Positions 1 through 64,000 of a DNA stretch of 64,000 nucleotides are shown here, piece after piece (position 1 is the stretch's first letter; the number at the start of each line of letters is the position of its first letter). Location of the stretch: the NCBI RefSeq assembly GCF_025751555.1, contig NZ_JAOWLB010000007.1:62001-126000 (forward strand), read 5' to 3'. Made by a program: the position numbers and the translations under genes. The notes below the pieces were generated by a model, which worked only from the letters and a program-made list of their open reading frames with translations, searched no databases and was not told the DNA's origin. The DNA comes from Ruegeria aquimaris (lineage in GTDB: Bacteria > Pseudomonadota > Alphaproteobacteria > Rhodobacterales > Rhodobacteraceae).

Positions 1-277
1 AGGCATCGTTGGTGGTGCCGCGGAAGGTCGAGTAGTAGGGCAGGGTGTCGAGTTGCCCGGAAATGGCCTGTTTCACCGCATCGTTGGAATAGCCCAGATT
101 GACGTTCCAAAGCCCGCCGACCGCGTCGATGGTCTCGTGCCCGTCGATATCGCGGATACGTACACCCGCCGCGCCGGTGATGATCTTGGGGGGATTCGCC
201 TGGGCGTCGGCGGGATGCGTCATCGGCTGCCAGAACTGGCGGGCGTTCTGTTCCCTGATGAAGTTTGCGTTTTTCAT
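1..277 (-). CDS. Class III aminotransferase, N-terminal part only
   Basis: This is the first 92 codons of a gene that runs off the left edge. It starts at ATG 277-275 with AGGAGAG (290-284) at ideal distance; the ATG six bases upstream would leave no spacing. The translation contains FWQPMTHPADAQ, the VRIRDIDGHE strand and DAVGGLWNVNLGYSN, which is the N-terminal pattern of PLP-dependent fold-type I class III aminotransferases of the taurine/beta-alanine/putrescine:pyruvate type. The PLP lysine lies outside the window, so neither activity nor substrate can be judged. It diverges from the aldehyde dehydrogenase operon and shares a control region with it, which suggests an amine or amino acid substrate handled by both sides. 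Confidence 0.85.
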   Translation of the reverse strand, partial: MKNANFIREQNARQFWQPMTHPADAQANPPKIITGAAGVRIRDIDGHETIDAVGGLWNVNLGYSNDAVKQAISGQLDTLPYYSTFRGTTNDA

Positions 278-321
278 CGACATCTCTCCTTTTGCGGCGA
301 GCTACCCTTTGTCCCTCATGC

Positions 322-347
322 TTGACACAGGGAAACTCCTGTGACAA
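322..347. promoter_or_regulatory. Candidate operator, 10-bp inverted repeat
   Basis: TTGACACAGG (322-331) and CCTGTGACAA (338-347) form an inverted repeat with 9 of 10 positions paired and a 6-nt spacer. It lies in the only space between two divergent catabolic operons. TTGACA at 322-327 may also serve as a -35 element for the rightward operon. The size and symmetry fit a dimeric repressor or activator, but no regulator gene for it is recognisable nearby, apart from the MerR gene at 5.4 kb, which has a different operator. Confidence 0.5.
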
Positions 348-396
348 GAATTTTTTGAAACGATGGTTTGAATAGTGAACCGATAGGAGTTTGACT

Positions 397-1875
397 TTGG
401 ATCAATCAAGTATCGATATGTTGCGGAACCGGGTCATTCCTCCACGTGGTCATGTGATTGACGGCCGGGTTGTTGCCGGGGGTGATACGCTTGACGTCAT
501 CTCACCTATCGACGGTTCCGTGCTGACCCAGATCGCCCGGGGCGGCGCGCGAGAGGTCGCGCAGGCGACCGCCGCCGCCCGCCGTGCGTTCAACTCCTGC
601 GTCTGGGCCGGGCAAACGCCCGCCGCCCGCAAGAAGGTGCTGACCCGTCTGGCTGAGCTGATCGAGGGTGAGGCGCTGGACCTTGCCGTACAGGGGGTGC
701 GCGACAACGGCACCGAGATTTCCATGGCCTTCAAGGCCGAAAGTGGCTCGGCCGCCGGGACCTTTCGTTACTACGCCGAGGCCCTGGACAAGGTCTATGG
801 CGAGATTGCCCCCACAGGGGGCGATATCTTGGGGCTGGTCCACAAGGAACCGGTGGGCGTGGTGGGCGCTATCCTGCCCTGGAACTTCCCCCTGATGATC
901 GGCGCGTGGAAGATCGCGCCAGCGCTGGCCATGGGCAATTCCATCGTGGTCAAACCGGCAGAGAGCGCCTCGCTCTCGATCCTGCGGCTGGCGGAACTGG
1001 CGCTGGAGGCGGGGTTGCCCGAGGGCGTGTTCAACGTGGTGACCGGCAAGGGATCCGAGGTGGGAGAGGCGATGGGCCTGTCGATGGAGATCGACATACT
1101 TGTCTTTACCGGTTCGGGTGCGGTCGGGCGGCGGCTGTTGGAGTATTCCGCTCGCTCGAACCTGAAACGCTGTTACCTTGAGCTGGGCGGCAAATCGCCC
1201 AATGTGGTCTTTGCGGATGTGGCCGATCTGGATCACGCGGCCAAGGTTTCGGCGGCGGGCATCTTTCGCAATTCGGGGCAGGTCTGTGTTGCGGGCTCGC
1301 GGCTGATCGTGGCACGGTCGATCCATGATGAATTCGTCGATGCGCTCTGCCGCCATGCCAGCGCGCTGAAGGTGGGCGATCCGCTCGATCTGGGCTCGAC
1401 CGTGGGGGCGGTGCATTCGGCGGCGCAGCTGGAGCAGAACCTGCGCTTTGTCGAGACCGCGCTGGCCGAAGGGGCCGATTGCGCGCTCGGCGGCAAGCGT
1501 ATTCTGGAGGAGACGGGCGGGTATTACATGCAGCCCACGGTGATGACCGGCGTGACGCGCGACGCGACGCTGAACCAGCACGAGGTGTTCGGCCCGGTGC
1601 TGGCGGTCAGCGCCTTTGACACCGAGGGTGAGGCGGTCGATCTGGCCAATTCCACCGTCTATGGCCTGGCTTCGGGCCTGTGGACCTCGGACCTTGTCCG
1701 GGCGCATCGGATGGTGCGCGCCATCCGCGCCGGTGTGGTGCATGTGAACACCTATGGCGGCGCCGATGGCACCGTGCCCTTGGGCGGGGTCGGCCAGTCG
1801 GGCAACGGCCATGACAAGAGCCTGCATGCGCTCGACAAATACGTGGATCTAAAAACCGCCTGGATGCAACTATGA
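397..1875 (+). CDS. Aldehyde dehydrogenase (NAD(P)+)
   Basis: Oxidises an aldehyde to the acid in the cytoplasm. The protein of about 492 residues has the family length. The general-base glutamate is in LELGGKSP (Glu262), the nucleophilic cysteine in GQVCVAG (Cys297), and the PWNFP and GSGAVG motifs are also present. I chose TTG 397 because TAGGAG (384-389) sits 7 nt upstream. TTG 391 and ATG 418 are alternatives in frame. The stop overlaps the next start (ATGA), so it is translationally coupled to a phospho-lyase-like enzyme whose expected product is an aldehyde. In a hydroxylysine pathway it would oxidise 2-aminoadipate semialdehyde; in an ethanolamine pathway, acetaldehyde. The substrate is inferred. 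Confidence 0.93.
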   Translation: MDQSSIDMLRNRVIPPRGHVIDGRVVAGGDTLDVISPIDGSVLTQIARGGAREVAQATAAARRAFNSCVWAGQTPAARKKVLTRLAELIEGEALDLAVQGVRDNGTEISMAFKAESGSAAGTFRYYAEALDKVYGEIAPTGGDILGLVHKEPVGVVGAILPWNFPLMIGAWKIAPALAMGNSIVVKPAESASLSILRLAELALEAGLPEGVFNVVTGKGSEVGEAMGLSMEIDILVFTGSGAVGRRLLEYSARSNLKRCYLELGGKSPNVVFADVADLDHAAKVSAAGIFRNSGQVCVAGSRLIVARSIHDEFVDALCRHASALKVGDPLDLGSTVGAVHSAAQLEQNLRFVETALAEGADCALGGKRILEETGGYYMQPTVMTGVTRDATLNQHEVFGPVLAVSAFDTEGEAVDLANSTVYGLASGLWTSDLVRAHRMVRAIRAGVVHVNTYGGADGTVPLGGVGQSGNGHDKSLHALDKYVDLKTAWMQL

Positions 1876-3170
1876 CACCGGACACACAGTCCTTGCTTGA
1901 TCGGCGCGCGCGCCTGTTGGGGCCGAATGTCAGCCTGTTCTATGACGAGCCGATACATGTGGTTCGGGGGCAGGGGGTCTGGCTGTGGGACAATGACGGC
2001 AACAGATATCTCGACTGCTATAACAACGTGCCTCATGTGGGGCATTGTCACCCCCGCGTGGTCGAGGCCATCGCGACGCAGGCCGCGACGCTGAATACCC
2101 ATACCCGCTATCTGCACGAGGGAATTCTCGACTATGTCGAGGCGCTGACTCAGACCTTCGATGCGCCGCTGGACACCGCGATCCTGACCTGTACCGGCTC
2201 CGAAGCGAACGATATCGCGCTGCGCATGGCACAGGCGGTTACCGGCAACACCGGGGTGATCGCGAGCGATCATACCTATCACGGCAACACGATGGCGGTG
2301 TCCCAGCTGTCGCGCACAAACCCGCCGCCGGGCGGGTATTGGGACAACATGGCCTTTGTGCCCGCGCCCGACAGCTATCGCCCCCTGGGCGGCGTTCCCG
2401 GCCCGGCGCATGCGTTGGCCTTTGCCGCTGCTGTGCAGGGGCAGATCGAGTCGCTGGCCGCGCGCGGACACAAGCTCGCCTGCCTGATCCTCTGTCCCTA
2501 TTTCGCCAACGAGGGCTTTCCCACGCTGGAACCCGGCTGGCTCGGCCCCGCGATCGAGGCCGTGCGCCGCGCCGGTGGCGTCGTGATCGCGGATGAGGTG
2601 CAGCCTGGGTTCGGGCGCCTGGGCAGCCATTTCTGGGGGCATCAGAAAGCGGGTATTCAACCCGATGTGGTCACCCTGGGCAAACCCATGGCCAATGGCC
2701 ACCCGGTGGGCGGGGTGGTGACCAGCCCCGGAATCATGGCGGCGTTTCGCGAGCGGTTCCGCTATTTCAACACCTTTGGCGGCAACCCGGTTTCGGCGGC
2801 AGCCGCGCTGGCGACGCTGAACGTGGTGCAGGACGAAGGGTTGATGGAGAATGCGCGCGCGGTGGGTGACTATGCCCGCGAGGGCCTGCGCGACCTCGCC
2901 GCGCGCCACGAATGCATCGGCGATGTGCGCGGGTCGGGATTGTTCTTTGGGGCCGAGCTGGTGCTGGACCGGACCGACAAGACCCCCGCCACCGCCTTTG
3001 CCAAACGTGTTGCCAACGCGATGCGGCAGCGGGGCGTGCTGCTGAACTTTCTGGGCATCCATTACAACACGCTGAAGATCCGCCCGCCCATGCCGTTCAG
3101 CCGTGACAATGCCGACCAGTTGATCGAAACACTGGACGCTGTGCTGTCCGAAACGCCGTTTGTGCCGTGA
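1872..3170 (+). CDS. PLP-dependent O-phosphoamine phospho-lyase-like enzyme (class III aminotransferase fold)
   Basis: A 432-residue fold-type I PLP enzyme with TGSEAND, the DEVQPGFGR segment and the Schiff-base lysine Lys271 (TLGKPMANG). The N-terminal run NNVPHVGHCHP followed by LNTHTRYLHE resembles the vertebrate ethanolamine-phosphate and 5-phosphohydroxylysine phospho-lyases (ETNPPL/PHYKPL) more than ordinary transaminases. Those enzymes eliminate phosphate and ammonia to give an aldehyde. The gene overlaps the upstream aldehyde dehydrogenase and the downstream APH-fold kinase by 4 nt each. This order supplies phosphorylation, elimination and oxidation. An ordinary aminotransferase role remains possible; the phospho-lyase call is an inference from motifs plus context. 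Confidence 0.75.
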   Translation: MTPDTQSLLDRRARLLGPNVSLFYDEPIHVVRGQGVWLWDNDGNRYLDCYNNVPHVGHCHPRVVEAIATQAATLNTHTRYLHEGILDYVEALTQTFDAPLDTAILTCTGSEANDIALRMAQAVTGNTGVIASDHTYHGNTMAVSQLSRTNPPPGGYWDNMAFVPAPDSYRPLGGVPGPAHALAFAAAVQGQIESLAARGHKLACLILCPYFANEGFPTLEPGWLGPAIEAVRRAGGVVIADEVQPGFGRLGSHFWGHQKAGIQPDVVTLGKPMANGHPVGGVVTSPGIMAAFRERFRYFNTFGGNPVSAAAALATLNVVQDEGLMENARAVGDYAREGLRDLAARHECIGDVRGSGLFFGAELVLDRTDKTPATAFAKRVANAMRQRGVLLNFLGIHYNTLKIRPPMPFSRDNADQLIETLDAVLSETPFVP

Positions 3171-4111
3171 CCGCCGCCGTCGCCCGCACCTTGACACTCT
3201 GGGGCCTCGACGGGGCCAGCTATGAGCTGGCCGCGCGGCGGGAAAACGAGGTCTGGAAGGTGTCGGACGGCACGCGCCACTATGCGCTGCGCTTTCACCG
3301 GCCTGCCTATCGGAGCGAGGCCGAGCTGACCTCGGAACTGCTCTGGGTCGAGATGCTGGGGCAGGCGGGGTTGCGGGTGCCCCAACCGGTGCGCCAGCCG
3401 GATGGCGCCGTACTGGGCCGGATCGAGGGGCGCCATGTCAGTCTGCTCGATTGGCTTGGCGGGCGTCCGCTGGGCAAGATGGGGCAGCTGGCGCCGGATC
3501 TGGATGCCGAGGCCGTGGGCCGAATGATCGGGGCGCAAATGGCGCGGATGCACGACCTGTCGGACCGCTGGACGCCGCCCGCGGGTTTCCAGCGCCCCGA
3601 CTGGCGGCGTTCGGGTCTGCTGGGGGCGGACCCGCTCTGGGGTCGCTTCTGGGAGCATCCCGACCTCGACCCCGCGCAGCGGCAGCTGATGATCGCGACC
3701 CGTGAGCGCGCGCTGGCGCGTTTCGAGGATTTCGCGCCGCGCGCCGATCAGGGCTTGATCCATGCCGATCTGGTCGTCGAGAATGTGCTGGTCGACCACG
3801 ATCGCGTGGCATTCATAGATTTTGACGACGGTGCCTGGGGATACCGGGATTTCGACCTTGCCACGGTTCTGGTCAAGTTCATCGGCCAGCCTGATTACGA
3901 CAAGCTGCGGGCGGGCCTGTGCGCGGGCTATGACGCGCGCCGCAGGATCGAGCCCGGCACGCTTGATTTCATGCTGCTGCTGCGGGCGCTGACCTATCCG
4001 GGCTGGATCATGTCACGGCTGGACGAGCCGGGCGGGCGGCAAAGATCGGCGCGTATGCTGGACACCGCGCTGCGGCTGGCCAGGGATTTCATGGAGGAGA
4101 GGCAGAGATGA
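3167..4111 (+). CDS. APH-fold small-molecule kinase (hydroxylysine/ethanolamine kinase-like)
   Basis: A 314-residue protein of the aminoglycoside phosphotransferase/choline kinase fold. The catalytic loop reads HADLVVEN (His199, Asp201, Asn206) and the metal-binding aspartate is in IDFDD (about residue 218). It starts at GTG 3167, overlapping the previous stop by 4 nt. Proteins of this fold include hydroxylysine kinase, and the adjacent phospho-lyase-like gene would act on its phosphorylated product. Aminoglycoside resistance is unlikely given the operon. It overlaps the Tm-1-like gene downstream by 4 nt, so four genes form one tightly coupled unit. The substrate is not shown by sequence alone. 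Confidence 0.8.
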   Translation: MTAAVARTLTLWGLDGASYELAARRENEVWKVSDGTRHYALRFHRPAYRSEAELTSELLWVEMLGQAGLRVPQPVRQPDGAVLGRIEGRHVSLLDWLGGRPLGKMGQLAPDLDAEAVGRMIGAQMARMHDLSDRWTPPAGFQRPDWRRSGLLGADPLWGRFWEHPDLDPAQRQLMIATRERALARFEDFAPRADQGLIHADLVVENVLVDHDRVAFIDFDDGAWGYRDFDLATVLVKFIGQPDYDKLRAGLCAGYDARRRIEPGTLDFMLLLRALTYPGWIMSRLDEPGGRQRSARMLDTALRLARDFMEERQR

Positions 4112-5343
4112 GTGACAAGACGATCCTGATCGCGGGCACCTATGACACCAAGGATGACGAGCTGAACTATCTTGCCGGCGTGATCGCGGCGCAGGGGGGC
4201 GGCTTGTTGTCGATGGATGTCAGCGTGCTGGGTGATCCGTCCCGGCCGACGGATGTCTCGAAACACGCGGTGGCCGAGGCGGGCGGAAGCTCGATTCAGG
4301 CGGCGATCGACAGCGGTGACGAGAATGTCGCGATGCAGATCATGGCGCGCGGTGCTGCGGCCAAGGCGCTGGAGTTGTACCGAGCGGGCCGCGTCCATGG
4401 GGTGATTGTGCTGGGCGGCACCATGGGCACCGATCTGGCGCTGGACCTGTGTTCGGCACTGCCGTTGGGGGTCCCCAAATACATCGTCTCGACTGTCTCG
4501 TTCTCACCCTTGCTGCCACCCGACCGCATCCCGGCGGATGTGCAGATGATCCTCTGGGCTGGAGGACTTTACGGGCTGAACTCTATCTGCAAAGCCTCGC
4601 TCAGCCAGGCGGCGGGCGCGGTGCTGGGCGCGGCGCGGGCGGTTGAGGCCCCGATCCGCGACCGGCCCCTCATCGGCATGACTAGCTTTGGCAAGACGGT
4701 GCTGCGATACATGGTCAGCCTGAAACCGGCGCTGGAGGCGCGCGGATATGAGGTCGCCGTGTTCCATGCCACCGGCATGGGCGGTCGCGCATTCGAGAGC
4801 CTTGCGGCCGAGGGCGCCTTTGCCGCCGTGTTCGATTTCGCGCCGCAGGAAGTGGCCAACCACATCTTTGGCGGCTTGTCCGCTGGCGAAGACCGCATGA
4901 CCAACGCCGGGCGACGCGGCATCCCGCAACTGGTGGCGCCAGGCTGTTACGATCTGGTTGATTATGTCGGCTGGCAGGCGCCGCCCCCCGCGCTGGCCGA
5001 CCGGCCTAGCCATGCCCATAACCGTCTGTTGACTTCGGCAGTGCTGGACGCGGACGAGCGGCGGCAGGTTGCCCGGACCATCTGTGGCAAACTGGCGGGC
5101 GCACAGGGTCCGGTGACGCTGATGCTGCCCACCGGGGGCTGCAACGAATGGGACCGCCCTGGCGCGCCGCTGCATGATGCGGAAGGGCTGGCGGCCTTTT
5201 GCGACGAGATCCGCAGTGCTTGCCCAGACAATGCCGACCTGATCGAGCTGGATGCCCATATCAACGATGCCGCGTTCGCGGACCGGGCACTGGCGGTGTT
5301 CGACGATTGGGTGGCACGGGGGGTGGTCGGCAAACGGGCTTGA
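4108..5343 (+). CDS. Tm-1-like ATP-binding domain protein (UPF0261)
   Basis: A 411-residue protein beginning IAGTYDTKDDEL, the signature start of the UPF0261/Tm-1 N-terminal ATP-binding family. A second domain contains GMTSFGKTV and PTGGCNEWD. The plant Tm-1 member binds a viral helicase, but the biochemical role of bacterial members is unsettled. It is the last gene of the aldehyde dehydrogenase, phospho-lyase and kinase operon and overlaps the kinase by 4 nt, so it is likely an accessory enzyme of the same catabolic route. The length matches full-length family members. Confidence 0.85.
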   Translation: MSDKTILIAGTYDTKDDELNYLAGVIAAQGGGLLSMDVSVLGDPSRPTDVSKHAVAEAGGSSIQAAIDSGDENVAMQIMARGAAAKALELYRAGRVHGVIVLGGTMGTDLALDLCSALPLGVPKYIVSTVSFSPLLPPDRIPADVQMILWAGGLYGLNSICKASLSQAAGAVLGAARAVEAPIRDRPLIGMTSFGKTVLRYMVSLKPALEARGYEVAVFHATGMGGRAFESLAAEGAFAAVFDFAPQEVANHIFGGLSAGEDRMTNAGRRGIPQLVAPGCYDLVDYVGWQAPPPALADRPSHAHNRLLTSAVLDADERRQVARTICGKLAGAQGPVTLMLPTGGCNEWDRPGAPLHDAEGLAAFCDEIRSACPDNADLIELDAHINDAAFADRALAVFDDWVARGVVGKRA

Positions 5344-5348
5344 ACTCT

Positions 5349-5382
5349 GGTCAATAACCTACATGCGCTGTAGGTATTGACC
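5349..5382. promoter_or_regulatory. MerR-type operator directly in front of merR-family gene
   Basis: A near-perfect dyad. The inner arms ACCTACA (5357-5363) and TGTAGGT (5369-5375) flank a 5-nt spacer, and the outer arms GGTCAAT (5349-5355) and ATTGACC (5376-5382) carry one extra base on the left. It ends at the base before the ATG of the MerR gene. The size and position fit an autoregulated MerR-family operator overlapping a promoter. Confidence 0.7.
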
Positions 5383-5820
5383 ATGTACTCGATCGGAACC
5401 CTTGCCCGCAGAACCGGCACCAAGGTGCAGACCATCCGCTATTACGAGCAGATCGGGCTGATGCCCGAGGCTGGGCGCACCGCAGGCGGGCAGCGCCGCT
5501 ATGATGAGGCCGCGCTGGACCGGCTGGCCTTTATCCGCCACGGGCGGCAACTGGGCTTTGGCCTGGATGCGATCCGCGAGCTTCTGGCGTTGAACGACCA
5601 GCCGGGGCAAAGCTGCTCGACCTCGGATTCCATTGCCCGGCGGCAACTGGCGCAGGTGCAACAGCGGCTGGCCCGGCTGCGCGCGCTGGAGACCGAGTTG
5701 CAGCGGATGATCGACAGTTGCGACGGTCATCGCGGCAGCGATTGCCGGGTGCTTGAGGTGTTGCGCGACCATGCCGAATGCCTGACCGATCACGGCTCGG
5801 AGGCCCCGGTTCAGTCGTAG
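5383..5820 (+). CDS. MerR family regulator, ZntR-like cysteine pattern
   Basis: The N-terminal winged helix reads YSIGTLARRTG, then TIRYYEQIGLMP, then a dimerisation helix. It carries Cys78 (before the dimerisation helix), Cys113 and Cys121 (C-x7-C loop) plus Cys133. The C-x7-C spacing matches CueR/ZntR, and a cysteine at position 78 matches the divalent-metal sensors (ZntR Cys79), where CueR has serine. This favours a Zn/Cd/Pb-type sensor over a copper sensor. The ATG at 5383 abuts a strong dyad, so it is probably autoregulated. No metal exporter lies next to it. Its 3' end overlaps the convergent sulfatase gene by 10 nt. Confidence 0.85.
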   Translation: MYSIGTLARRTGTKVQTIRYYEQIGLMPEAGRTAGGQRRYDEAALDRLAFIRHGRQLGFGLDAIRELLALNDQPGQSCSTSDSIARRQLAQVQQRLARLRALETELQRMIDSCDGHRGSDCRVLEVLRDHAECLTDHGSEAPVQS

Positions 5821-7340
5821 CGGCGCCGGGTCTTGACCCCCTCGTGGGTGATCGTGCAGAGCGACAGCGTGTGGTCCATGTTGCGCATCCGGTGGCGCAG
5901 CATCTGCCGGGACAGCCGCGCCAGATCCGCCGCATGGTTGGGGTCGCCCGCCACGTTGTGGAACTCGCCCTTACCTTGATGGTCGAACAGCATCGGCGGC
6001 AGGTCGGCGGCGAATTCGACCAGCGTGAAACGGGCGTCGCGCAGGATCGCCACCGCGCCCTCGCTGGGGCCAAAACCGAACTGTTTTTGCCAGAGCGTCG
6101 GTGCCAGCGGGTCCGAGATGTCCAGCTCGGAAAAGGAGTACTGCCGCCAGTCAGAGGGTGCCTCGCCCATCAGGAAGGGCCTGAGCGAGCGGCCATCCAC
6201 CGAGTTCGGGATATCCTGCCCGACCCAGTCAAGGATGGTGGGCATCAGGTCGATCGACTCGGTCGGGGCCTCGACCACATGGCCCGGCTTGCAACCCGGC
6301 GCGCGGATGATCAGCGGCGTGAGATAGGCGGCGTCATAGACCGTCATCTTGCCCCAGCTGTGACGATCGCCCAGCATCTCGCCATGATCGGCGGTCACCA
6401 CGATCAGGGTGTTGTCATACTGGCCTGTCTCTTTCAGATGCGCGATCACCCGGCCGATATGAGTATCGACCTCGGTCGCAAGGCCCAGATAGACCGCGCG
6501 CAGGGTCTGGATGGTCTCGTCGGTGGGCTCCAGATCGGGGAAGCCCAGCACGAAACTGGCCGGGCTGTAATAGCGCGTGGCGGGGCCAAAGAAGGGGTGT
6601 TCACCTGCCTCGTCGTCGCGCGCCGACAGCTGCGCGGGCAGGGGCAACTTGGCGGGATCGTACATCGTGTTATAGGGCGCGGGCGCTACCAGCGGCGGAT
6701 GCGGCCGGATATAGGTAAGATGCGCGAACCAGCTCTGCCCGGCCCAGGCGGGCATGTTGGCCAGGAACTGATCGGTCAGAAAGGCGGTATCGCTGTCCTC
6801 GGCCCGATACATCGCCGGGCCGTTCAGGCACGGGGTGCCGTCGGCATCCGGGCGGGGCACATAGACCTGCGCGTAATCGTCAAAGACATAGCCGCGGTTC
6901 TTCAGATGCGATTGCCAGGGATAGGACATCTCCAGCCGCATCTCGGTGACCTCGTGAAACCCGTTCATCGGGAATTCATAGGTCTTGAGCGCCGGGTCGT
7001 TGGCGTCATAGGCGCGCGGATCCTGCGAGGTGTCGGTATAGCCAAAGAGCAGCGGCAAGTAGCCCGCCTTGCGCATCTCGGTCGCGATATTGGGCGTGTC
7101 ATGGCGCAGCGGGGTGCCGTTGCGGACCGAGCGGTGGTTCATCGCGTATTGCCCGGTCAGGATCGAGGCGCGCGATGGCCCGCAGGGGTTGGTTACCGAA
7201 TAGTGACGGCGAAAGCTGACCGCGTCCTCGGCCAGCGCCCGCAGATGTGGCAGATCGACGTGACCCGCCAGCGCCCCCCACAGGCAATCGGCCCGCAACT
7301 GGTCGATGATGATGAAAAGAACGTTGCCCTGCCTGTTCAT
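5811..7340 (-). CDS. Sulfatase / phosphonate monoester hydrolase family enzyme
   Basis: A 509-residue alkaline-phosphatase-superfamily hydrolase. The N-terminal metal site (FIIIDQLRADCL) and the modification motif CGPSR at residues 53-57 are present, so Cys53 should be converted to formylglycine. VVTADHGEMLGDRH supplies further metal ligands. There is no signal peptide, so it is predicted cytoplasmic, which fits the phosphonate/phosphate diester hydrolase branch better than secreted arylsulfatases. The substrate is unknown. It lies downstream of the 2-aminobenzoyl-CoA operon on the same strand after an 81-nt gap and may be a separate unit. It needs a formylglycine-generating enzyme, which is not in this window. 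Confidence 0.88.
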   Translation of the reverse strand: MNRQGNVLFIIIDQLRADCLWGALAGHVDLPHLRALAEDAVSFRRHYSVTNPCGPSRASILTGQYAMNHRSVRNGTPLRHDTPNIATEMRKAGYLPLLFGYTDTSQDPRAYDANDPALKTYEFPMNGFHEVTEMRLEMSYPWQSHLKNRGYVFDDYAQVYVPRPDADGTPCLNGPAMYRAEDSDTAFLTDQFLANMPAWAGQSWFAHLTYIRPHPPLVAPAPYNTMYDPAKLPLPAQLSARDDEAGEHPFFGPATRYYSPASFVLGFPDLEPTDETIQTLRAVYLGLATEVDTHIGRVIAHLKETGQYDNTLIVVTADHGEMLGDRHSWGKMTVYDAAYLTPLIIRAPGCKPGHVVEAPTESIDLMPTILDWVGQDIPNSVDGRSLRPFLMGEAPSDWRQYSFSELDISDPLAPTLWQKQFGFGPSEGAVAILRDARFTLVEFAADLPPMLFDHQGKGEFHNVAGDPNHAADLARLSRQMLRHRMRNMDHTLSLCTITHEGVKTRRRYD

Positions 7341-7421
7341 GGTGCGACCCGCCGGTTTCCGTTGGCCAATGGGTAGCCAGTTGGCGATCCCCTGTCCAGC
7401 CGGGCCAATTGGCGCGCCGGA

Positions 7422-7817
7422 TCAGTCGATGACGGCGGTGGCCTCGATCTCGACCAGGGCATCATCCTCGACCAGGCCGGCGACCACCACCATGGCCATG
7501 GCCGGGAAATGACGGCCCATCACCTTGCGATAGCTGGCGCCGATCTCGGCCTGGCGGGCCATGTATTCCTTCTTGTCGGTCACGTACCAGGTCAGTCGGG
7601 TGATATGCTCGGCCCGGCCCCCGGCGGCCTCGACCACATCGAGGATGTTGCGCAGCGCCTGTTCCATCTGGCCGATGAAATCATGGCTTTCGAACCGCTG
7701 TTGCGCGTTCCAGCCGATCTGTCCGCCGACATAGAGATGCCCATCGCGGGTAAGCATGCCGTTGGCATAGCCCTTGGCGGGGGCCCAGCCCTCGGGTTGG
7801 ATGGTCTTGTGGGTCAT
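7422..7817 (-). CDS. RidA/YjgF-family protein without the canonical arginine
   Basis: A 131-residue single-domain YjgF/RidA fold protein, with GGQIGWNAQQ and the C-terminal VEIEATAV strand. In enamine/imine deaminases of the RidA subgroup an arginine stands in the VARLP segment (Arg105 in E. coli). Here the matching segment reads VAGLVEDDALVEIE, with glycine in its place. It is therefore probably one of the other subgroups, with a pathway-specific role. It is the last gene of the 2-aminobenzoyl-CoA operon, 13 nt behind the CoA ligase. That pathway creates enamine-type cyclic amino-CoA intermediates, so a role in hydrolysing or isomerising one of them is a reasonable inference. Confidence 0.88.
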   Translation of the reverse strand: MTHKTIQPEGWAPAKGYANGMLTRDGHLYVGGQIGWNAQQRFESHDFIGQMEQALRNILDVVEAAGGRAEHITRLTWYVTDKKEYMARQAEIGASYRKVMGRHFPAMAMVVVAGLVEDDALVEIEATAVID

Positions 7818-7830
7818 GTCTGGCCTCCGT

Positions 7831-9453
7831 TCACTGACTGTCCGTGCGCAAGCGGAAGCGCTGGATCTTGCCGGTCTGAGTCTTGGGCAGCGCGTCGATG
7901 AACCGGACGCTGCGGGGATATTTATAGGGGGCGATGGTCGCCTTGACGTGGTCCTGCAAGGTCTTGACCATCAGCGCGTCGCCGGTATGGCCCGGCGCCA
8001 GCACCACATAAGCCTCGACGATATGGCCGCGCGCCTCGTCCGGGGCGCCGATGACGCCGCATTCGGCCACCGCCGGATGCGACAGCAGCGCCGCCTCGAC
8101 CTCGGGCCCGGCGATGTTGTAGCCGGAACTGACGATCATGTCGTCGCTGCGGGCGGCGAAATGCAGATAGCCATCGGTATCCATCACAAAACTGTCGCCG
8201 GTCACGTTCCAGCCGTTTTGCACATATCCCGCCTGCCGGTCGTCGGCCAGATAGCGGCAGCCGGTCGGACCGCGCACTGCAAGCCGCCCGACCTCGCCGC
8301 GTGGCGCCTCGTTGCCTGCCTCGTCAAGGATGCGCACCTGATACCCCGTCACCGGCTTGCCGGTACAGGCGGGGCGGTGGTCGTCGAACCGGTTCGAGAT
8401 GAAGATATGCAGCATCTCGGTGGCGCCGATGCCATCGAGCATCGGCTTGCCGGTCTTGGCGATCCATTCGTCATAGACCGGGGCGGGCAGGGTCTCGCCC
8501 GCCGAAACAGCCGCCCGAAGCGAGCTGAGATCGGCGCCCTCGTCCATCGCCTTGAGCATGAAGCGATAGGCGGTGGGCGCGGTGAAACAGACCGTGGCGC
8601 CGTACTGCTGTATGATCTCGACCATGTTGGGCGGGCTTGCCTGTTCCAGCAGGGTCGCGGCGGCGCCAAAGCGCAGCGGAAACACCGCCAGCCCGCCCAG
8701 CCCAAAGGTAAAGGCCAGCGGTGGTGAGCCGATGAACACATCGTCCGGCGTCACGCCCAGAACCTCGCGCGCATAGCCGTCGGCGATGATCAGCAGGTCG
8801 CGATGGAAGTGCATCGTCGCCTTTGGGTCGCCCGTGGTGCCCGAGGTGAACCCCAATAGCGCCACATCGTCCCGCCCGGTCGCGACCGCCTGGAAGCGCA
8901 CCGGTTTTTGCAGCGCCAGCCGGTCCAGCTCGGCATCGTGGTTCGAGGTGCCATCAAAGCCCACCACCGTGCGCAGGTGTTTCGAGGTCTTGGCGCAGGT
9001 GACAAGCTCCTCCATCAGCCGCGTGTCGCACAGCGCATGGGTGATCTCGGCCTTGTCGATGATCTTGGCCAGCTCGCCCGCGCGCAGCATCGGCATCGTG
9101 TTGACCACCACCGCGCCCGCCTTGGTCGCGGCCAGCCAGCAGGCCACCATGGCCGGGTTGTTGGCCGAGCGGATCAGCACCCGGTTGCCCGGTTTCACGC
9201 CCAGATCCTCGACCAGCACATGGGCTAGCCGGTTGGTCCAGTCGCTGAGTTCCTTGTAGGTGCGCCGCCGGCCATTGCCGATCAGCGCGGTATGGTCGCC
9301 AAACCCCTTGTCGACCATGGCATCGGTCAGCTCAACCCCGACATTCAGGTGCTCGGGATAATCGAACCCGTCCAACAGGAAATCGGGCCATTGCTCGGGC
9401 GGCGGCAAGTTGTCCCGGGTGAAGGTGTCGATATGTGCGCTTGGTCCCAGCAT
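7831..9453 (-). CDS. 2-aminobenzoate (benzoate-type) CoA ligase
   Basis: A 540-residue AMP-forming acyl-CoA synthetase. The P-loop reads FTSGTTGDPK, the adenylate motif DGIGATEML and the hinge/C-domain GYNIAGPEVE and PKTQTGKIQR, including the catalytic lysine. The benzoate-ligase-type domain layout and its place in an operon with a 2-aminobenzoyl-CoA monooxygenase/reductase point to anthranilate as substrate: anthranilate + CoA + ATP to 2-aminobenzoyl-CoA. It lies 3 nt behind the cupin gene. The assignment to anthranilate rests on context; benzoate or salicylate cannot be excluded from sequence alone. Confidence 0.88.
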   Translation of the reverse strand: MLGPSAHIDTFTRDNLPPPEQWPDFLLDGFDYPEHLNVGVELTDAMVDKGFGDHTALIGNGRRRTYKELSDWTNRLAHVLVEDLGVKPGNRVLIRSANNPAMVACWLAATKAGAVVVNTMPMLRAGELAKIIDKAEITHALCDTRLMEELVTCAKTSKHLRTVVGFDGTSNHDAELDRLALQKPVRFQAVATGRDDVALLGFTSGTTGDPKATMHFHRDLLIIADGYAREVLGVTPDDVFIGSPPLAFTFGLGGLAVFPLRFGAAATLLEQASPPNMVEIIQQYGATVCFTAPTAYRFMLKAMDEGADLSSLRAAVSAGETLPAPVYDEWIAKTGKPMLDGIGATEMLHIFISNRFDDHRPACTGKPVTGYQVRILDEAGNEAPRGEVGRLAVRGPTGCRYLADDRQAGYVQNGWNVTGDSFVMDTDGYLHFAARSDDMIVSSGYNIAGPEVEAALLSHPAVAECGVIGAPDEARGHIVEAYVVLAPGHTGDALMVKTLQDHVKATIAPYKYPRSVRFIDALPKTQTGKIQRFRLRTDSQ

Positions 9454-9456
9454 GGT

Positions 9457-9909
9457 TCAGTCATTCGCCTCGGGCGGCAGGAAATCGACCTCGTGCTGGG
9501 CCGAGAGTTCGACCACCCGTTCGACATCCTCCAGATTGTCCAGCGCCTCGAACAGCTCTTTCAGCTTGCGCGCGGGCGAGACCCAGAACAGCGCGCGGGC
9601 CGGTTTGTCGGATTTGTTGAAATAGCCATGCGGGATACCCTTGGGCATGCGCACCAGATCACCGGCGCGCGCCTTGGTCCAGACACCGTCCAGCTTCAGG
9701 TCCAGCTCGCCCTCCTGCACCAGGATGAATTCGTCCTGGGTGGGGTGGACATGCACCGGCACGAATTGCCCCGGTTCCGAGTTCGTCTCAAAGGCAAAGG
9801 TCGTCTCGCAAACCGCCTTGGGGTAATAGGTCTGGCCCAGAATGTTCCAGACCACACCGTCATAACCGGTGCCGTTTTCGGTAATGCCCTTTTCCAGATC
9901 CTGGGTCAT
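9457..9909 (-). CDS. Cupin-domain protein of the aminobenzoyl-CoA operon
   Basis: A small protein of about 150 residues with both cupin motifs intact. Motif 1 carries HVHPTQDEF (metal-ligand histidines and glutamate) and motif 2 PKGIPHGYFN. A single-domain cupin of this sort can be a dioxygenase, isomerase or storage fold; function is not fixed by sequence. It starts at ATG 9909 with GGAGGAGAG close upstream, and it lies between the acyl-CoA dehydrogenase and CoA ligase genes with short gaps (28 and 3 nt), so it belongs to the same transcript. A role in processing a ring or amino-CoA intermediate is only inferred. Confidence 0.85.
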   Translation of the reverse strand: MTQDLEKGITENGTGYDGVVWNILGQTYYPKAVCETTFAFETNSEPGQFVPVHVHPTQDEFILVQEGELDLKLDGVWTKARAGDLVRMPKGIPHGYFNKSDKPARALFWVSPARKLKELFEALDNLEDVERVVELSAQHEVDFLPPEAND

Positions 9910-9937
9910 GGTCTCTCCTCCCATTGACGTTTCGGTC

Positions 9938-11080
9938 TTATCCCTGCGCCAACACCTGGCGGGCGATCACCACCCGCTGCACGTCGCTGGCGCCCTCATA
10001 GATGCGCAGGGCGCGGATATCGCGATAGAGCTCCTCGACCTTTTCGCCGCGCCGTACCCCGTCGCCGCCGAACAGCTGCACTGCGCGGTCGATCACCTGC
10101 TGGGCATGGTCGGTGGAATAGAGCTTGGCCATCGCCGCCTCGCGGCTGACGCGCGGGGCGCCCATGTCCTTGGCCCAGGCGGCGCGATAGGTAAGCAGCG
10201 CGCTGGCATCCACATCCAGCGCCATATCGGCGATATGGCCCTGCACCATTTGCAGATCGAACAGCGGCGCGCCCTGCACCTGCCGTGTGGTGACGCGCGC
10301 CAATGCCTCGTCCAGCGCGCGGCGGGCAAATCCCAGCGCCGCCGCCGCCACGGTCGAGCGGAACACGTCGAGCACCGCCATCGCCACCTTGAACCCTTCG
10401 CCGGGCGCACCCAGCAGCGCCGATTTCGGCACCCGCACATCACTAAAGCGCAGCCGCGCCAGCGGGTGCGGCGCCATCACTTCCAGGCGCTCGACCACCT
10501 CAAACCCCGGTAGACCCGCGGGCAGGACAAAGGCGCTGAGCCCGCGTGCGCCGGGTGCCTCGCCGGTGCGGGCAAAGAGCGTATAGACATCGGCGATGCC
10601 GCCGTTCGAGATCCAGGTCTTTTCGCCGTTCAGCACGTAATCGTCACCATCGGCGGTGGCGGTCATGGTGGAATTGGCCACATCCGAACCCGATTGCGGT
10701 TCGGTCAACGCAAAGGCCGAGATCGCCTGACCGCTGCGGGTCAGCGGCAGCCACTCGGCCTGCTGCGCGGGAGTGCCAAAGAGCGAGATCGCCCCGGTGC
10801 CCAGCCCCTGCATGGCAAAGGCGAAATCGGCCAGCCCGTCATGACGCGCCAGGATCTCGCGGCTGAGACACAGGGTCCGCACGTCCAGCCGCTCGCCCTC
10901 GGCCGCACCGGTGGCCTGCAACCAGCCACCCGCGCCCAGATCCGCCACCAGCTTGCGGCAGGCCGCGTCAATGTCGCCGTGATCCACATGCAGGCGCGCG
11001 CACCAGCCCTCCATCGCCTCGGCGCGGGCGCGATGGGTCTCGTCGAAAAACGGCCAGGTCAGAAAGCTGCGGTCTGCCAT
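9938..11080 (-). CDS. Acyl-CoA dehydrogenase
   Basis: A flavoprotein of 380 residues with the family signatures [11 protein letters not shown] and [10 protein letters not shown]. The C-terminal [24 protein letters not shown] region ends in IYEGASDVQ. It oxidises an acyl-CoA to the enoyl-CoA and passes electrons to ETF. The start at ATG 11080 has GGGAGGAAT at good distance; longer open frames upstream are not needed. It belongs to the 2-aminobenzoyl-CoA operon, where a beta-oxidation-like sequence follows ring reduction. The gap to the upstream hydratase gene holds a repeat element, the only gap of any size in this operon. Confidence 0.93.
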
Positions 11081-11103
11081 CTCATTCCTCCCAAGGGGCT
11101 TCA

Positions 11104-11146
11104 TTTCGCCCCAAATACTCCGGGGTCCGGGGCAGCGCCCCGGTCC
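11104..11146 (-). repeat. GGCGCTGCC/CCGGAGTATTT stem-loop repeat, copy A
   Basis: Read on the minus strand: a 7-bp stem CCGGGGC with loop GCT and GCCCCGG (11143-11127), then CCGGAGTATTT (11123-11113). It follows the stop codon of the enoyl-CoA hydratase (11151) by a few bases and lies inside the operon, before the acyl-CoA dehydrogenase start. Three related copies are found at 21.3-21.5 kb and 61.3 kb. Confidence 0.75.
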
Positions 11147-11150
11147 GACC

Positions 11151-11954
11151 TCAATCGCCCATAAACACGGGTTTTTCCTTGGCGACAAAGGCGCGGTAGG
11201 CGCGTTCGAAATCGCCGGTCTGCATGCAGATCGCCTGTGCCTGCGCCTCGGCCTCGATCGCCTGTTCGATCGACATCGACCATTCCTGCGCCAGCATGGT
11301 CTTGGTGATCATATGGCCGAAATTCGGGCCTGCCGCGATCTGCTGGGCCAGTTTGCGGGCCTCATCCTCCAGCGTGTCCGCCGCCACCAGCCGGTTGTGA
11401 AAGCCCCAGGCGGCACCCTCGTCAGCGCTCATCGCGCGTCCGGTGTAGAGCAGTTCCGCCGCGCGACCCTGGCCGATGATCCGGGGAAGGATGGCGCAGG
11501 CGCCCATATCACAGCCAGCCAACCCGACGCGGGTAAACAGAAAGGCCACCTTGGCCTCGGGCGTCGCGATGCGCAGGTCAGAGGCCATGGCGATGATCGC
11601 GCCCGCGCCGACGCAGATGCCGTCGATGGCGGCAATCACCGGTTTGCCGCAATTGATCATCGCCTTGACCAGATCGCCGGTCATTCGGGTGAATTGCAGC
11701 AGCTCCTTCATGTTCATCCGGGTGAGCGGCCCGATGATGTCATGCACATCGCCGCCCGAGCTGAAATTGCCGCCGTTCGAGGCAAAGACTACCGCCTTGA
11801 TGTCGTCATTGTAATGCAGGTCGCGGAACCAGTCGCGCAGCTCGGCATAGCTGTCGAAGGTCAGCGGGTTCTTGCGTTCGGGCCGGTCCAGCGCGATGCG
11901 GGCGATGCCGTCTTCGATGGTGCACAGGAAATGGGTGGTGTCGGCGGCGGTCAT
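11151..11954 (-). CDS. Enoyl-CoA hydratase/isomerase family protein
   Basis: A 267-residue crotonase-fold protein. The oxyanion-hole segments are SSGGDVHDI and the [22 protein letters not shown] stretch. A C-terminal Q-x5-E helix region is followed by FVAKEKPVF. It probably hydrates or isomerises a cyclic enoyl-CoA formed by the acyl-CoA dehydrogenase of the same operon. The ATG at 11954 overlaps the MarR stop by 4 nt. The catalytic glutamate pair of typical hydratases was not located with certainty, so hydratase versus isomerase or ring-opening activity stays open. Confidence 0.9.
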
Positions 11955-12418
11955 GATTTTCCCTCTGTCAGAATGCGGTCCAGCGTTGCCGTGATCGCGC
12001 GGGCCTCGTCAGCGTCGAGCGCGCCCAGCAGATCGTCGACCCAGGCCTCGTGGCGCGCGGCTTGCCGGGCGAATTCCTCTTCGCCCTTGCGGGTCAGGCG
12101 GACCCGGTTGGCGCGGCGGTCGCCCGGCACCGGTTCGCGCAGCACATGGCCATCCTCGACAAGCCGTTCGATGATGCCGGTGACATTGCCGTTCGACACC
12201 TTCAGGAGGCCCGACAGCTCGCTCATCTTCAGCCCGCCCGCGTTGCGGGCCAGCGCGCTCATCACGTCAAACCGCGGCAGGGTCGAGGCGAACTCGGTCC
12301 GCAGGTTCTCGCGCAGGCCGGATTCCACCGTGCGCGTGGTTTTGAGCAGTTTCAGCCAGAGGCGCAGCCGCGCCTTGCTGTCCGGCCCGACATCGGGGCG
12401 GGGGTTGGGTGCGCTCAT
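11951..12418 (-). CDS. MarR family regulator embedded in the aminobenzoyl-CoA operon
   Basis: A 155-residue winged-helix protein. [20 protein letters not shown], then [15 protein letters not shown] (recognition helix) and [12 protein letters not shown] (wing) are typical MarR features. It overlaps both the upstream dehydrogenase and the downstream hydratase genes by 4 nt. MarR proteins in aromatic acid operons commonly act as repressors released by the CoA thioester. By that analogy this one may sense 2-aminobenzoyl-CoA and bind the dyad at 15518-15555. Being inside the operon it would be autoregulated. Confidence 0.92.
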
Positions 12419-13173
12419 ATCTCTCCTCCCGACAGGGCAAGGGCATGGCCGTTCACCGACCGGGCGGCCTCGGAGCAGAGCCAGAGAACCGCGCCCGCCA
12501 CCTCGTCCACCTGGATGAATCGGTCCTGCGGATTGCCCTTGCGCAGCGACTTTGCCGCAGCTTCCGCGCTCAGCCCGGTCTTGTCCACGATGGTGGCGAT
12601 TGAACGTTCCAGCATCGGGGTCTCGATGAAGCCGGGGCAGATCGCGTTTGCGGTCACGCCGGTGCGGCCCAGTTCCACCGCCAGCGCCCGGATCAGGCCC
12701 ACGACCCCGTGTTTTGCGGCGCAATAGCCCGCCACATAGGGATAACCTTTGAGCCCGGCGGTCGAGGCGATGGCGATCAACCGCCCCTCGCCCGCGTTTT
12801 CCATATCCGCCAGCCCGGCCTGAAAGCTGTTGAATACGCCCTTGAGGTTCACATCCAGCATCTGCTGGAATCCTTCGGCGGTCATCTTCCTGAACGGTGT
12901 GCTGTCGGCGGCACCCGCATTGGCGACCACCACGCCCACCGGCCCGTTCAGGTCGCGCGCTTGCCGAAAGGCGGCGCGGACCGCCTGCGGATCGGTCACG
13001 TCGCAGGTGACCCAGCCGATGAACTTGTGCTGTTTGGCCACCTCGCGCAACGGTGCCTCGCGGCGACCCAGCACGGTGACCTTGGCACCGGCATGGGCCA
13101 GCGCCTCGGCAATCGCCGCACCAGTTCCGGTGCCGCCACCGGTGACCACCGCATGGGTGCCTTCCAGCGTCAT
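12415..13173 (-). CDS. Short-chain dehydrogenase/reductase (3-hydroxyacyl-CoA dehydrogenase-like)
   Basis: A 252-residue classical SDR. The cofactor loop reads TGGGTGTG, followed by NAGA and the active-site pattern with Tyr in [11 protein letters not shown] (Y-x3-K). CPGFIETPM follows. It overlaps its neighbours by 4 nt at both ends and follows the monooxygenase/reductase gene. In the aerobic 2-aminobenzoyl-CoA route a dehydrogenase acts on the ring-reduced or hydroxylated CoA intermediate, which is the likely role. NAD is more likely than NADP given the acidic cofactor region, but this is not certain. Confidence 0.9.
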
Positions 13174-15464
13174 GCGCGGATCTCCATCTCGGCGTCACGG
13201 TCGGCCAGGCGCCAGGCCTGATCCCGGCCCGCCAGATAAGGTAGCGGCCAGTCGGCGTGGCGATCACCGATGCGCGCGCCCTCGTGCAGGGTCCAGTAGG
13301 GGTCGGCCAGATGCGGGCGACCGACGCAGATCAGATCGGCCCGGCCCGCCATCAGGATCGAGTTGGCATGGTCGGCCTCATAGATATTGCCCACCGCCAT
13401 GGTGGCGATGCCGGTCTCGTTGCGGATGCGGTCCGAGAACGGGGTCTGGAACATGCGGCCATAGACGGGTTTGGCCTCGACCGAGGTCTGCCCGGCGGAA
13501 ACGTCGATGATATCGGCCCCTGCCGCGTGGAACATCGCCGCGATCTTGACTGCCTCCTCGGGCGTGACACCGGCCTCGTCCACCCAGTCATTGGCCGAAA
13601 TCCGCACCGACATCGGCTTGTCCTCGGGCCATGCGGCCCGCATCGCGGTGAACACTTCCAGCGGGTAGCGCATGCGGTTTTCCAGCGACCCGCCGTAGTC
13701 GTCGCCGCGCGAGTTCGACATCGGCGAGATGAAGGACGAGATCAGATAGCCGTGTGCTGCGTGCAGTTCGATCATGTCGAAACCTGCCCGTTCCGCCATT
13801 TGCGCGGCCGCGACGAACTGATCGCGCACTGCGTCCATATCCGTCCGCGTCATTTCGCGCGGGGTGGCATTGTTGGCGGACCACGGGATGGGCGAGGCCG
13901 AGATCAGGCCCCAGTTTTCCGCCTTCAGGGGCGCGTCCATCGTCTCCCACCCCAGCTGGGTCGAGCCCTTGCGCCCGGAATGACCGATCTGGCAGCAGAT
14001 TTTGGCGCTCGTCTCGCCATGCACGAAGTCGGTCAGCCGCCTCCACGCGGCCTCATGCTCGGGCGCATAGAGGCCCGGACAACCGGGCGTGATGCGGCCT
14101 GTGGGGCTGACGCAGGTCATCTCGGTATAGACCAGGCCCGCGCCACCCTTGGCGCGTTCGCCGTAGTGGATCAGATGCCAGTCGGTCGGGCAGCCATCGA
14201 CGGCCTTGTATTGCGCCATGGGCGAGACCACGATGCGGTTCTTCAACTCCATGCCGCGCAGGCGGAAGGGGGCGAACATCGGCGCGCGCACGGGTTCGGC
14301 TGCAGCGCCCGCACGGGTCTGAAACCATTGTTCGGCCGAGCGCAGCCAGTCGGCATCGCGCAGGCGCAGGTTCTCGTGACTGATCCGCTGGCTGCGGGTC
14401 AGCAGCGAATAGTTGAACTGCACCGGGTCCATGTCCAGATAGCGTTCCACCTGTTCGAACCACTCCAGCGAGTTGCGTGCCGCCGATTGCAGGCGCAGCA
14501 CCTCGAGCCGGCGTTCCTCCTGATAGCGCTCGAAGGCACTTTCCATCGTCGGTTCGGAATGCAGATAGGTGGCCAGCGAAATGGCGCTGTCAAAGGCCAG
14601 GCGCGAGCCCGAGCCGATCGAGAAATGCGCGGTGGCCGCCGCATCGCCCATCAGCACCACGTTTTCATGGTGCCATTTCTCGCACAGAACGCGGGGAAAG
14701 TTGATCCAGACCGCCGAGCCGCGCAGATGGCTGGCATTCGACATGAGCTTGTGGCCGCCCAGATGCGCGGCAAAGATGCGCTCGCAGGTGGCGACGCTCT
14801 CTTCCTTGGACATATGCTCGAATCCCCAGGCGTCCCAGGTCTCCTGGCTGCATTCCACGATCACCGTCGCGGTGTCCTCGTCGAACTGATAAGCATGCAC
14901 CCACATCCAGCCATGTTCGGTCTTTTCAAAGATGAAGGTGAAGGCGTCGTCGAATTTCTGATGGGTGCCAAGCCAGATGAACTTGCACTGGCGGGTGTCG
15001 ATATCGGGTTTGAAATGCGCGGCCAGATCGCTGCGCACGCGCGAGTTCAGCCCGTCGCAGGCCACCACCAGATCGTATTCCGCCTGATACTCGGCAATGG
15101 GGCGTGCTTCGGTCTGGAATTGCAGATCGACGCCCAACTCGCGGGCGCGGTCTTGAAGCAGGAGCAGCATCGCCTTGCGCCCGATCCCGGCAAAACCGTG
15201 CCCGCCCGAGACGGTGCGCACCCCGTCATGCACCACCGCGATATCGTCCCAATAGGCAAAGTTCGAGCGGATCGTTTCGGCGCTCTTGGGGTCGTTGGCG
15301 GCCAGGTTTTCCAGCGCGTCATCGCTCAGCACCACGCCCCAGCCGAATGTATCGTCGCCCTTGTTGCGCTCGATCACCGTGACCTGATGCGAAGGGTCGC
15401 GCAGCTTCATCGAAATGGCGAAATAGAGCCCCGCCGGACCGCCACCCAGACATGCGACACGCAT
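13170..15464 (-). CDS. 2-aminobenzoyl-CoA monooxygenase/reductase (bifunctional FAD monooxygenase + OYE-type reductase)
   Basis: A 764-residue fusion. Residues 1 to about 390 form a flavin monooxygenase ([11 protein letters not shown] at the N-terminus, [14 protein letters not shown] later). Residues from about 400 form an Old Yellow Enzyme-like FMN reductase ([35 protein letters not shown]). This architecture is that of the Azoarcus 2-aminobenzoyl-CoA monooxygenase/reductase and the related salicylyl-CoA 5-hydroxylase. It hydroxylates and then reduces the aromatic ring of anthraniloyl-CoA. The neighbouring CoA ligase and divergent kyn genes support anthranilate. It is the first gene of the minus-strand operon. 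Confidence 0.92.
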
Positions 15465-15517
15465 TGCATCCTCCCTCGCAAGATACGCTGATTGAGGATG
15501 AGGATACGGGGATTCGG

Positions 15518-15555
15518 ATATATTTCAAGCCTAAACCTTTAAGCTTGAAATATAA
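15518..15555. promoter_or_regulatory. Long dyad between the aminobenzoyl-CoA operon and kynBA (candidate MarR operator)
   Basis: ATATTTCAAGC (15520-15530) and GCTTGAAATAT (15543-15553) are perfect 11-bp arms with a 12-nt centre; the flanks at 15518-15519 and 15554-15555 extend the symmetry with one mismatch. It lies in the 133-nt divergent space between the monooxygenase/reductase and kynB. The AT-rich arms stand out from the GC-rich surroundings. The likely ligand is the MarR protein encoded in the operon. Confidence 0.7.
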
Positions 15556-15597
15556 CGGAGCGGCATCTACGCTATCCGCAAATCGGGAGGGTCTGCG

Positions 15598-16374
15598 ATG
15601 ATCGACTGGGATGATGCCTTTGACAATTCCAGCTATGTGCCGGGGTCGGACAAGCTGGCCGCTGCCTGGGGCGCTGCGGCGGCGGCCTGGCGCGACAGTC
15701 AGGGCGGGACGCTTGACATTTCCTATGCTCCGGGCCCGCGTAACCGGCTGGACCTGTTCCGCCCCGACGGCGCGGCGAAGGGCCTCGTGGTATTTGTGCA
15801 TGGCGGCTATTGGCAAAAGCTCGACAAGAGCTTCTGGTCGCATTTCGCCGCCGGGCCGCTCAGCCGGGGCTGGGCGCTGGCGGTGCCCTCTTACACGTTG
15901 GCGCCCGAGGCGCGGCTGGGCCAGATGGTCGAGGAAGTTCGAGCATCGATAGAAGAGGCAGCGCGTCACGTCGCGGGACCGGTGCGGCTGGCGGGCCATT
16001 CCGCCGGTGGCCATCTGGTGGCCCGCATGGCCTGTACCGACGGGCCGCTGCCTGACCGGCTGGACCGGGTGATCAGTATCAGCGGTATCCACGATCTGCG
16101 CCCGCTGCTGGCCACCCGGATGAACGAGGTGCTGCATCTGGACGCGGCAGAGGCCGAGGCCGAAAGCCCCGCGCTTCTGCCCCGGCGCGCGGGCCTGTCG
16201 GTCACCTGCTGGGTCGGCGCCGATGAGCGGCCCGAATTGGTGCGCCAGACCCGGCTCTTGTCCGAGGCGTGGGGCGTGCCCAACGTCTTTGCCGCCGGGC
16301 ACGAGCATTTCTCGGTCGTCGAAGAGTTGGGGCGCCCCGGCTCCGCCCTGCTTTCAGAACTTCTCAAGGATTAA
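15598..16374 (+). CDS. kynB: Arylformamidase (kynurenine formamidase), alpha/beta-hydrolase type
   Basis: A 258-residue alpha/beta hydrolase. The HGGYW motif at residues 68-72 and the nucleophile elbow GHSAGG (Ser135) are those of the eukaryote-like arylformamidases. A C-terminal histidine is in GHEHFSV. It converts N-formylkynurenine to kynurenine and formate. It sits 4 nt before tryptophan 2,3-dioxygenase, which makes the substrate. It diverges from the anthraniloyl-CoA operon, so kynureninase, not found here, would link the two halves. It is not a member of the metal-dependent bacterial KynB family, although the reaction is the same. Confidence 0.88.
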   Translation: MIDWDDAFDNSSYVPGSDKLAAAWGAAAAAWRDSQGGTLDISYAPGPRNRLDLFRPDGAAKGLVVFVHGGYWQKLDKSFWSHFAAGPLSRGWALAVPSYTLAPEARLGQMVEEVRASIEEAARHVAGPVRLAGHSAGGHLVARMACTDGPLPDRLDRVISISGIHDLRPLLATRMNEVLHLDAAEAEAESPALLPRRAGLSVTCWVGADERPELVRQTRLLSEAWGVPNVFAAGHEHFSVVEELGRPGSALLSELLKD

Positions 16375-16378
16375 CCCG

Positions 16379-17215
16379 ATGTCCCAAGCCTATGACCCCA
16401 GCCAGGAAGGCGCCAAGATGTCCTATGCCAAGGACATGAGCTATGGCGACTATCTGCATATGGACGACCTGCTCGCCACGCATCACCTGCAATCGGATGC
16501 GCATGACGAGTTGCTGTTCATCATCCAGCACCAGACTAGCGAATTGTGGATGCGGCTTGTTCTGCACGAACTGACCGCAGCGCGGCGGTTGCTGATGTCT
16601 GGCGGCGATTTCCGCCCGGCGTTCAAGATGCTGACCCGGGTTGCGCGCATTTTCGACCAGCTCAATTCGGCGTGGGACGTGCTGCGCACGATGACACCCA
16701 GCGATTACACCACGTTCCGCAATGCGCTTGGCAATTCCTCGGGTTTTCAATCGCACCAGTACCGGTTGATCGAATATGTTCTGGGCAACCGGAATATCTC
16801 TTTGATGAAGGTGCACGAGCATCGGCCGGAGCTGCATGCCATGCTGGCCGAGGAATTGCAGCGGCCCTCGCTTTATCATGTGGCCCTGGACGCCCTGTCG
16901 GCAAAGACCGGAGTGGCGATCTCGCCCGAAGCGCGCCGGATGGATAATCCGCATAGCGCGGATGCCGATGTGCAGCGCGCATGGAAGATGGTTTACGAGA
17001 ACCCGGCCAAGTTCTGGGATCTCTATGAGTTGGCCGAAAAACTGGTCGATCTCGAGGATTACTTCCGCCGCTGGCGCTTCAACCATGTCACCACGGTTGA
17101 GCGGGTCATCGGGTTCAAGCGGGGCACCGGCGGAACTTCGGGTGTGCAGTACCTGCGGCGGATGCTCGAAGTCGAGCTGTTCCCCGAACTTTGGCATCTT
17201 CGCACCGAACTCTGA
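16379..17215 (+). CDS. kynA: Tryptophan 2,3-dioxygenase
   Basis: A 278-residue heme enzyme that opens the indole ring of L-tryptophan to N-formylkynurenine. It shows the family signatures MSYGDYLHMDDLL, FIIQHQTSELWMRL (substrate-side), GNSSGFQSHQYR, and RWRFNHVTTVERVIGFKRGTGGTSGV carrying the proximal heme histidine. It lies 4 nt behind kynB and starts at ATG 16379. Together they give the first two steps of tryptophan breakdown. Downstream, AATTCGCCC and GGGCGAAATT around 17241-17273 can pair imperfectly and may mark the transcript end. Confidence 0.97.
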   Translation: MSQAYDPSQEGAKMSYAKDMSYGDYLHMDDLLATHHLQSDAHDELLFIIQHQTSELWMRLVLHELTAARRLLMSGGDFRPAFKMLTRVARIFDQLNSAWDVLRTMTPSDYTTFRNALGNSSGFQSHQYRLIEYVLGNRNISLMKVHEHRPELHAMLAEELQRPSLYHVALDALSAKTGVAISPEARRMDNPHSADADVQRAWKMVYENPAKFWDLYELAEKLVDLEDYFRRWRFNHVTTVERVIGFKRGTGGTSGVQYLRRMLEVELFPELWHLRTEL

Positions 17216-17397
17216 GCCAGAATCTGCGAAAAAGTTGTCGAATTCGCCCGGCATGGTCTGGGCGAAATTGCCATGGCGTTCAAACACGACATATCATGAT
17301 TGTTTTCTGACTTATCCGGACATGGACGATGCCGGTCAGGTGGTCTATCGTCGCCGCGAACCCAATGGCTCAGGCCCCACAGGCAAGAGGTAGAACA

Positions 17398-18279
17398 ATG
17401 AATTATCACAGCCCGGCGAGCTTTGCCGAGGCGTCGCGGATCGCCGCTGACGCGTCGGGCATCACCCGGTTTCTGGCGGGGGGCACCGATGTGCTGGTGC
17501 AGTTGCGCGCCGATATTGTCACCCCGGACACGCTGATCGACATCAAGAAGATCCCGGGAACCGGCGCAATCACGCGCAACGCGGACGGCAGCTGGACCCT
17601 GGGCGTGGCCGTGCCGGGTGCGGAGCTGGGCGAACATGCCGGGCTGGTGGCCGATTGGCCCGGCGTGGTCGAGGCGATGAACCTTGTGGGGTCGACCCAG
17701 GTGCAGGGCCGCGCGACATTGACGGGCAACCTCTGCAACGGCTCGCCCGCTGCGGATTCCGTCCCGGCCATGGTCGCCGCGTCCATGACCGCAACCGTGA
17801 CCGGACCCAACGGTGATCGTACTGTCGCAGTCAGGGATATTCCGACCGGGCCGGGCAAAACATCGCTGGCAAAGGGCGAGCTTGTTTCGGCACTGCATAT
17901 TCCCCCGCGGGGCGAAAACGCAGGCGACGCCTATCTGCGCTTCATTCCGCGCAGTGAAATGGATATCGCCGTGGTGGGTTGTGCCGTCAACCTGAGGCTT
18001 GACGGGGATACCGTTGTCGAGGCCCGCGTGTCCCTGGGCGCTGTTGCGCCGACCGTCTTGCTGGTCGAAGACGCCGCTGCGGCGATCATCGGTTCCACGC
18101 TGGACGACGCCGCGCTGGACCGGCTGGCCGCCGCAGCCTCGGCCGCCTGCAAGCCGATCAACGACAAACGCGGCACAATCGAATTCCGGACCGAAGTCGC
18201 GGGCGTGCTGGCCAAGCGTGTCGCGCGCATCGCCTATGCCCGGGCCAAGGGCGAAATCATCAAGGGGCACCACGGATGA
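17398..18279 (+). CDS. Molybdenum hydroxylase, FAD-binding medium subunit
   Basis: A 293-residue subunit of the xanthine dehydrogenase/CO dehydrogenase family. The two FAD-contact segments LAGGTDVLVQ and LTGNLCNGSPAADS are present. It passes electrons from the iron-sulphur subunit to the acceptor through FAD. AGAGG lies upstream of the start at 17398. It overlaps the next gene by 4 nt, forming the order medium, small, large subunit. The substrate is unknown; the context offers no diagnostic ring or CoA gene apart from kyn genes 180 nt upstream. Confidence 0.92.
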   Translation: MNYHSPASFAEASRIAADASGITRFLAGGTDVLVQLRADIVTPDTLIDIKKIPGTGAITRNADGSWTLGVAVPGAELGEHAGLVADWPGVVEAMNLVGSTQVQGRATLTGNLCNGSPAADSVPAMVAASMTATVTGPNGDRTVAVRDIPTGPGKTSLAKGELVSALHIPPRGENAGDAYLRFIPRSEMDIAVVGCAVNLRLDGDTVVEARVSLGAVAPTVLLVEDAAAAIIGSTLDDAALDRLAAAASAACKPINDKRGTIEFRTEVAGVLAKRVARIAYARAKGEIIKGHHG

Positions 18280-18755
18280 GCAAGATCCACGTATCCACCA
18301 CCGTCAACGGCGATGCGGTCGAGTATCTCTGCGACCCGCGCGAAACCCTGCTCGACTGTCTGCGCGACAAGCTCAGCCTGACCGGGGCCAAGGAAGGCTG
18401 CGGCACTGGCGATTGCGGTGCCTGCTCGGTGACGCTCGACGGGCGGCTGGTCTGCTCCTGCCTGGTGCTTGGGGTCGAGGCCGAAGGCAAGGAAATTGGC
18501 ACCGTCGAAGGCATCGCCGAGGGCGATGTGCTGCATCCGCTGCAACAGAAATTCATCGACTATGCCGCACTGCAATGCGGCATCTGCACCCCCGGCATCC
18601 TAGTCGCCGCCAAGGCACTGTTGGAGCAGAACCCGGACCCGACCGAAGAAGAAGTCCGGTTCTGGCTGGCCGGCAACCTGTGCCGCTGCACGGGATATGA
18701 CAAGATCATCCGCGCCGTGATGGACACGGCCAAGGATATGAGGGAGGCGGTATAA
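18276..18755 (+). CDS. Molybdenum hydroxylase, 2x[2Fe-2S] small subunit
   Basis: A 159-residue iron-sulphur subunit. The plant-type ferredoxin cluster ligands lie in [12 protein letters not shown] plus a later cysteine. The helical domain cluster ligands lie in QCGICTPG and CRCTGY. It links the molybdenum site to FAD. It starts by a 4-nt overlap with the FAD subunit and ends at the first base of the large-subunit start. The length is normal for the family. Confidence 0.95.
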
Positions 18756-21016
18756 TGGCGCTCGACGATCTCAAGACCAAGGATTTCGCCTTTGTGGGCA
18801 CCCGCCCGAACCGGCCCGACGGGCTGGACAAGGTAACCGGCCGCGCCAAATTCGGCGCCGATGCCTATGCGCCCGGCATGCTGCACGGCGCCATCCTGCG
18901 CAGTCCGCACGCCCATGCCCGCATCCTGCGCATCGACACGTCGAAGGCCGAGGCGCTCAAGGATGTGAAGGCGGTGGTCACCCGCGCCGATTTTTCGGAC
19001 AAGGTGGAATTTGCGCCAGGTCTGGAAGGCGAATTCTGGAACGTGCTGGAAAACGTCATGGCGGGCGACAAGGCGCTCTATGACGGGCATGCCGTTGCTG
19101 CTGTTGCCGCCACCTCTGCACTGGCCGCGCGCGATGCGCTCAAGCTGATCGAGGTGGAATACGAGATCCTGCCCCATGTCACTGATGTGGACAAGGCGAT
19201 GTTGGCCGACGCGCCGGTGATCCGCGAAGGCGCGGCCGACTACTCGGTGCCCGCGGGGATGCACCCCAACGTGGTCCGCATGCACGAAAGCGGCCATGGC
19301 GACGTGGCGGCTGGCTTTGCCGAGGCAGACCTGGTGATCGAGGATCATTTCACCACAGAGGCGACGCACCAGGGCTATATCGAGCCGCATGCCTGCCTTG
19401 CGACGCTGGGTATGGATGGCAAGGGCGAGCTGTGGTGCTGCACCCAGGGACACTGGATCGTGCAGAAAACCTGCGCCGCGCTTCTGGGGATCGAAACCGC
19501 GAACTTGCGGGTGACGGCTTCCGAGATCGGCGGCGGGTTTGGCGGCAAGACGACCGTGTTCATCGAACCGGTGGCGCTGGCGCTGTCGCGCAAGGCCAAC
19601 AAGCCGGTGAAACTGGTGATGAGCCGATCCGAGGTGTTCCGCGCCACCGGGCCAACCGCCTCGGCCTCGATGGATATCAAGATCGGGATGAAGAAGGACG
19701 GCACCCTCACTGCGGCCGAGGGTATCTTCCGCCTGCAAGGCGGTGCGTTCCCGGGTGGACCGGCGGAATTCACCGCAATGTGCGCCTTTGCCCCCTACAG
19801 CCTGTCGAATGTGCGGCAGGTTGGTTACGACGTGATGACCAACCGCCCGAAACAGGCGGCCTATCGCGCGCCCGGCTCGCCGATGGCGGCCTTTGCCGTG
19901 GAATCGGTGATTGACGAACTATGCAACCAGCTTGGGCTCGACCCGATCGAGGTGCGGCTCAAGAACGCCTCGCGCGAGGGTACCAAGGCCAGCTATGGTC
20001 CGCGCTTCCAACAGATCGGTCTGGTGCAGACGCTGGAAGCCGCCAAGGCGCACCCACATCTCTCGGCGCCGCTGAAGCCGGGGCAGGGGCGTGGCATCTC
20101 CTGTGGTTTCTGGTTCAATCATGGCGGTGAAACTTCGGTTTCGCTGGCGTTGAGCGAGGATGGCTCGGCCCAGGTCATGGTGGGTACACCCGATATCGGC
20201 GGCAGCCGCGCCTCGATGGCGCTGATGGCGGCCGAGGTGCTGGGCATCCCTTACGAGAACATCCGCGTGACCATCGCCGACACGGCGACGCTGGGCTATA
20301 ACGATGTCAGCCACGGCAGCCGGGTGACCTATGCCAGCGGGCTGGCCACCATCAAGGCGGCGCGCCACGCGGTCGAAAAACTGTGTGAGCGGGCGGCCAA
20401 GAAATGGGGCATCCCGGTGGATGCGGTGAAATGGGAAAACGGCTGCGCGGTACCTTCTGGCCCGAATGCGGGCGATTTCGACCCGCTGCCGCTGGCCGAC
20501 ATCACCGCGAACATGGGGCAGACCGGCGGACCGATCTCGGGCCATTTCGAGGCCACGCCCGAAGGGGCGGGTGTCAGCTTTGCCACCCATATCGTCGATG
20601 CAGAGGTCGATCCGGAAACCGGCAAGACGCGCGTCGTGCGCTATACCGTGATCCAGGATGCGGGTAAGGCGATCCACCCGACCTATGTCGAGGGCCAGTA
20701 CCAGGGCGGCGCGGCACAGGGCATCGGTTGGGCGCTGAACGAGGAATATATCTATGGCGAGGACGGGCGTTTGCAGAACAGCGTCTTCCTCGACTATCGG
20801 ATTCCCGTCGCCTCCGACCTGCCGATGATCGACACGGTCATCGTCGAAGTGCCAAACCCCGGCCACCCGTTCGGTGTCCGGGGGGTCGGTGAAACCTCGA
20901 TCTGCCCGCCGCTGGCAGCCATCGCCAACGCGGTTTCTGCCGCGGCCGGTGTGCGCATGCGTAACCTGCCGATGTCACCGCCGCGCATCCTGTCGGCGCT
21001 CAAGGCGGATGGTTGA
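18755..21016 (+). CDS. Molybdenum hydroxylase, molybdopterin-binding large subunit
   Basis: A 753-residue catalytic subunit with IGGGFGGKT and the active-site glutamate in GVGETS (Glu713). The active-site loop reads AYRAPGS (369-375). Form I CO dehydrogenase has AYxCSFR, form II AYRGAGR and xanthine dehydrogenase AYRGFG, so this is another branch. The reaction is hydroxylation of an activated carbon with water as oxygen source; the substrate is not identifiable. It overlaps the MoaD-like gene by 8 nt. Confidence 0.92.
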
Positions 21017-21254
21017 GGTCCATCTCTGGTCCGGCCTGCGGGCGCTGACCGGTGGGCTGGAGGTGGTCGAGGTCGAGGCCACCGATACGGGTGAGATGCT
21101 GCGCGCGCTGACCCGCGCGCATCCGCAATTGCAGGCGCCGATAGACGCAGGCGTATCCGTCACGATCAACGGTCGCGTGATCGCCTCGGGCCTGACGGAA
21201 CCGATCCCCGACGGTGCCGAAGTCTATCTGATGCAACGGATCAGGGGCGGGTGA
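21009..21254 (+). CDS. MoaD/ThiS-like sulphur carrier protein
   Basis: An 81-residue beta-grasp protein ending in ...RIRGG. The C-terminal Gly-Gly is needed for thiocarboxylate formation in MoaD, ThiS and related carriers. It overlaps the large-subunit gene by 8 nt, so it is translated with the enzyme. It could donate sulphur for the molybdopterin cofactor or for the terminal sulphido ligand, or could be a carrier for an unrelated thio-transfer. No MoeB-like activator is nearby. Confidence 0.82.
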   Translation: MVEVHLWSGLRALTGGLEVVEVEATDTGEMLRALTRAHPQLQAPIDAGVSVTINGRVIASGLTEPIPDGAEVYLMQRIRGG

Positions 21255-21309
21255 ACTCCCGCCCCACTTGGGCCGCCCCTGACGGGACGCCTGCGGGCGT
21301 TGGGCCGGG

Positions 21310-21332
21310 CGCCGCTGACGCGGCGATTTTTT
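21310..21332 (+). terminator. Intrinsic terminator of the molybdenum hydroxylase operon
   Basis: A stem of CGCCGC (21310-21315) and GCGGCG (21320-21325) with a TGAC loop is followed by A and six Ts (21327-21332). It lies 56 nt behind the stop of the carrier gene. Confidence 0.75.
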
Positions 21333-21378
21333 GCGAGGCGCTGCCTCGCGCTCCGGAGTATTTTGAACCAAAAAGAAG
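21333..21378 (+). repeat. GGCGCTGCC/CCGGAGTATTT stem-loop repeat, copy B1
   Basis: A 7-bp stem GCGAGGC (21333-21339) with loop GCT and GCCTCGC (21343-21349), then CCGGAGTATTT (21353-21363) and an A-rich AAAAAGAAG (21370-21378). It is in sense orientation behind the molybdenum hydroxylase operon and right after its terminator. The stem differs from copy A at several paired positions while pairing is kept. Confidence 0.75.
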
Positions 21379-21390
21379 CAAAGGGCCCCT

Positions 21391-21453
21391 GCTCTTTCCT
21401 CTTGCCGAAAATATCCCGGGGGAGTCACCAAAGGTGACGGGGGCAGCGCCCCC
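21391..21453 (-). repeat. GGCGCTGCC/CCGGAGTATTT stem-loop repeat, copy B2 (variant)
   Basis: Read on the minus strand: GGGGGC-GCT-GCCCCC (21453-21439), a second 6-bp hairpin GTCACC-TTT-GGTGAC (21438-21424), then CCGGGATATTTT (21419-21408) in place of CCGGAGTATTT, and a purine run AAGAGGAAAGAG. It is in sense orientation behind the racemase-family gene (stop at 21465), so B1 and B2 face each other in one convergent gap. Confidence 0.65.
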
Positions 21454-21464
21454 TTGACGCGCGT

Positions 21465-22205
21465 TTATCCGCGCGGATCGTCCAGGATCAGTTCGAACCG
21501 GCGTGGCATCAGGCCAGACTGGAACCACGTGACCATTGAATAGATTGAATAAATTGGCAGGCCGGTGCGTTTGCGCAGATCGGCGGCATAGGGCACCATG
21601 TTGGTGCATTCCAGAACGATGGCGCCCGCATCGGGTTCCTGTGCCATGATCTCGTCGGCGGCGTCCAGCATGTCCAGACGGCAGGCGGCGAAGTCGATTG
21701 CGGGCGCGTCGCCCAGAATGTCGCGGGTGAAGACGCGGCCCTTATCGGTGCCGTAGACCGGCGTGTCGAGTGGTACTCCGGCCGCCGCAAGATGCGCATG
21801 GGTCAGCGTGGCCTTGGAGATCGTCAGGATCACGACCTTCTTTCCGGGCGGTAAAAGCGCTTGCACCATAGGGACTTGCATCAGCGACGAGGTCGCCACC
21901 GGAACCCCGAGAGCGGCCCGCAATTCGTCCTGCACTAGCGCCAGAAAGCCGCAGTTGGTGGTGATCCCGTCCGCGCCGGTGGCCACCAGATCGCGACCTG
22001 CCTCGACAAAGGTGTCGAGGAGCGCGCGGGGATCGCCGCGCACCACCCGATCAGGCGAGGCGCCGCGCACTACGCGGTAGTGAACGGGGAAGGGCCAGGT
22101 CATGGCGTTGCCCATGTCGCCATGGATGCGCGGGAAGCGGGTTTCCAGCATCAGGATGCCGACTGCGGCCCCGAAAACCGTCTTTCCACCATTTTGTACT
22201 GACAT
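21465..22205 (-). CDS. Aspartate/glutamate racemase-family protein
   Basis: A 246-residue protein of the Asp/Glu/hydantoin racemase superfamily. The two active-site cysteines are expected in TNCGFL and LECTNM, both present. The family also contains maleate isomerase and arylmalonate decarboxylase, so racemase is not assured. I placed the start at ATG 22205, with GAGGG upstream and 7 nt behind the GntR stop. They form one unit under the GntR operator at 22967. The convergent space behind it carries repeat copies B1/B2. Confidence 0.85.
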   Translation of the reverse strand: MSVQNGGKTVFGAAVGILMLETRFPRIHGDMGNAMTWPFPVHYRVVRGASPDRVVRGDPRALLDTFVEAGRDLVATGADGITTNCGFLALVQDELRAALGVPVATSSLMQVPMVQALLPPGKKVVILTISKATLTHAHLAAAGVPLDTPVYGTDKGRVFTRDILGDAPAIDFAACRLDMLDAADEIMAQEPDAGAIVLECTNMVPYAADLRKRTGLPIYSIYSMVTWFQSGLMPRRFELILDDPRG

Positions 22206-22212
22206 TTTTCCC

Positions 22213-22902
22213 TCAATGTTCCGGAACGTACAATTGTGCATAGGCATCGCGCACCGCCTGGGTCGCGCCCTCACGGCGGCGTTCGATATGGGCGCGCATC
22301 TCGGACATGGCCCCGTCGGCATCGCGCCGGGCGATGGCATCCAGGATGCGCTGATGGGCCGACACCATGGTCTGACCATGTGGTCCAATGGCCTGCAACC
22401 GCCGCAGGTCGATCAGCCGCAAGTATCGGATGCGGTCGTTGAGATTGGCCAGCATGCGCGCCAGTTCGGCATTGCCGGCAAGCGCGCAGAGCTGGGTATG
22501 AAACCGTTCGTCCATCGCCAGCAGCGCCTCGGTATCGGCCTCGGAGGTGTAGTCGGGGGCGATGTCCTCCAACTCCTGCATCAGGATGGCGATGTCGCGT
22601 TCGTCGCCGCGCCGGGCGGCCAGGCGCACGGATTCGACTTCGACAGCGACGCGCGCCTCGTAGAGATCCATCACAAGTTCCGGCGAGAGCGACCGGCAAA
22701 AGAAGCCGCGCCCGGACTGGAAGGTCAGGAAGCCTTCGGCCACCAGCCGGTTCAACGCCTCGCGGATCGGCGTGCGCGAGGCGTTGAGTTGCGTCGCCAA
22801 TGCGCTTTCGTTGATGCGCGCATCCGGTTTGAAGGAGAAATCCGTCGCCATACGCCGGAGCGCATCATAAAGCCGGTCAACATTGCTTTCGGTCCTGGCC
22901 AT
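22213..22902 (-). CDS. GntR family regulator, FCD (FadR-type) class
   Basis: A 229-residue regulator. The N-terminal winged helix carries INESALATQLNASRTPIREALNRLVAEGF, and the all-helical FCD effector domain has metal-site-like residues such as DERFHTQL and SAHQRILDAI. The ATG at 22902 is followed by a 105-nt divergent space holding a CTGTATACAG palindrome, the usual GTATAC-type site of this class. It probably controls itself, the racemase-family gene behind it and the divergent ThDP enzyme. Confidence 0.93.
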   Translation of the reverse strand: MARTESNVDRLYDALRRMATDFSFKPDARINESALATQLNASRTPIREALNRLVAEGFLTFQSGRGFFCRSLSPELVMDLYEARVAVEVESVRLAARRGDERDIAILMQELEDIAPDYTSEADTEALLAMDERFHTQLCALAGNAELARMLANLNDRIRYLRLIDLRRLQAIGPHGQTMVSAHQRILDAIARRDADGAMSEMRAHIERRREGATQAVRDAYAQLYVPEH

Positions 22903-22966
22903 TTCCGCCCCTGATTTGGTCGCAGGATATTGTCGGATTGACTTGTGCGCAAGATGTGATGCAAAG

Positions 22967-22976
22967 CTGTATACAG
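22967..22976. promoter_or_regulatory. Candidate GntR operator CTGTATACAG
   Basis: A perfect 10-bp palindrome, CTGTATACAG, lies 32 nt before the ThDP-enzyme start and 65 nt before the GntR start. FCD-type GntR proteins usually bind GTATAC-centred sites, which supports the link to the adjacent regulator. Confidence 0.65.
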
Positions 22977-23007
22977 ATATGAACGCAGAAGTGTGTGAGG
23001 GATTCGG

Positions 23008-24699
23008 ATGAGCAATCAGATGAACGGCGCCGAGGCGCTGGTGCGGATGCTGGAGGCGCAGGGGGTGCAGCATATCTTTGGCTTGTGTGGCGATACCACC
23101 TTGCCGTTTTATGATGCGATGCTGCGGCTGGATCACAAGATCACCCATGTCCTGACCCGTGACGAGCGCTGTGCCACCTATATGGCCGATGGCTATTCCC
23201 GCGTGACGGGGCGCGTCGGTGTGGCCGAGGGACCGTCGGGTGGGGGCGCCACCTATATCCTGCCGGGGCTGATCGAGGCCTCGGAAAGCTCTTATGCGGT
23301 GTTGGGGATCACCACCGATATCTCGGTCGCCTCTTACGGCAAATACCCGCTGACCGAGGTGGATCAAAAGGCGCTGATGGCGCCCCTGACCAAGTGGAAC
23401 ACGGTGATCAGCCGGGCCGATCATATCCCGCGCATGGTGCGGGCGGCGTTTCGCGCGATGACCACCGGGCGCTCGGGCGCGGCGCATATCGGCCTGCCTT
23501 ATGACGTGCAATATGACCCGGTGGATGCCGCCGACATCTGGGCCGATCCTGCGACCGCCAGCTATCCTGCCTATCCACAGGCGCCGGCGCCTGGTGCGGC
23601 AGAGGCGGCAGTCGATGCGATCCTGTCGGCAAAGAACCCGCTCATCGTCTGCGGTGGCGGCGTGGTGATCGCCCAGGCCTGGGAGGAGCTGGACCGTCTG
23701 GCAACCCGGCTGGATATCCCGGTGGCGACCTCGATCTCGGGGCAGGGGTCTCTTGCCGAAACCCATCCCAACTGTCTGGGCGTGGTGGGCTCGAACGGGG
23801 GCACCGACGAGACATGGGAGATGATGGAGGCCGCCGATCTGGTGGTGTTCATGGGCTGCCGCGCGGGGTCCACCACAACGGCACGGTGGGAGGCGCCGAA
23901 ACCGGGCACCCGGATCGTGCATTTCGACAATGATCCGATGGTGATGAACGCCAATTACCGGACCGAGGTCGCTGTGGTGGGCGATCTGCGGCTGGCGCTG
24001 GCCGAGGTGAACGCGGTGCTGGACGCGCGGGCACAAGGAGCCGATACCTTTGGCGGCGCGGCGGCGATTGCCGACAGGAAACGGCGCAAGTTCGAGGCGT
24101 TCGAGGTGCTGGCAGGTTCCGATCAGGCGCCGATCCGGCCCGAGCGGGTGATCCGCGCCCTGATGAATACGCTGCCCGAGGATGCGACCGTGGTGTCTGA
24201 TCCCGGCACCAGCTGCCCCTATTTCTCGGCCTACTACCAGCTGCCGCGCCCGGGGCGGCATTTCATCACCAACCGTGCGCATGGGGCGCTGGGATACTCG
24301 CTGTCAGCCGCTCTGGGCGCCTGGTACGGGCGGCCGGCGTCCAAGACCGTGGCGCTGATGGGTGACGGGTCGTTCGGGTTCACGGTGGGCGAACTGGAGA
24401 CCGTCTGCCGGTCGCGGGCGCCGATCACCTATGTGGTGTTCTCGAACGCGACATTCGGCTGGATCAAGGCCAGCCAGTTTGCCGACAAGGACAAGCGCTA
24501 TTACAACGTCGATTTCAACCGCACTGACAATGCGGCCATCGCGGCAGCCTATGGGGTGAAATCCTGGCGGGTCGAGGACCCGGCGGATCTGGAGCGGGTG
24601 CTGGCCGAGGCGATTGCCCATGACGGGCCGACGCTGGTCGATGTGATCACCCAGCCGCTGGAGGAAAGCAATGCCCCCGTCCGCCGCTGGATGGGCTGA
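23008..24699 (+). CDS. Thiamine diphosphate-dependent enzyme of the acetolactate synthase/benzoylformate decarboxylase family
   Basis: A 563-residue protein with the three-domain POX layout. The N-terminal Pyr domain has the ThDP-activating glutamate (Glu53 in TRDERCATYMADGYSR), the middle domain has the CGGGVV segment, and the C-terminal PP domain has GDGSFGFTVGELE with the metal-binding Asn in NATFGW. It carries out a carboligation or decarboxylation of a 2-keto acid; the substrate is unknown. It is probably not the biosynthetic acetolactate synthase, because no regulatory subunit gene is adjacent and it shares a GntR-controlled region with a racemase-family gene. It has a GAGGGATTCGG leader to its ATG. 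Confidence 0.88.
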   Translation: MSNQMNGAEALVRMLEAQGVQHIFGLCGDTTLPFYDAMLRLDHKITHVLTRDERCATYMADGYSRVTGRVGVAEGPSGGGATYILPGLIEASESSYAVLGITTDISVASYGKYPLTEVDQKALMAPLTKWNTVISRADHIPRMVRAAFRAMTTGRSGAAHIGLPYDVQYDPVDAADIWADPATASYPAYPQAPAPGAAEAAVDAILSAKNPLIVCGGGVVIAQAWEELDRLATRLDIPVATSISGQGSLAETHPNCLGVVGSNGGTDETWEMMEAADLVVFMGCRAGSTTTARWEAPKPGTRIVHFDNDPMVMNANYRTEVAVVGDLRLALAEVNAVLDARAQGADTFGGAAAIADRKRRKFEAFEVLAGSDQAPIRPERVIRALMNTLPEDATVVSDPGTSCPYFSAYYQLPRPGRHFITNRAHGALGYSLSAALGAWYGRPASKTVALMGDGSFGFTVGELETVCRSRAPITYVVFSNATFGWIKASQFADKDKRYYNVDFNRTDNAAIAAAYGVKSWRVEDPADLERVLAEAIAHDGPTLVDVITQPLEESNAPVRRWMG

Positions 24700-24768
24700 G
24701 TGCTTTGTCCGAAAGGCGCTTGGGGCACCTTATGTGCCGCAATTACAGAGCGTGGAAAGCTGTGATCT

Positions 24769-24963
24769 TTACTCTGGCTTTATCAGCTTGGCCAAATCTG
24801 CGCGATCCTCGTCGGTCCAAGAAGACGGATCCTCGCCATGCGCTATCACCGCGTGAAGCTCCATGAGTTTCCAGACCTCGTCTTCGGTTTGAGCAACCAC
24901 CTTGCCGGGGCAGGATTCCATGCCGGGATAGTCCTTGCAGGCGTAAGAAAATGACGTTGACAT
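24769..24963 (-). CDS. DUF1059 small protein
   Basis: A 64-residue protein, SFSYACKDYPGMESCPGKV and ELHAVIAHGEDPSSW. The C-x8-C spacing and H-x4-H pattern are those of the DUF1059 family, whose function is not known but which may bind metal. It lies 31 nt behind the GFA-family gene on the same strand and is probably co-transcribed with it. The start at ATG 24963 has GAAAGGAGC in front. Confidence 0.88.
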   Translation of the reverse strand: MSTSFSYACKDYPGMESCPGKVVAQTEDEVWKLMELHAVIAHGEDPSSWTDEDRADLAKLIKPE

Positions 24964-24994
24964 CGCGTGCTCCTTTCGCAGGTTTTGGGAAAAG

Positions 24995-25417
24995 TCAGAA
25001 TTCCTCGAAAGTCGGCGCGTCGGCGGGCAGGGTGATCCATGGTTGCTTGTGCGAGACAAACACATGGTTTTGCGGCGCTACTATTGATGGATCGTCCAGT
25101 GTCACGGCGGCAAACCAGGCGTCTTGCTGCCAGTTCTGGCCCTCGACCTCGGTGTCGGCGGCATAGGTCAGGGTAGTGCCGCAATCGCCGCAGAACCCAC
25201 GCCTGACGCCCGGGGTTTTTTCGCATTGCTTGATCTGGCCTTTGGTGACCGAGAACTCGGTGACGGGAACCTTGGCCCATGTCGCAAAGGCGCCGCCTAG
25301 GGCCATCTGACACGACCGGCAGTGGCAATGAGCTGAATTCTCGGGGGTTCTGTCGATCCGGTATCTTATGGCGCCGCAGTAACATCCGCCTTCGTGACAG
25401 GTTGAACTGACGATCAT
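24995..25417 (-). CDS. GFA (glutathione-dependent formaldehyde-activating) family zinc protein
   Basis: A 140-residue protein with GGCYCGAIRY, HCHCRSCQMALGG and RGFCGDCGTTL. These supply the seven-cysteine zinc-binding pattern of the GFA/CENP-V fold. Formaldehyde activation is established only for a few members; most are of unknown role. It diverges from a LysR gene over a 143-nt AT-rich space, which may control it. The ATG is at 25417 with GGAGGC in front. Confidence 0.88.
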   Translation of the reverse strand: MIVSSTCHEGGCYCGAIRYRIDRTPENSAHCHCRSCQMALGGAFATWAKVPVTEFSVTKGQIKQCEKTPGVRRGFCGDCGTTLTYAADTEVEGQNWQQDAWFAAVTLDDPSIVAPQNHVFVSHKQPWITLPADAPTFEEF

Positions 25418-25560
25418 CTGAAGCCTCCTTTGCCGGGCACGGTAGGAAGTTTGCCTTTAATTTTTTTACCACGAAATCGTCGTTGGATTACAAAAATCTT
25501 GAGTGAAATAGGGATTCATGCAACATAAAAATTTTGGGTGTATATTAGAAAAACTTACAA

Positions 25561-26442
25561 ATGGATTGGATGAAGCTTCCCTCTCTGAACGGATTGCGTA
25601 CCTTTTCGGCGGTGGCCGGGGCGGGTAGTTTCACGCTTGCCGCCGAGCGGCTGAATGTCACTCATGCCGCTGTCAGCCAGCAGGTACGGCTGCTTGAGGA
25701 CCGGTTGGGAACACCGCTGGTCAACAGGGTCGGTCGCGGGATCGAACTGACAGAGGAAGGCGCGGCGCTGGCCCGGGATCTGGAAATCGGGTTTGCCACC
25801 ATCGGGCGTGGTGTCGAGCGTCTGACCGACGGATTGTCCAACCGGCCAGTCCAAATCACCATGTCGCCTGCTTTTGCGGTTGAATGGCTGTTGCCGCGCA
25901 TGGCCGCGTTTCAACAGGCCAACCCCGACATCACGTTGATGCTGAACCCGACCGCTGATCTTGTCGAACTCAAGCCCGGTGGCGTTGATGTTGCGATCCG
26001 GTACCGGGACAAGCGTCGCCCCGTCGGCGATATCGAGCCGTTGTTGCTATCTGACATGGTTCTGATAGGCGCACCCGAATTGGTTGCGGGAAGAAAACTG
26101 TCACACGCCGCCGACCTGATGGACCTGCCTTGGCTACAAGAACTGGGAACCAACGAGGCTGCCGAGTGGCTGACCTATCATGGTGTGGTCCCAGATCGTC
26201 CGCTTGTGGTCCACCAAATGCCGGGCAACCTAATCATGAGTGCTGTAAGGCGAGGGGATGGCATTACCTTTACCAGCCGAGCGTTCTTTCAAAAGGATAT
26301 CGAGGCCGGACGGATAATCGAGCTGTTTTCAGAGAAACTGTTCGGTGTCTACTACATCGAAACGCGGCCAGGCGTCCTGCGTCCAGCGGTCAAGACTTTC
26401 GTGAACTGGTTGAGATCGCAGGCCGAAGTTGTGACGGTCTGA
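25561..26442 (+). CDS. LysR family regulator, GcvA-like
   Basis: A 293-residue LysR protein. The N-terminal helix-turn-helix FSAVAGAGSFTLAAERLNVTHAAVSQQVRLLE and the NRVGRGIELTEEG linker match the GcvA-like group common in Proteobacteria. The substrate-binding domain is complete. The AT-rich 143-nt gap before it, shared with the GFA gene, contains the likely promoter; no clear Shine-Dalgarno is seen, and ATG 25570 is an alternative start. It is convergent with the PhzF-family gene, 6 nt apart. Confidence 0.92.
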   Translation: MDWMKLPSLNGLRTFSAVAGAGSFTLAAERLNVTHAAVSQQVRLLEDRLGTPLVNRVGRGIELTEEGAALARDLEIGFATIGRGVERLTDGLSNRPVQITMSPAFAVEWLLPRMAAFQQANPDITLMLNPTADLVELKPGGVDVAIRYRDKRRPVGDIEPLLLSDMVLIGAPELVAGRKLSHAADLMDLPWLQELGTNEAAEWLTYHGVVPDRPLVVHQMPGNLIMSAVRRGDGITFTSRAFFQKDIEAGRIIELFSEKLFGVYYIETRPGVLRPAVKTFVNWLRSQAEVVTV

Positions 26443-26448
26443 TCCATT

Positions 26449-27282
26449 TCAGATTCTACGGGCGCTGCCCGAGACGCGAACGCCTTCGCCGGGGGTGTCG
26501 CCGATCTCGACCCTGAGCAGCGAGCGGGCGCCCATATCCTCGCCCTGAACGATGTCGATCATACCGCCATGCGGCCAGCCGATATCGCGCAGATACCCCG
26601 CCAGTGCGGCGGCGGCGGCCCCGGTTGCCGGGTCTTCCAGCACACCGCCGATGGCAAAGGCATTGCGGCTGTGGAACCGTTGCGGGCTTTCGATCCAGAG
26701 CAGGCTGATGGTGGTGAAGCCATTGAGCCGCATATAGGCGGCGCCCCGGTTCAGATCGTACTCCATCGTTGCCAGCCGGGTGCGGTCGCGTAAGGCAAGC
26801 ACAAGGTGATCGTTGCCCGCATTGGCGACTGCAGGCGGCAGGGTCGGGTCCAGATCGCTTTCATCCAGTCCAAAGAGCGCCAGCGCGGCCTCCAGCACCT
26901 CGTCATCCACCGCGCCGCTGCGGGTGGGGGGCGAGATCAGCGCCGCCTGCGCCCGGTCGCCATGGCGCTGCCCCTCGACCGAGATGCCGGCATCGTTGAG
27001 CTGTAGGGCATAGGTACCGTCGCCAAACCGCGCGGCAAGTGTCGCCCCCAGCGCGATAGTGGCATGGCCGCAAAAGGCGACCTCGCCCACCGGTGCGAAA
27101 TAGCGCACCCGCCAGCCCTGGTCCTCTGGCACGGCAAAGGCGGTCTCGGAATAGCCGACCTCGGCCGCGATACGCTGCATCTCGTCTTCGGCGGGCATCT
27201 GATCGGCGATCACCACGCCGGCGGGGTTGCCGCCCTGCGCGCCGTCGGAAAAGGCGGCGATCCGGTCCACATGTGCTGTCAT
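26449..27282 (-). CDS. PhzF family protein
   Basis: A 277-residue isomerase-like protein with the two-lobed PhzF fold. The N-terminal AFSDGAQGGNPAGVVI and the active-site glutamate in GYSETAF (glutamate of the S-E-T-A motif) are intact. GHATIALG and EDPATGAAAAAL, the second lobe signature, are also seen. The family includes phenazine biosynthesis PhzF and many enzymes of unknown substrate; no phenazine genes are nearby. The start at ATG 27282 has GGAGAG upstream. Confidence 0.92.
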   Translation of the reverse strand: MTAHVDRIAAFSDGAQGGNPAGVVIADQMPAEDEMQRIAAEVGYSETAFAVPEDQGWRVRYFAPVGEVAFCGHATIALGATLAARFGDGTYALQLNDAGISVEGQRHGDRAQAALISPPTRSGAVDDEVLEAALALFGLDESDLDPTLPPAVANAGNDHLVLALRDRTRLATMEYDLNRGAAYMRLNGFTTISLLWIESPQRFHSRNAFAIGGVLEDPATGAAAAALAGYLRDIGWPHGGMIDIVQGEDMGARSLLRVEIGDTPGEGVRVSGSARRI

Positions 27283-27328
27283 GTCATCTCTCCTGTGGGA
27301 GTGTCGCCCCGGTATGGGCCTCGTGCCA

Positions 27329-27520
27329 TCACCTTGCCAGAGCGCTTTGCGCGCTGACAGCATCCTTCGGTGTAACAGGCAGGAGGGAACTGTCCGGCAG
27401 GTGCGGCGCTTCGGCCCGAATGCTGCTGGGTACGATGTAAAAGGCGGCTGTCATTACTCCCGCAGAGAAAGTGGAACTTGCGGCGATGAAGGTGACGGTC
27501 TGGATCAGGAGGCGGAACAT
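27329..27520 (-). CDS. Small single-span membrane protein, unknown
   Basis: A 63-residue frame starting MFRLLIQTVTFIAAS, with one hydrophobic segment over about residues 4-30 and then a polar tail with SSIRAEAPHLPDSSLLPV. GGAG stands 9 nt before the ATG at 27520. It lies on the same strand between the PPOX-family gene and the PhzF gene, and leaves short gaps on both sides. The length, ribosome site and amphipathic layout favour a real gene, but no family was recognised. Confidence 0.6.
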   Translation of the reverse strand: MFRLLIQTVTFIAASSTFSAGVMTAAFYIVPSSIRAEAPHLPDSSLLPVTPKDAVSAQSALAR

Positions 27521-27574
27521 ATCAAGTTACTCCAGTGGATGAAGAGGGAAGGTCTTGCGGGTAATGTGCGCGGT

Positions 27575-28195
27575 CTACAAAGACCGGGAGAGTTGTTCTT
27601 TCAGACGGGCATTCTCGGCCCTGAGCTGCGCCAGCTCGGTACCAAGCGCGTTCAGATGCGGGGCCAGTTCGGCTTCGGTATAGCGGGGGGTGATGTGCTG
27701 GGGACAGTTCCAGTCCAGCCCCTCGACCGAGATGATGGCGGCGCGTTCGGCGGGGTGGGTCTGTGCCTCCGGCAGCAGGCTGGCGGCGGCCTCGGGTCCT
27801 TCGGTGAATGTCATCCGGCCGAGGATCTTCAGCCGCCGCTGGTTGGCGTAATCCATCAGGATCAGCGCCACCCGATCATTGCCGTCCAGATTGCCGCGCG
27901 AGATATATTGCCGGTTGCCCGACAGGTCGGCATAGCCGATTTTGCGCGGTCCCAGCACCCGAAGGAACCCGGCAGGCCCGCCACGATATTGCACGTAAGG
28001 CCAACCGGTCTCGGACACGGTGGCCTGATAAAACCCGTCCCGCGCCTCGATGAATGCCTGTTCGGTAGGTCCGATCTCGTGCCCCTGCTGCGGACCGCCC
28101 TCGATGAATTTGGCATAGCTGCGGGCGGACCCGAGCCGCTCCTGATGGGCAAGAACCGCGGGGGTGAAGGTCAGCTGGGAAAAGGCGCGGGGCAT
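27575..28195 (-). CDS. Pyridoxamine 5'-phosphate oxidase-fold FMN-binding protein
   Basis: A 206-residue split-barrel flavoprotein. FYQATVSETGWPYVQYRGGPAGFLRVL and the RVALILMDYANQRRLKILGRM strand are typical of the PPOX-like family, which acts as an oxidoreductase on unknown substrates. A short C-terminal heptad region (ELAQLRAENARLKEQL) suggests a coiled-coil dimer contact. It lies 14 nt downstream of the DUF1348 gene, in the TetR-controlled minus-strand unit. Confidence 0.85.
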   Translation of the reverse strand: MPRAFSQLTFTPAVLAHQERLGSARSYAKFIEGGPQQGHEIGPTEQAFIEARDGFYQATVSETGWPYVQYRGGPAGFLRVLGPRKIGYADLSGNRQYISRGNLDGNDRVALILMDYANQRRLKILGRMTFTEGPEAAASLLPEAQTHPAERAAIISVEGLDWNCPQHITPRYTEAELAPHLNALGTELAQLRAENARLKEQLSRSL

Positions 28196-28209
28196 CGTTC
28201 TATCTCCGT

Positions 28210-28674
28210 TCAGAGGCCAAGTTCGGTCAGGCCGGGATGGCCCTCGGGGCGCGGCCCGAGGGGCCAGTGAAACAGGCGCTGGTCCTCGGTAATCGGCAGG
28301 TCGTTCAGCGAGGTGTGGCGGGCCGACATGCGACCATCCTCGTCGAATTCCCAGTTCTCGTTTCCGTAGGAGCGGAACCAGTTGCCGCTGTCGTCGTGCC
28401 ATTCATAGGCATAGCGCACCGCGATGCGGTTGCCGGACCAGGCCCACAGCTCCTTGATCAGGCGATAGTCCAGCTCCTTGTCCCATTTGCGGGTCAGAAA
28501 GGCGTGGATGTCGTCATGTCCGGTGACGAACTCGGCCCGGTTGCGCCAGCGGCTGTCGTCGGAATAGGCGGGCGTCACCACATCGGCGCTGCGGCTGTTC
28601 CAGCCGTTTTCGGCCAGGCGCACCTTTTCGGCGGCGGTTTCGGCGGTGAAGGGGGGCAGTGGGGGGCGTGTCAT
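28210..28674 (-). CDS. DUF1348 / NTF2-like protein
   Basis: A 154-residue protein of the nuclear transport factor 2-like DUF1348 family. [24 protein letters not shown] and [29 protein letters not shown] are characteristic. The cone-shaped fold is used by small-molecule-binding enzymes, but the activity of this family is unknown. It is 15 nt behind a 27-codon gene and belongs to the unit opposite the TetR regulator. Confidence 0.9.
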
Positions 28675-28689
28675 TGGGGGTATCCGGTG

Positions 28690-28773
28690 TCAGGCGATGG
28701 AAGCGGCCAGAATTGCCAGCGTCAGAAGCAGGGGAACATGTCTTGTCGGGAAAAGGGCATAGCGGCGTCGCAT
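28690..28773 (-). CDS. 27-residue hydrophobic peptide gene
   Basis: An open frame of 27 codons with start MRRRYALFPTRHV and a hydrophobic C-terminal half LLLTLAILAASIA. It has AAGGA 8 nt before ATG 28773 and lies 17 nt behind the TetR-operator pair and 15 nt before the DUF1348 gene. The basic N-terminus and the hydrophobic run suggest insertion into the membrane. It is the first frame of the transcript, so it could be a leader peptide or a membrane microprotein. No family was recognised. Confidence 0.55.
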   Translation of the reverse strand: MRRRYALFPTRHVPLLLTLAILAASIA

Positions 28774-28790
28774 GGGATTGATCCTTTGGT

Positions 28791-28835
28791 GTACCGATCT
28801 GTTAACTTGCTCTCAAGGTGTACTGATCGGTAAAC
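28791..28835. promoter_or_regulatory. Two TetR-type operators (O1, O2)
   Basis: GTACCGATCTGTTAAC (28791-28806) and GTACTGATCGGTAAAC (28820-28835) are two 16-bp copies of one near-palindromic site (core TACCGATCGGTA). They are spaced 29 bp apart, close to three helical turns. They sit right upstream of the 27-codon gene, the start of the minus-strand unit. A third copy stands before the tetR gene. Confidence 0.8.
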
Positions 28836-28949
28836 TTTTGCAACCCTCTTGTTCAAATTTTTTTCAAGGCCACTCGCGTTGCAGAAGAACGTCATTTCGC
28901 GACAAATGGTTACCGGTGGTGATTTGCACTCTGCCGTCCGCGTGTTTAT

Positions 28950-28965
28950 GTACCGATCAGTAACC
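28950..28965. promoter_or_regulatory. Third TetR-type operator (O3)
   Basis: GTACCGATCAGTAACC matches O1 and O2 and lies 12 nt before the tetR start codon. It probably mediates autoregulation. Confidence 0.8.
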
Positions 28966-28977
28966 CAAGGACGAATC

Positions 28978-29544
28978 ATGCGGCCCAACAAGAAAGACGA
29001 ACTGGTGCGAAAAGCCCTGACGGTGTTCTACCGCGACGGGTTTCACGCCACAGGCATGGACAAGCTGGTGGCCGAGACCGGGGTGTCGAAGACCTCGATC
29101 TACAAGCACTTCCGCACCAAGGAGGAACTGATCGTCGCGGTGCTGAAACTGCGCGACGAGAGCTTTCGCGAATGGTTCGAAAAGCGGGTGGACGAGTTGG
29201 CCGACACGCCTGCCGGCAAGATCCTGGCGAGTTTCGACGCTTTGGAAGAATGGTTCGAAGAAGACAGCTATCGCGGCTGCATGTTTATCAACGCCGGTGC
29301 GGAGTACAATTGCAAGGACGACCCGATCCGGGTGGAGGCCGCGCATCACAAGCAGGTGCTACTGGAATATTTTACCGAGCTTGCCCGTCAGGCGGGGGCT
29401 CGCGACCCCGGGATATTGGGGTGCCGGATCCTGTTGTTGAAAGAGGGGGCGATCGTCACCTCCTCGCTCCTGGGCACAGCACAGCCCGCTTGCGACGCCA
29501 AGGAGACGGCGCGCATCCTGCTGGATGAGGCATTGAAACGGTAG
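28978..29544 (+). CDS. TetR family regulator
   Basis: A 188-residue repressor. The N-terminal helix-turn-helix is ALTVFYRDGFHATGMDKLVAETGVSKTSIYKHFRTKEEL, followed by an effector domain with two near-central cysteines. The ATG at 28978 has CAAGGA 6 nt upstream; longer in-frame starts lie in the operator region. Three copies of the same 16-bp site in the divergent space indicate that it represses itself and the opposite unit (27-codon gene, DUF1348, PPOX). The inducer is unknown. Confidence 0.93.
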   Translation: MRPNKKDELVRKALTVFYRDGFHATGMDKLVAETGVSKTSIYKHFRTKEELIVAVLKLRDESFREWFEKRVDELADTPAGKILASFDALEEWFEEDSYRGCMFINAGAEYNCKDDPIRVEAAHHKQVLLEYFTELARQAGARDPGILGCRILLLKEGAIVTSSLLGTAQPACDAKETARILLDEALKR

Positions 29545-29567
29545 GGCGCGGGTTTCACCGCGCCCTA
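29542..29567. terminator. Bidirectional hairpin between tetR and fadJ-like gene
   Basis: TAGGGCGCGG (29542-29551) and CCGCGCCCTA (29558-29567) form a perfect 10-bp stem with a 6-nt loop. It begins at the tetR stop codon and lies in a 27-nt convergent gap. It has no T run, so termination would rest on the stem. Confidence 0.55.
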
Positions 29568-29571
29568 GGGG

Positions 29572-31716
29572 TCAGGCCAGGGCACGGCCATCGGCCACGT
29601 GTTTTTTCAGAATCTCGGGCGGGGCGAACCGGTCTCCGTATTTGCCCGCCAGTTCCTCGCACCGGGCGAGGAACCGCGCCGGACCATAGGTGTTCACGTA
29701 CTGGATATAGCCGCCGGTATGAACCGGCGCGCCTATGCCCAGGATCGAGCCGACATTGCCATCCTCGACCGTGCGCAGCACGCCTTCCTCCAGACAGCGC
29801 AGGCTTTCCAGAACGGCCCGGAACAGGATGCGGTCCTTGATGTCCTCGTCCGGGATATCGGCCCCCTCCCTGCGCCAGGCGGCGAGCCCCGGCCAGATCG
29901 TCTTGCCCTGCGCGTCATAGTCGTAGAACCCCTTGCCCGTGGCCCGGCCATGGCGGCCGTGCTGGCTGATCATCTCGGCCAGCATGGCGCGGGCGGCGGG
30001 GTTCTGTTCCTTGTCGGGGTCCAAGAGGCCCATTTCCACCTGGGTGTTGTAGATGTCGGTGACCAGCTTGATCTGCACCTCGTCGAGCAGCGACAACATC
30101 CCGGTGGGCATGCCGGTGAGCCGCGACAGGTTGTCGACGCGCACCGGATCGTGCCCCTCGGCCACCAGTTCCACCGCCTCGATGATCTTGGTGCCGATGG
30201 TGCGCGAGGTATAGAACCCGGTGCTGTCGCCCACGATGATCGGGGTCTTGCGGATCTGGCGGGCAAAGTCGAAGGCGCGCGCCAGCGTCTCGTCCGAGGT
30301 CTTCTCTCCCGCGATGATCTCCAAGAGCGGCATCTTGTCGACGGGCGAGAAGAAATGCAGCCCGACGAAGTTCTCGGGCCGCGCGGCGCCCGTGGCCAGC
30401 CGGGTGATCGGCAGGGTCGAGGTGTTCGAGCCCCAGATGCCGTTTTCGGCCAAGAGTGCCTCATGCTCGGCCAGCACCGCATCCTTGATGTCGATCTTTT
30501 CGAACACCGCCTCGATGATCAGGTCGCAGCCTTTCAGATCTTCGGCCTTGTCGGTCGGCGTGATCAGCGCCAGCACCGCCTCGCGTTCCCCGGCGCTCAT
30601 CCGGCCCTGTTTGACGCGTTTGTCCAACAGAGCGGCTGTATAGGCCTTGCCGCGCTCGGCGGCCTCGATCGTCTGGTCCTTGAGCACCACGGGCAGCCCT
30701 GCCGTGGCGGCGGAAAAGGCGATGCCCTGTCCCATCATGCCCGCGCCGAGGATACCCAGGCGTGAGACCTTGGAGGGCGGCACGCCCTTGGGCCGACTGG
30801 CGCCGCCATTGACCTTGTTCATGCCAAAGAACAGCGTTTCGATCATGTTCTTGGTGCTGGCCAGCGGCGTCAGCGACACGAAACGGCGGCTTTCATAGCG
30901 GGTAGCGGTGTCGAAATCGACCTTGCCCGCCGCCTCGGTCATGATGTCGAGGATACGCGCGGGAGCAGGCATCAGCCCGCGCGTCTTCTTGTAGAGCATT
31001 GCGGCAGCGCCCGCGATGCGGGTCATGTTATGCGGCGCGGTCGAGGGGCCGCCGGGGATCTTGTAGCCCTTGGTGTCCCAGGGCTGGGTCACCGCCGCCG
31101 CATCGCCCTGCACCGACAGGATATAGTCACGCGCGCGGGTCAGCAGTTGATCGGCCGGCACCACCTGATGGATCAGCCCGGCCTTCAATGCCTTGTCGGG
31201 CGAGACCTGCCGTCCTTCGAGCAAGAAGGGCATCGCGCCTTCCAGCCCCAGCATCCAGGTCAGGCGCACGACGCCACCGCCGCCGGGTAACAGGCCCAGT
31301 GTGACCTCGGGCAGGCCGATCTTGGTTTTCGGATTGTCGGCGGCAATGCGGTGGTTGCAGGCGAGACAGATCTCGAACCCGCCACCCAATGCCGCACCAT
31401 TGATCGCGGCGACATGGGGCACGGGCTGTTTCTCCATCCGGCGCATCACGGCCTTGGTCGCCTCGACCGATTGAAAAAGTGCTTCGACCCCGTCGGGCTC
31501 GATGCTTTTCAGCATCTTCAGGTCGCCGCCGGCAAAGAACGTGTCCTTGGCCGAGGTCCAGATCACGCCTTTCAGCCCCGGTTCCGCCTCGATCCGGTCC
31601 ATGGTCGCGGCAAAGAGCGGCCAGAACTCGGCATTCATCGCATTGACCGGCCCGTCCATGTCCATGGTCACGGTCACGATGCCATCGGCATCCTTGGTAT
31701 AGTGAAAATCACCCAT
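29572..31716 (-). CDS. fadJ: Bifunctional enoyl-CoA hydratase / 3-hydroxyacyl-CoA dehydrogenase
   Basis: A 714-residue fatty acid oxidation alpha-type subunit. The N-terminal crotonase domain has SGGDLKM-like FAGGDLKM and INGAALGGGFEICLACNHRIA. A Rossmann domain from about residue 320 (GILGAGMMGQGIAF) and the 3HCDH domain with HFFSPVDKMPLLEI follow. It catalyses hydration and NAD-dependent oxidation in beta-oxidation. It is 12 nt downstream of the thiolase gene, giving the usual FadB/A-type pair. The gene symbol is by family; FadB-like naming would be equally fair. Confidence 0.93.
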   Translation of the reverse strand: MGDFHYTKDADGIVTVTMDMDGPVNAMNAEFWPLFAATMDRIEAEPGLKGVIWTSAKDTFFAGGDLKMLKSIEPDGVEALFQSVEATKAVMRRMEKQPVPHVAAINGAALGGGFEICLACNHRIAADNPKTKIGLPEVTLGLLPGGGGVVRLTWMLGLEGAMPFLLEGRQVSPDKALKAGLIHQVVPADQLLTRARDYILSVQGDAAAVTQPWDTKGYKIPGGPSTAPHNMTRIAGAAAMLYKKTRGLMPAPARILDIMTEAAGKVDFDTATRYESRRFVSLTPLASTKNMIETLFFGMNKVNGGASRPKGVPPSKVSRLGILGAGMMGQGIAFSAATAGLPVVLKDQTIEAAERGKAYTAALLDKRVKQGRMSAGEREAVLALITPTDKAEDLKGCDLIIEAVFEKIDIKDAVLAEHEALLAENGIWGSNTSTLPITRLATGAARPENFVGLHFFSPVDKMPLLEIIAGEKTSDETLARAFDFARQIRKTPIIVGDSTGFYTSRTIGTKIIEAVELVAEGHDPVRVDNLSRLTGMPTGMLSLLDEVQIKLVTDIYNTQVEMGLLDPDKEQNPAARAMLAEMISQHGRHGRATGKGFYDYDAQGKTIWPGLAAWRREGADIPDEDIKDRILFRAVLESLRCLEEGVLRTVEDGNVGSILGIGAPVHTGGYIQYVNTYGPARFLARCEELAGKYGDRFAPPEILKKHVADGRALA

Positions 31717-31728
31717 CCTACCGCTCCC

Positions 31729-32937
<1,209 letters not shown>

Positions 32938-33034
32938 GACCGTTCCTCCTGAAGGTTTGGCAACAGCCTAGGGGTGGGGGTGGTGCAAAAACAATGATCT
33001 GGCCGTGCAGAAAAATAGACATTAAGTGACAGGT

Positions 33035-34030
33035 ATGGCGGTAACGATCCCGGCGACGATTGTCGCCAACATCCTCGAAGGCGCGGTGGCGCGCGGTGCC
33101 GATCCGGCGGGTATTCTGGCGCGGGCGGAGTTGCCGGGTGTTGTCGGCGCATTGGAGGCGCCGGATTTCGTGCGTCTGGTGAGGGCGGTGACGCTGGCGC
33201 TGGATGACGAGTTGGCCGGATTGCAGCAGCGCCCGCAGCGGGTGGGGACCCATGCGATCATGGCCGCCCATGTCAGCCACGCCGACACGTTGGGCGCGGC
33301 CTATGCCCGTGCGGTCGGGTTCATGGACCTGATGGACAATTCCTTTCGCTATTCGCTGCGGGAAAACGGCGCCAACTTGTTGTTCGAGATGACGCGCATT
33401 CCGGGGCGCGAGGTGCTTAACATCGCGGCGGTCGAGATGGTTCTGGTGCTGGTCAGCCGGATGCTGGCCTGGGTGGTGGGCAATCGCGGTGCGATCAATG
33501 GGGCCTGGTTCGACTATCCCGCACCGGGTCATGCGGCGGCCTATCGCGCCATGTTCCACCGGGCGCCGATGCAGTTCGGGCAGGGCGACAGCGGGATTGC
33601 GATCCCGCTGTCGCTGTCCCGCCTGCCGGTCCTGCGGACCGAGGAGCAGGCCGCCGCCTATGCCCGGCGCACGCCGCTCGATGCGTTCCTGCCGCAGGAT
33701 GGCACCGCTGGTCTGCCGCTGGAGGTCGCGGTTGCGGTCGAAACCCTGCTCAGCGCCGAAGGCGCGTTGCCGGATATGGTGCAGATCGCGGCCACGCTCG
33801 GGATCGCGCCGCATACACTGCGCCGCCGCCTGAAACGCGATGGGGTCGATTACTCCGACATCCGCAAGCAGGTCCGGCGCGACATGGCCGTCAGGCTGCT
33901 GACGACGACTGACGCCCCGGTCGAAGAGATCGCCGCACGCACCGGTTTCAGTGAGGCCAGCGCCTTTATCCGCGCCTTTCGCAGTTGGACCGGGCTGACA
34001 CCACGCGCCTACAGGGTTTCCGAGTTCTGA
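33035..34030 (+). CDS. AraC family regulator with arabinose-binding-like N-terminal domain
   Basis: A 331-residue regulator. The N-terminal domain is of the Arabinose_bd/OruR type (GTHAIMAAHVSHADTLGAAYARAV), and the C-terminal AraC pair of helix-turn-helices has IAATLGIAPHTLRRRLKRDG and EIAARTGFSEASAFIRAFRSWTGLTPRAY. Divergent to the thiolase/fadJ operon, it is the probable controller of it. The start is ATG 33035; GTG 33026 in frame is an alternative. Confidence 0.92.
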   Translation: MAVTIPATIVANILEGAVARGADPAGILARAELPGVVGALEAPDFVRLVRAVTLALDDELAGLQQRPQRVGTHAIMAAHVSHADTLGAAYARAVGFMDLMDNSFRYSLRENGANLLFEMTRIPGREVLNIAAVEMVLVLVSRMLAWVVGNRGAINGAWFDYPAPGHAAAYRAMFHRAPMQFGQGDSGIAIPLSLSRLPVLRTEEQAAAYARRTPLDAFLPQDGTAGLPLEVAVAVETLLSAEGALPDMVQIAATLGIAPHTLRRRLKRDGVDYSDIRKQVRRDMAVRLLTTTDAPVEEIAARTGFSEASAFIRAFRSWTGLTPRAYRVSEF

Positions 34031-34048
34031 TCCGGCGCCTGTCCGGCC

Positions 34049-34381
34049 TCAATCAGTGCCGCAGAACAGCGAATAGAGCAGGCCGATCAGTTGTTCGGTA
34101 TTGGTGTCCGACAGCGAATAGAAAACGGTCTTGCCCTCGCGACGGGTCGAGACCAGCCCCTCTTCGCGCAGCCGAGCCAGCATCTGGCTGACTGCCGCCT
34201 GCCGGATGTCCAGCAGATTTTCCAGTTGGCCCACGGATTTTTCACCCGCCCCAAGATGACACAGGATCATTAATCGCCCTTCATGGGCCAATGTCTTGAG
34301 AAAGGCGGCGGCATGTGCCGCGCGGCTTTCCATGTCTTGTGGTATCTCGGGCTTGATAAGTTGCGGGGTACTGAGCGTCAC
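34049..34381 (-). CDS. ArsR family regulator, SqrR/BigR-type persulfide sensor
   Basis: A 110-residue winged-helix protein, with recognition helix QAAVSQMLARLREEGLV. It has only two cysteines, Cys41 (MILCHLG) and Cys107 (SLFCGTD). These are the positions of the cysteine pair that forms a tetrasulfide bridge in SqrR (41/107), one residue off BigR (42/108). This identifies a likely persulfide/polysulfide sensor. The start is GTG 34381, with AGGA 9 nt before. A CTGTTACATAACAG palindrome lies 11 nt upstream. No sulfide oxidation gene is adjacent. Confidence 0.85.
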   Translation of the reverse strand: MTLSTPQLIKPEIPQDMESRAAHAAAFLKTLAHEGRLMILCHLGAGEKSVGQLENLLDIRQAAVSQMLARLREEGLVSTRREGKTVFYSLSDTNTEQLIGLLYSLFCGTD

Positions 34382-34391
34382 GCCAATGGTC

Positions 34392-34405
34392 CTGTTACAT
34401 AACAG
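34392..34405. promoter_or_regulatory. Palindrome before the SqrR-like gene
   Basis: CTGTTA-CA-TAACAG is a perfect dyad with a 2-nt centre, 11 nt before the start codon of the SqrR-like regulator. It is probably its own operator. Confidence 0.6.
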
Positions 34406-34435
34406 CGATAATATGCATCAAGGACCGGTGCGCTG

Positions 34436-35668
34436 TCACCCCTCCAATGCGGGCGCACCCCCCTGGAATGCGTTGCCGTTTTGATAGTCGCATGGGGCCT
34501 CCTGCATGTTCAGATGCAGGTCGTGGCCGGTAAACGGATGTGCGCGCGCAAGTTCTTCGTCCACTTCGATCCCAAGGCCAGGGGCGTCGGACGGAATAAC
34601 AAATCCGTTATCAACCCGGATCGAACTCTTGATCAGCGCATCGTGGAACGGGGTTTCGATGCTTTCAAGCAGCAGGATGTTCGGGATCGACGCCGCAAGC
34701 TGGATATTGGCCGCCCATTCGACCGGCCCCGCATAGAGGTGCGGCGCCATCTGCGCGTTGAACAGTTCGGCGATGGCGGCGACCTTCTTCATCTCCCAGA
34801 TACCGCCCGCGCGCCCCAGCGCCGGTTGCAGGATCTCGGCCGCGCCCGCGCGCAGCACAGCGCCAAACTCGGCCTTGGTGGTCATGCGCTCTCCGGTGGC
34901 CACCGGGATGCGCACGTTGCGGGCGACGCGGGCCATATCCTCGATATTGTCGGGCGGGGTCGGTTCCTCGAACCAGAGCGGTGAATAGGGTTCCAGCGCC
35001 TGGCCGAGGCGGATCGCACCGGCGGTGTTGAACTGGCCATGCGTGCCAAAGAGCAGGTCAGCCTTGTCGCCCACCGCGTCGCGGATTGCCTTGCAAAAGG
35101 CCACCGACAGGGAAATGTCGGTCATCGCGGGCATGTGCCCGCCCCGGATCGTGTAGGGACCGGCCGGGTCGAACTTTACCGCCGTATAGCCCTGGCGCAC
35201 CATTTCGACGGCGCATTCGGCGGCCTGATCGGGCGAGGTCCAGAATGGCCCCTGCTCGTGATGCGGCAGCGGGTATAGATAGGTATATGCGCGGATACGT
35301 TGGTTCATCCGCCCGCCTATGAGGGCATGTACGGGCCGGTCGCGATCCTTGCCCAGGATGTCCCAGCAGGCGATTTCGAGCCCCGAAAAGGCGCCCATCA
35401 CGGTCAGGTCGGGCCGCTGGGTAAAGCCACTGGAATAGGCGCGGCGGAACATCAACTCGATGTTCTCGGGGTTCTCGCCCGCCATGTGCCGGTCGAACAC
35501 ATCGCGGATGACATGGGTCATCGCCTGCGGCCCGACGGACGAGGCATAACATTCGCCCCAGCCGGTGATGCCGGTGTCGGTGGTCACTTTCACAAGTATC
35601 CAATAGCGCCCGCCCCAACCCGGTGCGGGGGGCGCTGTGACGATGATGTCGAGGTCTTGCAGCTTCAT
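34436..35668 (-). CDS. Enolase-superfamily enzyme (mandelate racemase/muconate lactonising type)
   Basis: A 410-residue enzyme with a capping domain, then a barrel. Residues seen: AVKFDPAGPY, a metal-ligand region LLFGTHGQFNTAG, FEEPTPPDN (glutamate), and TGERMTTKAEF. Most relatives carry Asp or Asp-x-Asn at the first metal-ligand position; here FGTHG stands there, a layout seen in some sugar-acid dehydratases and cycloisomerases. The substrate is probably a sugar acid but is not fixed. The start at ATG 35668 has GGAGTAACCG before it. It follows the alcohol dehydrogenase gene after an 89-nt gap with AT-rich palindromes. Confidence 0.85.
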   Translation of the reverse strand: MKLQDLDIIVTAPPAPGWGGRYWILVKVTTDTGITGWGECYASSVGPQAMTHVIRDVFDRHMAGENPENIELMFRRAYSSGFTQRPDLTVMGAFSGLEIACWDILGKDRDRPVHALIGGRMNQRIRAYTYLYPLPHHEQGPFWTSPDQAAECAVEMVRQGYTAVKFDPAGPYTIRGGHMPAMTDISLSVAFCKAIRDAVGDKADLLFGTHGQFNTAGAIRLGQALEPYSPLWFEEPTPPDNIEDMARVARNVRIPVATGERMTTKAEFGAVLRAGAAEILQPALGRAGGIWEMKKVAAIAELFNAQMAPHLYAGPVEWAANIQLAASIPNILLLESIETPFHDALIKSSIRVDNGFVIPSDAPGLGIEVDEELARAHPFTGHDLHLNMQEAPCDYQNGNAFQGGAPALEG

Positions 35669-35694
35669 CGGTTACTCCATCGAGGGGGGCAGAG

Positions 35695-35741
35695 GCAAAA
35701 AATTGAAAACTTTTTGCAGACAAATTTTCGGGGAAAATTTG
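35695..35741. promoter_or_regulatory. Two AT-rich palindromes before the enolase-superfamily gene
   Basis: The left site GCAAAAA (35695-35701)/TTTTTGC (35711-35717) has a 9-nt centre. The right site has perfect 9-bp arms CAAATTTTC (35721-35729) and GAAAATTTG (35733-35741) with a GGG centre. The whole 47 bp is strikingly AT-rich in a GC-rich genome. It may be an operator pair or a hairpin in the mRNA leader. Confidence 0.6.
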
Positions 35742-35757
35742 CCGACAGTCTCCGGCG

Positions 35758-36846
35758 TCAGGTGAACAGGATCACGTTGCGTTTGGCGCTTCCGGTGCGG
35801 GTGTCGGCAATGGCTTCGTTGATCTGTTCCAGCGTCCAGCGGCCCGAGATCAGTTCGTCCAGTTTCAGGCGGCCCTGCTGGTAGAGGTCGATCATCCACG
35901 GGATATCGCGCTGGATCACCACATCGCCCATCTTGGACCCGATGAAGCCATGGCCCTGGAAAGAGGCGCCCATCGGCTCGTATTGCGCCATGCCGCCGGA
36001 ATGCGGCATGCCGATCATTACCACCCGGCCGCCCCAGCCCAGGTATTTCGGCGCCTCGTCATAGGCGCGCACGGCACCAACGGTGACCAGCACCGCATCG
36101 GCACCGCGCCCGCCAAGCGCCTTGTAGGCCGCGCGCCAGGGTTTCGGACCGGTCGCCAGCACGCCGTGGGTGGCGCCGAACGCGCGGGCGATTTCCAGCT
36201 TCTCTTCGGTCATGTCCACGGCCACGATGCGGCGCGCTCCCGCGATGCGAGCCCCCTGAATCGCATTCAGCCCGACGCCGCCTGCACCGATCACCACCAC
36301 ATCCTGCCCGGCGCGCAGTTGCGCGGCATTGACCGCCGCGCCAACCCCGGTGATCACCCCGCAGGAGAGCAGACAGGCCACGTCCCGACCCATGTCGGCG
36401 GGGATCTTCACGATCTGGCGCTGGCTGACCACCACCTTTTCGGCAAATGCGCCGCAGGCCATGGCCTGGAGCAGCGGTTGGTCGTCGGCGGTTCTGAGCG
36501 GCCCTTTCACCCCGTCATAGGGGCTTTCGCAGATGGTGGGCTTGCCCCCAGCGCAATTGGGGCAGGTGCCGCAGGACCGGATCAGGGTCACCACCACCGG
36601 ATCACCAATCTCGAACCCCTGCACGCCGGTGCCCACCGCGCTGATGGTTCCCGCCGCCTCGTGCCCATAGACAGCGGGCAAATGCCCGCCCCACGCGCCC
36701 TCGGCATAGGAAATATCGGAATGGCAGATCGCAACGGCGTCCAGCGTCACCTCGACCTCGCCGGTTCCGGGCGGGGCCAGCAGTATCTCCTCGATCACCA
36801 AGGGTTCCTTGAACGCGCGGCATACGGCGGCTCGGATGGTCTGCAT
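35758..36846 (-). CDS. Zinc-dependent alcohol dehydrogenase
   Basis: A 362-residue medium-chain dehydrogenase. Catalytic zinc ligands are Cys41 (ICHSD), His62 (YGHEAAG) and Cys162; structural zinc ligands are Cys92, Cys95, Cys98 and Cys106 (CGTCPNCAGGKPTIC). A Rossmann GAGGVGLNA follows. It is of the class III/aryl-alcohol-like branch. I placed the start at ATG 36846, since GACAGG lies 3-4 nt upstream; longer starts run into unconserved sequence. It is followed by the enolase-superfamily gene and preceded, 86 nt away, by an MFS gene. Confidence 0.92.
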   Translation of the reverse strand: MQTIRAAVCRAFKEPLVIEEILLAPPGTGEVEVTLDAVAICHSDISYAEGAWGGHLPAVYGHEAAGTISAVGTGVQGFEIGDPVVVTLIRSCGTCPNCAGGKPTICESPYDGVKGPLRTADDQPLLQAMACGAFAEKVVVSQRQIVKIPADMGRDVACLLSCGVITGVGAAVNAAQLRAGQDVVVIGAGGVGLNAIQGARIAGARRIVAVDMTEEKLEIARAFGATHGVLATGPKPWRAAYKALGGRGADAVLVTVGAVRAYDEAPKYLGWGGRVVMIGMPHSGGMAQYEPMGASFQGHGFIGSKMGDVVIQRDIPWMIDLYQQGRLKLDELISGRWTLEQINEAIADTRTGSAKRNVILFT

Positions 36847-36932
36847 ACCTGTCTTCTCCCCGAATTGTCCTGCCGACAGGGTGAACGCTTGGGGTCCACG
36901 CTGCAAGGCGGAAACCGGCAGATACGTTTGTG

Positions 36933-38132
36933 TTACGCGGCGGCAGTTCTGGTGCGCAGAAAGATCACCAGCCCGCCCGCCATCAGGGCCAGCGCAACCA
37001 GAAACGGCGCGCCGGGCAAATAGATCGGCGCATCCGGCCCGGTGAACCGGGCGAATACGCTGGCCATCAACAGGGGCGAGACGATCATCGACAGGGCATG
37101 TACCGCCGTCATCACGCCCTGCAACGCGCCCTGCTGGTCATCGGCCACGCTGCGCGACATGATCGCCTGCAAGGCGGGCGGCACGATCGCACCCATCGCG
37201 GTAATCGGGATCAGGATCAGCGCCAGCGCGCCGCTGCTGATAAAGGCCAGCGCGCCGAACCCGGCAAAGTCGAACACCTGGCCCCAGATCACCGTGCGCC
37301 TCTCGCCGATGCGGCGGGTGATATGTGGCAGCAGTCCGCCTTGGACGACGGCCATCAGGAACCCGAAGATCGCCAGCGACAGGCCGATCATGCGTGGCGA
37401 CCAGCCGAACCGTTCCTGCGAGAAATAGGACCAGATCGCGGGATAGACGTAGATCGCCACGGAATAGAGGAAATAGGCCCACAACAGCCCCTTGAGGCCG
37501 GGCACCTTGCCCAGCATCCGGAACGCGCCTAGCGGATTGGCGCTGGACCAGTTGAAAGGCCGACGGTTGGCGTCGGTCACCGTCTCGTTCATCACAAACA
37601 AGCCAAGGACGAAGTTCAGCCCGGCCAGCATTGCCGCCGCCCAGAACGGGGCACGCGTACCGAACTCGCCCAACAGCCCGCCGACCAGTGGCCCCAGAAC
37701 AAAGCCTGCGCCGAAGGCCGCGCCCAGCAGGCCGAACCGGGCGGCCTTCTGCTCCGCCGAGGAGACGTCGGCCATGTAAGCTGCGGCAGTGGAATGGGTG
37801 GCGGCGGTGATGCCGCCCGCCAGCCGCCCCAGCAGCAAAAGCCAGATCGTCCCGGCCAGAGCCATCACCACATAGTCGAGCGCCATGACGAAAAGTGAAA
37901 CCAATAGCACCGGCCGCCGTCCGACCGCATCGCTGAGGCTGCCGACCGCCGGGGCAAAGAGGAACTGCATCGCCGCGAAAGCCGTGCTGAGGATACCGCC
38001 CCAGAAGGCGGCATCGGCCAGCGTGCCGCCCTGCACCTCGACGATCAGGTCGGGCATGATCGGCATGATCAGGCCAATACCCATCGCGTCGATCATCACC
38101 GTGATCAGGATAAAGAGGAAAGGCAGCCGCAT
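36933..38132 (-). CDS. MFS transporter, TetA/multidrug type (DHA1)
   Basis: A 399-residue protein with about 12 membrane spans and the MFS motif A in loop 2-3 (GSLSDAVGRRPVLL). The N-terminal VMIDAMGIGLIMPIMPDL and the motif C-like GPLVGGLLGEFG match the TetA/TCR family of drug:H+ antiporters. Such proteins are common in alphaproteobacteria without giving tetracycline resistance, so the natural substrate is unknown. It is 60 nt downstream of pcaB on the same strand, but a functional link is unclear. Confidence 0.88.
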   Translation of the reverse strand: MRLPFLFILITVMIDAMGIGLIMPIMPDLIVEVQGGTLADAAFWGGILSTAFAAMQFLFAPAVGSLSDAVGRRPVLLVSLFVMALDYVVMALAGTIWLLLLGRLAGGITAATHSTAAAYMADVSSAEQKAARFGLLGAAFGAGFVLGPLVGGLLGEFGTRAPFWAAAMLAGLNFVLGLFVMNETVTDANRRPFNWSSANPLGAFRMLGKVPGLKGLLWAYFLYSVAIYVYPAIWSYFSQERFGWSPRMIGLSLAIFGFLMAVVQGGLLPHITRRIGERRTVIWGQVFDFAGFGALAFISSGALALILIPITAMGAIVPPALQAIMSRSVADDQQGALQGVMTAVHALSMIVSPLLMASVFARFTGPDAPIYLPGAPFLVALALMAGGLVIFLRTRTAAA

Positions 38133-38192
38133 TCTGAACCGTCCGGTTTAGTTTCCCGGACACTAGCCGGGGGCCCGGCGGTTGCAAACCCT

Positions 38193-39530
38193 CTATTCCA
38201 GGGTCAACTCCCGGACACGCGCGGCAAAGGCGCGGGCCTCTTCCGGTGCGCTGCCCATTTGCCGAGCGGGGTCGGTCAGGGCGATGGCATCCAGCTGCGG
38301 CCAGTCGCGGGCGATCACCTGCTTCAGCGGGGTGCCCGTGTCGGCGGCCTCTTTGCACAGGGCCTTGGTTCTGGCCTGCGCCTCGGGGCGTGGCATCAGC
38401 CCGGCCAGCGCAAAGCTCAGCGCCTCGGCATGGATCAGGTCGAGGCCCCCGGTCAGGGCATCGGCCATCGCCTTTGCGTCAGGCTTCAGCCCTTCGCTCA
38501 GCCCCACAGCCGTCTGTGCCGCCGCCGCAGCGCCCAGCACGATCTGCGGCAGGCACATCCATTCGGTGAACCAGGCCGCCCCGTCGCGTTGGTGACGGTG
38601 CATGGCCGCGCCATGCAGAACCGCCAGCAGCCCGGCGCCCTGCCGGGCCAGCGCCACCATAACGGCGGGACCGACCGGATTCTGTTTCTGCGGCATGGTG
38701 GACGACGAGCCGCCCATGCCAAGAGAAACCTCTCCAATGCCGGTCTGGCTCAGTTCGGTCAGATCCTCGCCCATCTTGCCAAGCGCCAGTCCGACGCGGA
38801 TGAACCAGTTCGCCAGTCGCAGGACCGGGGTACGGTCGGTGTGCCAGCTGCGGCCGGGATCGCCGAGATTGAGCAGCCTGGCCAGCGCCGCCCTTGTTTC
38901 GGCAGCCTTGGGGCCAAGCGCAGAAGAGGTGCCTGTCGCGCCGGACAAAGAGACCACAATGCAGGCGCGGCGTAGACCCGGCAGTTCAGACAAGAGACCG
39001 ATCAAAGGCTCACCCCATGCGGCGACCAAGGCGCCGAAACTGGTGGGGGTCGCATGTTGACCATAGGTGCGCGCGGCCATGGGCAGGTCGGCATGGGTCT
39101 CGGCCAGACCAGCCAGCGCGGTGAGGATCTGGCCCAGATCACGTTCTACCACGGATACCGCCTGACGCAGCCGCAGCATCAGGCCGGTGTCGAGGATATC
39201 CTGCGAGGTCGCGCCCCAATGCACGTATTGCGCATGTTCGGGGGCCTGCATCTCGGTTCGAAAGGCTGTGACCAGCGCCGGAACCGAGACGCCATTGGCG
39301 CCCGTCGCCTGTGCCAGTGCGCCGGGGTCGAGGTGAATTTCCATCGCCGCGCGCTGGATTGCGCCTGCGCTCTCCTTGGGGATCACGCCCAACTCGCCCT
39401 GCGCCTTGGCCAGCATCCCTTCGGTCAGCAGCATGGCACGCAGTTCCGCCCCGTCGGTGAACAGGCGCCCGACCTCGGCGGTCGGGAAAAGGCGCGCAAG
39501 ATGCGCGCTGTCAAAGACCGATGCGGCCAT
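38193..39530 (-). CDS. pcaB: 3-carboxy-cis,cis-muconate cycloisomerase
   Basis: A 445-residue fumarase/aspartase-superfamily enzyme. The signature GGSSSTMPQKQNPV and the active-site region QYVHWGATSQDILDTG are intact. It lactonises 3-carboxymuconate in the protocatechuate branch of the beta-ketoadipate pathway. It overlaps the upstream hydrolase gene by 1 nt and is preceded by pcaD in the same unit. The other pca genes (pcaHG, pcaC, pcaQ) are not in the window. Confidence 0.93.
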   Translation of the reverse strand: MAASVFDSAHLARLFPTAEVGRLFTDGAELRAMLLTEGMLAKAQGELGVIPKESAGAIQRAAMEIHLDPGALAQATGANGVSVPALVTAFRTEMQAPEHAQYVHWGATSQDILDTGLMLRLRQAVSVVERDLGQILTALAGLAETHADLPMAARTYGQHATPTSFGALVAAWGEPLIGLLSELPGLRRACIVVSLSGATGTSSALGPKAAETRAALARLLNLGDPGRSWHTDRTPVLRLANWFIRVGLALGKMGEDLTELSQTGIGEVSLGMGGSSSTMPQKQNPVGPAVMVALARQGAGLLAVLHGAAMHRHQRDGAAWFTEWMCLPQIVLGAAAAAQTAVGLSEGLKPDAKAMADALTGGLDLIHAEALSFALAGLMPRPEAQARTKALCKEAADTGTPLKQVIARDWPQLDAIALTDPARQMGSAPEEARAFAARVRELTLE

Positions 39531-40243
39531 CAGAACTGTCCTTCGATCCGGGTCAGCAGACGCGCCAGCCCTTGCGGGTCGGCAAAGAACGGCGAGTGAG
39601 AGCTGTTCATGACATGAACCCGGTCCGATGGCCAGTCCGCGGTCATCTCCTCTTGATACTCGGGCGGAATGGTCCGGTCGTCGGTGCAGCGGATATAGGC
39701 CTTGGGCACCCCGTGATAGCGATCGGTCACGGTGAGGGGCGTATTTTGCGGTTTGATCGCCTGCGGGCAGAGGCGCGGTTGCGCGTAAAGCACCCGCTCG
39801 GGCGGGCAGTCGTGATAGAACAGCGCCGGTACCTGTTCGGGATCGACGGTAAAGGACAGGCCGTCGTCGGATTTAACCACCGCCTGCAACAGCGGTTGCC
39901 GCTTGGCCCGCTTGCGCATTTCGACCATCGACAGGCCCGAGATCGGGACATAGGCGCACAGGTAGATCAGCCCGCGCATCGCCTGCGGGTCATGTTCCGC
40001 CGCCGCGCTGATCGGGTAGCCACCCCAGCTGTGCCCCACGATCAACGTATCGGGGGTGCTGGCCTCCAGCACCGCGTCGCGACAGCCCTCCAGTGTAACC
40101 TCGGCGATTGGTGTCACGTCGGATCCGTGGCTGGGCATGTTGATCGCGCGTGCGGTATGGCCGCGTTCTTGCAAGGCGGGGATCAGGTCGCGCCAGCACC
40201 ACGCTCCGTGGCAGGATCCATGCACCAACAGGAAATCGGCCAT
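39530..40243 (-). CDS. Alpha/beta hydrolase of the plant methylesterase/hydroxynitrile lyase-like type
   Basis: A 237-residue hydrolase. The oxyanion motif LVHGSCHGAWCW and nucleophile GHSWGG (Ser72), with acid CTDDRTI and base NSSHSPF, place it in the SABP2/methylesterase-like group, which cleaves small esters. It lies between pcaD and pcaB, overlapping pcaB by 1 nt. That suggests it releases an aromatic acid from an ester before the beta-ketoadipate pathway. The substrate is an inference. Confidence 0.85.
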   Translation of the reverse strand: MADFLLVHGSCHGAWCWRDLIPALQERGHTARAINMPSHGSDVTPIAEVTLEGCRDAVLEASTPDTLIVGHSWGGYPISAAAEHDPQAMRGLIYLCAYVPISGLSMVEMRKRAKRQPLLQAVVKSDDGLSFTVDPEQVPALFYHDCPPERVLYAQPRLCPQAIKPQNTPLTVTDRYHGVPKAYIRCTDDRTIPPEYQEEMTADWPSDRVHVMNSSHSPFFADPQGLARLLTRIEGQF

Positions 40244-40258
40244 GTATGCTTCTCCTAC

Positions 40259-41047
40259 TCAGATATGACCCGTGTCGTGCAGGAACTGCACCAGCCGCGC
40301 GGCATAGTTTTCGGGCTGTTCCACACAGGGCAGGTGACCGGCCTTGCGGATCAGGTGGAATTGCGATCCCGGGATCAGGTCCACGGTTTCGCGCACCAGA
40401 TCGGGCGGTGTCGCGCCATCCTCATCCCCGGCGATACCCAGGCAGGGCAGGCGCAACCCGCTGGTGGGCGTGTAGAAATCGGTGCCGGAAATCGCCGCGC
40501 TGCATCCGGCATAACCCTGCGCCGGCTGCCGCACCAGCATGTTGCGCCACAGGCCCAGTTCGGGCGTGGCACGGAACCCGCGCGAGAACCAGCGTTCCAT
40601 CACCGCGTCGGCCAGCGATTCGATGCCACCCGACTGCACCGCGGCAATCCGCTGGTCCCACATCTCCTTGGTGCCGATCTTGGCGCCGGTATTCGACAGG
40701 ATCAGTGCGCGGACCTGATCGAGCCGCTTGACCGCCAATCCCTGACCGATCATGCCGCCGATGGACAGGCCCACGAAAAGGGCATCGCGCACCTCGAGCA
40801 TGTCGAGTAGCCGTTCGACATCGCGCACCAGCGCCCCCATCGTATAGGGCGCGGCGGGCGCATCGCTCAGCCCGTGGCCGCGCTTGTCGTAGCGGATGAG
40901 CTTAAGCCCGGCGGGCAGATAGGGCAGGATCGGGTCCCAGAGCCGCAAATCGGTGCCAAGAGAATTGGCAAACACCACCGGCGCGCCGTCTGGGTCGCCG
41001 TCGATTCTGTAATGCAGCCTTATGTCGCCAAGATCGGCAAATCGCAT
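40259..41047 (-). CDS. pcaD: 3-oxoadipate enol-lactonase
   Basis: A 262-residue alpha/beta hydrolase: FANSLGTDLRLWDPI, DKRGHGLSD, nucleophile GLSIGG (Ser95) and a C-terminal GHLPCVEQP histidine. Enol-lactonases of the protocatechuate pathway share these segments. It converts 3-oxoadipate enol-lactone to 3-oxoadipate. The start is ATG 41047; a longer frame upstream overlaps the promoter. It is the first gene of the unit with the methylesterase-like gene and pcaB. Confidence 0.92.
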   Translation of the reverse strand: MRFADLGDIRLHYRIDGDPDGAPVVFANSLGTDLRLWDPILPYLPAGLKLIRYDKRGHGLSDAPAAPYTMGALVRDVERLLDMLEVRDALFVGLSIGGMIGQGLAVKRLDQVRALILSNTGAKIGTKEMWDQRIAAVQSGGIESLADAVMERWFSRGFRATPELGLWRNMLVRQPAQGYAGCSAAISGTDFYTPTSGLRLPCLGIAGDEDGATPPDLVRETVDLIPGSQFHLIRKAGHLPCVEQPENYAARLVQFLHDTGHI

Positions 41048-41077
41048 GGCCTGTCTCCCCGTGTTTCTGGGACGCAG

Positions 41078-41106
41078 AGTATAAATTGACCCCAGGTCAG
41101 GTAAAG
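41078..41106 (-). promoter_or_regulatory. Candidate pca promoter with TGACC-N3-GGTCA dyad
   Basis: On the minus strand TTTACC (41105-41100) and TATACT (41083-41078) can serve as -35 and -10 with a 16-nt spacer. The perfect dyad TGACC-CCA-GGTCA (41087-41099) lies between them, a placement suited to repression. The regulator is unknown. Confidence 0.5.
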
Positions 41107-41149
41107 GCCTGTTGACGCCGCATGGCGTCAATTCGCCGGTGCCGAGCAA

Positions 41150-42124
41150 TCATGCAAAGCGCTCCAGCGCCCGCTGGAACAGGGCTGCGTCGACATTGCC
41201 CCCGGATGCGACCGCAATAACCGTATCGCCTTGCAATTCGCTGCCCCGGAACAGGGCCGAGGCCAAAGCCACCGCGCCGCCAGGTTCCAGCACGATTTTC
41301 AGCCGGAGAAACGCCAGCGCCATCGCATGCAGCGCCTCGTCCTCGCTCACCGCCAGCCCCGGTCCGCAAAGGCGTTGCAGGATCGGAAAGGTGATCTGCC
41401 CCGGTTGCGGGGTCAGGATGGCGTCGCAGATATTGCCGGTCTCGCTGGTGTTGCGGCTGATCGTCCCGCTGGCCAGCGAACGTCGGGTATCGTCGAACCC
41501 TTCGGGTTCGGCCGGCCTGACGCGCATATCGGGGGCGTGGTGGTGCAGGGCCAGAGCAACCCCCGAAGTCAGCCCGCCGCCGCCACAGCAGACCAGGACC
41601 TCGGCGCGTTTGACGCCCATTTCGGTTGCCTGCTGCGCAATTTCCAGACCGACGGTTCCCTGACCCGCGATCACCTGCGGCTCGTCATAGGGTTTGATCA
41701 GGGTCAAGCCGCGTTCACCTGCCAGAGTGGCCCCGATCTCCTCGCGGCTTTCACGGCCCCGGTCGTACAGCACGACCTCGGCCCCCAATGCACGGGTATT
41801 CTCGATCTTCAGCTTTGGCGCGTCCGATGGCATCACGATGACCGAGGATATACCGTGCAACGTGGCGGCATGGGCCACCCCCTGGGCGTGGTTGCCCGAG
41901 GAGAAGGCGATGACCCCACGGGCGCGGATCTCGGGATCGAGCGCCGAGATCGCCGACCAGGCACCGCGAAACTTGAAGCTGCCGGTATGTTGCAGGCACT
42001 CGGGCTTGACCAGCAGGCGCCGCCCGGCAATCTCGTCCAGAAAGGGCGAACTGAGCAGCGGCGTGCGGCGGGCATGGCCGGCAAGCCGCCTGGCGGCGGC
42101 TTCGATCATCTCAATGGAACTCAT
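41150..42124 (-). CDS. Threonine/serine dehydratase-like PLP enzyme (fold type II)
   Basis: A 324-residue enzyme. The PLP lysine is Lys51 in HTGSFKFRG, the substrate loop SSGNHAQG, and the glycine-rich phosphate loop CCGGGGLTSG. Family members include biodegradative threonine dehydratase, serine racemase and threo-3-hydroxyaspartate ammonia-lyase; no ACT domain is present, so it is not the feedback-regulated IlvA. It overlaps the upstream hydrolase by 4 nt. The three genes 43634 to 41150 are all coupled. The substrate is unresolved. Confidence 0.9.
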   Translation of the reverse strand: MSSIEMIEAAARRLAGHARRTPLLSSPFLDEIAGRRLLVKPECLQHTGSFKFRGAWSAISALDPEIRARGVIAFSSGNHAQGVAHAATLHGISSVIVMPSDAPKLKIENTRALGAEVVLYDRGRESREEIGATLAGERGLTLIKPYDEPQVIAGQGTVGLEIAQQATEMGVKRAEVLVCCGGGGLTSGVALALHHHAPDMRVRPAEPEGFDDTRRSLASGTISRNTSETGNICDAILTPQPGQITFPILQRLCGPGLAVSEDEALHAMALAFLRLKIVLEPGGAVALASALFRGSELQGDTVIAVASGGNVDAALFQRALERFA

Positions 42125-42948
42125 GCGGCCTCCAGAATGCGGCGGATGATGTCAAGCGATTGCGGTTCGTTCAGGAATGGTACATGCCCCCGGTCGGGCA
42201 CCTCTGCCGAAATCAGCCCCGGGTGGCGGCGGTGCATCTCGGTCAGTGTCCCGGCGCCCAGAATGTCGGAATTGGCTCCACGCACCACGCCGGTCGGAAT
42301 CCCGCGTAGCGCCTCGAAGAACATCCAGAGGTCCGGGATGGCACCCGCCGCTGCCTGCTCCAAAAGCGCCTTGTGCAAGCGGTCGTCATAGCGCAGCGCC
42401 AGACCGTTTTCGGTGGCCTCATACTGGATCTCGGCCTGCTTGCGCCAGACCTCCAGCGGAACGCCGGGAAATTGCGGTTCCATCGCGTCCTTGAGAACCA
42501 GCGCCGCCTGTTCATGGGTTTTCGAGACTGGCTTGCGGCCCACATATTCCATGATGCGGGCGATCCCCGAGGTTTCGATCACTGGACCCACATCGTTGAG
42601 GATGACCCCTGACAGGCGCTCGGGATGGCTGGCAGCAAGGGTCATGGCGATCATGCCGCCGCGCGAGGCGCCCAGCACAGTGACCTTTTCCAGCCCCAGA
42701 TGATCCAGCAGTTCAAGCGCGTCGTGCCCTTCGCGCAGTATATTGTAGTTCATGTAGTCGGGGTCATGATCCGAGCGACCCCGCCCCCGGTAATCCAGCC
42801 GGATCAGGCGCAGGTCGCGCACATGCGGGCGCAGGAATTCGAAATCGCGGCTGCACCGGGTCAGCCCGGCAAGGCACAGGAGCGGCGCGCCGCTGCCTTC
42901 GTCCTCGAAGTGGAGCCGCAGCCCGTCGCTTGTCTTGAAATCCGGCAT
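42121..42948 (-). CDS. Alpha/beta hydrolase
   Basis: A 275-residue hydrolase. The nucleophile is Ser95 in GASRGGM; LDYRGRGRSD and the C-terminal DRGHVPFLNEP histidine are seen. The substrate is not identifiable. It begins 1 nt into the stop of the dehalogenase gene and ends in the start of the dehydratase gene, so it is one translation-coupled unit with them. Confidence 0.88.
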   Translation of the reverse strand: MPDFKTSDGLRLHFEDEGSGAPLLCLAGLTRCSRDFEFLRPHVRDLRLIRLDYRGRGRSDHDPDYMNYNILREGHDALELLDHLGLEKVTVLGASRGGMIAMTLAASHPERLSGVILNDVGPVIETSGIARIMEYVGRKPVSKTHEQAALVLKDAMEPQFPGVPLEVWRKQAEIQYEATENGLALRYDDRLHKALLEQAAAGAIPDLWMFFEALRGIPTGVVRGANSDILGAGTLTEMHRRHPGLISAEVPDRGHVPFLNEPQSLDIIRRILEAA

Positions 42949-43634
42949 CACGCCTCCGCCAGCGCTGGTATGCCGGTCAGGTCCGACAGGATCGTGTCCG
43001 GGGTCCAGGGCAGGCGGTCCACCGGTTCGCCCGCGCGGTTCACCCAGGCGGTGCAAAAGCCGTATCCCGCGGCGGCGGCGGCATCCCAGCCGTTGGACGA
43101 CACGAAGAGGACCTCGTCCGGCGCACATCCGAACCGTTGCCCAACCAGGTCATAGACCCGTCTGTCGGGCTTGAAGATGCCCACGCTTTCGACCGACAGG
43201 ACATCATCCAGCACCGTGCCCAGCCCGGCTGATTGCACGGCGCCATCCAGCATGTCGGGCGACCCGTTCGACAGGATCGCGGTCTGCTTCCCCGCCGCCT
43301 TCAGCGCCTTGAGCATATCCGGCACCTCGGGATAGGCCTGAAGCTCCCAGTAAAGATCCAAGAGCCGCTGGCGCAGGGCTGGATCCCCGGCCAAGCCGAC
43401 CGCATCCAGCGCCCAGTCGAGGCCGTTCCGGGTCACCTCCCAGAAATCCGTATGCGCCCCGGTGATCGCGCGCAGCCAGCTGTATTGCAGCTGTTTCAAA
43501 CGCCAATGCGAGGCCAGCTGCGGCCAACAATCCTTCATCGCGGCATAGGCGGGTTCAGACGCCGCCTGACGGGCGGCGGCGGCCACGTCGAACAGCGTGC
43601 CATAGGCATCGAAGACGCAGGTCGTAATGGGCAT
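42948..43634 (-). CDS. Haloacid dehalogenase type II
   Basis: A 228-residue HAD-superfamily hydrolase. The nucleophile is Asp9 in FDAYGTLFD; LSNGSPDML, FKPDRRVYDL (lysine) and FVSSNGWDAAAAAGYGF match the L-2-haloacid dehalogenase group rather than phosphatases. It would convert (S)-2-haloacids into (R)-2-hydroxyacids. It overlaps the hydrolase gene by 1 nt. The start at ATG 43634 follows GAGGAACCC. Phosphatase activity on other substrates cannot be excluded. Confidence 0.9.
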   Translation of the reverse strand: MPITTCVFDAYGTLFDVAAAARQAASEPAYAAMKDCWPQLASHWRLKQLQYSWLRAITGAHTDFWEVTRNGLDWALDAVGLAGDPALRQRLLDLYWELQAYPEVPDMLKALKAAGKQTAILSNGSPDMLDGAVQSAGLGTVLDDVLSVESVGIFKPDRRVYDLVGQRFGCAPDEVLFVSSNGWDAAAAAGYGFCTAWVNRAGEPVDRLPWTPDTILSDLTGIPALAEA

Positions 43635-43695
43635 GGGTTCCTCCTGATTGCGGCGAAGGTTTGCACAGGTTTGAACCGGGTAAAAGGGGCCGGGG

Positions 43696-43723
43696 TTTAC
43701 ATTGGCGTGACAAACCCTAGGCT
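43696..43723 (+). promoter_or_regulatory. Candidate promoter of the FKBP gene
   Basis: TTTACA (43696-43701) and TAGGCT (43718-43723) are spaced by 16 nt, 34 nt before the start codon. The -35 match is good and the -10 match weak. Confidence 0.4.
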
Positions 43724-43757
43724 GGCCGTTCTTTCAGTGAAAAAAGGCAAGGACGGC

Positions 43758-44186
43758 ATGACCCAGATCAAACAAGGCGACACGGTACGCATCCACTACA
43801 CCGGAACTCTGCTCGACGGGAACACCTTCGACAGTTCCGAAGGGCGCGACCCGTTGCAGTTCGAGGTGGGGTCTGGCCAGATCATTCCCGGTCTCGACAA
43901 GGCGCTGCCCGGCATGCAGGTGGGCGAAAAGAAGCGGGTGGAGATTGCCTGTGTCGAGGCCTATGGCCCGCTCAATCCCGACGCCCGCCAGGCGATCCCG
44001 CGCGAGGGTATCCCCGATGACATCCCGCTGGAGCTTGGAACCCAGTTGCAGATGCAGGCGCCGGACGGCCGGGTCATCCCGGTTACCGTGGTCGAGGTGA
44101 CCGAGGCCACCGTGACGCTGGATGCAAACCACCCGCTGGCCGGTCAGGACCTGATCTTTGACATCGAAATCGTGTCGATCAATTAA
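43758..44186 (+). CDS. FKBP-type peptidyl-prolyl isomerase, SlyD-like
   Basis: A 142-residue protein with an N-terminal FKBP domain (RIHYTGTLLDGNTFDSSEGRDPLQF, IIPGLDKALPGMQVGEKKRVEI) interrupted by an insert-in-flap domain (PLNPDARQAIPREGI), as in SlyD/FkpA-type two-domain proteins. It lacks the metal-binding histidine-rich tail of SlyD. It aids folding in the cytoplasm. ATG 43758 has AAGGA in front (43748-43752). It stands alone between the dehalogenase unit and fabI, with its own terminator. Confidence 0.93.
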   Translation: MTQIKQGDTVRIHYTGTLLDGNTFDSSEGRDPLQFEVGSGQIIPGLDKALPGMQVGEKKRVEIACVEAYGPLNPDARQAIPREGIPDDIPLELGTQLQMQAPDGRVIPVTVVEVTEATVTLDANHPLAGQDLIFDIEIVSIN

Positions 44187-44190
44187 GCAG

Positions 44191-44220
44191 AAGGCCCTGC
44201 TTTCACAGAGCAGGGCCTTT
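44191..44220 (+). terminator. Intrinsic terminator of the FKBP gene
   Basis: AAGGCCCTGC (44191-44200) pairs with GCAGGGCCTT (44210-44219), with a 9-nt loop and TTTCTC after the stem. It lies 4 nt behind the stop codon, facing fabI. Confidence 0.85.
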
Positions 44221-44251
44221 CTCATCTCAGATGTTACGCGGCTCTGTGGCG

Positions 44252-45043
44252 TTACATGGATTCGGGCTGGGGCATGCCCAGAACGTGGAACCCGCCATCG
44301 ACCCGGATGATCTCACCCGTGGTGCAGGCGCCTGCGTCAGACACCAGATAAACAGCGGTTCCGCCCACGGCCTCAAGCGTCGCGTTCGACCGCAGCGGCG
44401 CGTTCTGGTCGCAGAACTTGAAGGTCTTGCGCGCCCCGCCGATGGCGGCGCCGGCAAGTGTCTTCATCGGGCCGGGTGAGATCGCGTTCACGCGAATTCT
44501 GTCCGGACCCAGGTCGTTGGCCAGGTAGCGCGTCGCCGATTCCAGCGCCGCCTTGGCCACGCCCATCACGTTGTAATTCGGCACAACCCGGTTCGACCCC
44601 TGATAGGTCAGGGTCAGCAGCGTGCCGCCATTCTCCTGCATCAAGGGATAGGCGCGGCGGGCCACCTCGATGAAGCTATAGGCTGAGACATCCATCGAAT
44701 GTTTGAAATTCGCCCGGGTGGTGTTCAGGAACCGCCCTGTCAGCTCCGACTTGTCCGAATAGGCGATGGCGTGCACGACAAAGTCGATGGTCGGCCAGCG
44801 CGCCGACAGCTCGGCAAAAGCGCGATCGAGCGACTCGTCATTGGTGACATCGGCGTCGACCATGAAGTCGCTGCCGATGCTCGCCGCAAGCGGCTCCAGC
44901 CGCTTGCCGAACGCCTCACCCTGATAGGTAAAGGCCATTTCCGCTCCCGCCTCGTGCATCGCCCGCGCGATACCCCAGGCGATCGAATGATCGTTGGCAA
45001 CGCCCATGATAAGGCCGCGTTTGCCCTTTAGAATTCCCGACAT
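44252..45043 (-). CDS. fabI: Enoyl-[acyl-carrier-protein] reductase (NADH)
   Basis: A 263-residue SDR-type reductase that completes each fatty acid elongation cycle. The cofactor loop GVANDHSIAWG and the active-site pair Tyr157 and Lys164 (Y-x6-K, typical of FabI) with Tyr147 ten residues earlier are present. It lies 9 nt before the fabB stop, downstream of fabB in the same direction. It is the usual triclosan target. Confidence 0.97.
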   Translation of the reverse strand: MSGILKGKRGLIMGVANDHSIAWGIARAMHEAGAEMAFTYQGEAFGKRLEPLAASIGSDFMVDADVTNDESLDRAFAELSARWPTIDFVVHAIAYSDKSELTGRFLNTTRANFKHSMDVSAYSFIEVARRAYPLMQENGGTLLTLTYQGSNRVVPNYNVMGVAKAALESATRYLANDLGPDRIRVNAISPGPMKTLAGAAIGGARKTFKFCDQNAPLRSNATLEAVGGTAVYLVSDAGACTTGEIIRVDGGFHVLGMPQPESM

Positions 45044-45049
45044 GCGCCC

Positions 45050-46279
45050 TTACCCCCTGAACTTGCTCAGCACCATCGAGCCGTTGGTGCCGCCAAAACC
45101 GAAACTGTTGGTCATGACCGAATCCAGCCCGGCATTTTCCACGTATTTGGTCGCGACCTCGCCGGGGCGGATGCCCTCGGCCAGGGTTTCGACATTGATC
45201 GACGGCGTTATGAAGTCGTGCTCCAGCATCAAGAGGCAGAAGATCGCCTCAAGCGCGCCCGCCGCCCCCTGCGCGTGGCCGGTCATCGACTTGGTCGAGC
45301 TGATCGGAGGCACGCGGCCCTCGCCGAACACGCGGCGCACCGCTTCGACCTCGCCCACGTCACCGACCGGGGTCGAGGTGCCATGCGCGTTGATATAGCT
45401 GACCTTGCGGTCCTCGGGCAGGGTGGACACCGCCAGCCGCATCGCCCGTTCGCCGCCCTCGCCCGAGGGTGCCACCATGTCATGCCCGTCCGAGGTGGCG
45501 GCATACCCGGTCACCTCGGCATAGATCTTGGCGCCCCGCGCAAGGGCGTGTTCAAGCTCTTCCAGCACCACGATGCCGCCGCCGCCCGAGATCACGAACC
45601 CGTCGCGGTCCTGATCGAACGCGCGCGAGGCCTTTTCGGGCGTGTCGTTGTATTTCGAGGACATCGCGCCCATGGCGTCGAACAGGCACGACAATGTCCA
45701 GTCCAGCTCTTCGCCGCCGCCCGCGAACATCACGTCCTGTTTGCCCATCATGATCTGTTCGGCGGCATTGCCGATGCAATGCAGCGAGGTCGAGCAGGCC
45801 GAGGTGATGGAATAGTTCAGGCCCTTGATCCGGAACGCGGTCGCCAGGTTGGCCGAGATCGTCGAACACATGCATTTGGGCACCGCAAAGGGCCCGATCC
45901 GCTTGGTCGCGCCGCTGCTCAGCACCGTCTGATGCGCCGTCAGCATGGCGCTGGTCGATGGCCCGCCAGAGCCCGCGACCAGACCGGTGCGCGGGTTCAC
46001 GATATCATCCTCGGTCAGGCCGGAATCGGCAATCGCCTGTTGCATGGCGATATGGGCATAGGCCGCGCCCGGCCCCATGAACCGCAAGGTGCGCTTGTCC
46101 ACATGTTCCTTGACATCGATCTTCAGAGTTCCGGCGATCTGGCTGCGAAACCCGTGCTCCACCATCTCCGGGCAAGCCTCGATCCCCGAGCGCCCAGCCC
46201 TGAGAGAGGCGGTGACTTCCTCGGCATTTACACCGATCGAAGAGACTATCCCCAAACCGGTCACAACCACACGGCGCAT
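45050..46279 (-). CDS. fabB: 3-oxoacyl-[acyl-carrier-protein] synthase I
   Basis: A 409-residue condensing enzyme with catalytic Cys162 in SACSTS and the two histidines in [12 protein letters not shown] and TGHAQGAAG. It elongates unsaturated intermediates produced by FabA. The start at ATG 46279 has GGAGTTCGTTC before it. fabA would normally lie immediately upstream in related genomes; here 1.6 kb of opposite-strand genes separate them, so fabB-fabI must have its own promoter in the 46280-46495 gap. Confidence 0.96.
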
Positions 46280-46495
46280 GAACGAACTCCTTTGTTGCGT
46301 TGTGCCTGTGTAGGGTAGCGGGGTGGACTGGGCAAGCCAATAGGCGGACACGCTCGGGCCCGGGTCCCTGCGTCGGAAAACGGCCGACTGTAACATTGAG
46401 AATGTCGCTGCGCTGTGGCAGCCTGAAACGGCCCTTTGCACGGGGGAAGCCGAACGACCAAACGGAAAGGAAGCGCCGCGCCGCTGGCCGATGAC

Positions 46496-47383
46496 ATGAC
46501 CGTCGAGATCCCGGATCTTCGGGCCTATCCGAAACTGACCGGAAAGACGCTGCTGATCTGCGTCGGCGCGGCAAAATGCGCGACCAGCTGGCTGCACGAC
46601 TATCTCGGGTCACGCGCCGAAATGGCGGTTTCACCACTGAAAGAGTTGCATTTCTTTGACAGCAAGTTTTCGGACCTTGCCTTGGGAGACCCCGATGGCC
46701 TGGCTCTGGCGCGCCTGTCCTTTCAGTTGAAGCAGGCGGGCGAAACGGTGGAAAATCTCAGGCGGCGGGCCATTTTTCAGGCCAGCGTCGACCGAACCCA
46801 GATGATCTATGACGACAACGCCTATTTCGGGCATTTTGATCGGTTAAGCGGACCGCGAAAGCGATGCTTTTGTGACCTGACGCCCTCGTATTCGGTCATC
46901 GGGGTCGAAGGCTTCACCTATATGAAGCGATTCTGCGCAAGTCAGGGCATGGAGGTGAAGATCCTCTTTCTAATGCGCGATCCCGTCCAACGCTTCTGGT
47001 CTCAGCTTCGCCATCTGCAACAGTTGAACCCTGTTAACGATGTTGCCACCAAGTGGCGGAACGCGCTGAGCGCGCCTGCGTTGCTGGCGCGCGCCGATTA
47101 CTGCGGGATCATCCAGGCGCTGGAAAAGGTGTTTCCGTCGTCTCAGTTGCTTTATCTGTTTTATGAAAGCCTTTTCGAGAGCGACGCCGCGATCCGGCGC
47201 CTATGCGATTTCCTCGGGATACCGTTTGCACCTGCGGTCGCCGAGCGGCGGCAGAACGAGACCACTGTCATGCTTCCGCTTCCCGACGATGCCCGCGACG
47301 CCTTCCGCCGCCATCTGTCCCGGCAATACGACTTCTGCCAAGACCGCTTCGGGAGTTCAGTTCCCGACGCGTGGCTGGATTGA
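46496..47383 (+). CDS. Sulfotransferase-domain protein
   Basis: A 295-residue protein. The 5'-phosphosulphate-binding loop is [15 protein letters not shown] near residue 27 and the 3'-phosphate region is [20 protein letters not shown] near residue 165. These match PAPS-dependent sulfotransferases acting on carbohydrates or other acceptors. Possible starts are ATG 46496 or an upstream TTG. It lies on the strand opposite to the fab genes on both sides, with no partner except an unknown 87-residue gene. No signal peptide is seen. Confidence 0.82.
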
Positions 47384-47482
47384 CAATCGAAGGTTGTGGC
47401 GCTCGACTTCGCCGGTCATTTTTGCTACTATTTCGATAATTTTCTGAACTGTGTGAACTGTTTCGGTGAGACCGGAAGCAGG

Positions 47483-47499
47483 CGGGTGTTTCACACCCG
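47483..47499 (+). other. Hairpin in the leader of the 87-residue gene
   Basis: CGGGTGT (47483-47489) and ACACCCG (47493-47499) form a 7-bp stem with a 3-nt TTC loop. It lies 36 nt before the gene's ATG in a locally AT-rich 151-nt gap behind the sulfotransferase gene. It could end the sulfotransferase transcript or shield the leader. Confidence 0.4.
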
Positions 47500-47534
47500 G
47501 ATTAATTGTCCTCTCTTTCAGAAGGAATTTCACC

Positions 47535-47798
47535 ATGCCAGAAGACGCCATCGGTTTTGAATTCTTCAAAGACGATCAGAACCCGCGCCTGTCCATCGTC
47601 AATCAGGCCGCGCTGGATCACGCCAGTAGCCGTCTGTCCAACGAAATCGCCCACCTTAGAGCGTTTGATCATCTTGGAAACGCCATCGAAGCGGTTCAGA
47701 GAGCAGCGCAGCACAAGGCCCGTCTGGACCCTCCGGATTGGAATGGCAATGTGCCGCCGGACGCAACAGATGAAGGCGACTTCTTCCTTCTGGGATAG
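47535..47798 (+). CDS. Hypothetical protein of 87 residues
   Basis: A soluble, charged protein without recognised family: AIGFEFFKDDQNPRL, a helical middle with LSNEIAHLRAFDHLGNAIEAV, and a C-terminal PPDWNGNVPPDATDEGDFFLLG. AAGGAA (47522-47527) stands 7 nt before ATG 47535, a good ribosome site. It is on the strand opposite to fabA and fabB and sits between them with the sulfotransferase gene. No functional hint was found. Confidence 0.7.
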   Translation: MPEDAIGFEFFKDDQNPRLSIVNQAALDHASSRLSNEIAHLRAFDHLGNAIEAVQRAAQHKARLDPPDWNGNVPPDATDEGDFFLLG

Positions 47799-47863
47799 CG
47801 CGCAGACAGAACAGGTCGCAGCACGGCAGCAGATCAGGGTGTGCCGCTGCGAAAGAGGTGGTC

Positions 47864-48373
47864 TCAGCTTTCGCTCAGCGCGACCTTCATGTCCTTGACC
47901 TGGTAAATCACCTCGCCATCGGCCTCGACAATGCCGTCGGCGACGCCCATGGTCAGGCGGCGGGTCTGGATCGCCTTGGTGAAATCCACCTTGTAGGTCA
48001 GCATCTTGCGGTCGGGGCGCACCATGCCGGTTAGTTTCACTTCGCCCACACCCAGCGCATAGCCGCGCCCTTGCCAGCCGCGCCAGCCGAGGTTGAAGCC
48101 GGTGAGCTGCCACAGCCCGTCCAGACCCAGGCAGCCGGGCATGATCGGGTTGCCGGGGAAATGGCAGTCAAAGAACCACAGGTCGGGGGTGATGTCGAAT
48201 TCGGCCCGCACATGACCCTTGCCATGGGCGCCGCCATCGGCGGACACCTCGGTGATGCGGTCCATCATCAGCATCGGCGGTGCGGGTAGCTGTGCGTTGC
48301 CCGGGCCGAACAACTCGCCACGCGCGCATTTCAGCAGATCGTCCTTGTCAAAACTGCTTGGGAATTGCGCCAT
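47864..48373 (-). CDS. fabA: 3-hydroxydecanoyl-[acyl-carrier-protein] dehydratase/isomerase
   Basis: A 169-residue single-hotdog dehydratase/isomerase with the catalytic pair His71 (DCHFPGNP) and Asp85 (GLDGLWQ). These match E. coli His70/Asp84. It introduces the cis double bond in anaerobic-type unsaturated fatty acid synthesis. It diverges from irr across a 183-nt space. It is cut off from fabB by opposite-strand genes. Confidence 0.97.
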
Positions 48374-48494
48374 CTGCCCTGGTCTCCTGCATGGAATCTC
48401 GTGCTTTTCTTGACCCCTCTAACATCGCCCAACCTTGTCCCGCAAGGGTGGCGGCGGCAGATGTGACCGCAGGTCCCGGTCAAGATGCGAATGA

Positions 48495-48508
48495 ATTTCA
48501 TTTGAAAT
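48495..48508. promoter_or_regulatory. ATTTCA-TT-TGAAAT dyad between fabA and irr
   Basis: A perfect 6+2+6 palindrome in the shared fabA/irr space, 52 nt before irr and 122 nt before fabA. It could be bound by Irr itself or by a fatty acid regulator. A TATATA-like -10 lies further on at 48526-48531. Confidence 0.55.
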
Positions 48509-48559
48509 CTTCGCCCCGGCGGCCTTATATATGCATTCAGCCGCAGACAGGACCGTATG

Positions 48560-48979
48560 ATGACGCCCAAATCACAGGAGATCGCCACCGACTGGCTGGT
48601 TGCCGCGGGATTGCGTCCGACCCGTCAACGGGTTGCCCTGGCCGAGTTGCTGGTCGGGGATGGCAAGCATCGTCATGTGACGGCCGAAAGCCTGTTCGAT
48701 TCGGCCAAGTCCCGCGGCGCGGCCGTGTCGCTGGCCACAGTCTACAACACCCTGCGCGCCTTTTGCGAGGCTGGCGTTTTGCAAGAGATCACCGTGGACG
48801 GATCGAAAAGCTATTTCGACACCAACACCCGTGACCATCCGCATTTCTTCTGGGAAGACGAGGGGCGGCTGTCTGACGCACCCTCGGATCAACTGGTGAT
48901 CCACCGCTTGCCCGACGCGCCCGACGGGGTCGAGATCGCCTCGGTCGATGTGGTGATCCGTCTGCGGCGTAAATCCTGA
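48560..48979 (+). CDS. irr: Iron response regulator Irr (Fur family)
   Basis: A 139-residue Fur-family protein with winged helix LRPTRQRVALAELL and SLATVYNTLRAF. The HPHFFWEDEG region carries the histidine cluster seen in Irr. Irr controls iron and heme genes in alphaproteobacteria through heme-dependent turnover. I prefer ATG 48560 (7 nt from AGGA); ATG 48557 is an in-frame alternative. Its place beside fabA is common in Rhodobacterales. It ends exactly where the convergent LysR gene ends. Confidence 0.93.
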   Translation: MTPKSQEIATDWLVAAGLRPTRQRVALAELLVGDGKHRHVTAESLFDSAKSRGAAVSLATVYNTLRAFCEAGVLQEITVDGSKSYFDTNTRDHPHFFWEDEGRLSDAPSDQLVIHRLPDAPDGVEIASVDVVIRLRRKS

Positions 48980-49876
48980 TCAACGCCCGCGAAACAACTC
49001 TGCCAGAACCCGCCATGCCCGCCCGGTGGTGGTATCCGCCGGTCCGGTGCCATGGCGCACAAGGATCACGTCTTCGCCCAGATCGGGGTTCGCGATACGT
49101 CGGCTGATCAATGGCATCCCGTCATAGCTGGTCATGTGCGGTGGGTTGGCATAGCTGATCCCCATCCCCTCGCCATGCGCCGCCAGGCTGCGCAGAAGTT
49201 CCAGCGTGGCGGCGCGGTGTGCAACGACCGGGTTCAGACCCCGGTCGCGGAACAGCCCCAGCATGTGCTGCGCCGACAGCCCCTCGTCCGACAGGATCAG
49301 GGGGAAACCTGTCAGCGCCGCCAGATCGGGCGCCGCCCCTTGGCTCAGCGGATGGTCCGGTGCCATCACCGCATGCGGGTGGCTGTGATACAGGGCCTCG
49401 CGGTGAAATCCCGCATCCAGTCCCAGATCATAGGTCAGCGCCAGATCGACCTGCCCCTTGAGCAGGCCCGAAATCAGCGCCTCGAACCCCTCGGCGCGAT
49501 AGCTGACGGTCACATCCGGCAGAGCCTGGCGCAAGGCGCGTAGCGCGGGGGCCAGCAGGAACGGTGCCAGATCGGCAAAGCATCCCAGATGCAGGCGCTG
49601 CTGCGCAGGACGCGGATGTGCCGGGTCCTCGATCCGGGCCGCATCGGCCAGCAAAGCCTCGGCCTCCGCGATGAAACGCCGCCCCTCGGGCGTGACGGCC
49701 ATTGCCGATCCACGCCTGCGGATGAACAGCGGATGGCCCAGATGTTCCTCAATTCGGGCCAGCGCCGCTGACAATGCGGGCTGAGAAACATGCAGCGCCC
49801 CGGCTGCCGCCGACAGGCTGCCATGGCGACCCACGGCACAGACATATTCGTATTGCCGAAGCGTAAGATATAACAT
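48980..49876 (-). CDS. LysR family regulator
   Basis: A 298-residue LysR protein. N-terminal helix-turn-helix CAVGRHGSLSAAAGALHVSQPALSAALARIEEHLG with FIRRRG. The effector domain is complete, with GEGMGISYANPPHM. It diverges from the PhyH gene, with an AT-rich dyad in between, so it probably activates that gene. It is convergent with irr and adjacent to it with no gap. Confidence 0.94.
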   Translation of the reverse strand: MLYLTLRQYEYVCAVGRHGSLSAAAGALHVSQPALSAALARIEEHLGHPLFIRRRGSAMAVTPEGRRFIAEAEALLADAARIEDPAHPRPAQQRLHLGCFADLAPFLLAPALRALRQALPDVTVSYRAEGFEALISGLLKGQVDLALTYDLGLDAGFHREALYHSHPHAVMAPDHPLSQGAAPDLAALTGFPLILSDEGLSAQHMLGLFRDRGLNPVVAHRAATLELLRSLAAHGEGMGISYANPPHMTSYDGMPLISRRIANPDLGEDVILVRHGTGPADTTTGRAWRVLAELFRGR

Positions 49877-49877
49877 G

Positions 49878-49901
49878 ATCTTATTTATTAATTTCGAAGA
49901 T
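49878..49901. promoter_or_regulatory. AT-rich dyad ATCTT-N14-AAGAT (candidate LysR operator)
   Basis: ATCTT (49878-49882) and AAGAT (49897-49901) flank an AT-rich 14 nt immediately before the LysR start, 67 nt from the PhyH start. With a 1-nt slip the flanks extend the symmetry to CATGATCTT/AAGATATG. The position fits autoregulation plus divergent activation. Confidence 0.5.
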
Positions 49902-49968
49902 ATGATTTGAACAGAGGGGGTTTTCCAGTGAAAACCACAGACGAACCTCACCCACCGGAGAACCCGAG

Positions 49969-50778
49969 ATGACGCACCCGCTTGTCACGCCCGAGATGAT
50001 CGAAACCTTCCAGCGCGACGGCGTGGTCCTTGTCAAAGGCTTGTTCGCCGATCATGTCGACACACTCCGCGCGGGGGTTCAGGCGAACATGACCGCGCCG
50101 GGGCCTTATGCCTCTGAGAACCGCAAAGAGGGGCATACCGGCCTCTTCTTCGACGATTATTGCAACTGGGAACGCATCCCCGAATTCCGCGAGGTGATCC
50201 AATCCTCGCCCGCCGCCGAGGTGGCCGCCGACCTCATGCAGTCGCAAACCGCGCAGATGTTCCATGACCACGTTCTGGTCAAGGAACCGGGCACCTCGAT
50301 GGCGACTCCCTGGCACCAGGACGGGCCGTATTACTTTGTCGACGGTCGTCAGACCATCAGTTTCTGGTCGCCGCTCGATCCGGTGAAAGAGGCGACGTTG
50401 CGCTGTGTCGCCGGGTCCCACCTGTGGGAAAAAGAGGTGTTGCCGACCCGCTGGGTCAGCGAAGAGGGGTTCTTTCCCGACGAAGGGCAGTACATGGCTA
50501 TCCCCGACCCCGAGGCCGAAGGCATGCGCATTGTCGAGTTCGAGATGCAGCCGGGCGATGCCGTAGCCTTCAATTACAAGACCCTGCATGGCGCGCGCGG
50601 CAATACCAGCAATTCGCGGCGTCGCGCCTTCTCCCTCCGCCTCGTCGGTGACGATGCGCGCTATGTCGAACGTCCGGGCCGCACCTCACCGCCCTATCCT
50701 GGTCACGGTATGGTGCCGGGCCAGCGGTTGCGCGAGGACTGGTTCCCGGTCCTGTTCCGGCGCGGCGCCCAAGATTGA
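49969..50778 (+). CDS. Phytanoyl-CoA dioxygenase (PhyH) family oxygenase
   Basis: A 269-residue Fe(II)/2-oxoglutarate oxygenase. The facial triad is His116-x-Asp118 (TPWHQDGPYY) and His207 (KTLHGARG), with Arg in NSRRRAFSLRL for 2-oxoglutarate. It hydroxylates an unknown substrate. It diverges from a LysR regulator. The start has GGAG 7-8 nt upstream (CACCGGAGAACCCGAG). Confidence 0.92.
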   Translation: MTHPLVTPEMIETFQRDGVVLVKGLFADHVDTLRAGVQANMTAPGPYASENRKEGHTGLFFDDYCNWERIPEFREVIQSSPAAEVAADLMQSQTAQMFHDHVLVKEPGTSMATPWHQDGPYYFVDGRQTISFWSPLDPVKEATLRCVAGSHLWEKEVLPTRWVSEEGFFPDEGQYMAIPDPEAEGMRIVEFEMQPGDAVAFNYKTLHGARGNTSNSRRRAFSLRLVGDDARYVERPGRTSPPYPGHGMVPGQRLREDWFPVLFRRGAQD

Positions 50779-50843
50779 CGCCCCGGCGCTGAGCACGCAT
50801 CATCGGTTCCTGTCTGAACTGCGGATTTGATTGGAACATTGTG

Positions 50844-51038
50844 ATGCGTGCAATTCTTTGTGTTGCCCTGGCGGGCATGGTCGTCGCCGGGTGTGAGAAA
50901 TGCGATTCACCGGCGGATGTGAATGTCGGTGTCGGGGTTGGATCCGGCGGTGCCACCGGGGGTGTCTCGGTCGGGCGCAGCTGCGGGCCGGGTTACATCT
51001 CGATCGGCACCGGCAACAGCTGGCACGTGTCGTTCTAG
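50844..51038 (+). CDS. Small glycine-rich lipoprotein
   Basis: A 64-residue protein. MRAILCVALAGMVVAGCEK contains a short signal peptide with lipobox VAGC, so Cys17 should be lipidated. The rest is glycine-rich (GVGVGSGGATGGVSVG) with paired cysteines. ATG 50844 has GGAA upstream at 8 nt; GTG 50841 is an alternative. It lies between the PhyH gene and the convergent gene at 51040. No family was recognised. Confidence 0.7.
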   Translation: MRAILCVALAGMVVAGCEKCDSPADVNVGVGVGSGGATGGVSVGRSCGPGYISIGTGNSWHVSF

Positions 51039-51039
51039 A

Positions 51040-51906
51040 TCAGAACCACTGTCCCGGCTCCATCAGGCCAAGATCGAGCAGCTGGCGCGAATGCCATTCA
51101 AAAGGCGTGGAATTGTGCCAGCGGAAACTGTGGATCTCGAAGGTCGAGCCCGGGTTCTTCTTCAACGCTTTGGCCGTGCGGAACGAGCAGATGGCCGCCG
51201 TCAGGTTGTGGTGCCAGGGGCAGGCATAGGTATTGTATTCCTGATCCTCGAACGTGTGATTGGGCAGGATCTTCAATCCAGGCTTCGCCTTGAACAGCGC
51301 GATCCGGTCGATCTTGCGGCTGTCTTTCGGAATATGCTCCTCGTGCCGCCAACGCACTCCGCCGAAAAAGTCGAGCTGCCGTTCGCGCGGGTGGCCGGTT
51401 TCAGGGTCCTTGCGGGCCTGGGCGTAATAGCCTGACTTGTCGAGAAAGGCACGGTCCAGCGAAACCCCCAGCGGGCAGGCCTGCAAGTCGTCGGCATAAA
51501 GGTCGATCACATAGGTCAGCATCGCCTCGCGCCGTTCCTCGCCGTGGAACGTCAGCATCTCGCCCACGCTGCGCGTTTCGCAGAAGGGAAAGAACAAGTA
51601 TTCGGCATTGTAGCAGTAATACATCCAGATGCCCGGCGCCGCCGCGATGACCCGGTTGATCGCATTGACCACCGCGTTGCGCGGCCCGCAGTCAAACGGG
51701 ATGCGATGAATGCGCGCCTCGACATCTTTCGGCAGGACAAAGGCGTCGGGCATAAAGACGAGAACGGACTTGAACCCGGATTGGATGTGATGGCGCATGG
51801 TGGTGGCCAGTTCCACATCGTCCTCGACAAAGATCATCGCCACCGGTCCCTTGGCCAGCGCCTCAGCTCCGGTTTTCAGGAAATGGTCCAGCGATGCGTA
51901 TTCCAT
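51040..51906 (-). CDS. Conserved hypothetical protein, possible glycosyltransferase-like
   Basis: A 288-residue cytoplasmic protein. The first half has a Rossmann-like pattern (GPVAMIFVEDDVELATTMRHHI, then KSVLVFMPDAF), and later APGIWMYYCYNAEYLFFPF and QLDFFGGVRWRHEEHIPKDSRKIDR. A charged C-terminus has a WHHN/RWHN set of aromatic-histidine motifs. This resembles small glycosyltransferase-like proteins but no certain family signature or DXD was confirmed. The start is ATG 51906; a longer frame upstream overlaps the miaB leader. Confidence 0.7.
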   Translation of the reverse strand: MEYASLDHFLKTGAEALAKGPVAMIFVEDDVELATTMRHHIQSGFKSVLVFMPDAFVLPKDVEARIHRIPFDCGPRNAVVNAINRVIAAAPGIWMYYCYNAEYLFFPFCETRSVGEMLTFHGEERREAMLTYVIDLYADDLQACPLGVSLDRAFLDKSGYYAQARKDPETGHPRERQLDFFGGVRWRHEEHIPKDSRKIDRIALFKAKPGLKILPNHTFEDQEYNTYACPWHHNLTAAICSFRTAKALKKNPGSTFEIHSFRWHNSTPFEWHSRQLLDLGLMEPGQWF

Positions 51907-52031
51907 GCCTGTCTTCCACCCTTGCCTGTCTGGCATTCTGGGCCAACTTCGGTTAATTGCGCGTGCATTGCAAGCGACGCCCGATCCCTGTAGACGCCGC
52001 CGCTGATCCCGTGAAAACAAAGGCCCGCCCG

Positions 52032-53351
52032 ATGTCAGACCCCAAGAAGCTGTTTATCAAGACCTATGGTTGCCAGATGAACGTCTATGACAGCGAGCGC
52101 ATGGCCGAGGCGCTTGGCGGGCAGGGCTATGTCGAGACTCAAAGCGCCGAAGACGCGGACATGATCTTGCTCAATACCTGCCATATCCGGGAAAAGGCGG
52201 CGGAAAAGGTCTATTCCGAACTGGGCCGGTTCAAGGGGCTGAAGGCGGCGAAACCCGATCTCAAGATCGGCGTTGCGGGCTGTGTCGCCCAGGCCGAGGG
52301 CGAGGAGATCATGCGCCGCCAGCCGCTGGTCGATCTGGTGGTCGGACCGCAGAGCTATCACCGCCTGCCCGAACTGGAGGCCAAGGCGCGCGCGGGGGAA
52401 AAGGCGCTCGACACCGATTTCCCCGAGGAGGACAAATTCGAGAAGCTGAAAGGCCGCCCCAAGGCGAAACGCGGCCCGACCGCGTTCCTGACCGTGCAGG
52501 AGGGCTGTGACAAGTTCTGCGCCTTCTGCGTGGTGCCATATACCCGCGGGGCCGAAGTCAGCCGCCCGGCTGACCGCATCCTGCGCGAGGCGAACGAACT
52601 GGTCGAACGCGGCGTGCGCGAAATCACTCTGCTGGGTCAGAACGTCAATGCCTATCACGGCGCCGGGCCGAACGGCGACATGACACTGGCCGGGCTGATC
52701 TGGGAGCTGGACAAGATCGACGGGCTGGAACGCATCCGCTTCACCACCAGCCACCCCAATGACATGACCGACGACCTGATCGAGGCGCATGGCACCTGCG
52801 CCAAGCTGATGCCGTATCTGCACCTGCCGGTGCAGGCGGGGTCGGACAAGATCCTGAAGCGGATGAACCGCAGCCATACCGCCGACAGCTATCTGCGGCT
52901 GGTCGAGCGCATCCGTGCCGCCCGCCCCGATATCCTGATGTCGGGCGATTTTATCGTGGGCTTCCCCGAAGAGACCGAGGCCGATTTCCAGGCCACGCTC
53001 GATCTGGTCGAAGAGATCCGCTATGGCTATGCCTATTCGTTCAAATACTCGACCCGCCCCGGTACCCCGGCGGCCGAGCGGGCACAGGTCGACCCGGCCG
53101 AGGCCGACGACCGGCTGCAACGGTTGCAGGCGGTGATCACCCGCCACCAGCGCGAGATTCAGGACAGCATGGTTGGCCGCGAGGTCAGTGTCCTGTTCGA
53201 GAAACCCGGCCGCCTGCCCGGCCAGATGGTCGGCAAAAGCGAATACCTGCACGCGGTTCACGTGCAGGCCCCCGGCCTGTCCACCGGTCAGATCGCGCGG
53301 GTCCGGATCGTGGCCTCAGGGCCGAATTCGCTGGCAGGCGAACCGGTCTGA
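52032..53351 (+). CDS. miaB: tRNA-2-methylthio-N6-dimethylallyladenosine synthase
   Basis: A 439-residue radical SAM methylthiotransferase. The N-terminal UPF0004 domain has its cluster cysteines Cys14, Cys50 and Cys84. The radical SAM cysteines are 159, 163 and 166 (CDKFCAFC), and a C-terminal TRAM domain follows. It adds the 2-methylthio group to i6A37 in tRNA. The start at ATG 52032 has AAAGG upstream; in-frame starts further left lie in a region without conserved sequence. Confidence 0.97.
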
Positions 53352-53363
53352 GGCCGCGCCCGG

Positions 53364-53687
53364 TCAGTGCGACGGTGGCGTTTTCGCCATGATCTCCAAG
53401 AGCGAGGTCCGCATGTAGTCATGCTGGCCAACGCCCCATTCGTCACGGCAGATGCGTTCGCCGATGGCATGCGCCTGCGGATAGGAATAGCCGATCTTGA
53501 CCAGATCCTCGACAAAGACCGCATTGGGCCGGTCCCAGATCACGTCTCGGGTCGGTCCGCGGAAGCAGCTGATGGTGATGTTGTAGGCGTCGGTTCCCGG
53601 TTTGGTCGGGCGCTGCTGCGCCAGGGCCGAGCCGGATGCCACGACAGTACTCGCCAGGACGATCCCGGCGACCAGATAGGCTTTCAT
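53364..53687 (-). CDS. Exported small protein of 107 residues, unknown
   Basis: An N-terminal signal peptide MKAYLVAGIVLASTVVASGSALA is followed by a mature part with two cysteines (ISCFRGP and ERICRDEWG) that could form a disulphide. The C-terminal part is helical. GGGGG lies before ATG 53687. No family was recognised. It is convergent with miaB, 12 nt apart. Confidence 0.75.
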   Translation of the reverse strand: MKAYLVAGIVLASTVVASGSALAQQRPTKPGTDAYNITISCFRGPTRDVIWDRPNAVFVEDLVKIGYSYPQAHAIGERICRDEWGVGQHDYMRTSLLEIMAKTPPSH

Positions 53688-54154
53688 GTCAATACCCCCA
53701 CGTCTGACAGGAAATATGTAACAGCGCCGTACAGCCCGACGCCGACCTGTTCCGGACATCCGGAAAGGCAGGGCCATACTAGCGGATTGCAACCCATTGC
53801 GATAGCTGTCTAAACGGCGCCCGAGGCTGATCATTGTCGCCCGCAAGGCGCAGAATTACCGGTCCGTGACCGGCTTTGTCGCCCTCGCCAGTACAATCGC
53901 AGCGTCGCGCTTGATTTGCGAACCCGTGACACGGGCCGCGACTCACCTCGGCGCCAGAGCCGGGCGCTTCGCCTCGGACCAGGGACAATCCTGCCGTCAA
54001 CTTGGGGAGTGTTCCTCAAAACGACACAATATCTGGTGGTTTTCCCTTCACAGATTTACATAATTTTCATATGGTTGTCGCAGTTTCGCGTTCGACGGAC
54101 GGCGTATTTGCGCCGGGCGCCGAAGGTGGGGGAGCCAGGTGAGGAATTAACACT
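53688..54154. other. 467-nt intergenic region, one weak promoter
   Basis: No gene was found here. Short open frames on both strands lack ribosome sites and do not look like protein. A candidate promoter for the OmpA gene is TTCACA (54047-54052) and TATGGT (54070-54075) with 17 nt between, in a locally AT-rich stretch of about 40 nt. The rest is ordinary GC-rich sequence without clear repeats. Confidence 0.5.
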
Positions 54155-54742
54155 GTGTCTGATTTCAATCTCAAGAAAGTGGCGGCCGCGATTGTAGCCG
54201 CCCTTGTGGTATCCGGAGCTGCTGTCGCGCCGGCCGCCGCGCAAACCGGGAATACGGGTACGCAGCGCACCATCGTCGGCGAGCGCTATGTGCCCACGAT
54301 CTGGGTGGACCCCGACGGATGCGAACACTGGGTGATGGACGACGGCGCCGAAGGCTACATGACCCCGCATGTCTACCCCGATGGCAAGCCGGTTTGTCGG
54401 CGTGGACAGTTGTGCGGGATGATGCCGACGGATCAGTTCTTTGCCACTGACAAGCACTACATCAATGCGGCGGGCAAGGCGCGCCTGCAGGAGTTCTTCC
54501 GCAAGACGATGCCGGGTACACGCTATTTCGTGATCGCAGGGCATACCGATAGCCGCGCCTCGGACGAGTATAACATCCGCCTCTCGGAGCGGCGGGCGAA
54601 CGCCGTTGCTCAGGTCGCCCGTTCGGTGGGTGCGCGGCTCGGCGACATTCGCGCCTATGGCGAGCGCGATCCACGCGTCCCGAACACCAGCGCCGCCAAC
54701 ATGGCGCAAAACCGTCGCGTCGAAATCTATTGCATCCGCTAA
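54155..54742 (+). CDS. OmpA-family outer-membrane/peptidoglycan-binding protein
   Basis: A 195-residue exported protein with a signal peptide ending at about APAAAQ. A middle module IWVDPDGCEHWVMDDGAEGY and DGKPVC is followed by a C-terminal OmpA domain with the peptidoglycan-contact residues in IAGHTDSRASDEYNIRLSERRANAV. It starts at GTG 54155, with GAGGA 9 nt upstream (54141-54145). It is probably anchored to peptidoglycan in the periplasm. The middle module recurs in the next gene, 12 nt downstream. Confidence 0.9.
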   Translation: MSDFNLKKVAAAIVAALVVSGAAVAPAAAQTGNTGTQRTIVGERYVPTIWVDPDGCEHWVMDDGAEGYMTPHVYPDGKPVCRRGQLCGMMPTDQFFATDKHYINAAGKARLQEFFRKTMPGTRYFVIAGHTDSRASDEYNIRLSERRANAVAQVARSVGARLGDIRAYGERDPRVPNTSAANMAQNRRVEIYCIR

Positions 54743-54754
54743 GGAGAGTTGGTG

Positions 54755-55060
54755 ATGACAATTTTCAAGGGATTTGCCGCTCTGACTCTGGCAATCGCGG
54801 TTTCGGCCTGTGCGCCGGCCACGGACAAGACCCGCGACCGTAACATTCTGGATGGCAAAAGCGGGGATCTGTCGCAATTGACCGCCGGTATCTGGGTCGA
54901 TCCGGCAGGCTGCGAACACTGGATCATCGACGACGGGGTCGAGGGCTATGCCGACCTGCGGCGGACACCGGATGGCAAGCCGGTCTGCAACAGCGAACTG
55001 CCGCGCAGCGTGGCGACAGGGCCGTTCAAGTCCGGGTCGACCTTCAGCGATCCGATCTGA
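54755..55060 (+). CDS. Lipoprotein with the CEHW/DGKPVC module
   Basis: A 101-residue lipoprotein. MTIFKGFAALTLAIAVSAC contains a lipobox (VSAC), so Cys19 should be lipidated. The mature part contains GIWVDPAGCEHWIIDDGVEGY and DGKPVC, nearly the same as the module in the OmpA protein before it. The paired genes probably arose by module duplication and may work together at the cell envelope. AAGGAG stands 8 nt before ATG 54755. It has a strong terminator behind it. Confidence 0.85.
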   Translation: MTIFKGFAALTLAIAVSACAPATDKTRDRNILDGKSGDLSQLTAGIWVDPAGCEHWIIDDGVEGYADLRRTPDGKPVCNSELPRSVATGPFKSGSTFSDPI

Positions 55061-55080
55061 TCTGAACACCACCTGAACAA

Positions 55081-55106
55081 AGACCGCCCTCGGGGCGGTC
55101 TTTTTT
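55081..55106 (+). terminator. Intrinsic terminator behind the OmpA/lipoprotein operon
   Basis: AGACCGCCC (55081-55089) pairs with GGGCGGTCT (55093-55101) over a TCG loop, followed by a T run (55101-55106). This is the clearest intrinsic terminator in the window. Confidence 0.92.
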
Positions 55107-55198
55107 GTTTCAGATTGGTGAAAACTTTGCGGTCATGCTTGCACCACCCACAACATCTTGGCTACGCTGAAGGCAGGACTTCGACAACAGGAGAGCGG

Positions 55199-56212
55199 AT
55201 GGCCCTCGGTGCCCTGACCACACCGCAAGACGGCAGCGTCCAGACGGACCTGCACCTGGAATTCCCCGACAATCGGCTTTTGATAGACTTGTGCGGCGAA
55301 CACGACCGTCACCTGGTGCTTGTTGAACAGGTGCTGGGGGTGCAGATCGTCCGGCGCGGAAATCATCTGTCGATTCTCGGCGGCGACCCCGAGACCCGCG
55401 CCCGCGCGGCGGAGATTCTCGAGGCGCTCTACGATCGGTTGCAATCCGGCCGCCCTGTCGAGGGGGCCGATGTGGACCGCGAACTGCGCATGGGCCGTGC
55501 CACCGAAGAGCCTGACCCGCGCGATGGCGACCAGCTGGAAATGTTCCTGGGCGGACGGTTCGAGATCAAGACCCGCAAGAAACCCGTCGAACCGCGCACC
55601 GAGGCGCAAAAGGCCTATGTCAAATCGCTGTTCGAAAACGAACTCGCCTTTGGCATCGGCCCGGCTGGCACCGGCAAGACCTATCTGGCCGTGGCTGTGG
55701 GCGTCACCATGTTCATCAACGGTCTGGTCGACCGTATCATACTCAGCCGTCCCGCGGTCGAGGCGGGGGAGAAGCTGGGCTATCTGCCGGGCGACATGAA
55801 GGACAAGGTCGACCCCTATATGCAGCCGCTCTATGACGCGCTGAACGATTTCCTGCCGGGCAAGCAGGTGGCCAAGCTGATTGAGGAGAAGAAGATCGAG
55901 ATTGCGCCGCTGGCCTTCATGCGCGGGCGCACGCTGGCCAATGCCTTTGTGGTGCTGGACGAGGCGCAGAACGCCACCACCATGCAGATGAAGATGTTCC
56001 TGACCCGCTTGGGCGAGGGCAGCCGCATGGTGATCACCGGCGACCGCAGCCAGGTCGACCTGCCGCGCGGGGTGATGTCGGGTCTGGCCGATGCCGAACG
56101 GCTGCTGAAACCCGTGCCGGGCATCAGCTTCAACTACTTCACCTCCAAGGATGTCGTCCGGCACCCGCTTGTCGCCGCCATCATCGAAGCGTATGAGGCC
56201 GACGCAGGTTGA
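55199..56212 (+). CDS. phoH: PhoH family ATPase
   Basis: A 337-residue PhoH/PhoL-type protein. The N-terminal part is followed by an ATPase domain with Walker A GPAGTGKT (154-161) and Walker B VVLDEAQN. PhoH-like proteins next to ybeY are thought to act in RNA metabolism. The start at ATG 55199 has CAGGAGAG upstream; longer frames are not needed. It is the first gene of the phoH-ybeY-corC-lnt operon. Confidence 0.95.
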   Translation: MALGALTTPQDGSVQTDLHLEFPDNRLLIDLCGEHDRHLVLVEQVLGVQIVRRGNHLSILGGDPETRARAAEILEALYDRLQSGRPVEGADVDRELRMGRATEEPDPRDGDQLEMFLGGRFEIKTRKKPVEPRTEAQKAYVKSLFENELAFGIGPAGTGKTYLAVAVGVTMFINGLVDRIILSRPAVEAGEKLGYLPGDMKDKVDPYMQPLYDALNDFLPGKQVAKLIEEKKIEIAPLAFMRGRTLANAFVVLDEAQNATTMQMKMFLTRLGEGSRMVITGDRSQVDLPRGVMSGLADAERLLKPVPGISFNYFTSKDVVRHPLVAAIIEAYEADAG

Positions 56213-56260
56213 TCCGGCTGGCCGAATGGCGGGTCGTGACCTGAGAAAGCCGGGACCGCC

Positions 56261-56758
56261 ATGACACTTGATATCACTCTCCAAGATCCGCGTTGGGTCG
56301 TCTTGCCGCCCCTGGCGCAGCGGGCCGCCGACGCGGCCCTGCGGCATTTTGGCCTGGACCCCGAGGAGTGCGAGATCAGCCTGCTTGGCTGTGACGATGC
56401 CCGGATATCGGAACTCAATGCCGAATTCCGCGGCAAGCCCGTGCCGACAAATGTGCTGAGCTGGCCATCCGAAGATCTCGCCGCCGACGCGCCGGGCGGC
56501 ACACCTCTGGCGCCCGAGCCGGATTTTACCGGCATGATTCCCATGGGCGACATCGCGATCGCCTACGACACTTGCCAATGCGAGGCAGAGGCGGCGGGCA
56601 AACCCATGGCCGATCATGTCACGCATTTGATCGTTCACGGGGTGTTACATTTGTTGGGTTATGACCATATCCGTGACGAAGACGCCACGCTGATGGAAGG
56701 TTTGGAGGCGGAGATACTTGGCAATCTGGGCCTCGATAACCCATATTATACGGACTGA
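56261..56758 (+). CDS. ybeY: Endoribonuclease YbeY
   Basis: A 165-residue metal-dependent RNase. The zinc ligands His126, His130 and His136 lie in HGVLHLLGYDH. It acts in 16S rRNA 3'-end maturation and ribosome quality control. It lies 48 nt behind phoH and before the CBS-domain gene, the usual order. Confidence 0.97.
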   Translation: MTLDITLQDPRWVVLPPLAQRAADAALRHFGLDPEECEISLLGCDDARISELNAEFRGKPVPTNVLSWPSEDLAADAPGGTPLAPEPDFTGMIPMGDIAIAYDTCQCEAEAAGKPMADHVTHLIVHGVLHLLGYDHIRDEDATLMEGLEAEILGNLGLDNPYYTD

Positions 56759-56791
56759 AGGGCCAAGAGGCCCCGGATTGGATTAGGATTA

Positions 56792-57679
56792 ATGGGCGAC
56801 ATAGAAGGCAGTTCTAGCGCAGCGCATAGCGCGCAACCGGATACTCCCGGCGAAACGAACGCAGAAAGATCAGGATTTTTTACCCGCATCATGGATGCGT
56901 TTTCCCCTGGTGACGGCCAGGAACAGCCTGAGCTGCCCGGCACATCGGTTGCGCCTGCGGTCACGCCCGGGCTGTTGAACCTGCGGCGCATGCGGGTCGA
57001 GGACGTGGCCATCCCCACTGCGGACATCATTGCCGTGCCGGTGACCATATCCAAGGAAGAGCTGGTCCAGGTGTTCCGCGACAGCGGGCTGACCCGTATC
57101 CCGGTTTACGAGACCACGCTCGATACCCCGCTCGGCTTTGTGCACCTCAAGGACCTGGCGCTGACACACGGGTTCAACGGCGATTCGGCGGTGTTCGATC
57201 TGGCCTCCATGCTGCGGCCGCTGCTGTTCGTTCCGCCGTCGATGCCCATCGGTGTCCTGCTGACCAAGATGCAGACCGAGCGGCGCCATATGGCGCTGGT
57301 GATCGACGAATATGGCGGGGTCGACGGTCTCTTGACCATCGAGGACCTGATCGAACAGGTGGTGGGCGAGATCGAGGACGAGCACGATACCGACGAGGCG
57401 CAGACCTGGATAAAGGAACGCCCCGGCTGCTACATCGCCCAGGCCAAGACGCCGCTGGAGGATTTCGAGGCCGAGATTGGCCGCTCTTTGACCAGCCATG
57501 AGGACGTGGACGAAGAGGAAATCGACACACTGGGCGGCCTGGTCTTCATGCTGTCCGGCCGGATTCCGGCCCGGGGCGAAGTTGTCCTGCATCCCGAGGG
57601 CGTCGAATTCGAAGTCATGGATGCCGATCCGCGCCGGATCAAACGGCTGCGCGTCATGATACCCGAAGCCGCAGCATGA
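56792..57679 (+). CDS. CorC/HlyC-type CBS-domain protein
   Basis: A 295-residue protein without membrane spans. A CBS-domain pair has VEDVAIPTADIIAV, RIPVYETTLDTPLGFVHLKDL and MALVIDEYGGVDGLLTIEDLIEQVVGEI, and a C-terminal transporter-associated CorC_HlyC domain (IDTLGGLVFMLSGRIPARGEVV). It is the usual partner of ybeY and lnt. Roles in magnesium/cobalt homeostasis are reported in other bacteria. Its stop overlaps the lnt start by 4 nt. Confidence 0.94.
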   Translation: MGDIEGSSSAAHSAQPDTPGETNAERSGFFTRIMDAFSPGDGQEQPELPGTSVAPAVTPGLLNLRRMRVEDVAIPTADIIAVPVTISKEELVQVFRDSGLTRIPVYETTLDTPLGFVHLKDLALTHGFNGDSAVFDLASMLRPLLFVPPSMPIGVLLTKMQTERRHMALVIDEYGGVDGLLTIEDLIEQVVGEIEDEHDTDEAQTWIKERPGCYIAQAKTPLEDFEAEIGRSLTSHEDVDEEEIDTLGGLVFMLSGRIPARGEVVLHPEGVEFEVMDADPRRIKRLRVMIPEAAA

Positions 57680-59193
57680 CCTTTTTGCCCGGCTGGCGTT
57701 TGTGGCAGCGCATGCTGCTTGCTGCTGCCCTCGGCGTCATCGCGGCTTTGGGTCTGGCGCCGACCTCGATCTGGGTGGCCACCGTCAGCGCGCTCCTGGC
57801 GGTGCCGGCCCTGTTTCAGTCGGCGCGCTCACGGACCGAGGCGACCCTGACCGGGTGGGCCTTTGCCACCGGCTATTTCGGCTATGCGCTTCTCTGGATT
57901 GTCGAGCCGTTTCTGATCGACATCGCGCGGCACGGCTGGATGGCGCCCTTTGCGCTGATCTTTATGGCCGGGGGGCTGGCATTGTTCTGGGCGGCGGGTT
58001 TCGCGCTGGCGGCCATGCCCTGGCGCACCGCCGAGCGGCGGACCTGGTTGCTGATCCTGTCGCTGGGGATCGCAGAGTTCGCACGCGGCTATGTTCTGAC
58101 GGGTTTTCCCTGGGCGGGTCTGGCGCAGGTCTGGGTGGAAACCGACGCGGCGCTGCTCTTGGCCTGGATCGGTCCCAACGGGCTGGCGCTCTTGACCCTG
58201 CTTGCCGTCTTGCCCCCGGGATCGGCACTGGCACGCGGTATGGGCGGGACTGCGCTGTTGCTGCGCTGCATTCCGGCCGTCGCCTTTGGAGTGGCAATCC
58301 TGGCGGTGGACGCGATGCGGCCCGAGATCGAAAGCACGGGAAAACAGGTGCGGCTGGTGCAGCCCAACGCGCCACAACACCAGAAATGGGATCCCGACTG
58401 GTACCCCGTCTTCATGGCCCGCCAGCTCCGCTTCACCGGCGAAGGGCCGCGGCCCGATCTGGTGGTCTGGCCCGAATCCGCGCTGCCCTACTGGCTTGAC
58501 GGGGCGGGTCCGGTGCTGGAAGAGATCGCCACAGCCGCACGCGGCGCACCGGTGGTTATCGGCGCGAACCGGTCCGAGGGGCCGCGTATCTATAACTCGC
58601 TCGCGGTGGTGACAGAGGGCGGCATCGCCGATCCGGTCTATGACAAGCACCACCTGGTTCCGTTTGGCGAATACGTCCCCTTTGGCGATGTGCTGGAATC
58701 CTTCGGCATCTCCGGCTTTGCCGCCCGCAGCGGGCAAGGGTTCAGCCCCGGTCCGGGGCCGGACGTGCTCAGGATACCCGGGATCGGTGTCGCGGTGCCG
58801 CTGATCTGCTACGAGGCGGTGTTTCCCCAGGAGGTGAACGCGGTGCCGGGTCGGCCGGATCTGTTGTTGCAGGCGACCAACGACGCCTGGTTCGGAACCT
58901 GGTCGGGACCCTATCAGCACCTGGCGCAGGCCCGGATGCGGGCGGTGGAACAGGGGCTGCCGATGGTTCGCGTCGCCAATACCGGCGTCTCGGCGATGAT
59001 CGACCCGCTGGGCCGGATCACAGCGGGCCTGCCGCTTAATCAGGCGGGGTACGTCGATGCCGAACTGCCCCTGCCGCTGCAACCGACGGTCTACAGCCAG
59101 ACCGGCGATCTGCCGCTGCTGCTGGCGATGCTTATCCTGTTCCTTGGTGCGGCAAGGATACAGGCGCGTCCCGAACCGGCAAATAGCGATTGA
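57676..59193 (+). CDS. lnt: Apolipoprotein N-acyltransferase
   Basis: A 505-residue inner-membrane enzyme with about seven N-terminal membrane spans, then a periplasmic nitrilase-like domain. The catalytic triad is Glu267 ([10 protein letters not shown]), Lys324 ([16 protein letters not shown]) and Cys378 (LICYEAVFP). It adds the third acyl chain to lipoproteins. It overlaps the CBS gene by 4 nt. The space behind it holds the metK riboswitch. Confidence 0.96.
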
Positions 59194-59229
59194 CCTCAAC
59201 AAATACGGGGCGTATCCCGGCTCAGACCT

Positions 59230-59275
59230 GCCACAACGGCTTCCTGGCGTGGCGCGGGTATTCATTAATGGAGCA
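59230..59275 (+). promoter_or_regulatory. SAM/SAH riboswitch of metK
   Basis: The stretch begins GCCACAACGGCTTCCTGGCG and continues to GTGGC. Stem P1 is GCCAC (59230-59234) with GTGGC (59249-59253). GCTTCC (59239-59244) can pair with GGAGC (59270-59274), the pseudoknot that closes the pocket. GGAG is also the Shine-Dalgarno of metK, so ligand binding would hide it. This matches the SAM/SAH riboswitch class of Rhodobacterales. The ATG of metK lies 7 nt on. Confidence 0.92.
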
Positions 59276-59281
59276 CTTTGC

Positions 59282-60463
59282 ATGTCCCGACAGAACTACA
59301 TCTTCACTTCGGAATCCGTTTCCGAAGGGCACCCGGACAAGGTGTGCGACCGGATTTCCGACGCCGTCCTTGACGCATTCCTGACCGAAGAGCCCGAGGC
59401 GCGGGTTGCCTGTGAAACCTTTGCCACCACCAATCGCGTCGTGATCGGCGGCGAAGTCGGCCTGTCGAACAAGGACAAGCTGCGCGAATACATGGGCCGC
59501 ATCGACGAGATCGCGCGCGCCTGTATCAAGGATATCGGTTACGAGCAGGACAAGTTTCACCACGAGACTGTGGAGATCACCAACCTGCTGCACGAACAGT
59601 CGGCCCATATCGCTCAGGGTGTCGATGCCTCGGGCGAAAAGGACGAAGGCGCTGGCGACCAGGGCATCATGTTCGGCTACGCCACCACCGAGACGCCCGC
59701 GCTGATGCCGGCCCCGATCCAGTACAGCCATGCCATCCTGCGCCGTCTGGCCGAGGTGCGCAAGAACGGCACCGAACCGGCGCTTGGCCCGGATGCCAAA
59801 TCCCAGCTTTCGGTGATCTATCGCGACGGCCAGCCGGTGGGCGTGTCCTCGATCGTGCTGTCGACCCAGCACCTGGACGAGGCGCTTACCAGCGCCGACA
59901 TCCGCGCCATTGTCGAGCCCTATATCCGCGAGGTTCTGCCCGAAGGCTGGATCGGCGCCAACACCGTCTGGCACGTGAACCCGACCGGCAAGTTCGTCAT
60001 CGGCGGGCCTGACGGCGACGCTGGCCTGACCGGGCGCAAGATCATCGTCGACACCTATGGTGGTGCCGCGCCTCATGGCGGCGGTGCTTTCTCGGGCAAG
60101 GATCCGACCAAGGTGGACCGCTCGGCCGCCTATGCCGCGCGCTACCTTGCCAAGAACGTGGTCGCCGCCGGCATGGCCGAGAAATGCACCATCCAGCTGA
60201 GCTATGCCATCGGCGTGTCGGCGCCGCTGTCGATCTATGCCGATACCCACGGCACCGGCACGGTTTCCGATGCCGAAATCGAGGCGGCCATCCCCAAGGT
60301 CATGAACCTGACCCCGCGCGGCATCCGCACCCATCTGAGCCTGAACAAGCCGATCTACCAGCGCACCGCGGCGTACGGCCATTTCGGCCGCGACCCCGAA
60401 GCCGACGGCGGCTTCAGCTGGGAGCGCACCGACTTGGTCGAGGCGCTCAAGAAAGCGGTCTGA
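59282..60463 (+). CDS. metK: S-adenosylmethionine synthetase
   Basis: A 393-residue enzyme with [28 protein letters not shown] and [19 protein letters not shown]. It makes SAM from methionine and ATP. Its Shine-Dalgarno GGAG is part of the SAM/SAH riboswitch pseudoknot, so translation should be shut off when SAM or SAH is plentiful. The start is ATG 59282. A strong hairpin follows. Confidence 0.98.
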
Positions 60464-60489
60464 TCCGGAAAGCGGCAAGAGATACGGGA

Positions 60490-60514
60490 GGGGCGCGGAA
60501 AACCGCGCCCCTTT
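60490..60514 (+). terminator. Intrinsic terminator of metK
   Basis: GGGGCGCGG (60490-60498) and CCGCGCCCC (60503-60511) form a perfect 9-bp stem with an AAAA loop, followed by TTT. It separates metK from trmB. Confidence 0.82.
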
Positions 60515-60575
60515 CGCAATTATCGGTCGGGGTCCCGCCTTGCACCCGGCGCGCGGTCGCAGTAACCCCACGGTC

Positions 60576-61289
60576 ATGAGCAAAACCATCCCAGACCGCC
60601 CGCGCCGCAACTTTTACGGTCGCATCAAGGGTAAGACCCTGAAACCGAACCAGCGGGCCTATCTGGACGAGGACCTGACGCCCCTGTCGCCCGGCCCGGT
60701 GAGCTGGCAGGACAACCCCGCGCGCGCACCACTGGATCTCGACGCGCTCTTTGGCGGGCGCGAGACATGGCTCGAGATCGGGTTCGGCGGCGGCGAGCAT
60801 CTGGTGCATCAGGCGGCCTCGAACCCCGGCATCGGCATCATCGGCGCGGAACCCTTCATAAACGGGGTGGCGATGCTGTTGGGCAAGATCCGCGCAGCGG
60901 GCGCCGACAATGTGCGGGTTCATCCGGGCGATGTGCGCGACCTCTTCGATGTACTGCCGCCGCAGAGCATCTCGCGCGCTTTCCTGCTCTATCCTGATCC
61001 CTGGCCCAAGAAACGGCATCACCGCCGCCGGTTCGTGACGCCGGACCATCTGGAACCGCTGGCGCGGGTGCTGAAACCGGGCGCAATCTTTCGCGTGGCC
61101 ACCGACATCCCCGACTATGTCCGCCAGACGCTGGAGGAAGTGCCGCGCGCCGGGTTCGAATGGCTGGCCGAAGCGCCCGCCGACTGGCGTTTGCCCTGGG
61201 GTGACTGGATCTCGACCCGCTATGAGCAAAAGGCGCTGCGCGAGGGTCGGGTGCCGCATTACCTGACCTTTCGCCGGTTGCAGGGCTGA
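60576..61289 (+). CDS. trmB: tRNA (guanine-N7-)-methyltransferase
   Basis: A 237-residue SAM-dependent methyltransferase. The SAM-binding LEIGFGGGEHL and the TrmB motif LLYPDPWPKKRHHRRRF are present, and the C-terminal region is complete. It modifies G46 of tRNA to m7G. The start is ATG 60576; upstream in-frame starts run towards the metK terminator. Repeat copy C lies directly behind its stop. Confidence 0.95.
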   Translation: MSKTIPDRPRRNFYGRIKGKTLKPNQRAYLDEDLTPLSPGPVSWQDNPARAPLDLDALFGGRETWLEIGFGGGEHLVHQAASNPGIGIIGAEPFINGVAMLLGKIRAAGADNVRVHPGDVRDLFDVLPPQSISRAFLLYPDPWPKKRHHRRRFVTPDHLEPLARVLKPGAIFRVATDIPDYVRQTLEEVPRAGFEWLAEAPADWRLPWGDWISTRYEQKALREGRVPHYLTFRRLQG

Positions 61290-61293
61290 GGCA

Positions 61294-61355
61294 GGGGGCG
61301 CTGCCCCCCGCGCCTGCGGCGCTCCCCCCGGAGTATTTCCCGCGGAATGAAGAGG
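61294..61355 (+). repeat. GGCGCTGCC/CCGGAGTATTT stem-loop repeat, copy C
   Basis: GGGGGC (61294-61299), loop GCT, GCCCCC (61303-61308), then a second hairpin GCGCC-TGC-GGCGC (61310-61322), CCGGAGTATTT (61328-61338) and a purine run with GAAGAGG. It starts 4 nt behind the trmB stop, in sense orientation. It is part of the four-copy family. Confidence 0.75.
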
Positions 61356-61436
61356 CAGGGCCGCGCGCCTCTTCCTGCTGGACCCTGACCGGGCAATTGG
61401 GTAATCGGCAAGGGGAGTTTTTCCGAAGGAGCGCGC

Positions 61437-62783
61437 ATGTCCGGACACGGCACCCCCATCCCGATGACCTCGTATCCCTGTGGCCCGCTCAGCGGTGTGG
61501 CCGAGGTGCCGGGCGACAAGTCGATCTCGCACCGGGCGCTGATCCTGGGCGCGATGGCGGTGGGCGAGACCCGTATCACCGGCCTGCTCGAAGGCGAGGA
61601 CGTGTTGGACACCGCCAAGGCGATGCGCGCCTTTGGCGCTGAAGTGACGCGGCATGCCGATGGCTCGTGGTCGGTGCACGGGGTTGGCGTGGGCGGCTTT
61701 GCCGAGCCGGATCAGGTGATCGATTGCGGCAATTCGGGCACCGGTGTGCGGCTGATCATGGGGGCGATGGCAACCTCACCCATCGCCGCGACCTTTACCG
61801 GCGATGCCAGCCTGAACAAGCGCCCGATGGCGCGGGTCACCGATCCTTTGGCGCTGTTTGGGGCGCGTTCGGTGGGCCGCAAAGGCGGTCGCCTGCCGAT
61901 GACCATCGTGGGCGCCGCCGATCCGGTGCCGGTGCGCTATGTGGTGCCGGTGCCCTCGGCCCAGGTGAAGTCGGCGGTGCTGCTGGCCGGGCTCAACGCG
62001 CCGGGTCAGACCGTGGTGATCGAGAAGGAAGCCACCCGCGACCATTCCGAGCGGATGCTGGCGGGCTTTGGCGCCGAAGTGACGGTCGAGGATACCGATG
62101 AAGGCCGCGTCATTACTCTGACCGGACGGCCCGAGCTGCAACCGCAGGTGATCGCGGTGCCGCGCGATCCCTCCAGCGCTGCCTTTCCGGTCTGCGCCGC
62201 GCTGATTACCCCCGACTCGGACGTGCTGGTGCCCGGCATCGGGCTGAACCCGACGCGGGCGGGGCTTTTCACCACGCTGCGCGAGATGGGCGCCGACCTG
62301 ACCTATGAGAACGAACGTACCGAAGGGGGAGAGCCGGTGGCCGACCTGCGCGCACGCTATTCGCCCGACATGAAGGGCATCACCGTGCCGCCCGAGCGCG
62401 CGGCCAGCATGATCGACGAGTACCCGGTCCTGTCGGTGGTGGCCGCCAACGCCCAAGGCGTGACCATGATGGGCGGGGTCAAGGAACTGCGCGTCAAGGA
62501 AAGCGACCGCATCGACGCGATGGCGCGCGGGCTGCGCGCCAATGGTGTCACGGTCGAAGAGGGCGCCGACTGGTGGGCGGTACATGGTCTGGGCATCGGC
62601 AAGGTGCCGGGCGGCGGCACTTGCGAGAGCTTCCTGGATCATCGCATCGCCATGTCCTTCATGGTGATGGGCATGGGGGCGGTTGCGCCGGTCTCGGTCG
62701 ACGATGGCAGCCCGATTGCCACCTCTTTCCCGATCTTTGAGCCGCTGATGGGCGGGCTGGGCGCCAAGGTCGAACGGACATGA
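61437..62783 (+). CDS. aroA: 3-phosphoshikimate 1-carboxyvinyltransferase (EPSP synthase)
   Basis: A 448-residue enzyme of the shikimate pathway with [16 protein letters not shown], the GNSGTGVRL loop, [13 protein letters not shown] and PSSAAFP. The RPMARV pattern is of the class II-like alphaproteobacterial type. It starts at ATG 61437 with GAAGGAGCGCGC upstream. The gene overlaps cmk by 4 nt, the usual aroA-cmk pair. Confidence 0.97.
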
Positions 62784-63397
62784 CCTTTACCGTGGCCATT
62801 GACGGGCCTGCGGCTGCGGGCAAGGGCACGATCTCAAAAGCTGTGGCCGCGCATTTTGGCTTCGCCCATCTCGATACCGGGCTTCTCTATCGCGCGGTCG
62901 GGCGCCGCACGCTGGACGGCGAGGCGGCCGAGGCCGCCGCCCGCGCCCTGCGCCCCGAGGATCTGGAACGCGATGATCTGCGCACCGCCCAAGTGGCACA
63001 GGCCGCCAGCAAGGTGGCGGCCATCCCCGAGGTGCGCGCGGCGCTGCTCGATTTTCAGCGCGCCTTTGCCCGCCGGGCGGGCGGCGCGGTGCTGGATGGG
63101 CGCGATATCGGCACGGTGATCTGTCCCGAGGCCGAGGTGAAGCTGTTTGTCACTGCCAGCGCCGAGGTGCGCGCCGAACGCCGCTATCTGGAGCTGACGG
63201 CCAAGGGGCACGACACCACGCGCGAGGCGGTTCTGGCCGATGTGCGCGAACGGGACGCCCGCGATGCGGACCGTGCCACCGCGCCGATGAAACCGGCCGA
63301 AGATGCGGTGTTGCTGGACACCAGCGCGATGGACATTCCGGCGGCCCTGTCCGCCGCGATTGCCGAGGTCGCGCGCAAGGTATCCAACCGGGGCTGA
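62780..63397 (+). CDS. cmk: Cytidylate kinase
   Basis: A 205-residue P-loop kinase: the nucleotide-binding GPAAAGKGT near residues 9-17, [11 protein letters not shown], and the [10 protein letters not shown] and ERRYLEL segments are typical. It phosphorylates CMP and dCMP. It overlaps aroA by 4 nt (ATGA), the order found in many proteobacteria. Confidence 0.96.
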
Positions 63398-63470
63398 TCC
63401 GTCACCCACCCGTGATTCGAAGGTTGCCCGGAAAAGGGTTACGCTGGTTCACCCGAACCGGAGAACCCTG

Positions 63471-63989
63471 ATGACACGATGGCTCACCCTCTGCCTTGTG
63501 GCCCTGACCCTGCCCGCCACCGCGCAAGAGGCCGAGGCGCCGATGACCTATGAGCGGCTGGGCCGCATCGTCTTTGCCCTTGACCCCGAGGCCGAGCCGC
63601 AGGGGCCGGGTTTCACGATGCGGATCGGGGGTGTTTCCATCCTTGTCGTGACCGACCAGGATGCCGACCGGATGCGGGCCATGTCGCCGATCCGCCCCGC
63701 CGAGGGGCTGACCCAGGCCGATCTGGAACGCATGATGCAGGCCAATTTCGACAGTGCGCTGGATGCCCGCTATGCCATTGCCAACGGGACCTTGTGGAGT
63801 GTGTTCATCCACGCCCTGTCGCCGCTGGAGCGGGACGAGTTCATTTCGGGGCTGGGTCAGGTGGCGAATGTGGCGCAGAGCTATGGCACGCTCTATTCCG
63901 GCGGGGCGCTGCAATATGGCGGCGGCGACAGCGGCGGCTTGCAGCGGCAACTGATCGACGAGCTTCTGAAGAAGGGCGAAGACCTTTAG
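63471..63989 (+). CDS. Exported protein of 172 residues, unknown
   Basis: The signal peptide MTRWLTLCLVALTLPATAQ is clear. The mature part carries MTYERLGRIVFALDPEAEPQGPGFTMRIGGVSILVVTDQDADRMR and a C-terminal helix with LQRQLIDELLKKGEDL. The acidic and hydrophobic layout resembles Rhodobacterales proteins of unknown role. GGAG stands before ATG 63471. It lies on the same strand behind cmk and ends near the window edge; no function is proposed. Confidence 0.8.
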   Translation: MTRWLTLCLVALTLPATAQEAEAPMTYERLGRIVFALDPEAEPQGPGFTMRIGGVSILVVTDQDADRMRAMSPIRPAEGLTQADLERMMQANFDSALDARYAIANGTLWSVFIHALSPLERDEFISGLGQVANVAQSYGTLYSGGALQYGGGDSGGLQRQLIDELLKKGEDL

Positions 63990-64000
63990 AGCGCCCCGGC

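What the first reader, a model, noticed from the sequence alone, without database searches (positions are those of the whole stretch)
11104..61355. Four-copy stem-loop repeat family behind stop codons (copies at 11104-11146, 21333-21378, 21391-21453, 61294-61355)
Each copy has a hairpin whose loop is GCT and whose inner pairs read GGC/GCC, followed by CCGGAGTATTT (CCGGGATATTTT in one) and a purine-rich tail. Outer stem bases differ between copies (CCGGGGC, GCGAGGC, GGGGGC) while pairing is kept, which points to a selected RNA structure. All four lie within a short distance of a stop codon and in the sense direction of that gene (hydratase, MoaD-like carrier, racemase-family, trmB). One is inside an operon, so it is not simply a terminator. 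Two face each other in one convergent gap.
Basis: seen in the sequence. Interest (0 to 1): 0.7.

Follow-up and report, generated by a model that had tools for sequence, protein, structure and literature searches.

The report
Hairpin repeat at bacterial gene ends
A short DNA unit made of one or two hairpins plus a fixed two-part signal occurs well over 150 times in this marine bacterium, mostly right behind genes; it looks like a gene-end marker whose pieces are still being swapped and rebuilt.

Summary
The four copies are real and belong to a large family. The genome (Ruegeria by kinship) has 84 exact CCGGAGTATTT (reversed control 0), 153 core-plus-tail matches (control 5) and 21 of a third tail type (control 0). 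The constant part is not the hairpin but an asymmetric core, GAGTATTT (GGGATATTT in the third type), then a 3-base spacer (rarely A / any / mostly purine) and a purine-rich tail. One or two hairpins of several unrelated sequences lie upstream; the second stem covaries at 7 of 7 pairs. Copies hug gene 3' ends: of 127 examined, 68 in convergent gaps, 34 codirectional sense, 16 antisense; 'always sense' is wrong, the bias is about 2:1. Most sites are kept in a congener, tails about six times less diverged than the spacer; tails are swapped whole at a few orthologous sites, one in the window. 27 of 29 facing pairs keep 43-50 bases between cores. Two copies lie in frame in xdhA/xdhB. It resembles REP repeats, but no REP transposase (PF01797) was found in five Ruegeria genomes. 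Most likely mechanism (inferred): an RNA-polymerase-sized stop or pause signal with a protective 3' hairpin. DNA-level and selfish readings remain open.

The parts
11127..11143 (-). Copy 1, single hairpin CCGGGGC-GCT-GCCCCGG, 7 bases behind the stop of the enoyl-CoA hydratase gene (11151-11954 -)
11113..11123 (-). Copy 1 core CCGGAGTATTT
11099..11109 (-). Copy 1 tail, type T1 (GCGAAATGAAG), after spacer 11110-11112; the acyl-CoA dehydrogenase start codon lies 18 bases further on. In G103 (Ruegeria sp. PrR005) this site keeps core and tail but not the hairpin
21333..21349 (+). Copy 2, single hairpin GCGAGGC-GCT-GCCTCGC, directly after a separate hairpin-plus-T terminator-like site (stem 21310-21325)
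21353..21363 (+). Copy 2 core CCGGAGTATTT
21367..21379 (+). Copy 2 tail, type T2 (ACCAAAAAGAAGC), spacer 21364-21366; faces copy 3 with 45 bases between the two TATTT
21394..21405 (-). Copy 3 tail, type T3 (GCAAGAGGAAAG), spacer 21406-21408
21409..21417 (-). Copy 3 core, variant GGGATATTT
21424..21438 (-). Copy 3 second hairpin GTCACC-TTT-GGTGAC
   Evidence: read directly
21439..21453 (-). Copy 3 first hairpin GGGGGC-GCT-GCCCCC, 11 bases behind the stop of the racemase-family gene (21465-22205 -)
61294..61308 (+). Copy 4 first hairpin GGGGGC-GCT-GCCCCC, 4 bases behind the trmB stop (60576-61289 +)
61310..61322 (+). Copy 4 second hairpin GCGCC-TGC-GGCGC
61328..61338 (+). Copy 4 core CCGGAGTATTT
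61342..61352 (+). Copy 4 tail, type T1 variant (GCGGAATGAAG), spacer 61339-61341. At the same trmB-aroA site R. pomeroyi DSS-3 has tail type T2

Best explanation
Shown: a dispersed, modular, REP-like repeat family of Ruegeria and related Rhodobacteraceae, hugging gene 3' ends, made of a variable and replaceable hairpin unit plus a constrained asymmetric motif, GAGTATTT - spacer (rarely A, any, mostly purine) - purine-rich tail. Inferred: it works as a 3'-end signal of the transcript. The hairpin just outside the RNA exit channel, the nine bases GGAGUAUUU as the RNA-DNA hybrid, and spacer plus tail as downstream duplex together span one elongating RNA polymerase. That would make the polymerase pause or stop at UAUUU and leave a hairpin-protected 3' end. 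In facing pairs the 43-50 base spacing would let two head-on polymerases stop without colliding. Inside translated genes (xdhA, xdhB) ribosomes would keep the hairpin from forming, so copies are tolerated there.
For: Placement at 3' ends and near absence from divergent gaps, 4 of 127. A hairpin of dG <= -8 just upstream of 105 of 127 cores against 9-23 in three control stretches of the same loci; in 80 of the 119 cores with a hairpin of dG <= -4 the stem ends 13-19 bases before the last T, and 29 of the other 39 lie at 29-34, probably double-hairpin copies where the first stem scored strongest. Stem covariation. A G-C to A-T exchange on both sides of one pair at the orthologous xdhA copy of R. 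pomeroyi. Tail diverges at 14/550 against spacer 27/164 and the next 14 bases 137/700, in 50 of 61 ortholog pairs. Sense 34:16, binomial p 0.015. Never fewer than 15 bases from TATTT to a convergent stop codon. Facing pairs at 43-50 in 27 of 29. The polymerase dimensions used are recalled, not from a call.
Against: None of the four window hairpins is followed by a T-rich tract; the scan finds nothing at copies 1 and 4, and around copies 2 and 3 three sites: the separate hairpin before copy 2 and two overlapping minus-strand ones formed between the facing tails. 16 of 50 codirectional copies are antisense; with the stricter CCGGAG set the sense bias is 19:11 and 15:13. 8 of 127 cores have no hairpin of dG <= -4. 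Copies sit 27-32 bases before the next start codon in likely operons. The xdhA copy is antisense to its gene and still identical at 57 of 57 bases in R. marina. Gaps with the element are not poorer in ordinary terminators: 28 of 68 have one on either strand, against 6 of 26 convergent gaps without it. Between G000 and G103 a pair script found no clean double change (its two flagged sites are indel misalignments) and 22 broken pairs, part of them indels.
Confidence: 0.45

Rival explanations
1. A DNA-level site: the 22-base GAGTATTT-N3-tail motif is bound as duplex DNA by a protein (topoisomerase, nucleoid or roadblock protein) at gene ends, where convergent transcription piles up supercoils. 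The hairpin is a secondary, exchangeable part.
For: Core and tail survive without the element's hairpin at the window 11104 site and the L056 site of G103 and in class iii cores. Narrow spacing of facing pairs with no evident shared sequence between the tails (read by eye). Both orientations occur. Antisense copy in xdhA conserved.
Against: Stem covariation, the clustered hairpin-to-core distance and the sense bias need another reason. The xdhB copy is not more conserved than its gene: 4/49 against 118/2331 in G103.
Confidence: 0.25
2. A selfish or neutral REP/RPE-like palindromic repeat, spread by an unknown enzyme, surviving where it does least harm (behind stop codons, linkers of proteins) and homogenised by gene conversion.
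For: REPs have the same placement: convergent copies mostly under 20 bp from both 3' ends, intragenic copies, dimers (PMC3733652, passages). Whole tails swapped at orthologous sites, hairpins replaced or lost, in-frame copies in xdhA/xdhB, tandem growth at the xdhA copy of R. pomeroyi. The xdhB copy changes at about the rate of its gene.
Against: Same sites kept in a congener (61 of 84 exact, plus 16 diverged ones judged by eye). The tail is more conserved than the spacer inside the same copy, which wholesale copying does not give. No PF01797 transposase found in 5 of 5 Ruegeria genomes. No target-site duplication noticed, though none was searched for systematically.
Confidence: 0.22
3. An RNA-processing site: an endonuclease (RNase E) cuts in the AU-rich GAGUAUUU and the hairpin protects the new upstream 3' end, also inside operons.
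For: GU/AUU fits an AU-rich preference; R. sphaeroides RNase E sites show AU around the cut (PMC6238624, passages). Copies close to the next start codon.
Against: Does not need the tail or the purine at spacer position 3. No cleavage data at these sites.
Confidence: 0.08

Closest known systems
REP families (GTAG and CGTC superfamilies) and their dimers
   Same: Short palindromes in high copy, next to 3' ends of convergent genes, some inside genes, paired copies; CGTC families, commonest in alpha-proteobacteria, also seem to lack a dedicated transposase (PMC3733652, passages)
   Different: Stems are interchangeable here and sometimes missing. The constant part is an asymmetric unpaired motif on one side; no GTAG/CGTC tag or CCA end seen; no Y1 transposase found in Ruegeria
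Rickettsia palindromic elements (RPE)
   Same: Palindromic repeat lying in frame inside conserved protein genes (PMC2229807, passages)
   Different: RPEs are 105-146 bp; this unit is about 45-75 bp, mostly intergenic, with an oriented core
Intrinsic (Rho-independent) terminators
   Same: Hairpin just behind the stop codon, a short T-containing stretch after it
   Different: TATTT instead of a T-tract, usually 13-19 bases from stem to last T, and a conserved spacer-plus-tail region after it
Hairpin-stabilised transcription pauses (recalled)
   Same: Hairpin at a set distance from the RNA 3' end plus a contribution of downstream DNA
   Different: Resemblance by geometry only; no pausing data

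Membership tests
REP (GTAG/CGTC) | High-copy short palindrome, extragenic, near 3' ends | tested here: met
REP (GTAG/CGTC) | Unpaired GTAG or CGTC tag at one end of the stem | tested here: not met
   51 double-hairpin and 30 single-hairpin copies of 84 read: no unpaired tag common to them; the GTC of many second stems is paired
REP (GTAG/CGTC) | Associated REP transposase (RAYT, PF01797); holds for GTAG REPs only | tested here: not met
   0 of 5 Ruegeria genomes, 1 of 12 genomes searched, E up to 0.001
Intrinsic terminator | GC hairpin followed directly by a T-rich tract | tested here: not met
   Not met by the hairpins of the four window copies. The three terminator-like sites in 21000-21700 are a separate hairpin before copy 2 and two minus-strand ones between the facing tails
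Intrinsic terminator | RNA 3' ends at the site | not testable with these tools
   no transcript data
Rickettsia palindromic element | Palindromic insert read in frame in proteins | tested here: inconclusive
   Two in-frame copies (xdhA, xdhB). R. marina has a shorter, unlike xdhB linker and R. capsulatus one of similar length, so replacement rather than a clean insertion
Rfam families | Match to a curated RNA family | tested here: not met
   no match at the element in the window (gathering scores) or in five loci (E up to 1)

The most novel reading that the evidence does not exclude
A so far undescribed class of transcription stop/pause signal, as long as one RNA polymerase, in which the downstream DNA motif is as conserved as the RNA part. 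It comes alone or as facing pairs set at about the closest distance two head-on polymerases allow, and its modules (hairpin, core, tail) are exchanged between dispersed sites by conversion.
Probability: 0.3. Interest if true: 0.85.

Novelty: new variant of a known kind. Interest (0 to 1): 0.6.

Why it matters
It is a feature of many members of an ecologically major bacterial group: 21 of 121 genomes of the order sample have 10 or more exact cores (my count), and others use the same core with other letters or tails. No Rfam match was found at it, and I found no description in the open-access papers searched, judged from listings and passages. It gives a concrete, testable signal with natural variants (tail swaps, hairpin losses) at defined sites, some of them in the model R. 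pomeroyi DSS-3. If the footprint reading holds, it bears on how downstream DNA helps RNA polymerase stop and how convergent genes avoid collisions.

Tried and rejected
Default terminator of the genome: rejected; 2 of 47 convergent junctions listed in a 364-kb sample (all gap lengths, some overlapping) showed it with the pattern used, plus one decayed copy read by eye. REP transposase: PF01797 not found in Ruegeria. Phage origin: no match among 50,697 phage records with one 82-base query. Chi-like polarity: strands look mixed along the one long contig listed, read by eye only. Clean insertion sites: none seen. Of 22 sites lacking an exact partner in G103 (L013 left out), 21 were located (L007 was not). 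By eye: 3 lack the element and their surroundings align poorly (window 61294, L001, L042), 2 keep core and tail without the hairpin (L056, window 11104), 16 hold diverged copies, the L065 one almost lost. One search used a wrongly sized gap and says nothing; one search replaced it. One search gave no usable compensatory change. Three of the 78 stretches (L290, L318, L330) come from unrelated metagenome assemblies and look like chance hits; they stand in the 'named' table, which enters none of the counts given here. Papers: passages only of PMC6238624, PMC7866481, PMC4809877, PMC5107571, PMC8625941, PMC12306157, PMC3733652, PMC3305630 and PMC2229807, none of which mentions this element in what I saw; all other papers only as listings.
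Full report
WHAT IS THERE. The window is G000:C59:62001-126000 of a 5.04-Mb genome. The trmB-aroA end of the window aligns with the R. pomeroyi DSS-3 megaplasmid. All four reported copies are present.

COPY NUMBER. CCGGAGTATTT occurs 84 times (50 + 34) against 0 for the reversed pattern. All 84 contexts were read; one, L013, is a chance hit in a gene. TATTTN{6,9}ARWGAA gives 153 against 5, and the third tail type (ATATTTN{3,4}GCAAGAGGAA, that of window copy 3) 21 against 0. The sets overlap; together put the family at about 170 copies.

ANATOMY. Among the 84, sorted by the distance from the first stem to the core: 51 have two hairpins, 30 one, 3 were not parsed. The first stem is nearly constant (GGGGGC-GCT-GCCCCC). 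The second varies widely, with 31 distinct 5' arms in 51 copies, from GTCGCGC to CAAAATTC to TTGGCC; a stem of at least 4 pairs was found in each, though the script looks for pairing. In an alignment of 34 of the 51 (those easy to align; 17 left out) all seven pairs of the second stem have double changes, 94.1% of cells are paired against 83.6% in shuffles, the covariation score is 0.260 against 0.100 (0 of 500 shuffles as high), and slid controls pair 48-69%. The first stem hardly varies and says little. One measure, further pair types, does not exceed the shuffles (261 of 500).

THE CORE. Besides hairpin class i (..CCGGAG) there are class ii (..GCCTCCGGCGGGAG) and class iii (none of the shared hairpins, often ..TGAG), all running into GAGTATTT, then spacer, then tail. 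Spacer position 1 is A in 3 of 122, position 3 a purine in 113 of 122. Ruegeria tails are GCGAAATGAAG (T1, with variants), ACCAGAAAGAAGC (T2) and GCAAGAGGAAAG (T3). Genomes of four other genera use CCAAGATGAAG, GCAAGATGAAG, GACAGAAGAAAC or AACAGAAGAAG behind the same core. All six combinations of the three hairpin classes with T1 and T2 occur.

PLACEMENT. With a codon-usage gene finder of my own, 127 cores in the G000 loci held fall as 68 convergent, 34 codirectional sense, 16 codirectional antisense, 4 divergent, 5 inside a gene call; of these 5 I checked the two in xdhA and xdhB only. Most of these loci were fetched because they hold copies, so this is not a random sample. Convergent gaps are 28 of 200 gaps of 20 bases or more; binomial p 5e-27 for 68 of 122, taking copies as independent, which facing pairs are not. 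Sense against antisense 34:16 gives p 0.015. For the stricter CCGGAG set it is 19:11 in G000 and 15:13 in G103, which is weak. The distance from a same-strand stop codon to CCGGAG is 26-60 bases in 52 of 66; from TATTT to a convergent stop it is never under 15.

EVOLUTION. In G103, 61 of 84 copies have an exact-core partner at the orthologous place, 56 by both flanks and 5 by one flank. Of the 22 others apart from L013, 21 sites were found: 16 diverged copies, 2 with core and tail but no hairpin (one is window 11104), 3 without the element (one is window 61294) (judged by eye). In the 50 of 61 pairs with the same tail type and offset, the spacer differs at 27 of 164, the tail at 14 of 550, the next 14 bases at 137 of 700. 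Sorting by known tails makes the tail figure somewhat low. In 4 of 61 pairs the tail type differs; three are clear T1/T2 swaps, and at L041 the flank continues identically right behind the swap. The window's own trmB-aroA copy has T1 where DSS-3 has T2.

FACING PAIRS. 29 facing pairs in all loci held (several are orthologs of one another) have 32-50 bases between the TATTTs, 27 of them 43-50, mode 45; window copies 2 and 3 are one (45). I see no shared sequence between the tails. In that window pair the stretch between the tails gives two overlapping terminator-like sites on the minus strand, whose T-rich part is the reverse complement of copy 2's tail (3 sites in the region against 0.4 expected).

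INSIDE GENES. Two copies lie in frame in xdhA (antisense) and xdhB (sense). The proteins match R. capsulatus xanthine dehydrogenase (PDB 1jro, 2w3r) over almost their whole length, and the copies fall in poorly matching linkers; the R. capsulatus linkers are of similar length. The xdhB linker is short in Paroceanicella and Azospirillum, long but different in three other relatives, and short in R. marina. The xdhA copy is identical at 57 of 57 bases in G103 and in R. marina, while third positions outside it differ at 59 and 98 of 443. In R. pomeroyi it has 3 changes: two that exchange one base pair and one in the loop; there the hairpin part is followed by a tandem repeat whose frame I did not check. 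The xdhB copy shows no such constraint: 4 of 49 changed in G103 and 2 of 49 in R. pomeroyi, about the rate of the gene (118 and 115 of 2331).

RANGE. CCGGAGTATTT reaches 10 or more copies in 21 of 121 genomes of the order sample (my count; controls up to 6). Two others carry 122 and 138 matches of TATTTN{4,6}ARRTGAA against 0 (G020, G023). 15 plasmid records, of Leisingera, Paracoccus, Ruegeria and four other genera, have similar stretches covering 56-78% of the query, phages none.

MECHANISM. Hairpins of dG <= -8 precede 105 of 127 cores, controls 9-23; in 80 of 119 the stem ends 13-19 bases before the last T. From recalled polymerase dimensions (about 14 bases of RNA covered, a 9-base hybrid, some 15-18 bases of downstream duplex) hairpin, core and tail equal one stopped polymerase, and 43-50 bases is about what two head-on polymerases need. 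This is the reason for my leading reading, and it is inference. Against it stand the antisense copies, cores without hairpin, copies just before start codons, the conserved antisense copy in xdhA, and that gaps with the element hold ordinary terminators at least as often (28 of 68) as gaps without it (6 of 26). These fit a DNA site or a REP-like passenger better.

KNOWN OR NEW. Placement and intragenic copies match REPs (PMC3733652, passages) and in-frame copies recall RPEs (PMC2229807, passages), but the REP tag and transposase tests fail. No Rfam match at the element. Searches for the motif and for Rhodobacterales repeats found no description; closed-access papers could not be searched. I file it as a new variant of the REP-like kind with an undetermined function.

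Noticed in passing
window 59225-59275 +: SAM/SAH riboswitch (RF01727, 56.1 bits) just upstream of the gene at 59282-60463, likely metK by its place and length beside the DSS-3 order.
   Followed up: no
L046 3309-7021 (G000:C33): Element copies in frame in xdhA (antisense) and xdhB (sense); the xdhA copy is unchanged in G103 and R. marina, the xdhB copy changes at about the rate of its gene.
   Followed up: yes
L320 (R. pomeroyi SZCCDBG043), xdhA linker: Hairpin part of the element followed by a tandem repeat in the xdhA region.
   Followed up: partly
window 21310-21333 +: Ordinary hairpin-plus-T terminator-like site directly before copy 2; several other GCGAGGC-type copies also follow a T-run (by eye).
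   Followed up: partly
window 21374-21394 -: Two overlapping terminator-like sites on the minus strand between the facing tails of copies 2 and 3; their T-rich part is the reverse complement of copy 2's tail.
   Followed up: partly
window 9938-11954 -: Acyl-CoA dehydrogenase and enoyl-CoA hydratase genes 70 bases apart with copy 1 between them; in G103 the hairpin is missing there but core and tail stay.
   Followed up: yes
L188-L190 (G044:C39, 107025-107271): Three copies of the element in tandem, 118 bases apart, in another genus of the family.
   Followed up: no
L052 5190-5241 +: Match to Rfam's ffh sRNA family (RF01793), about 1.7 kb from an element copy.
   Followed up: no
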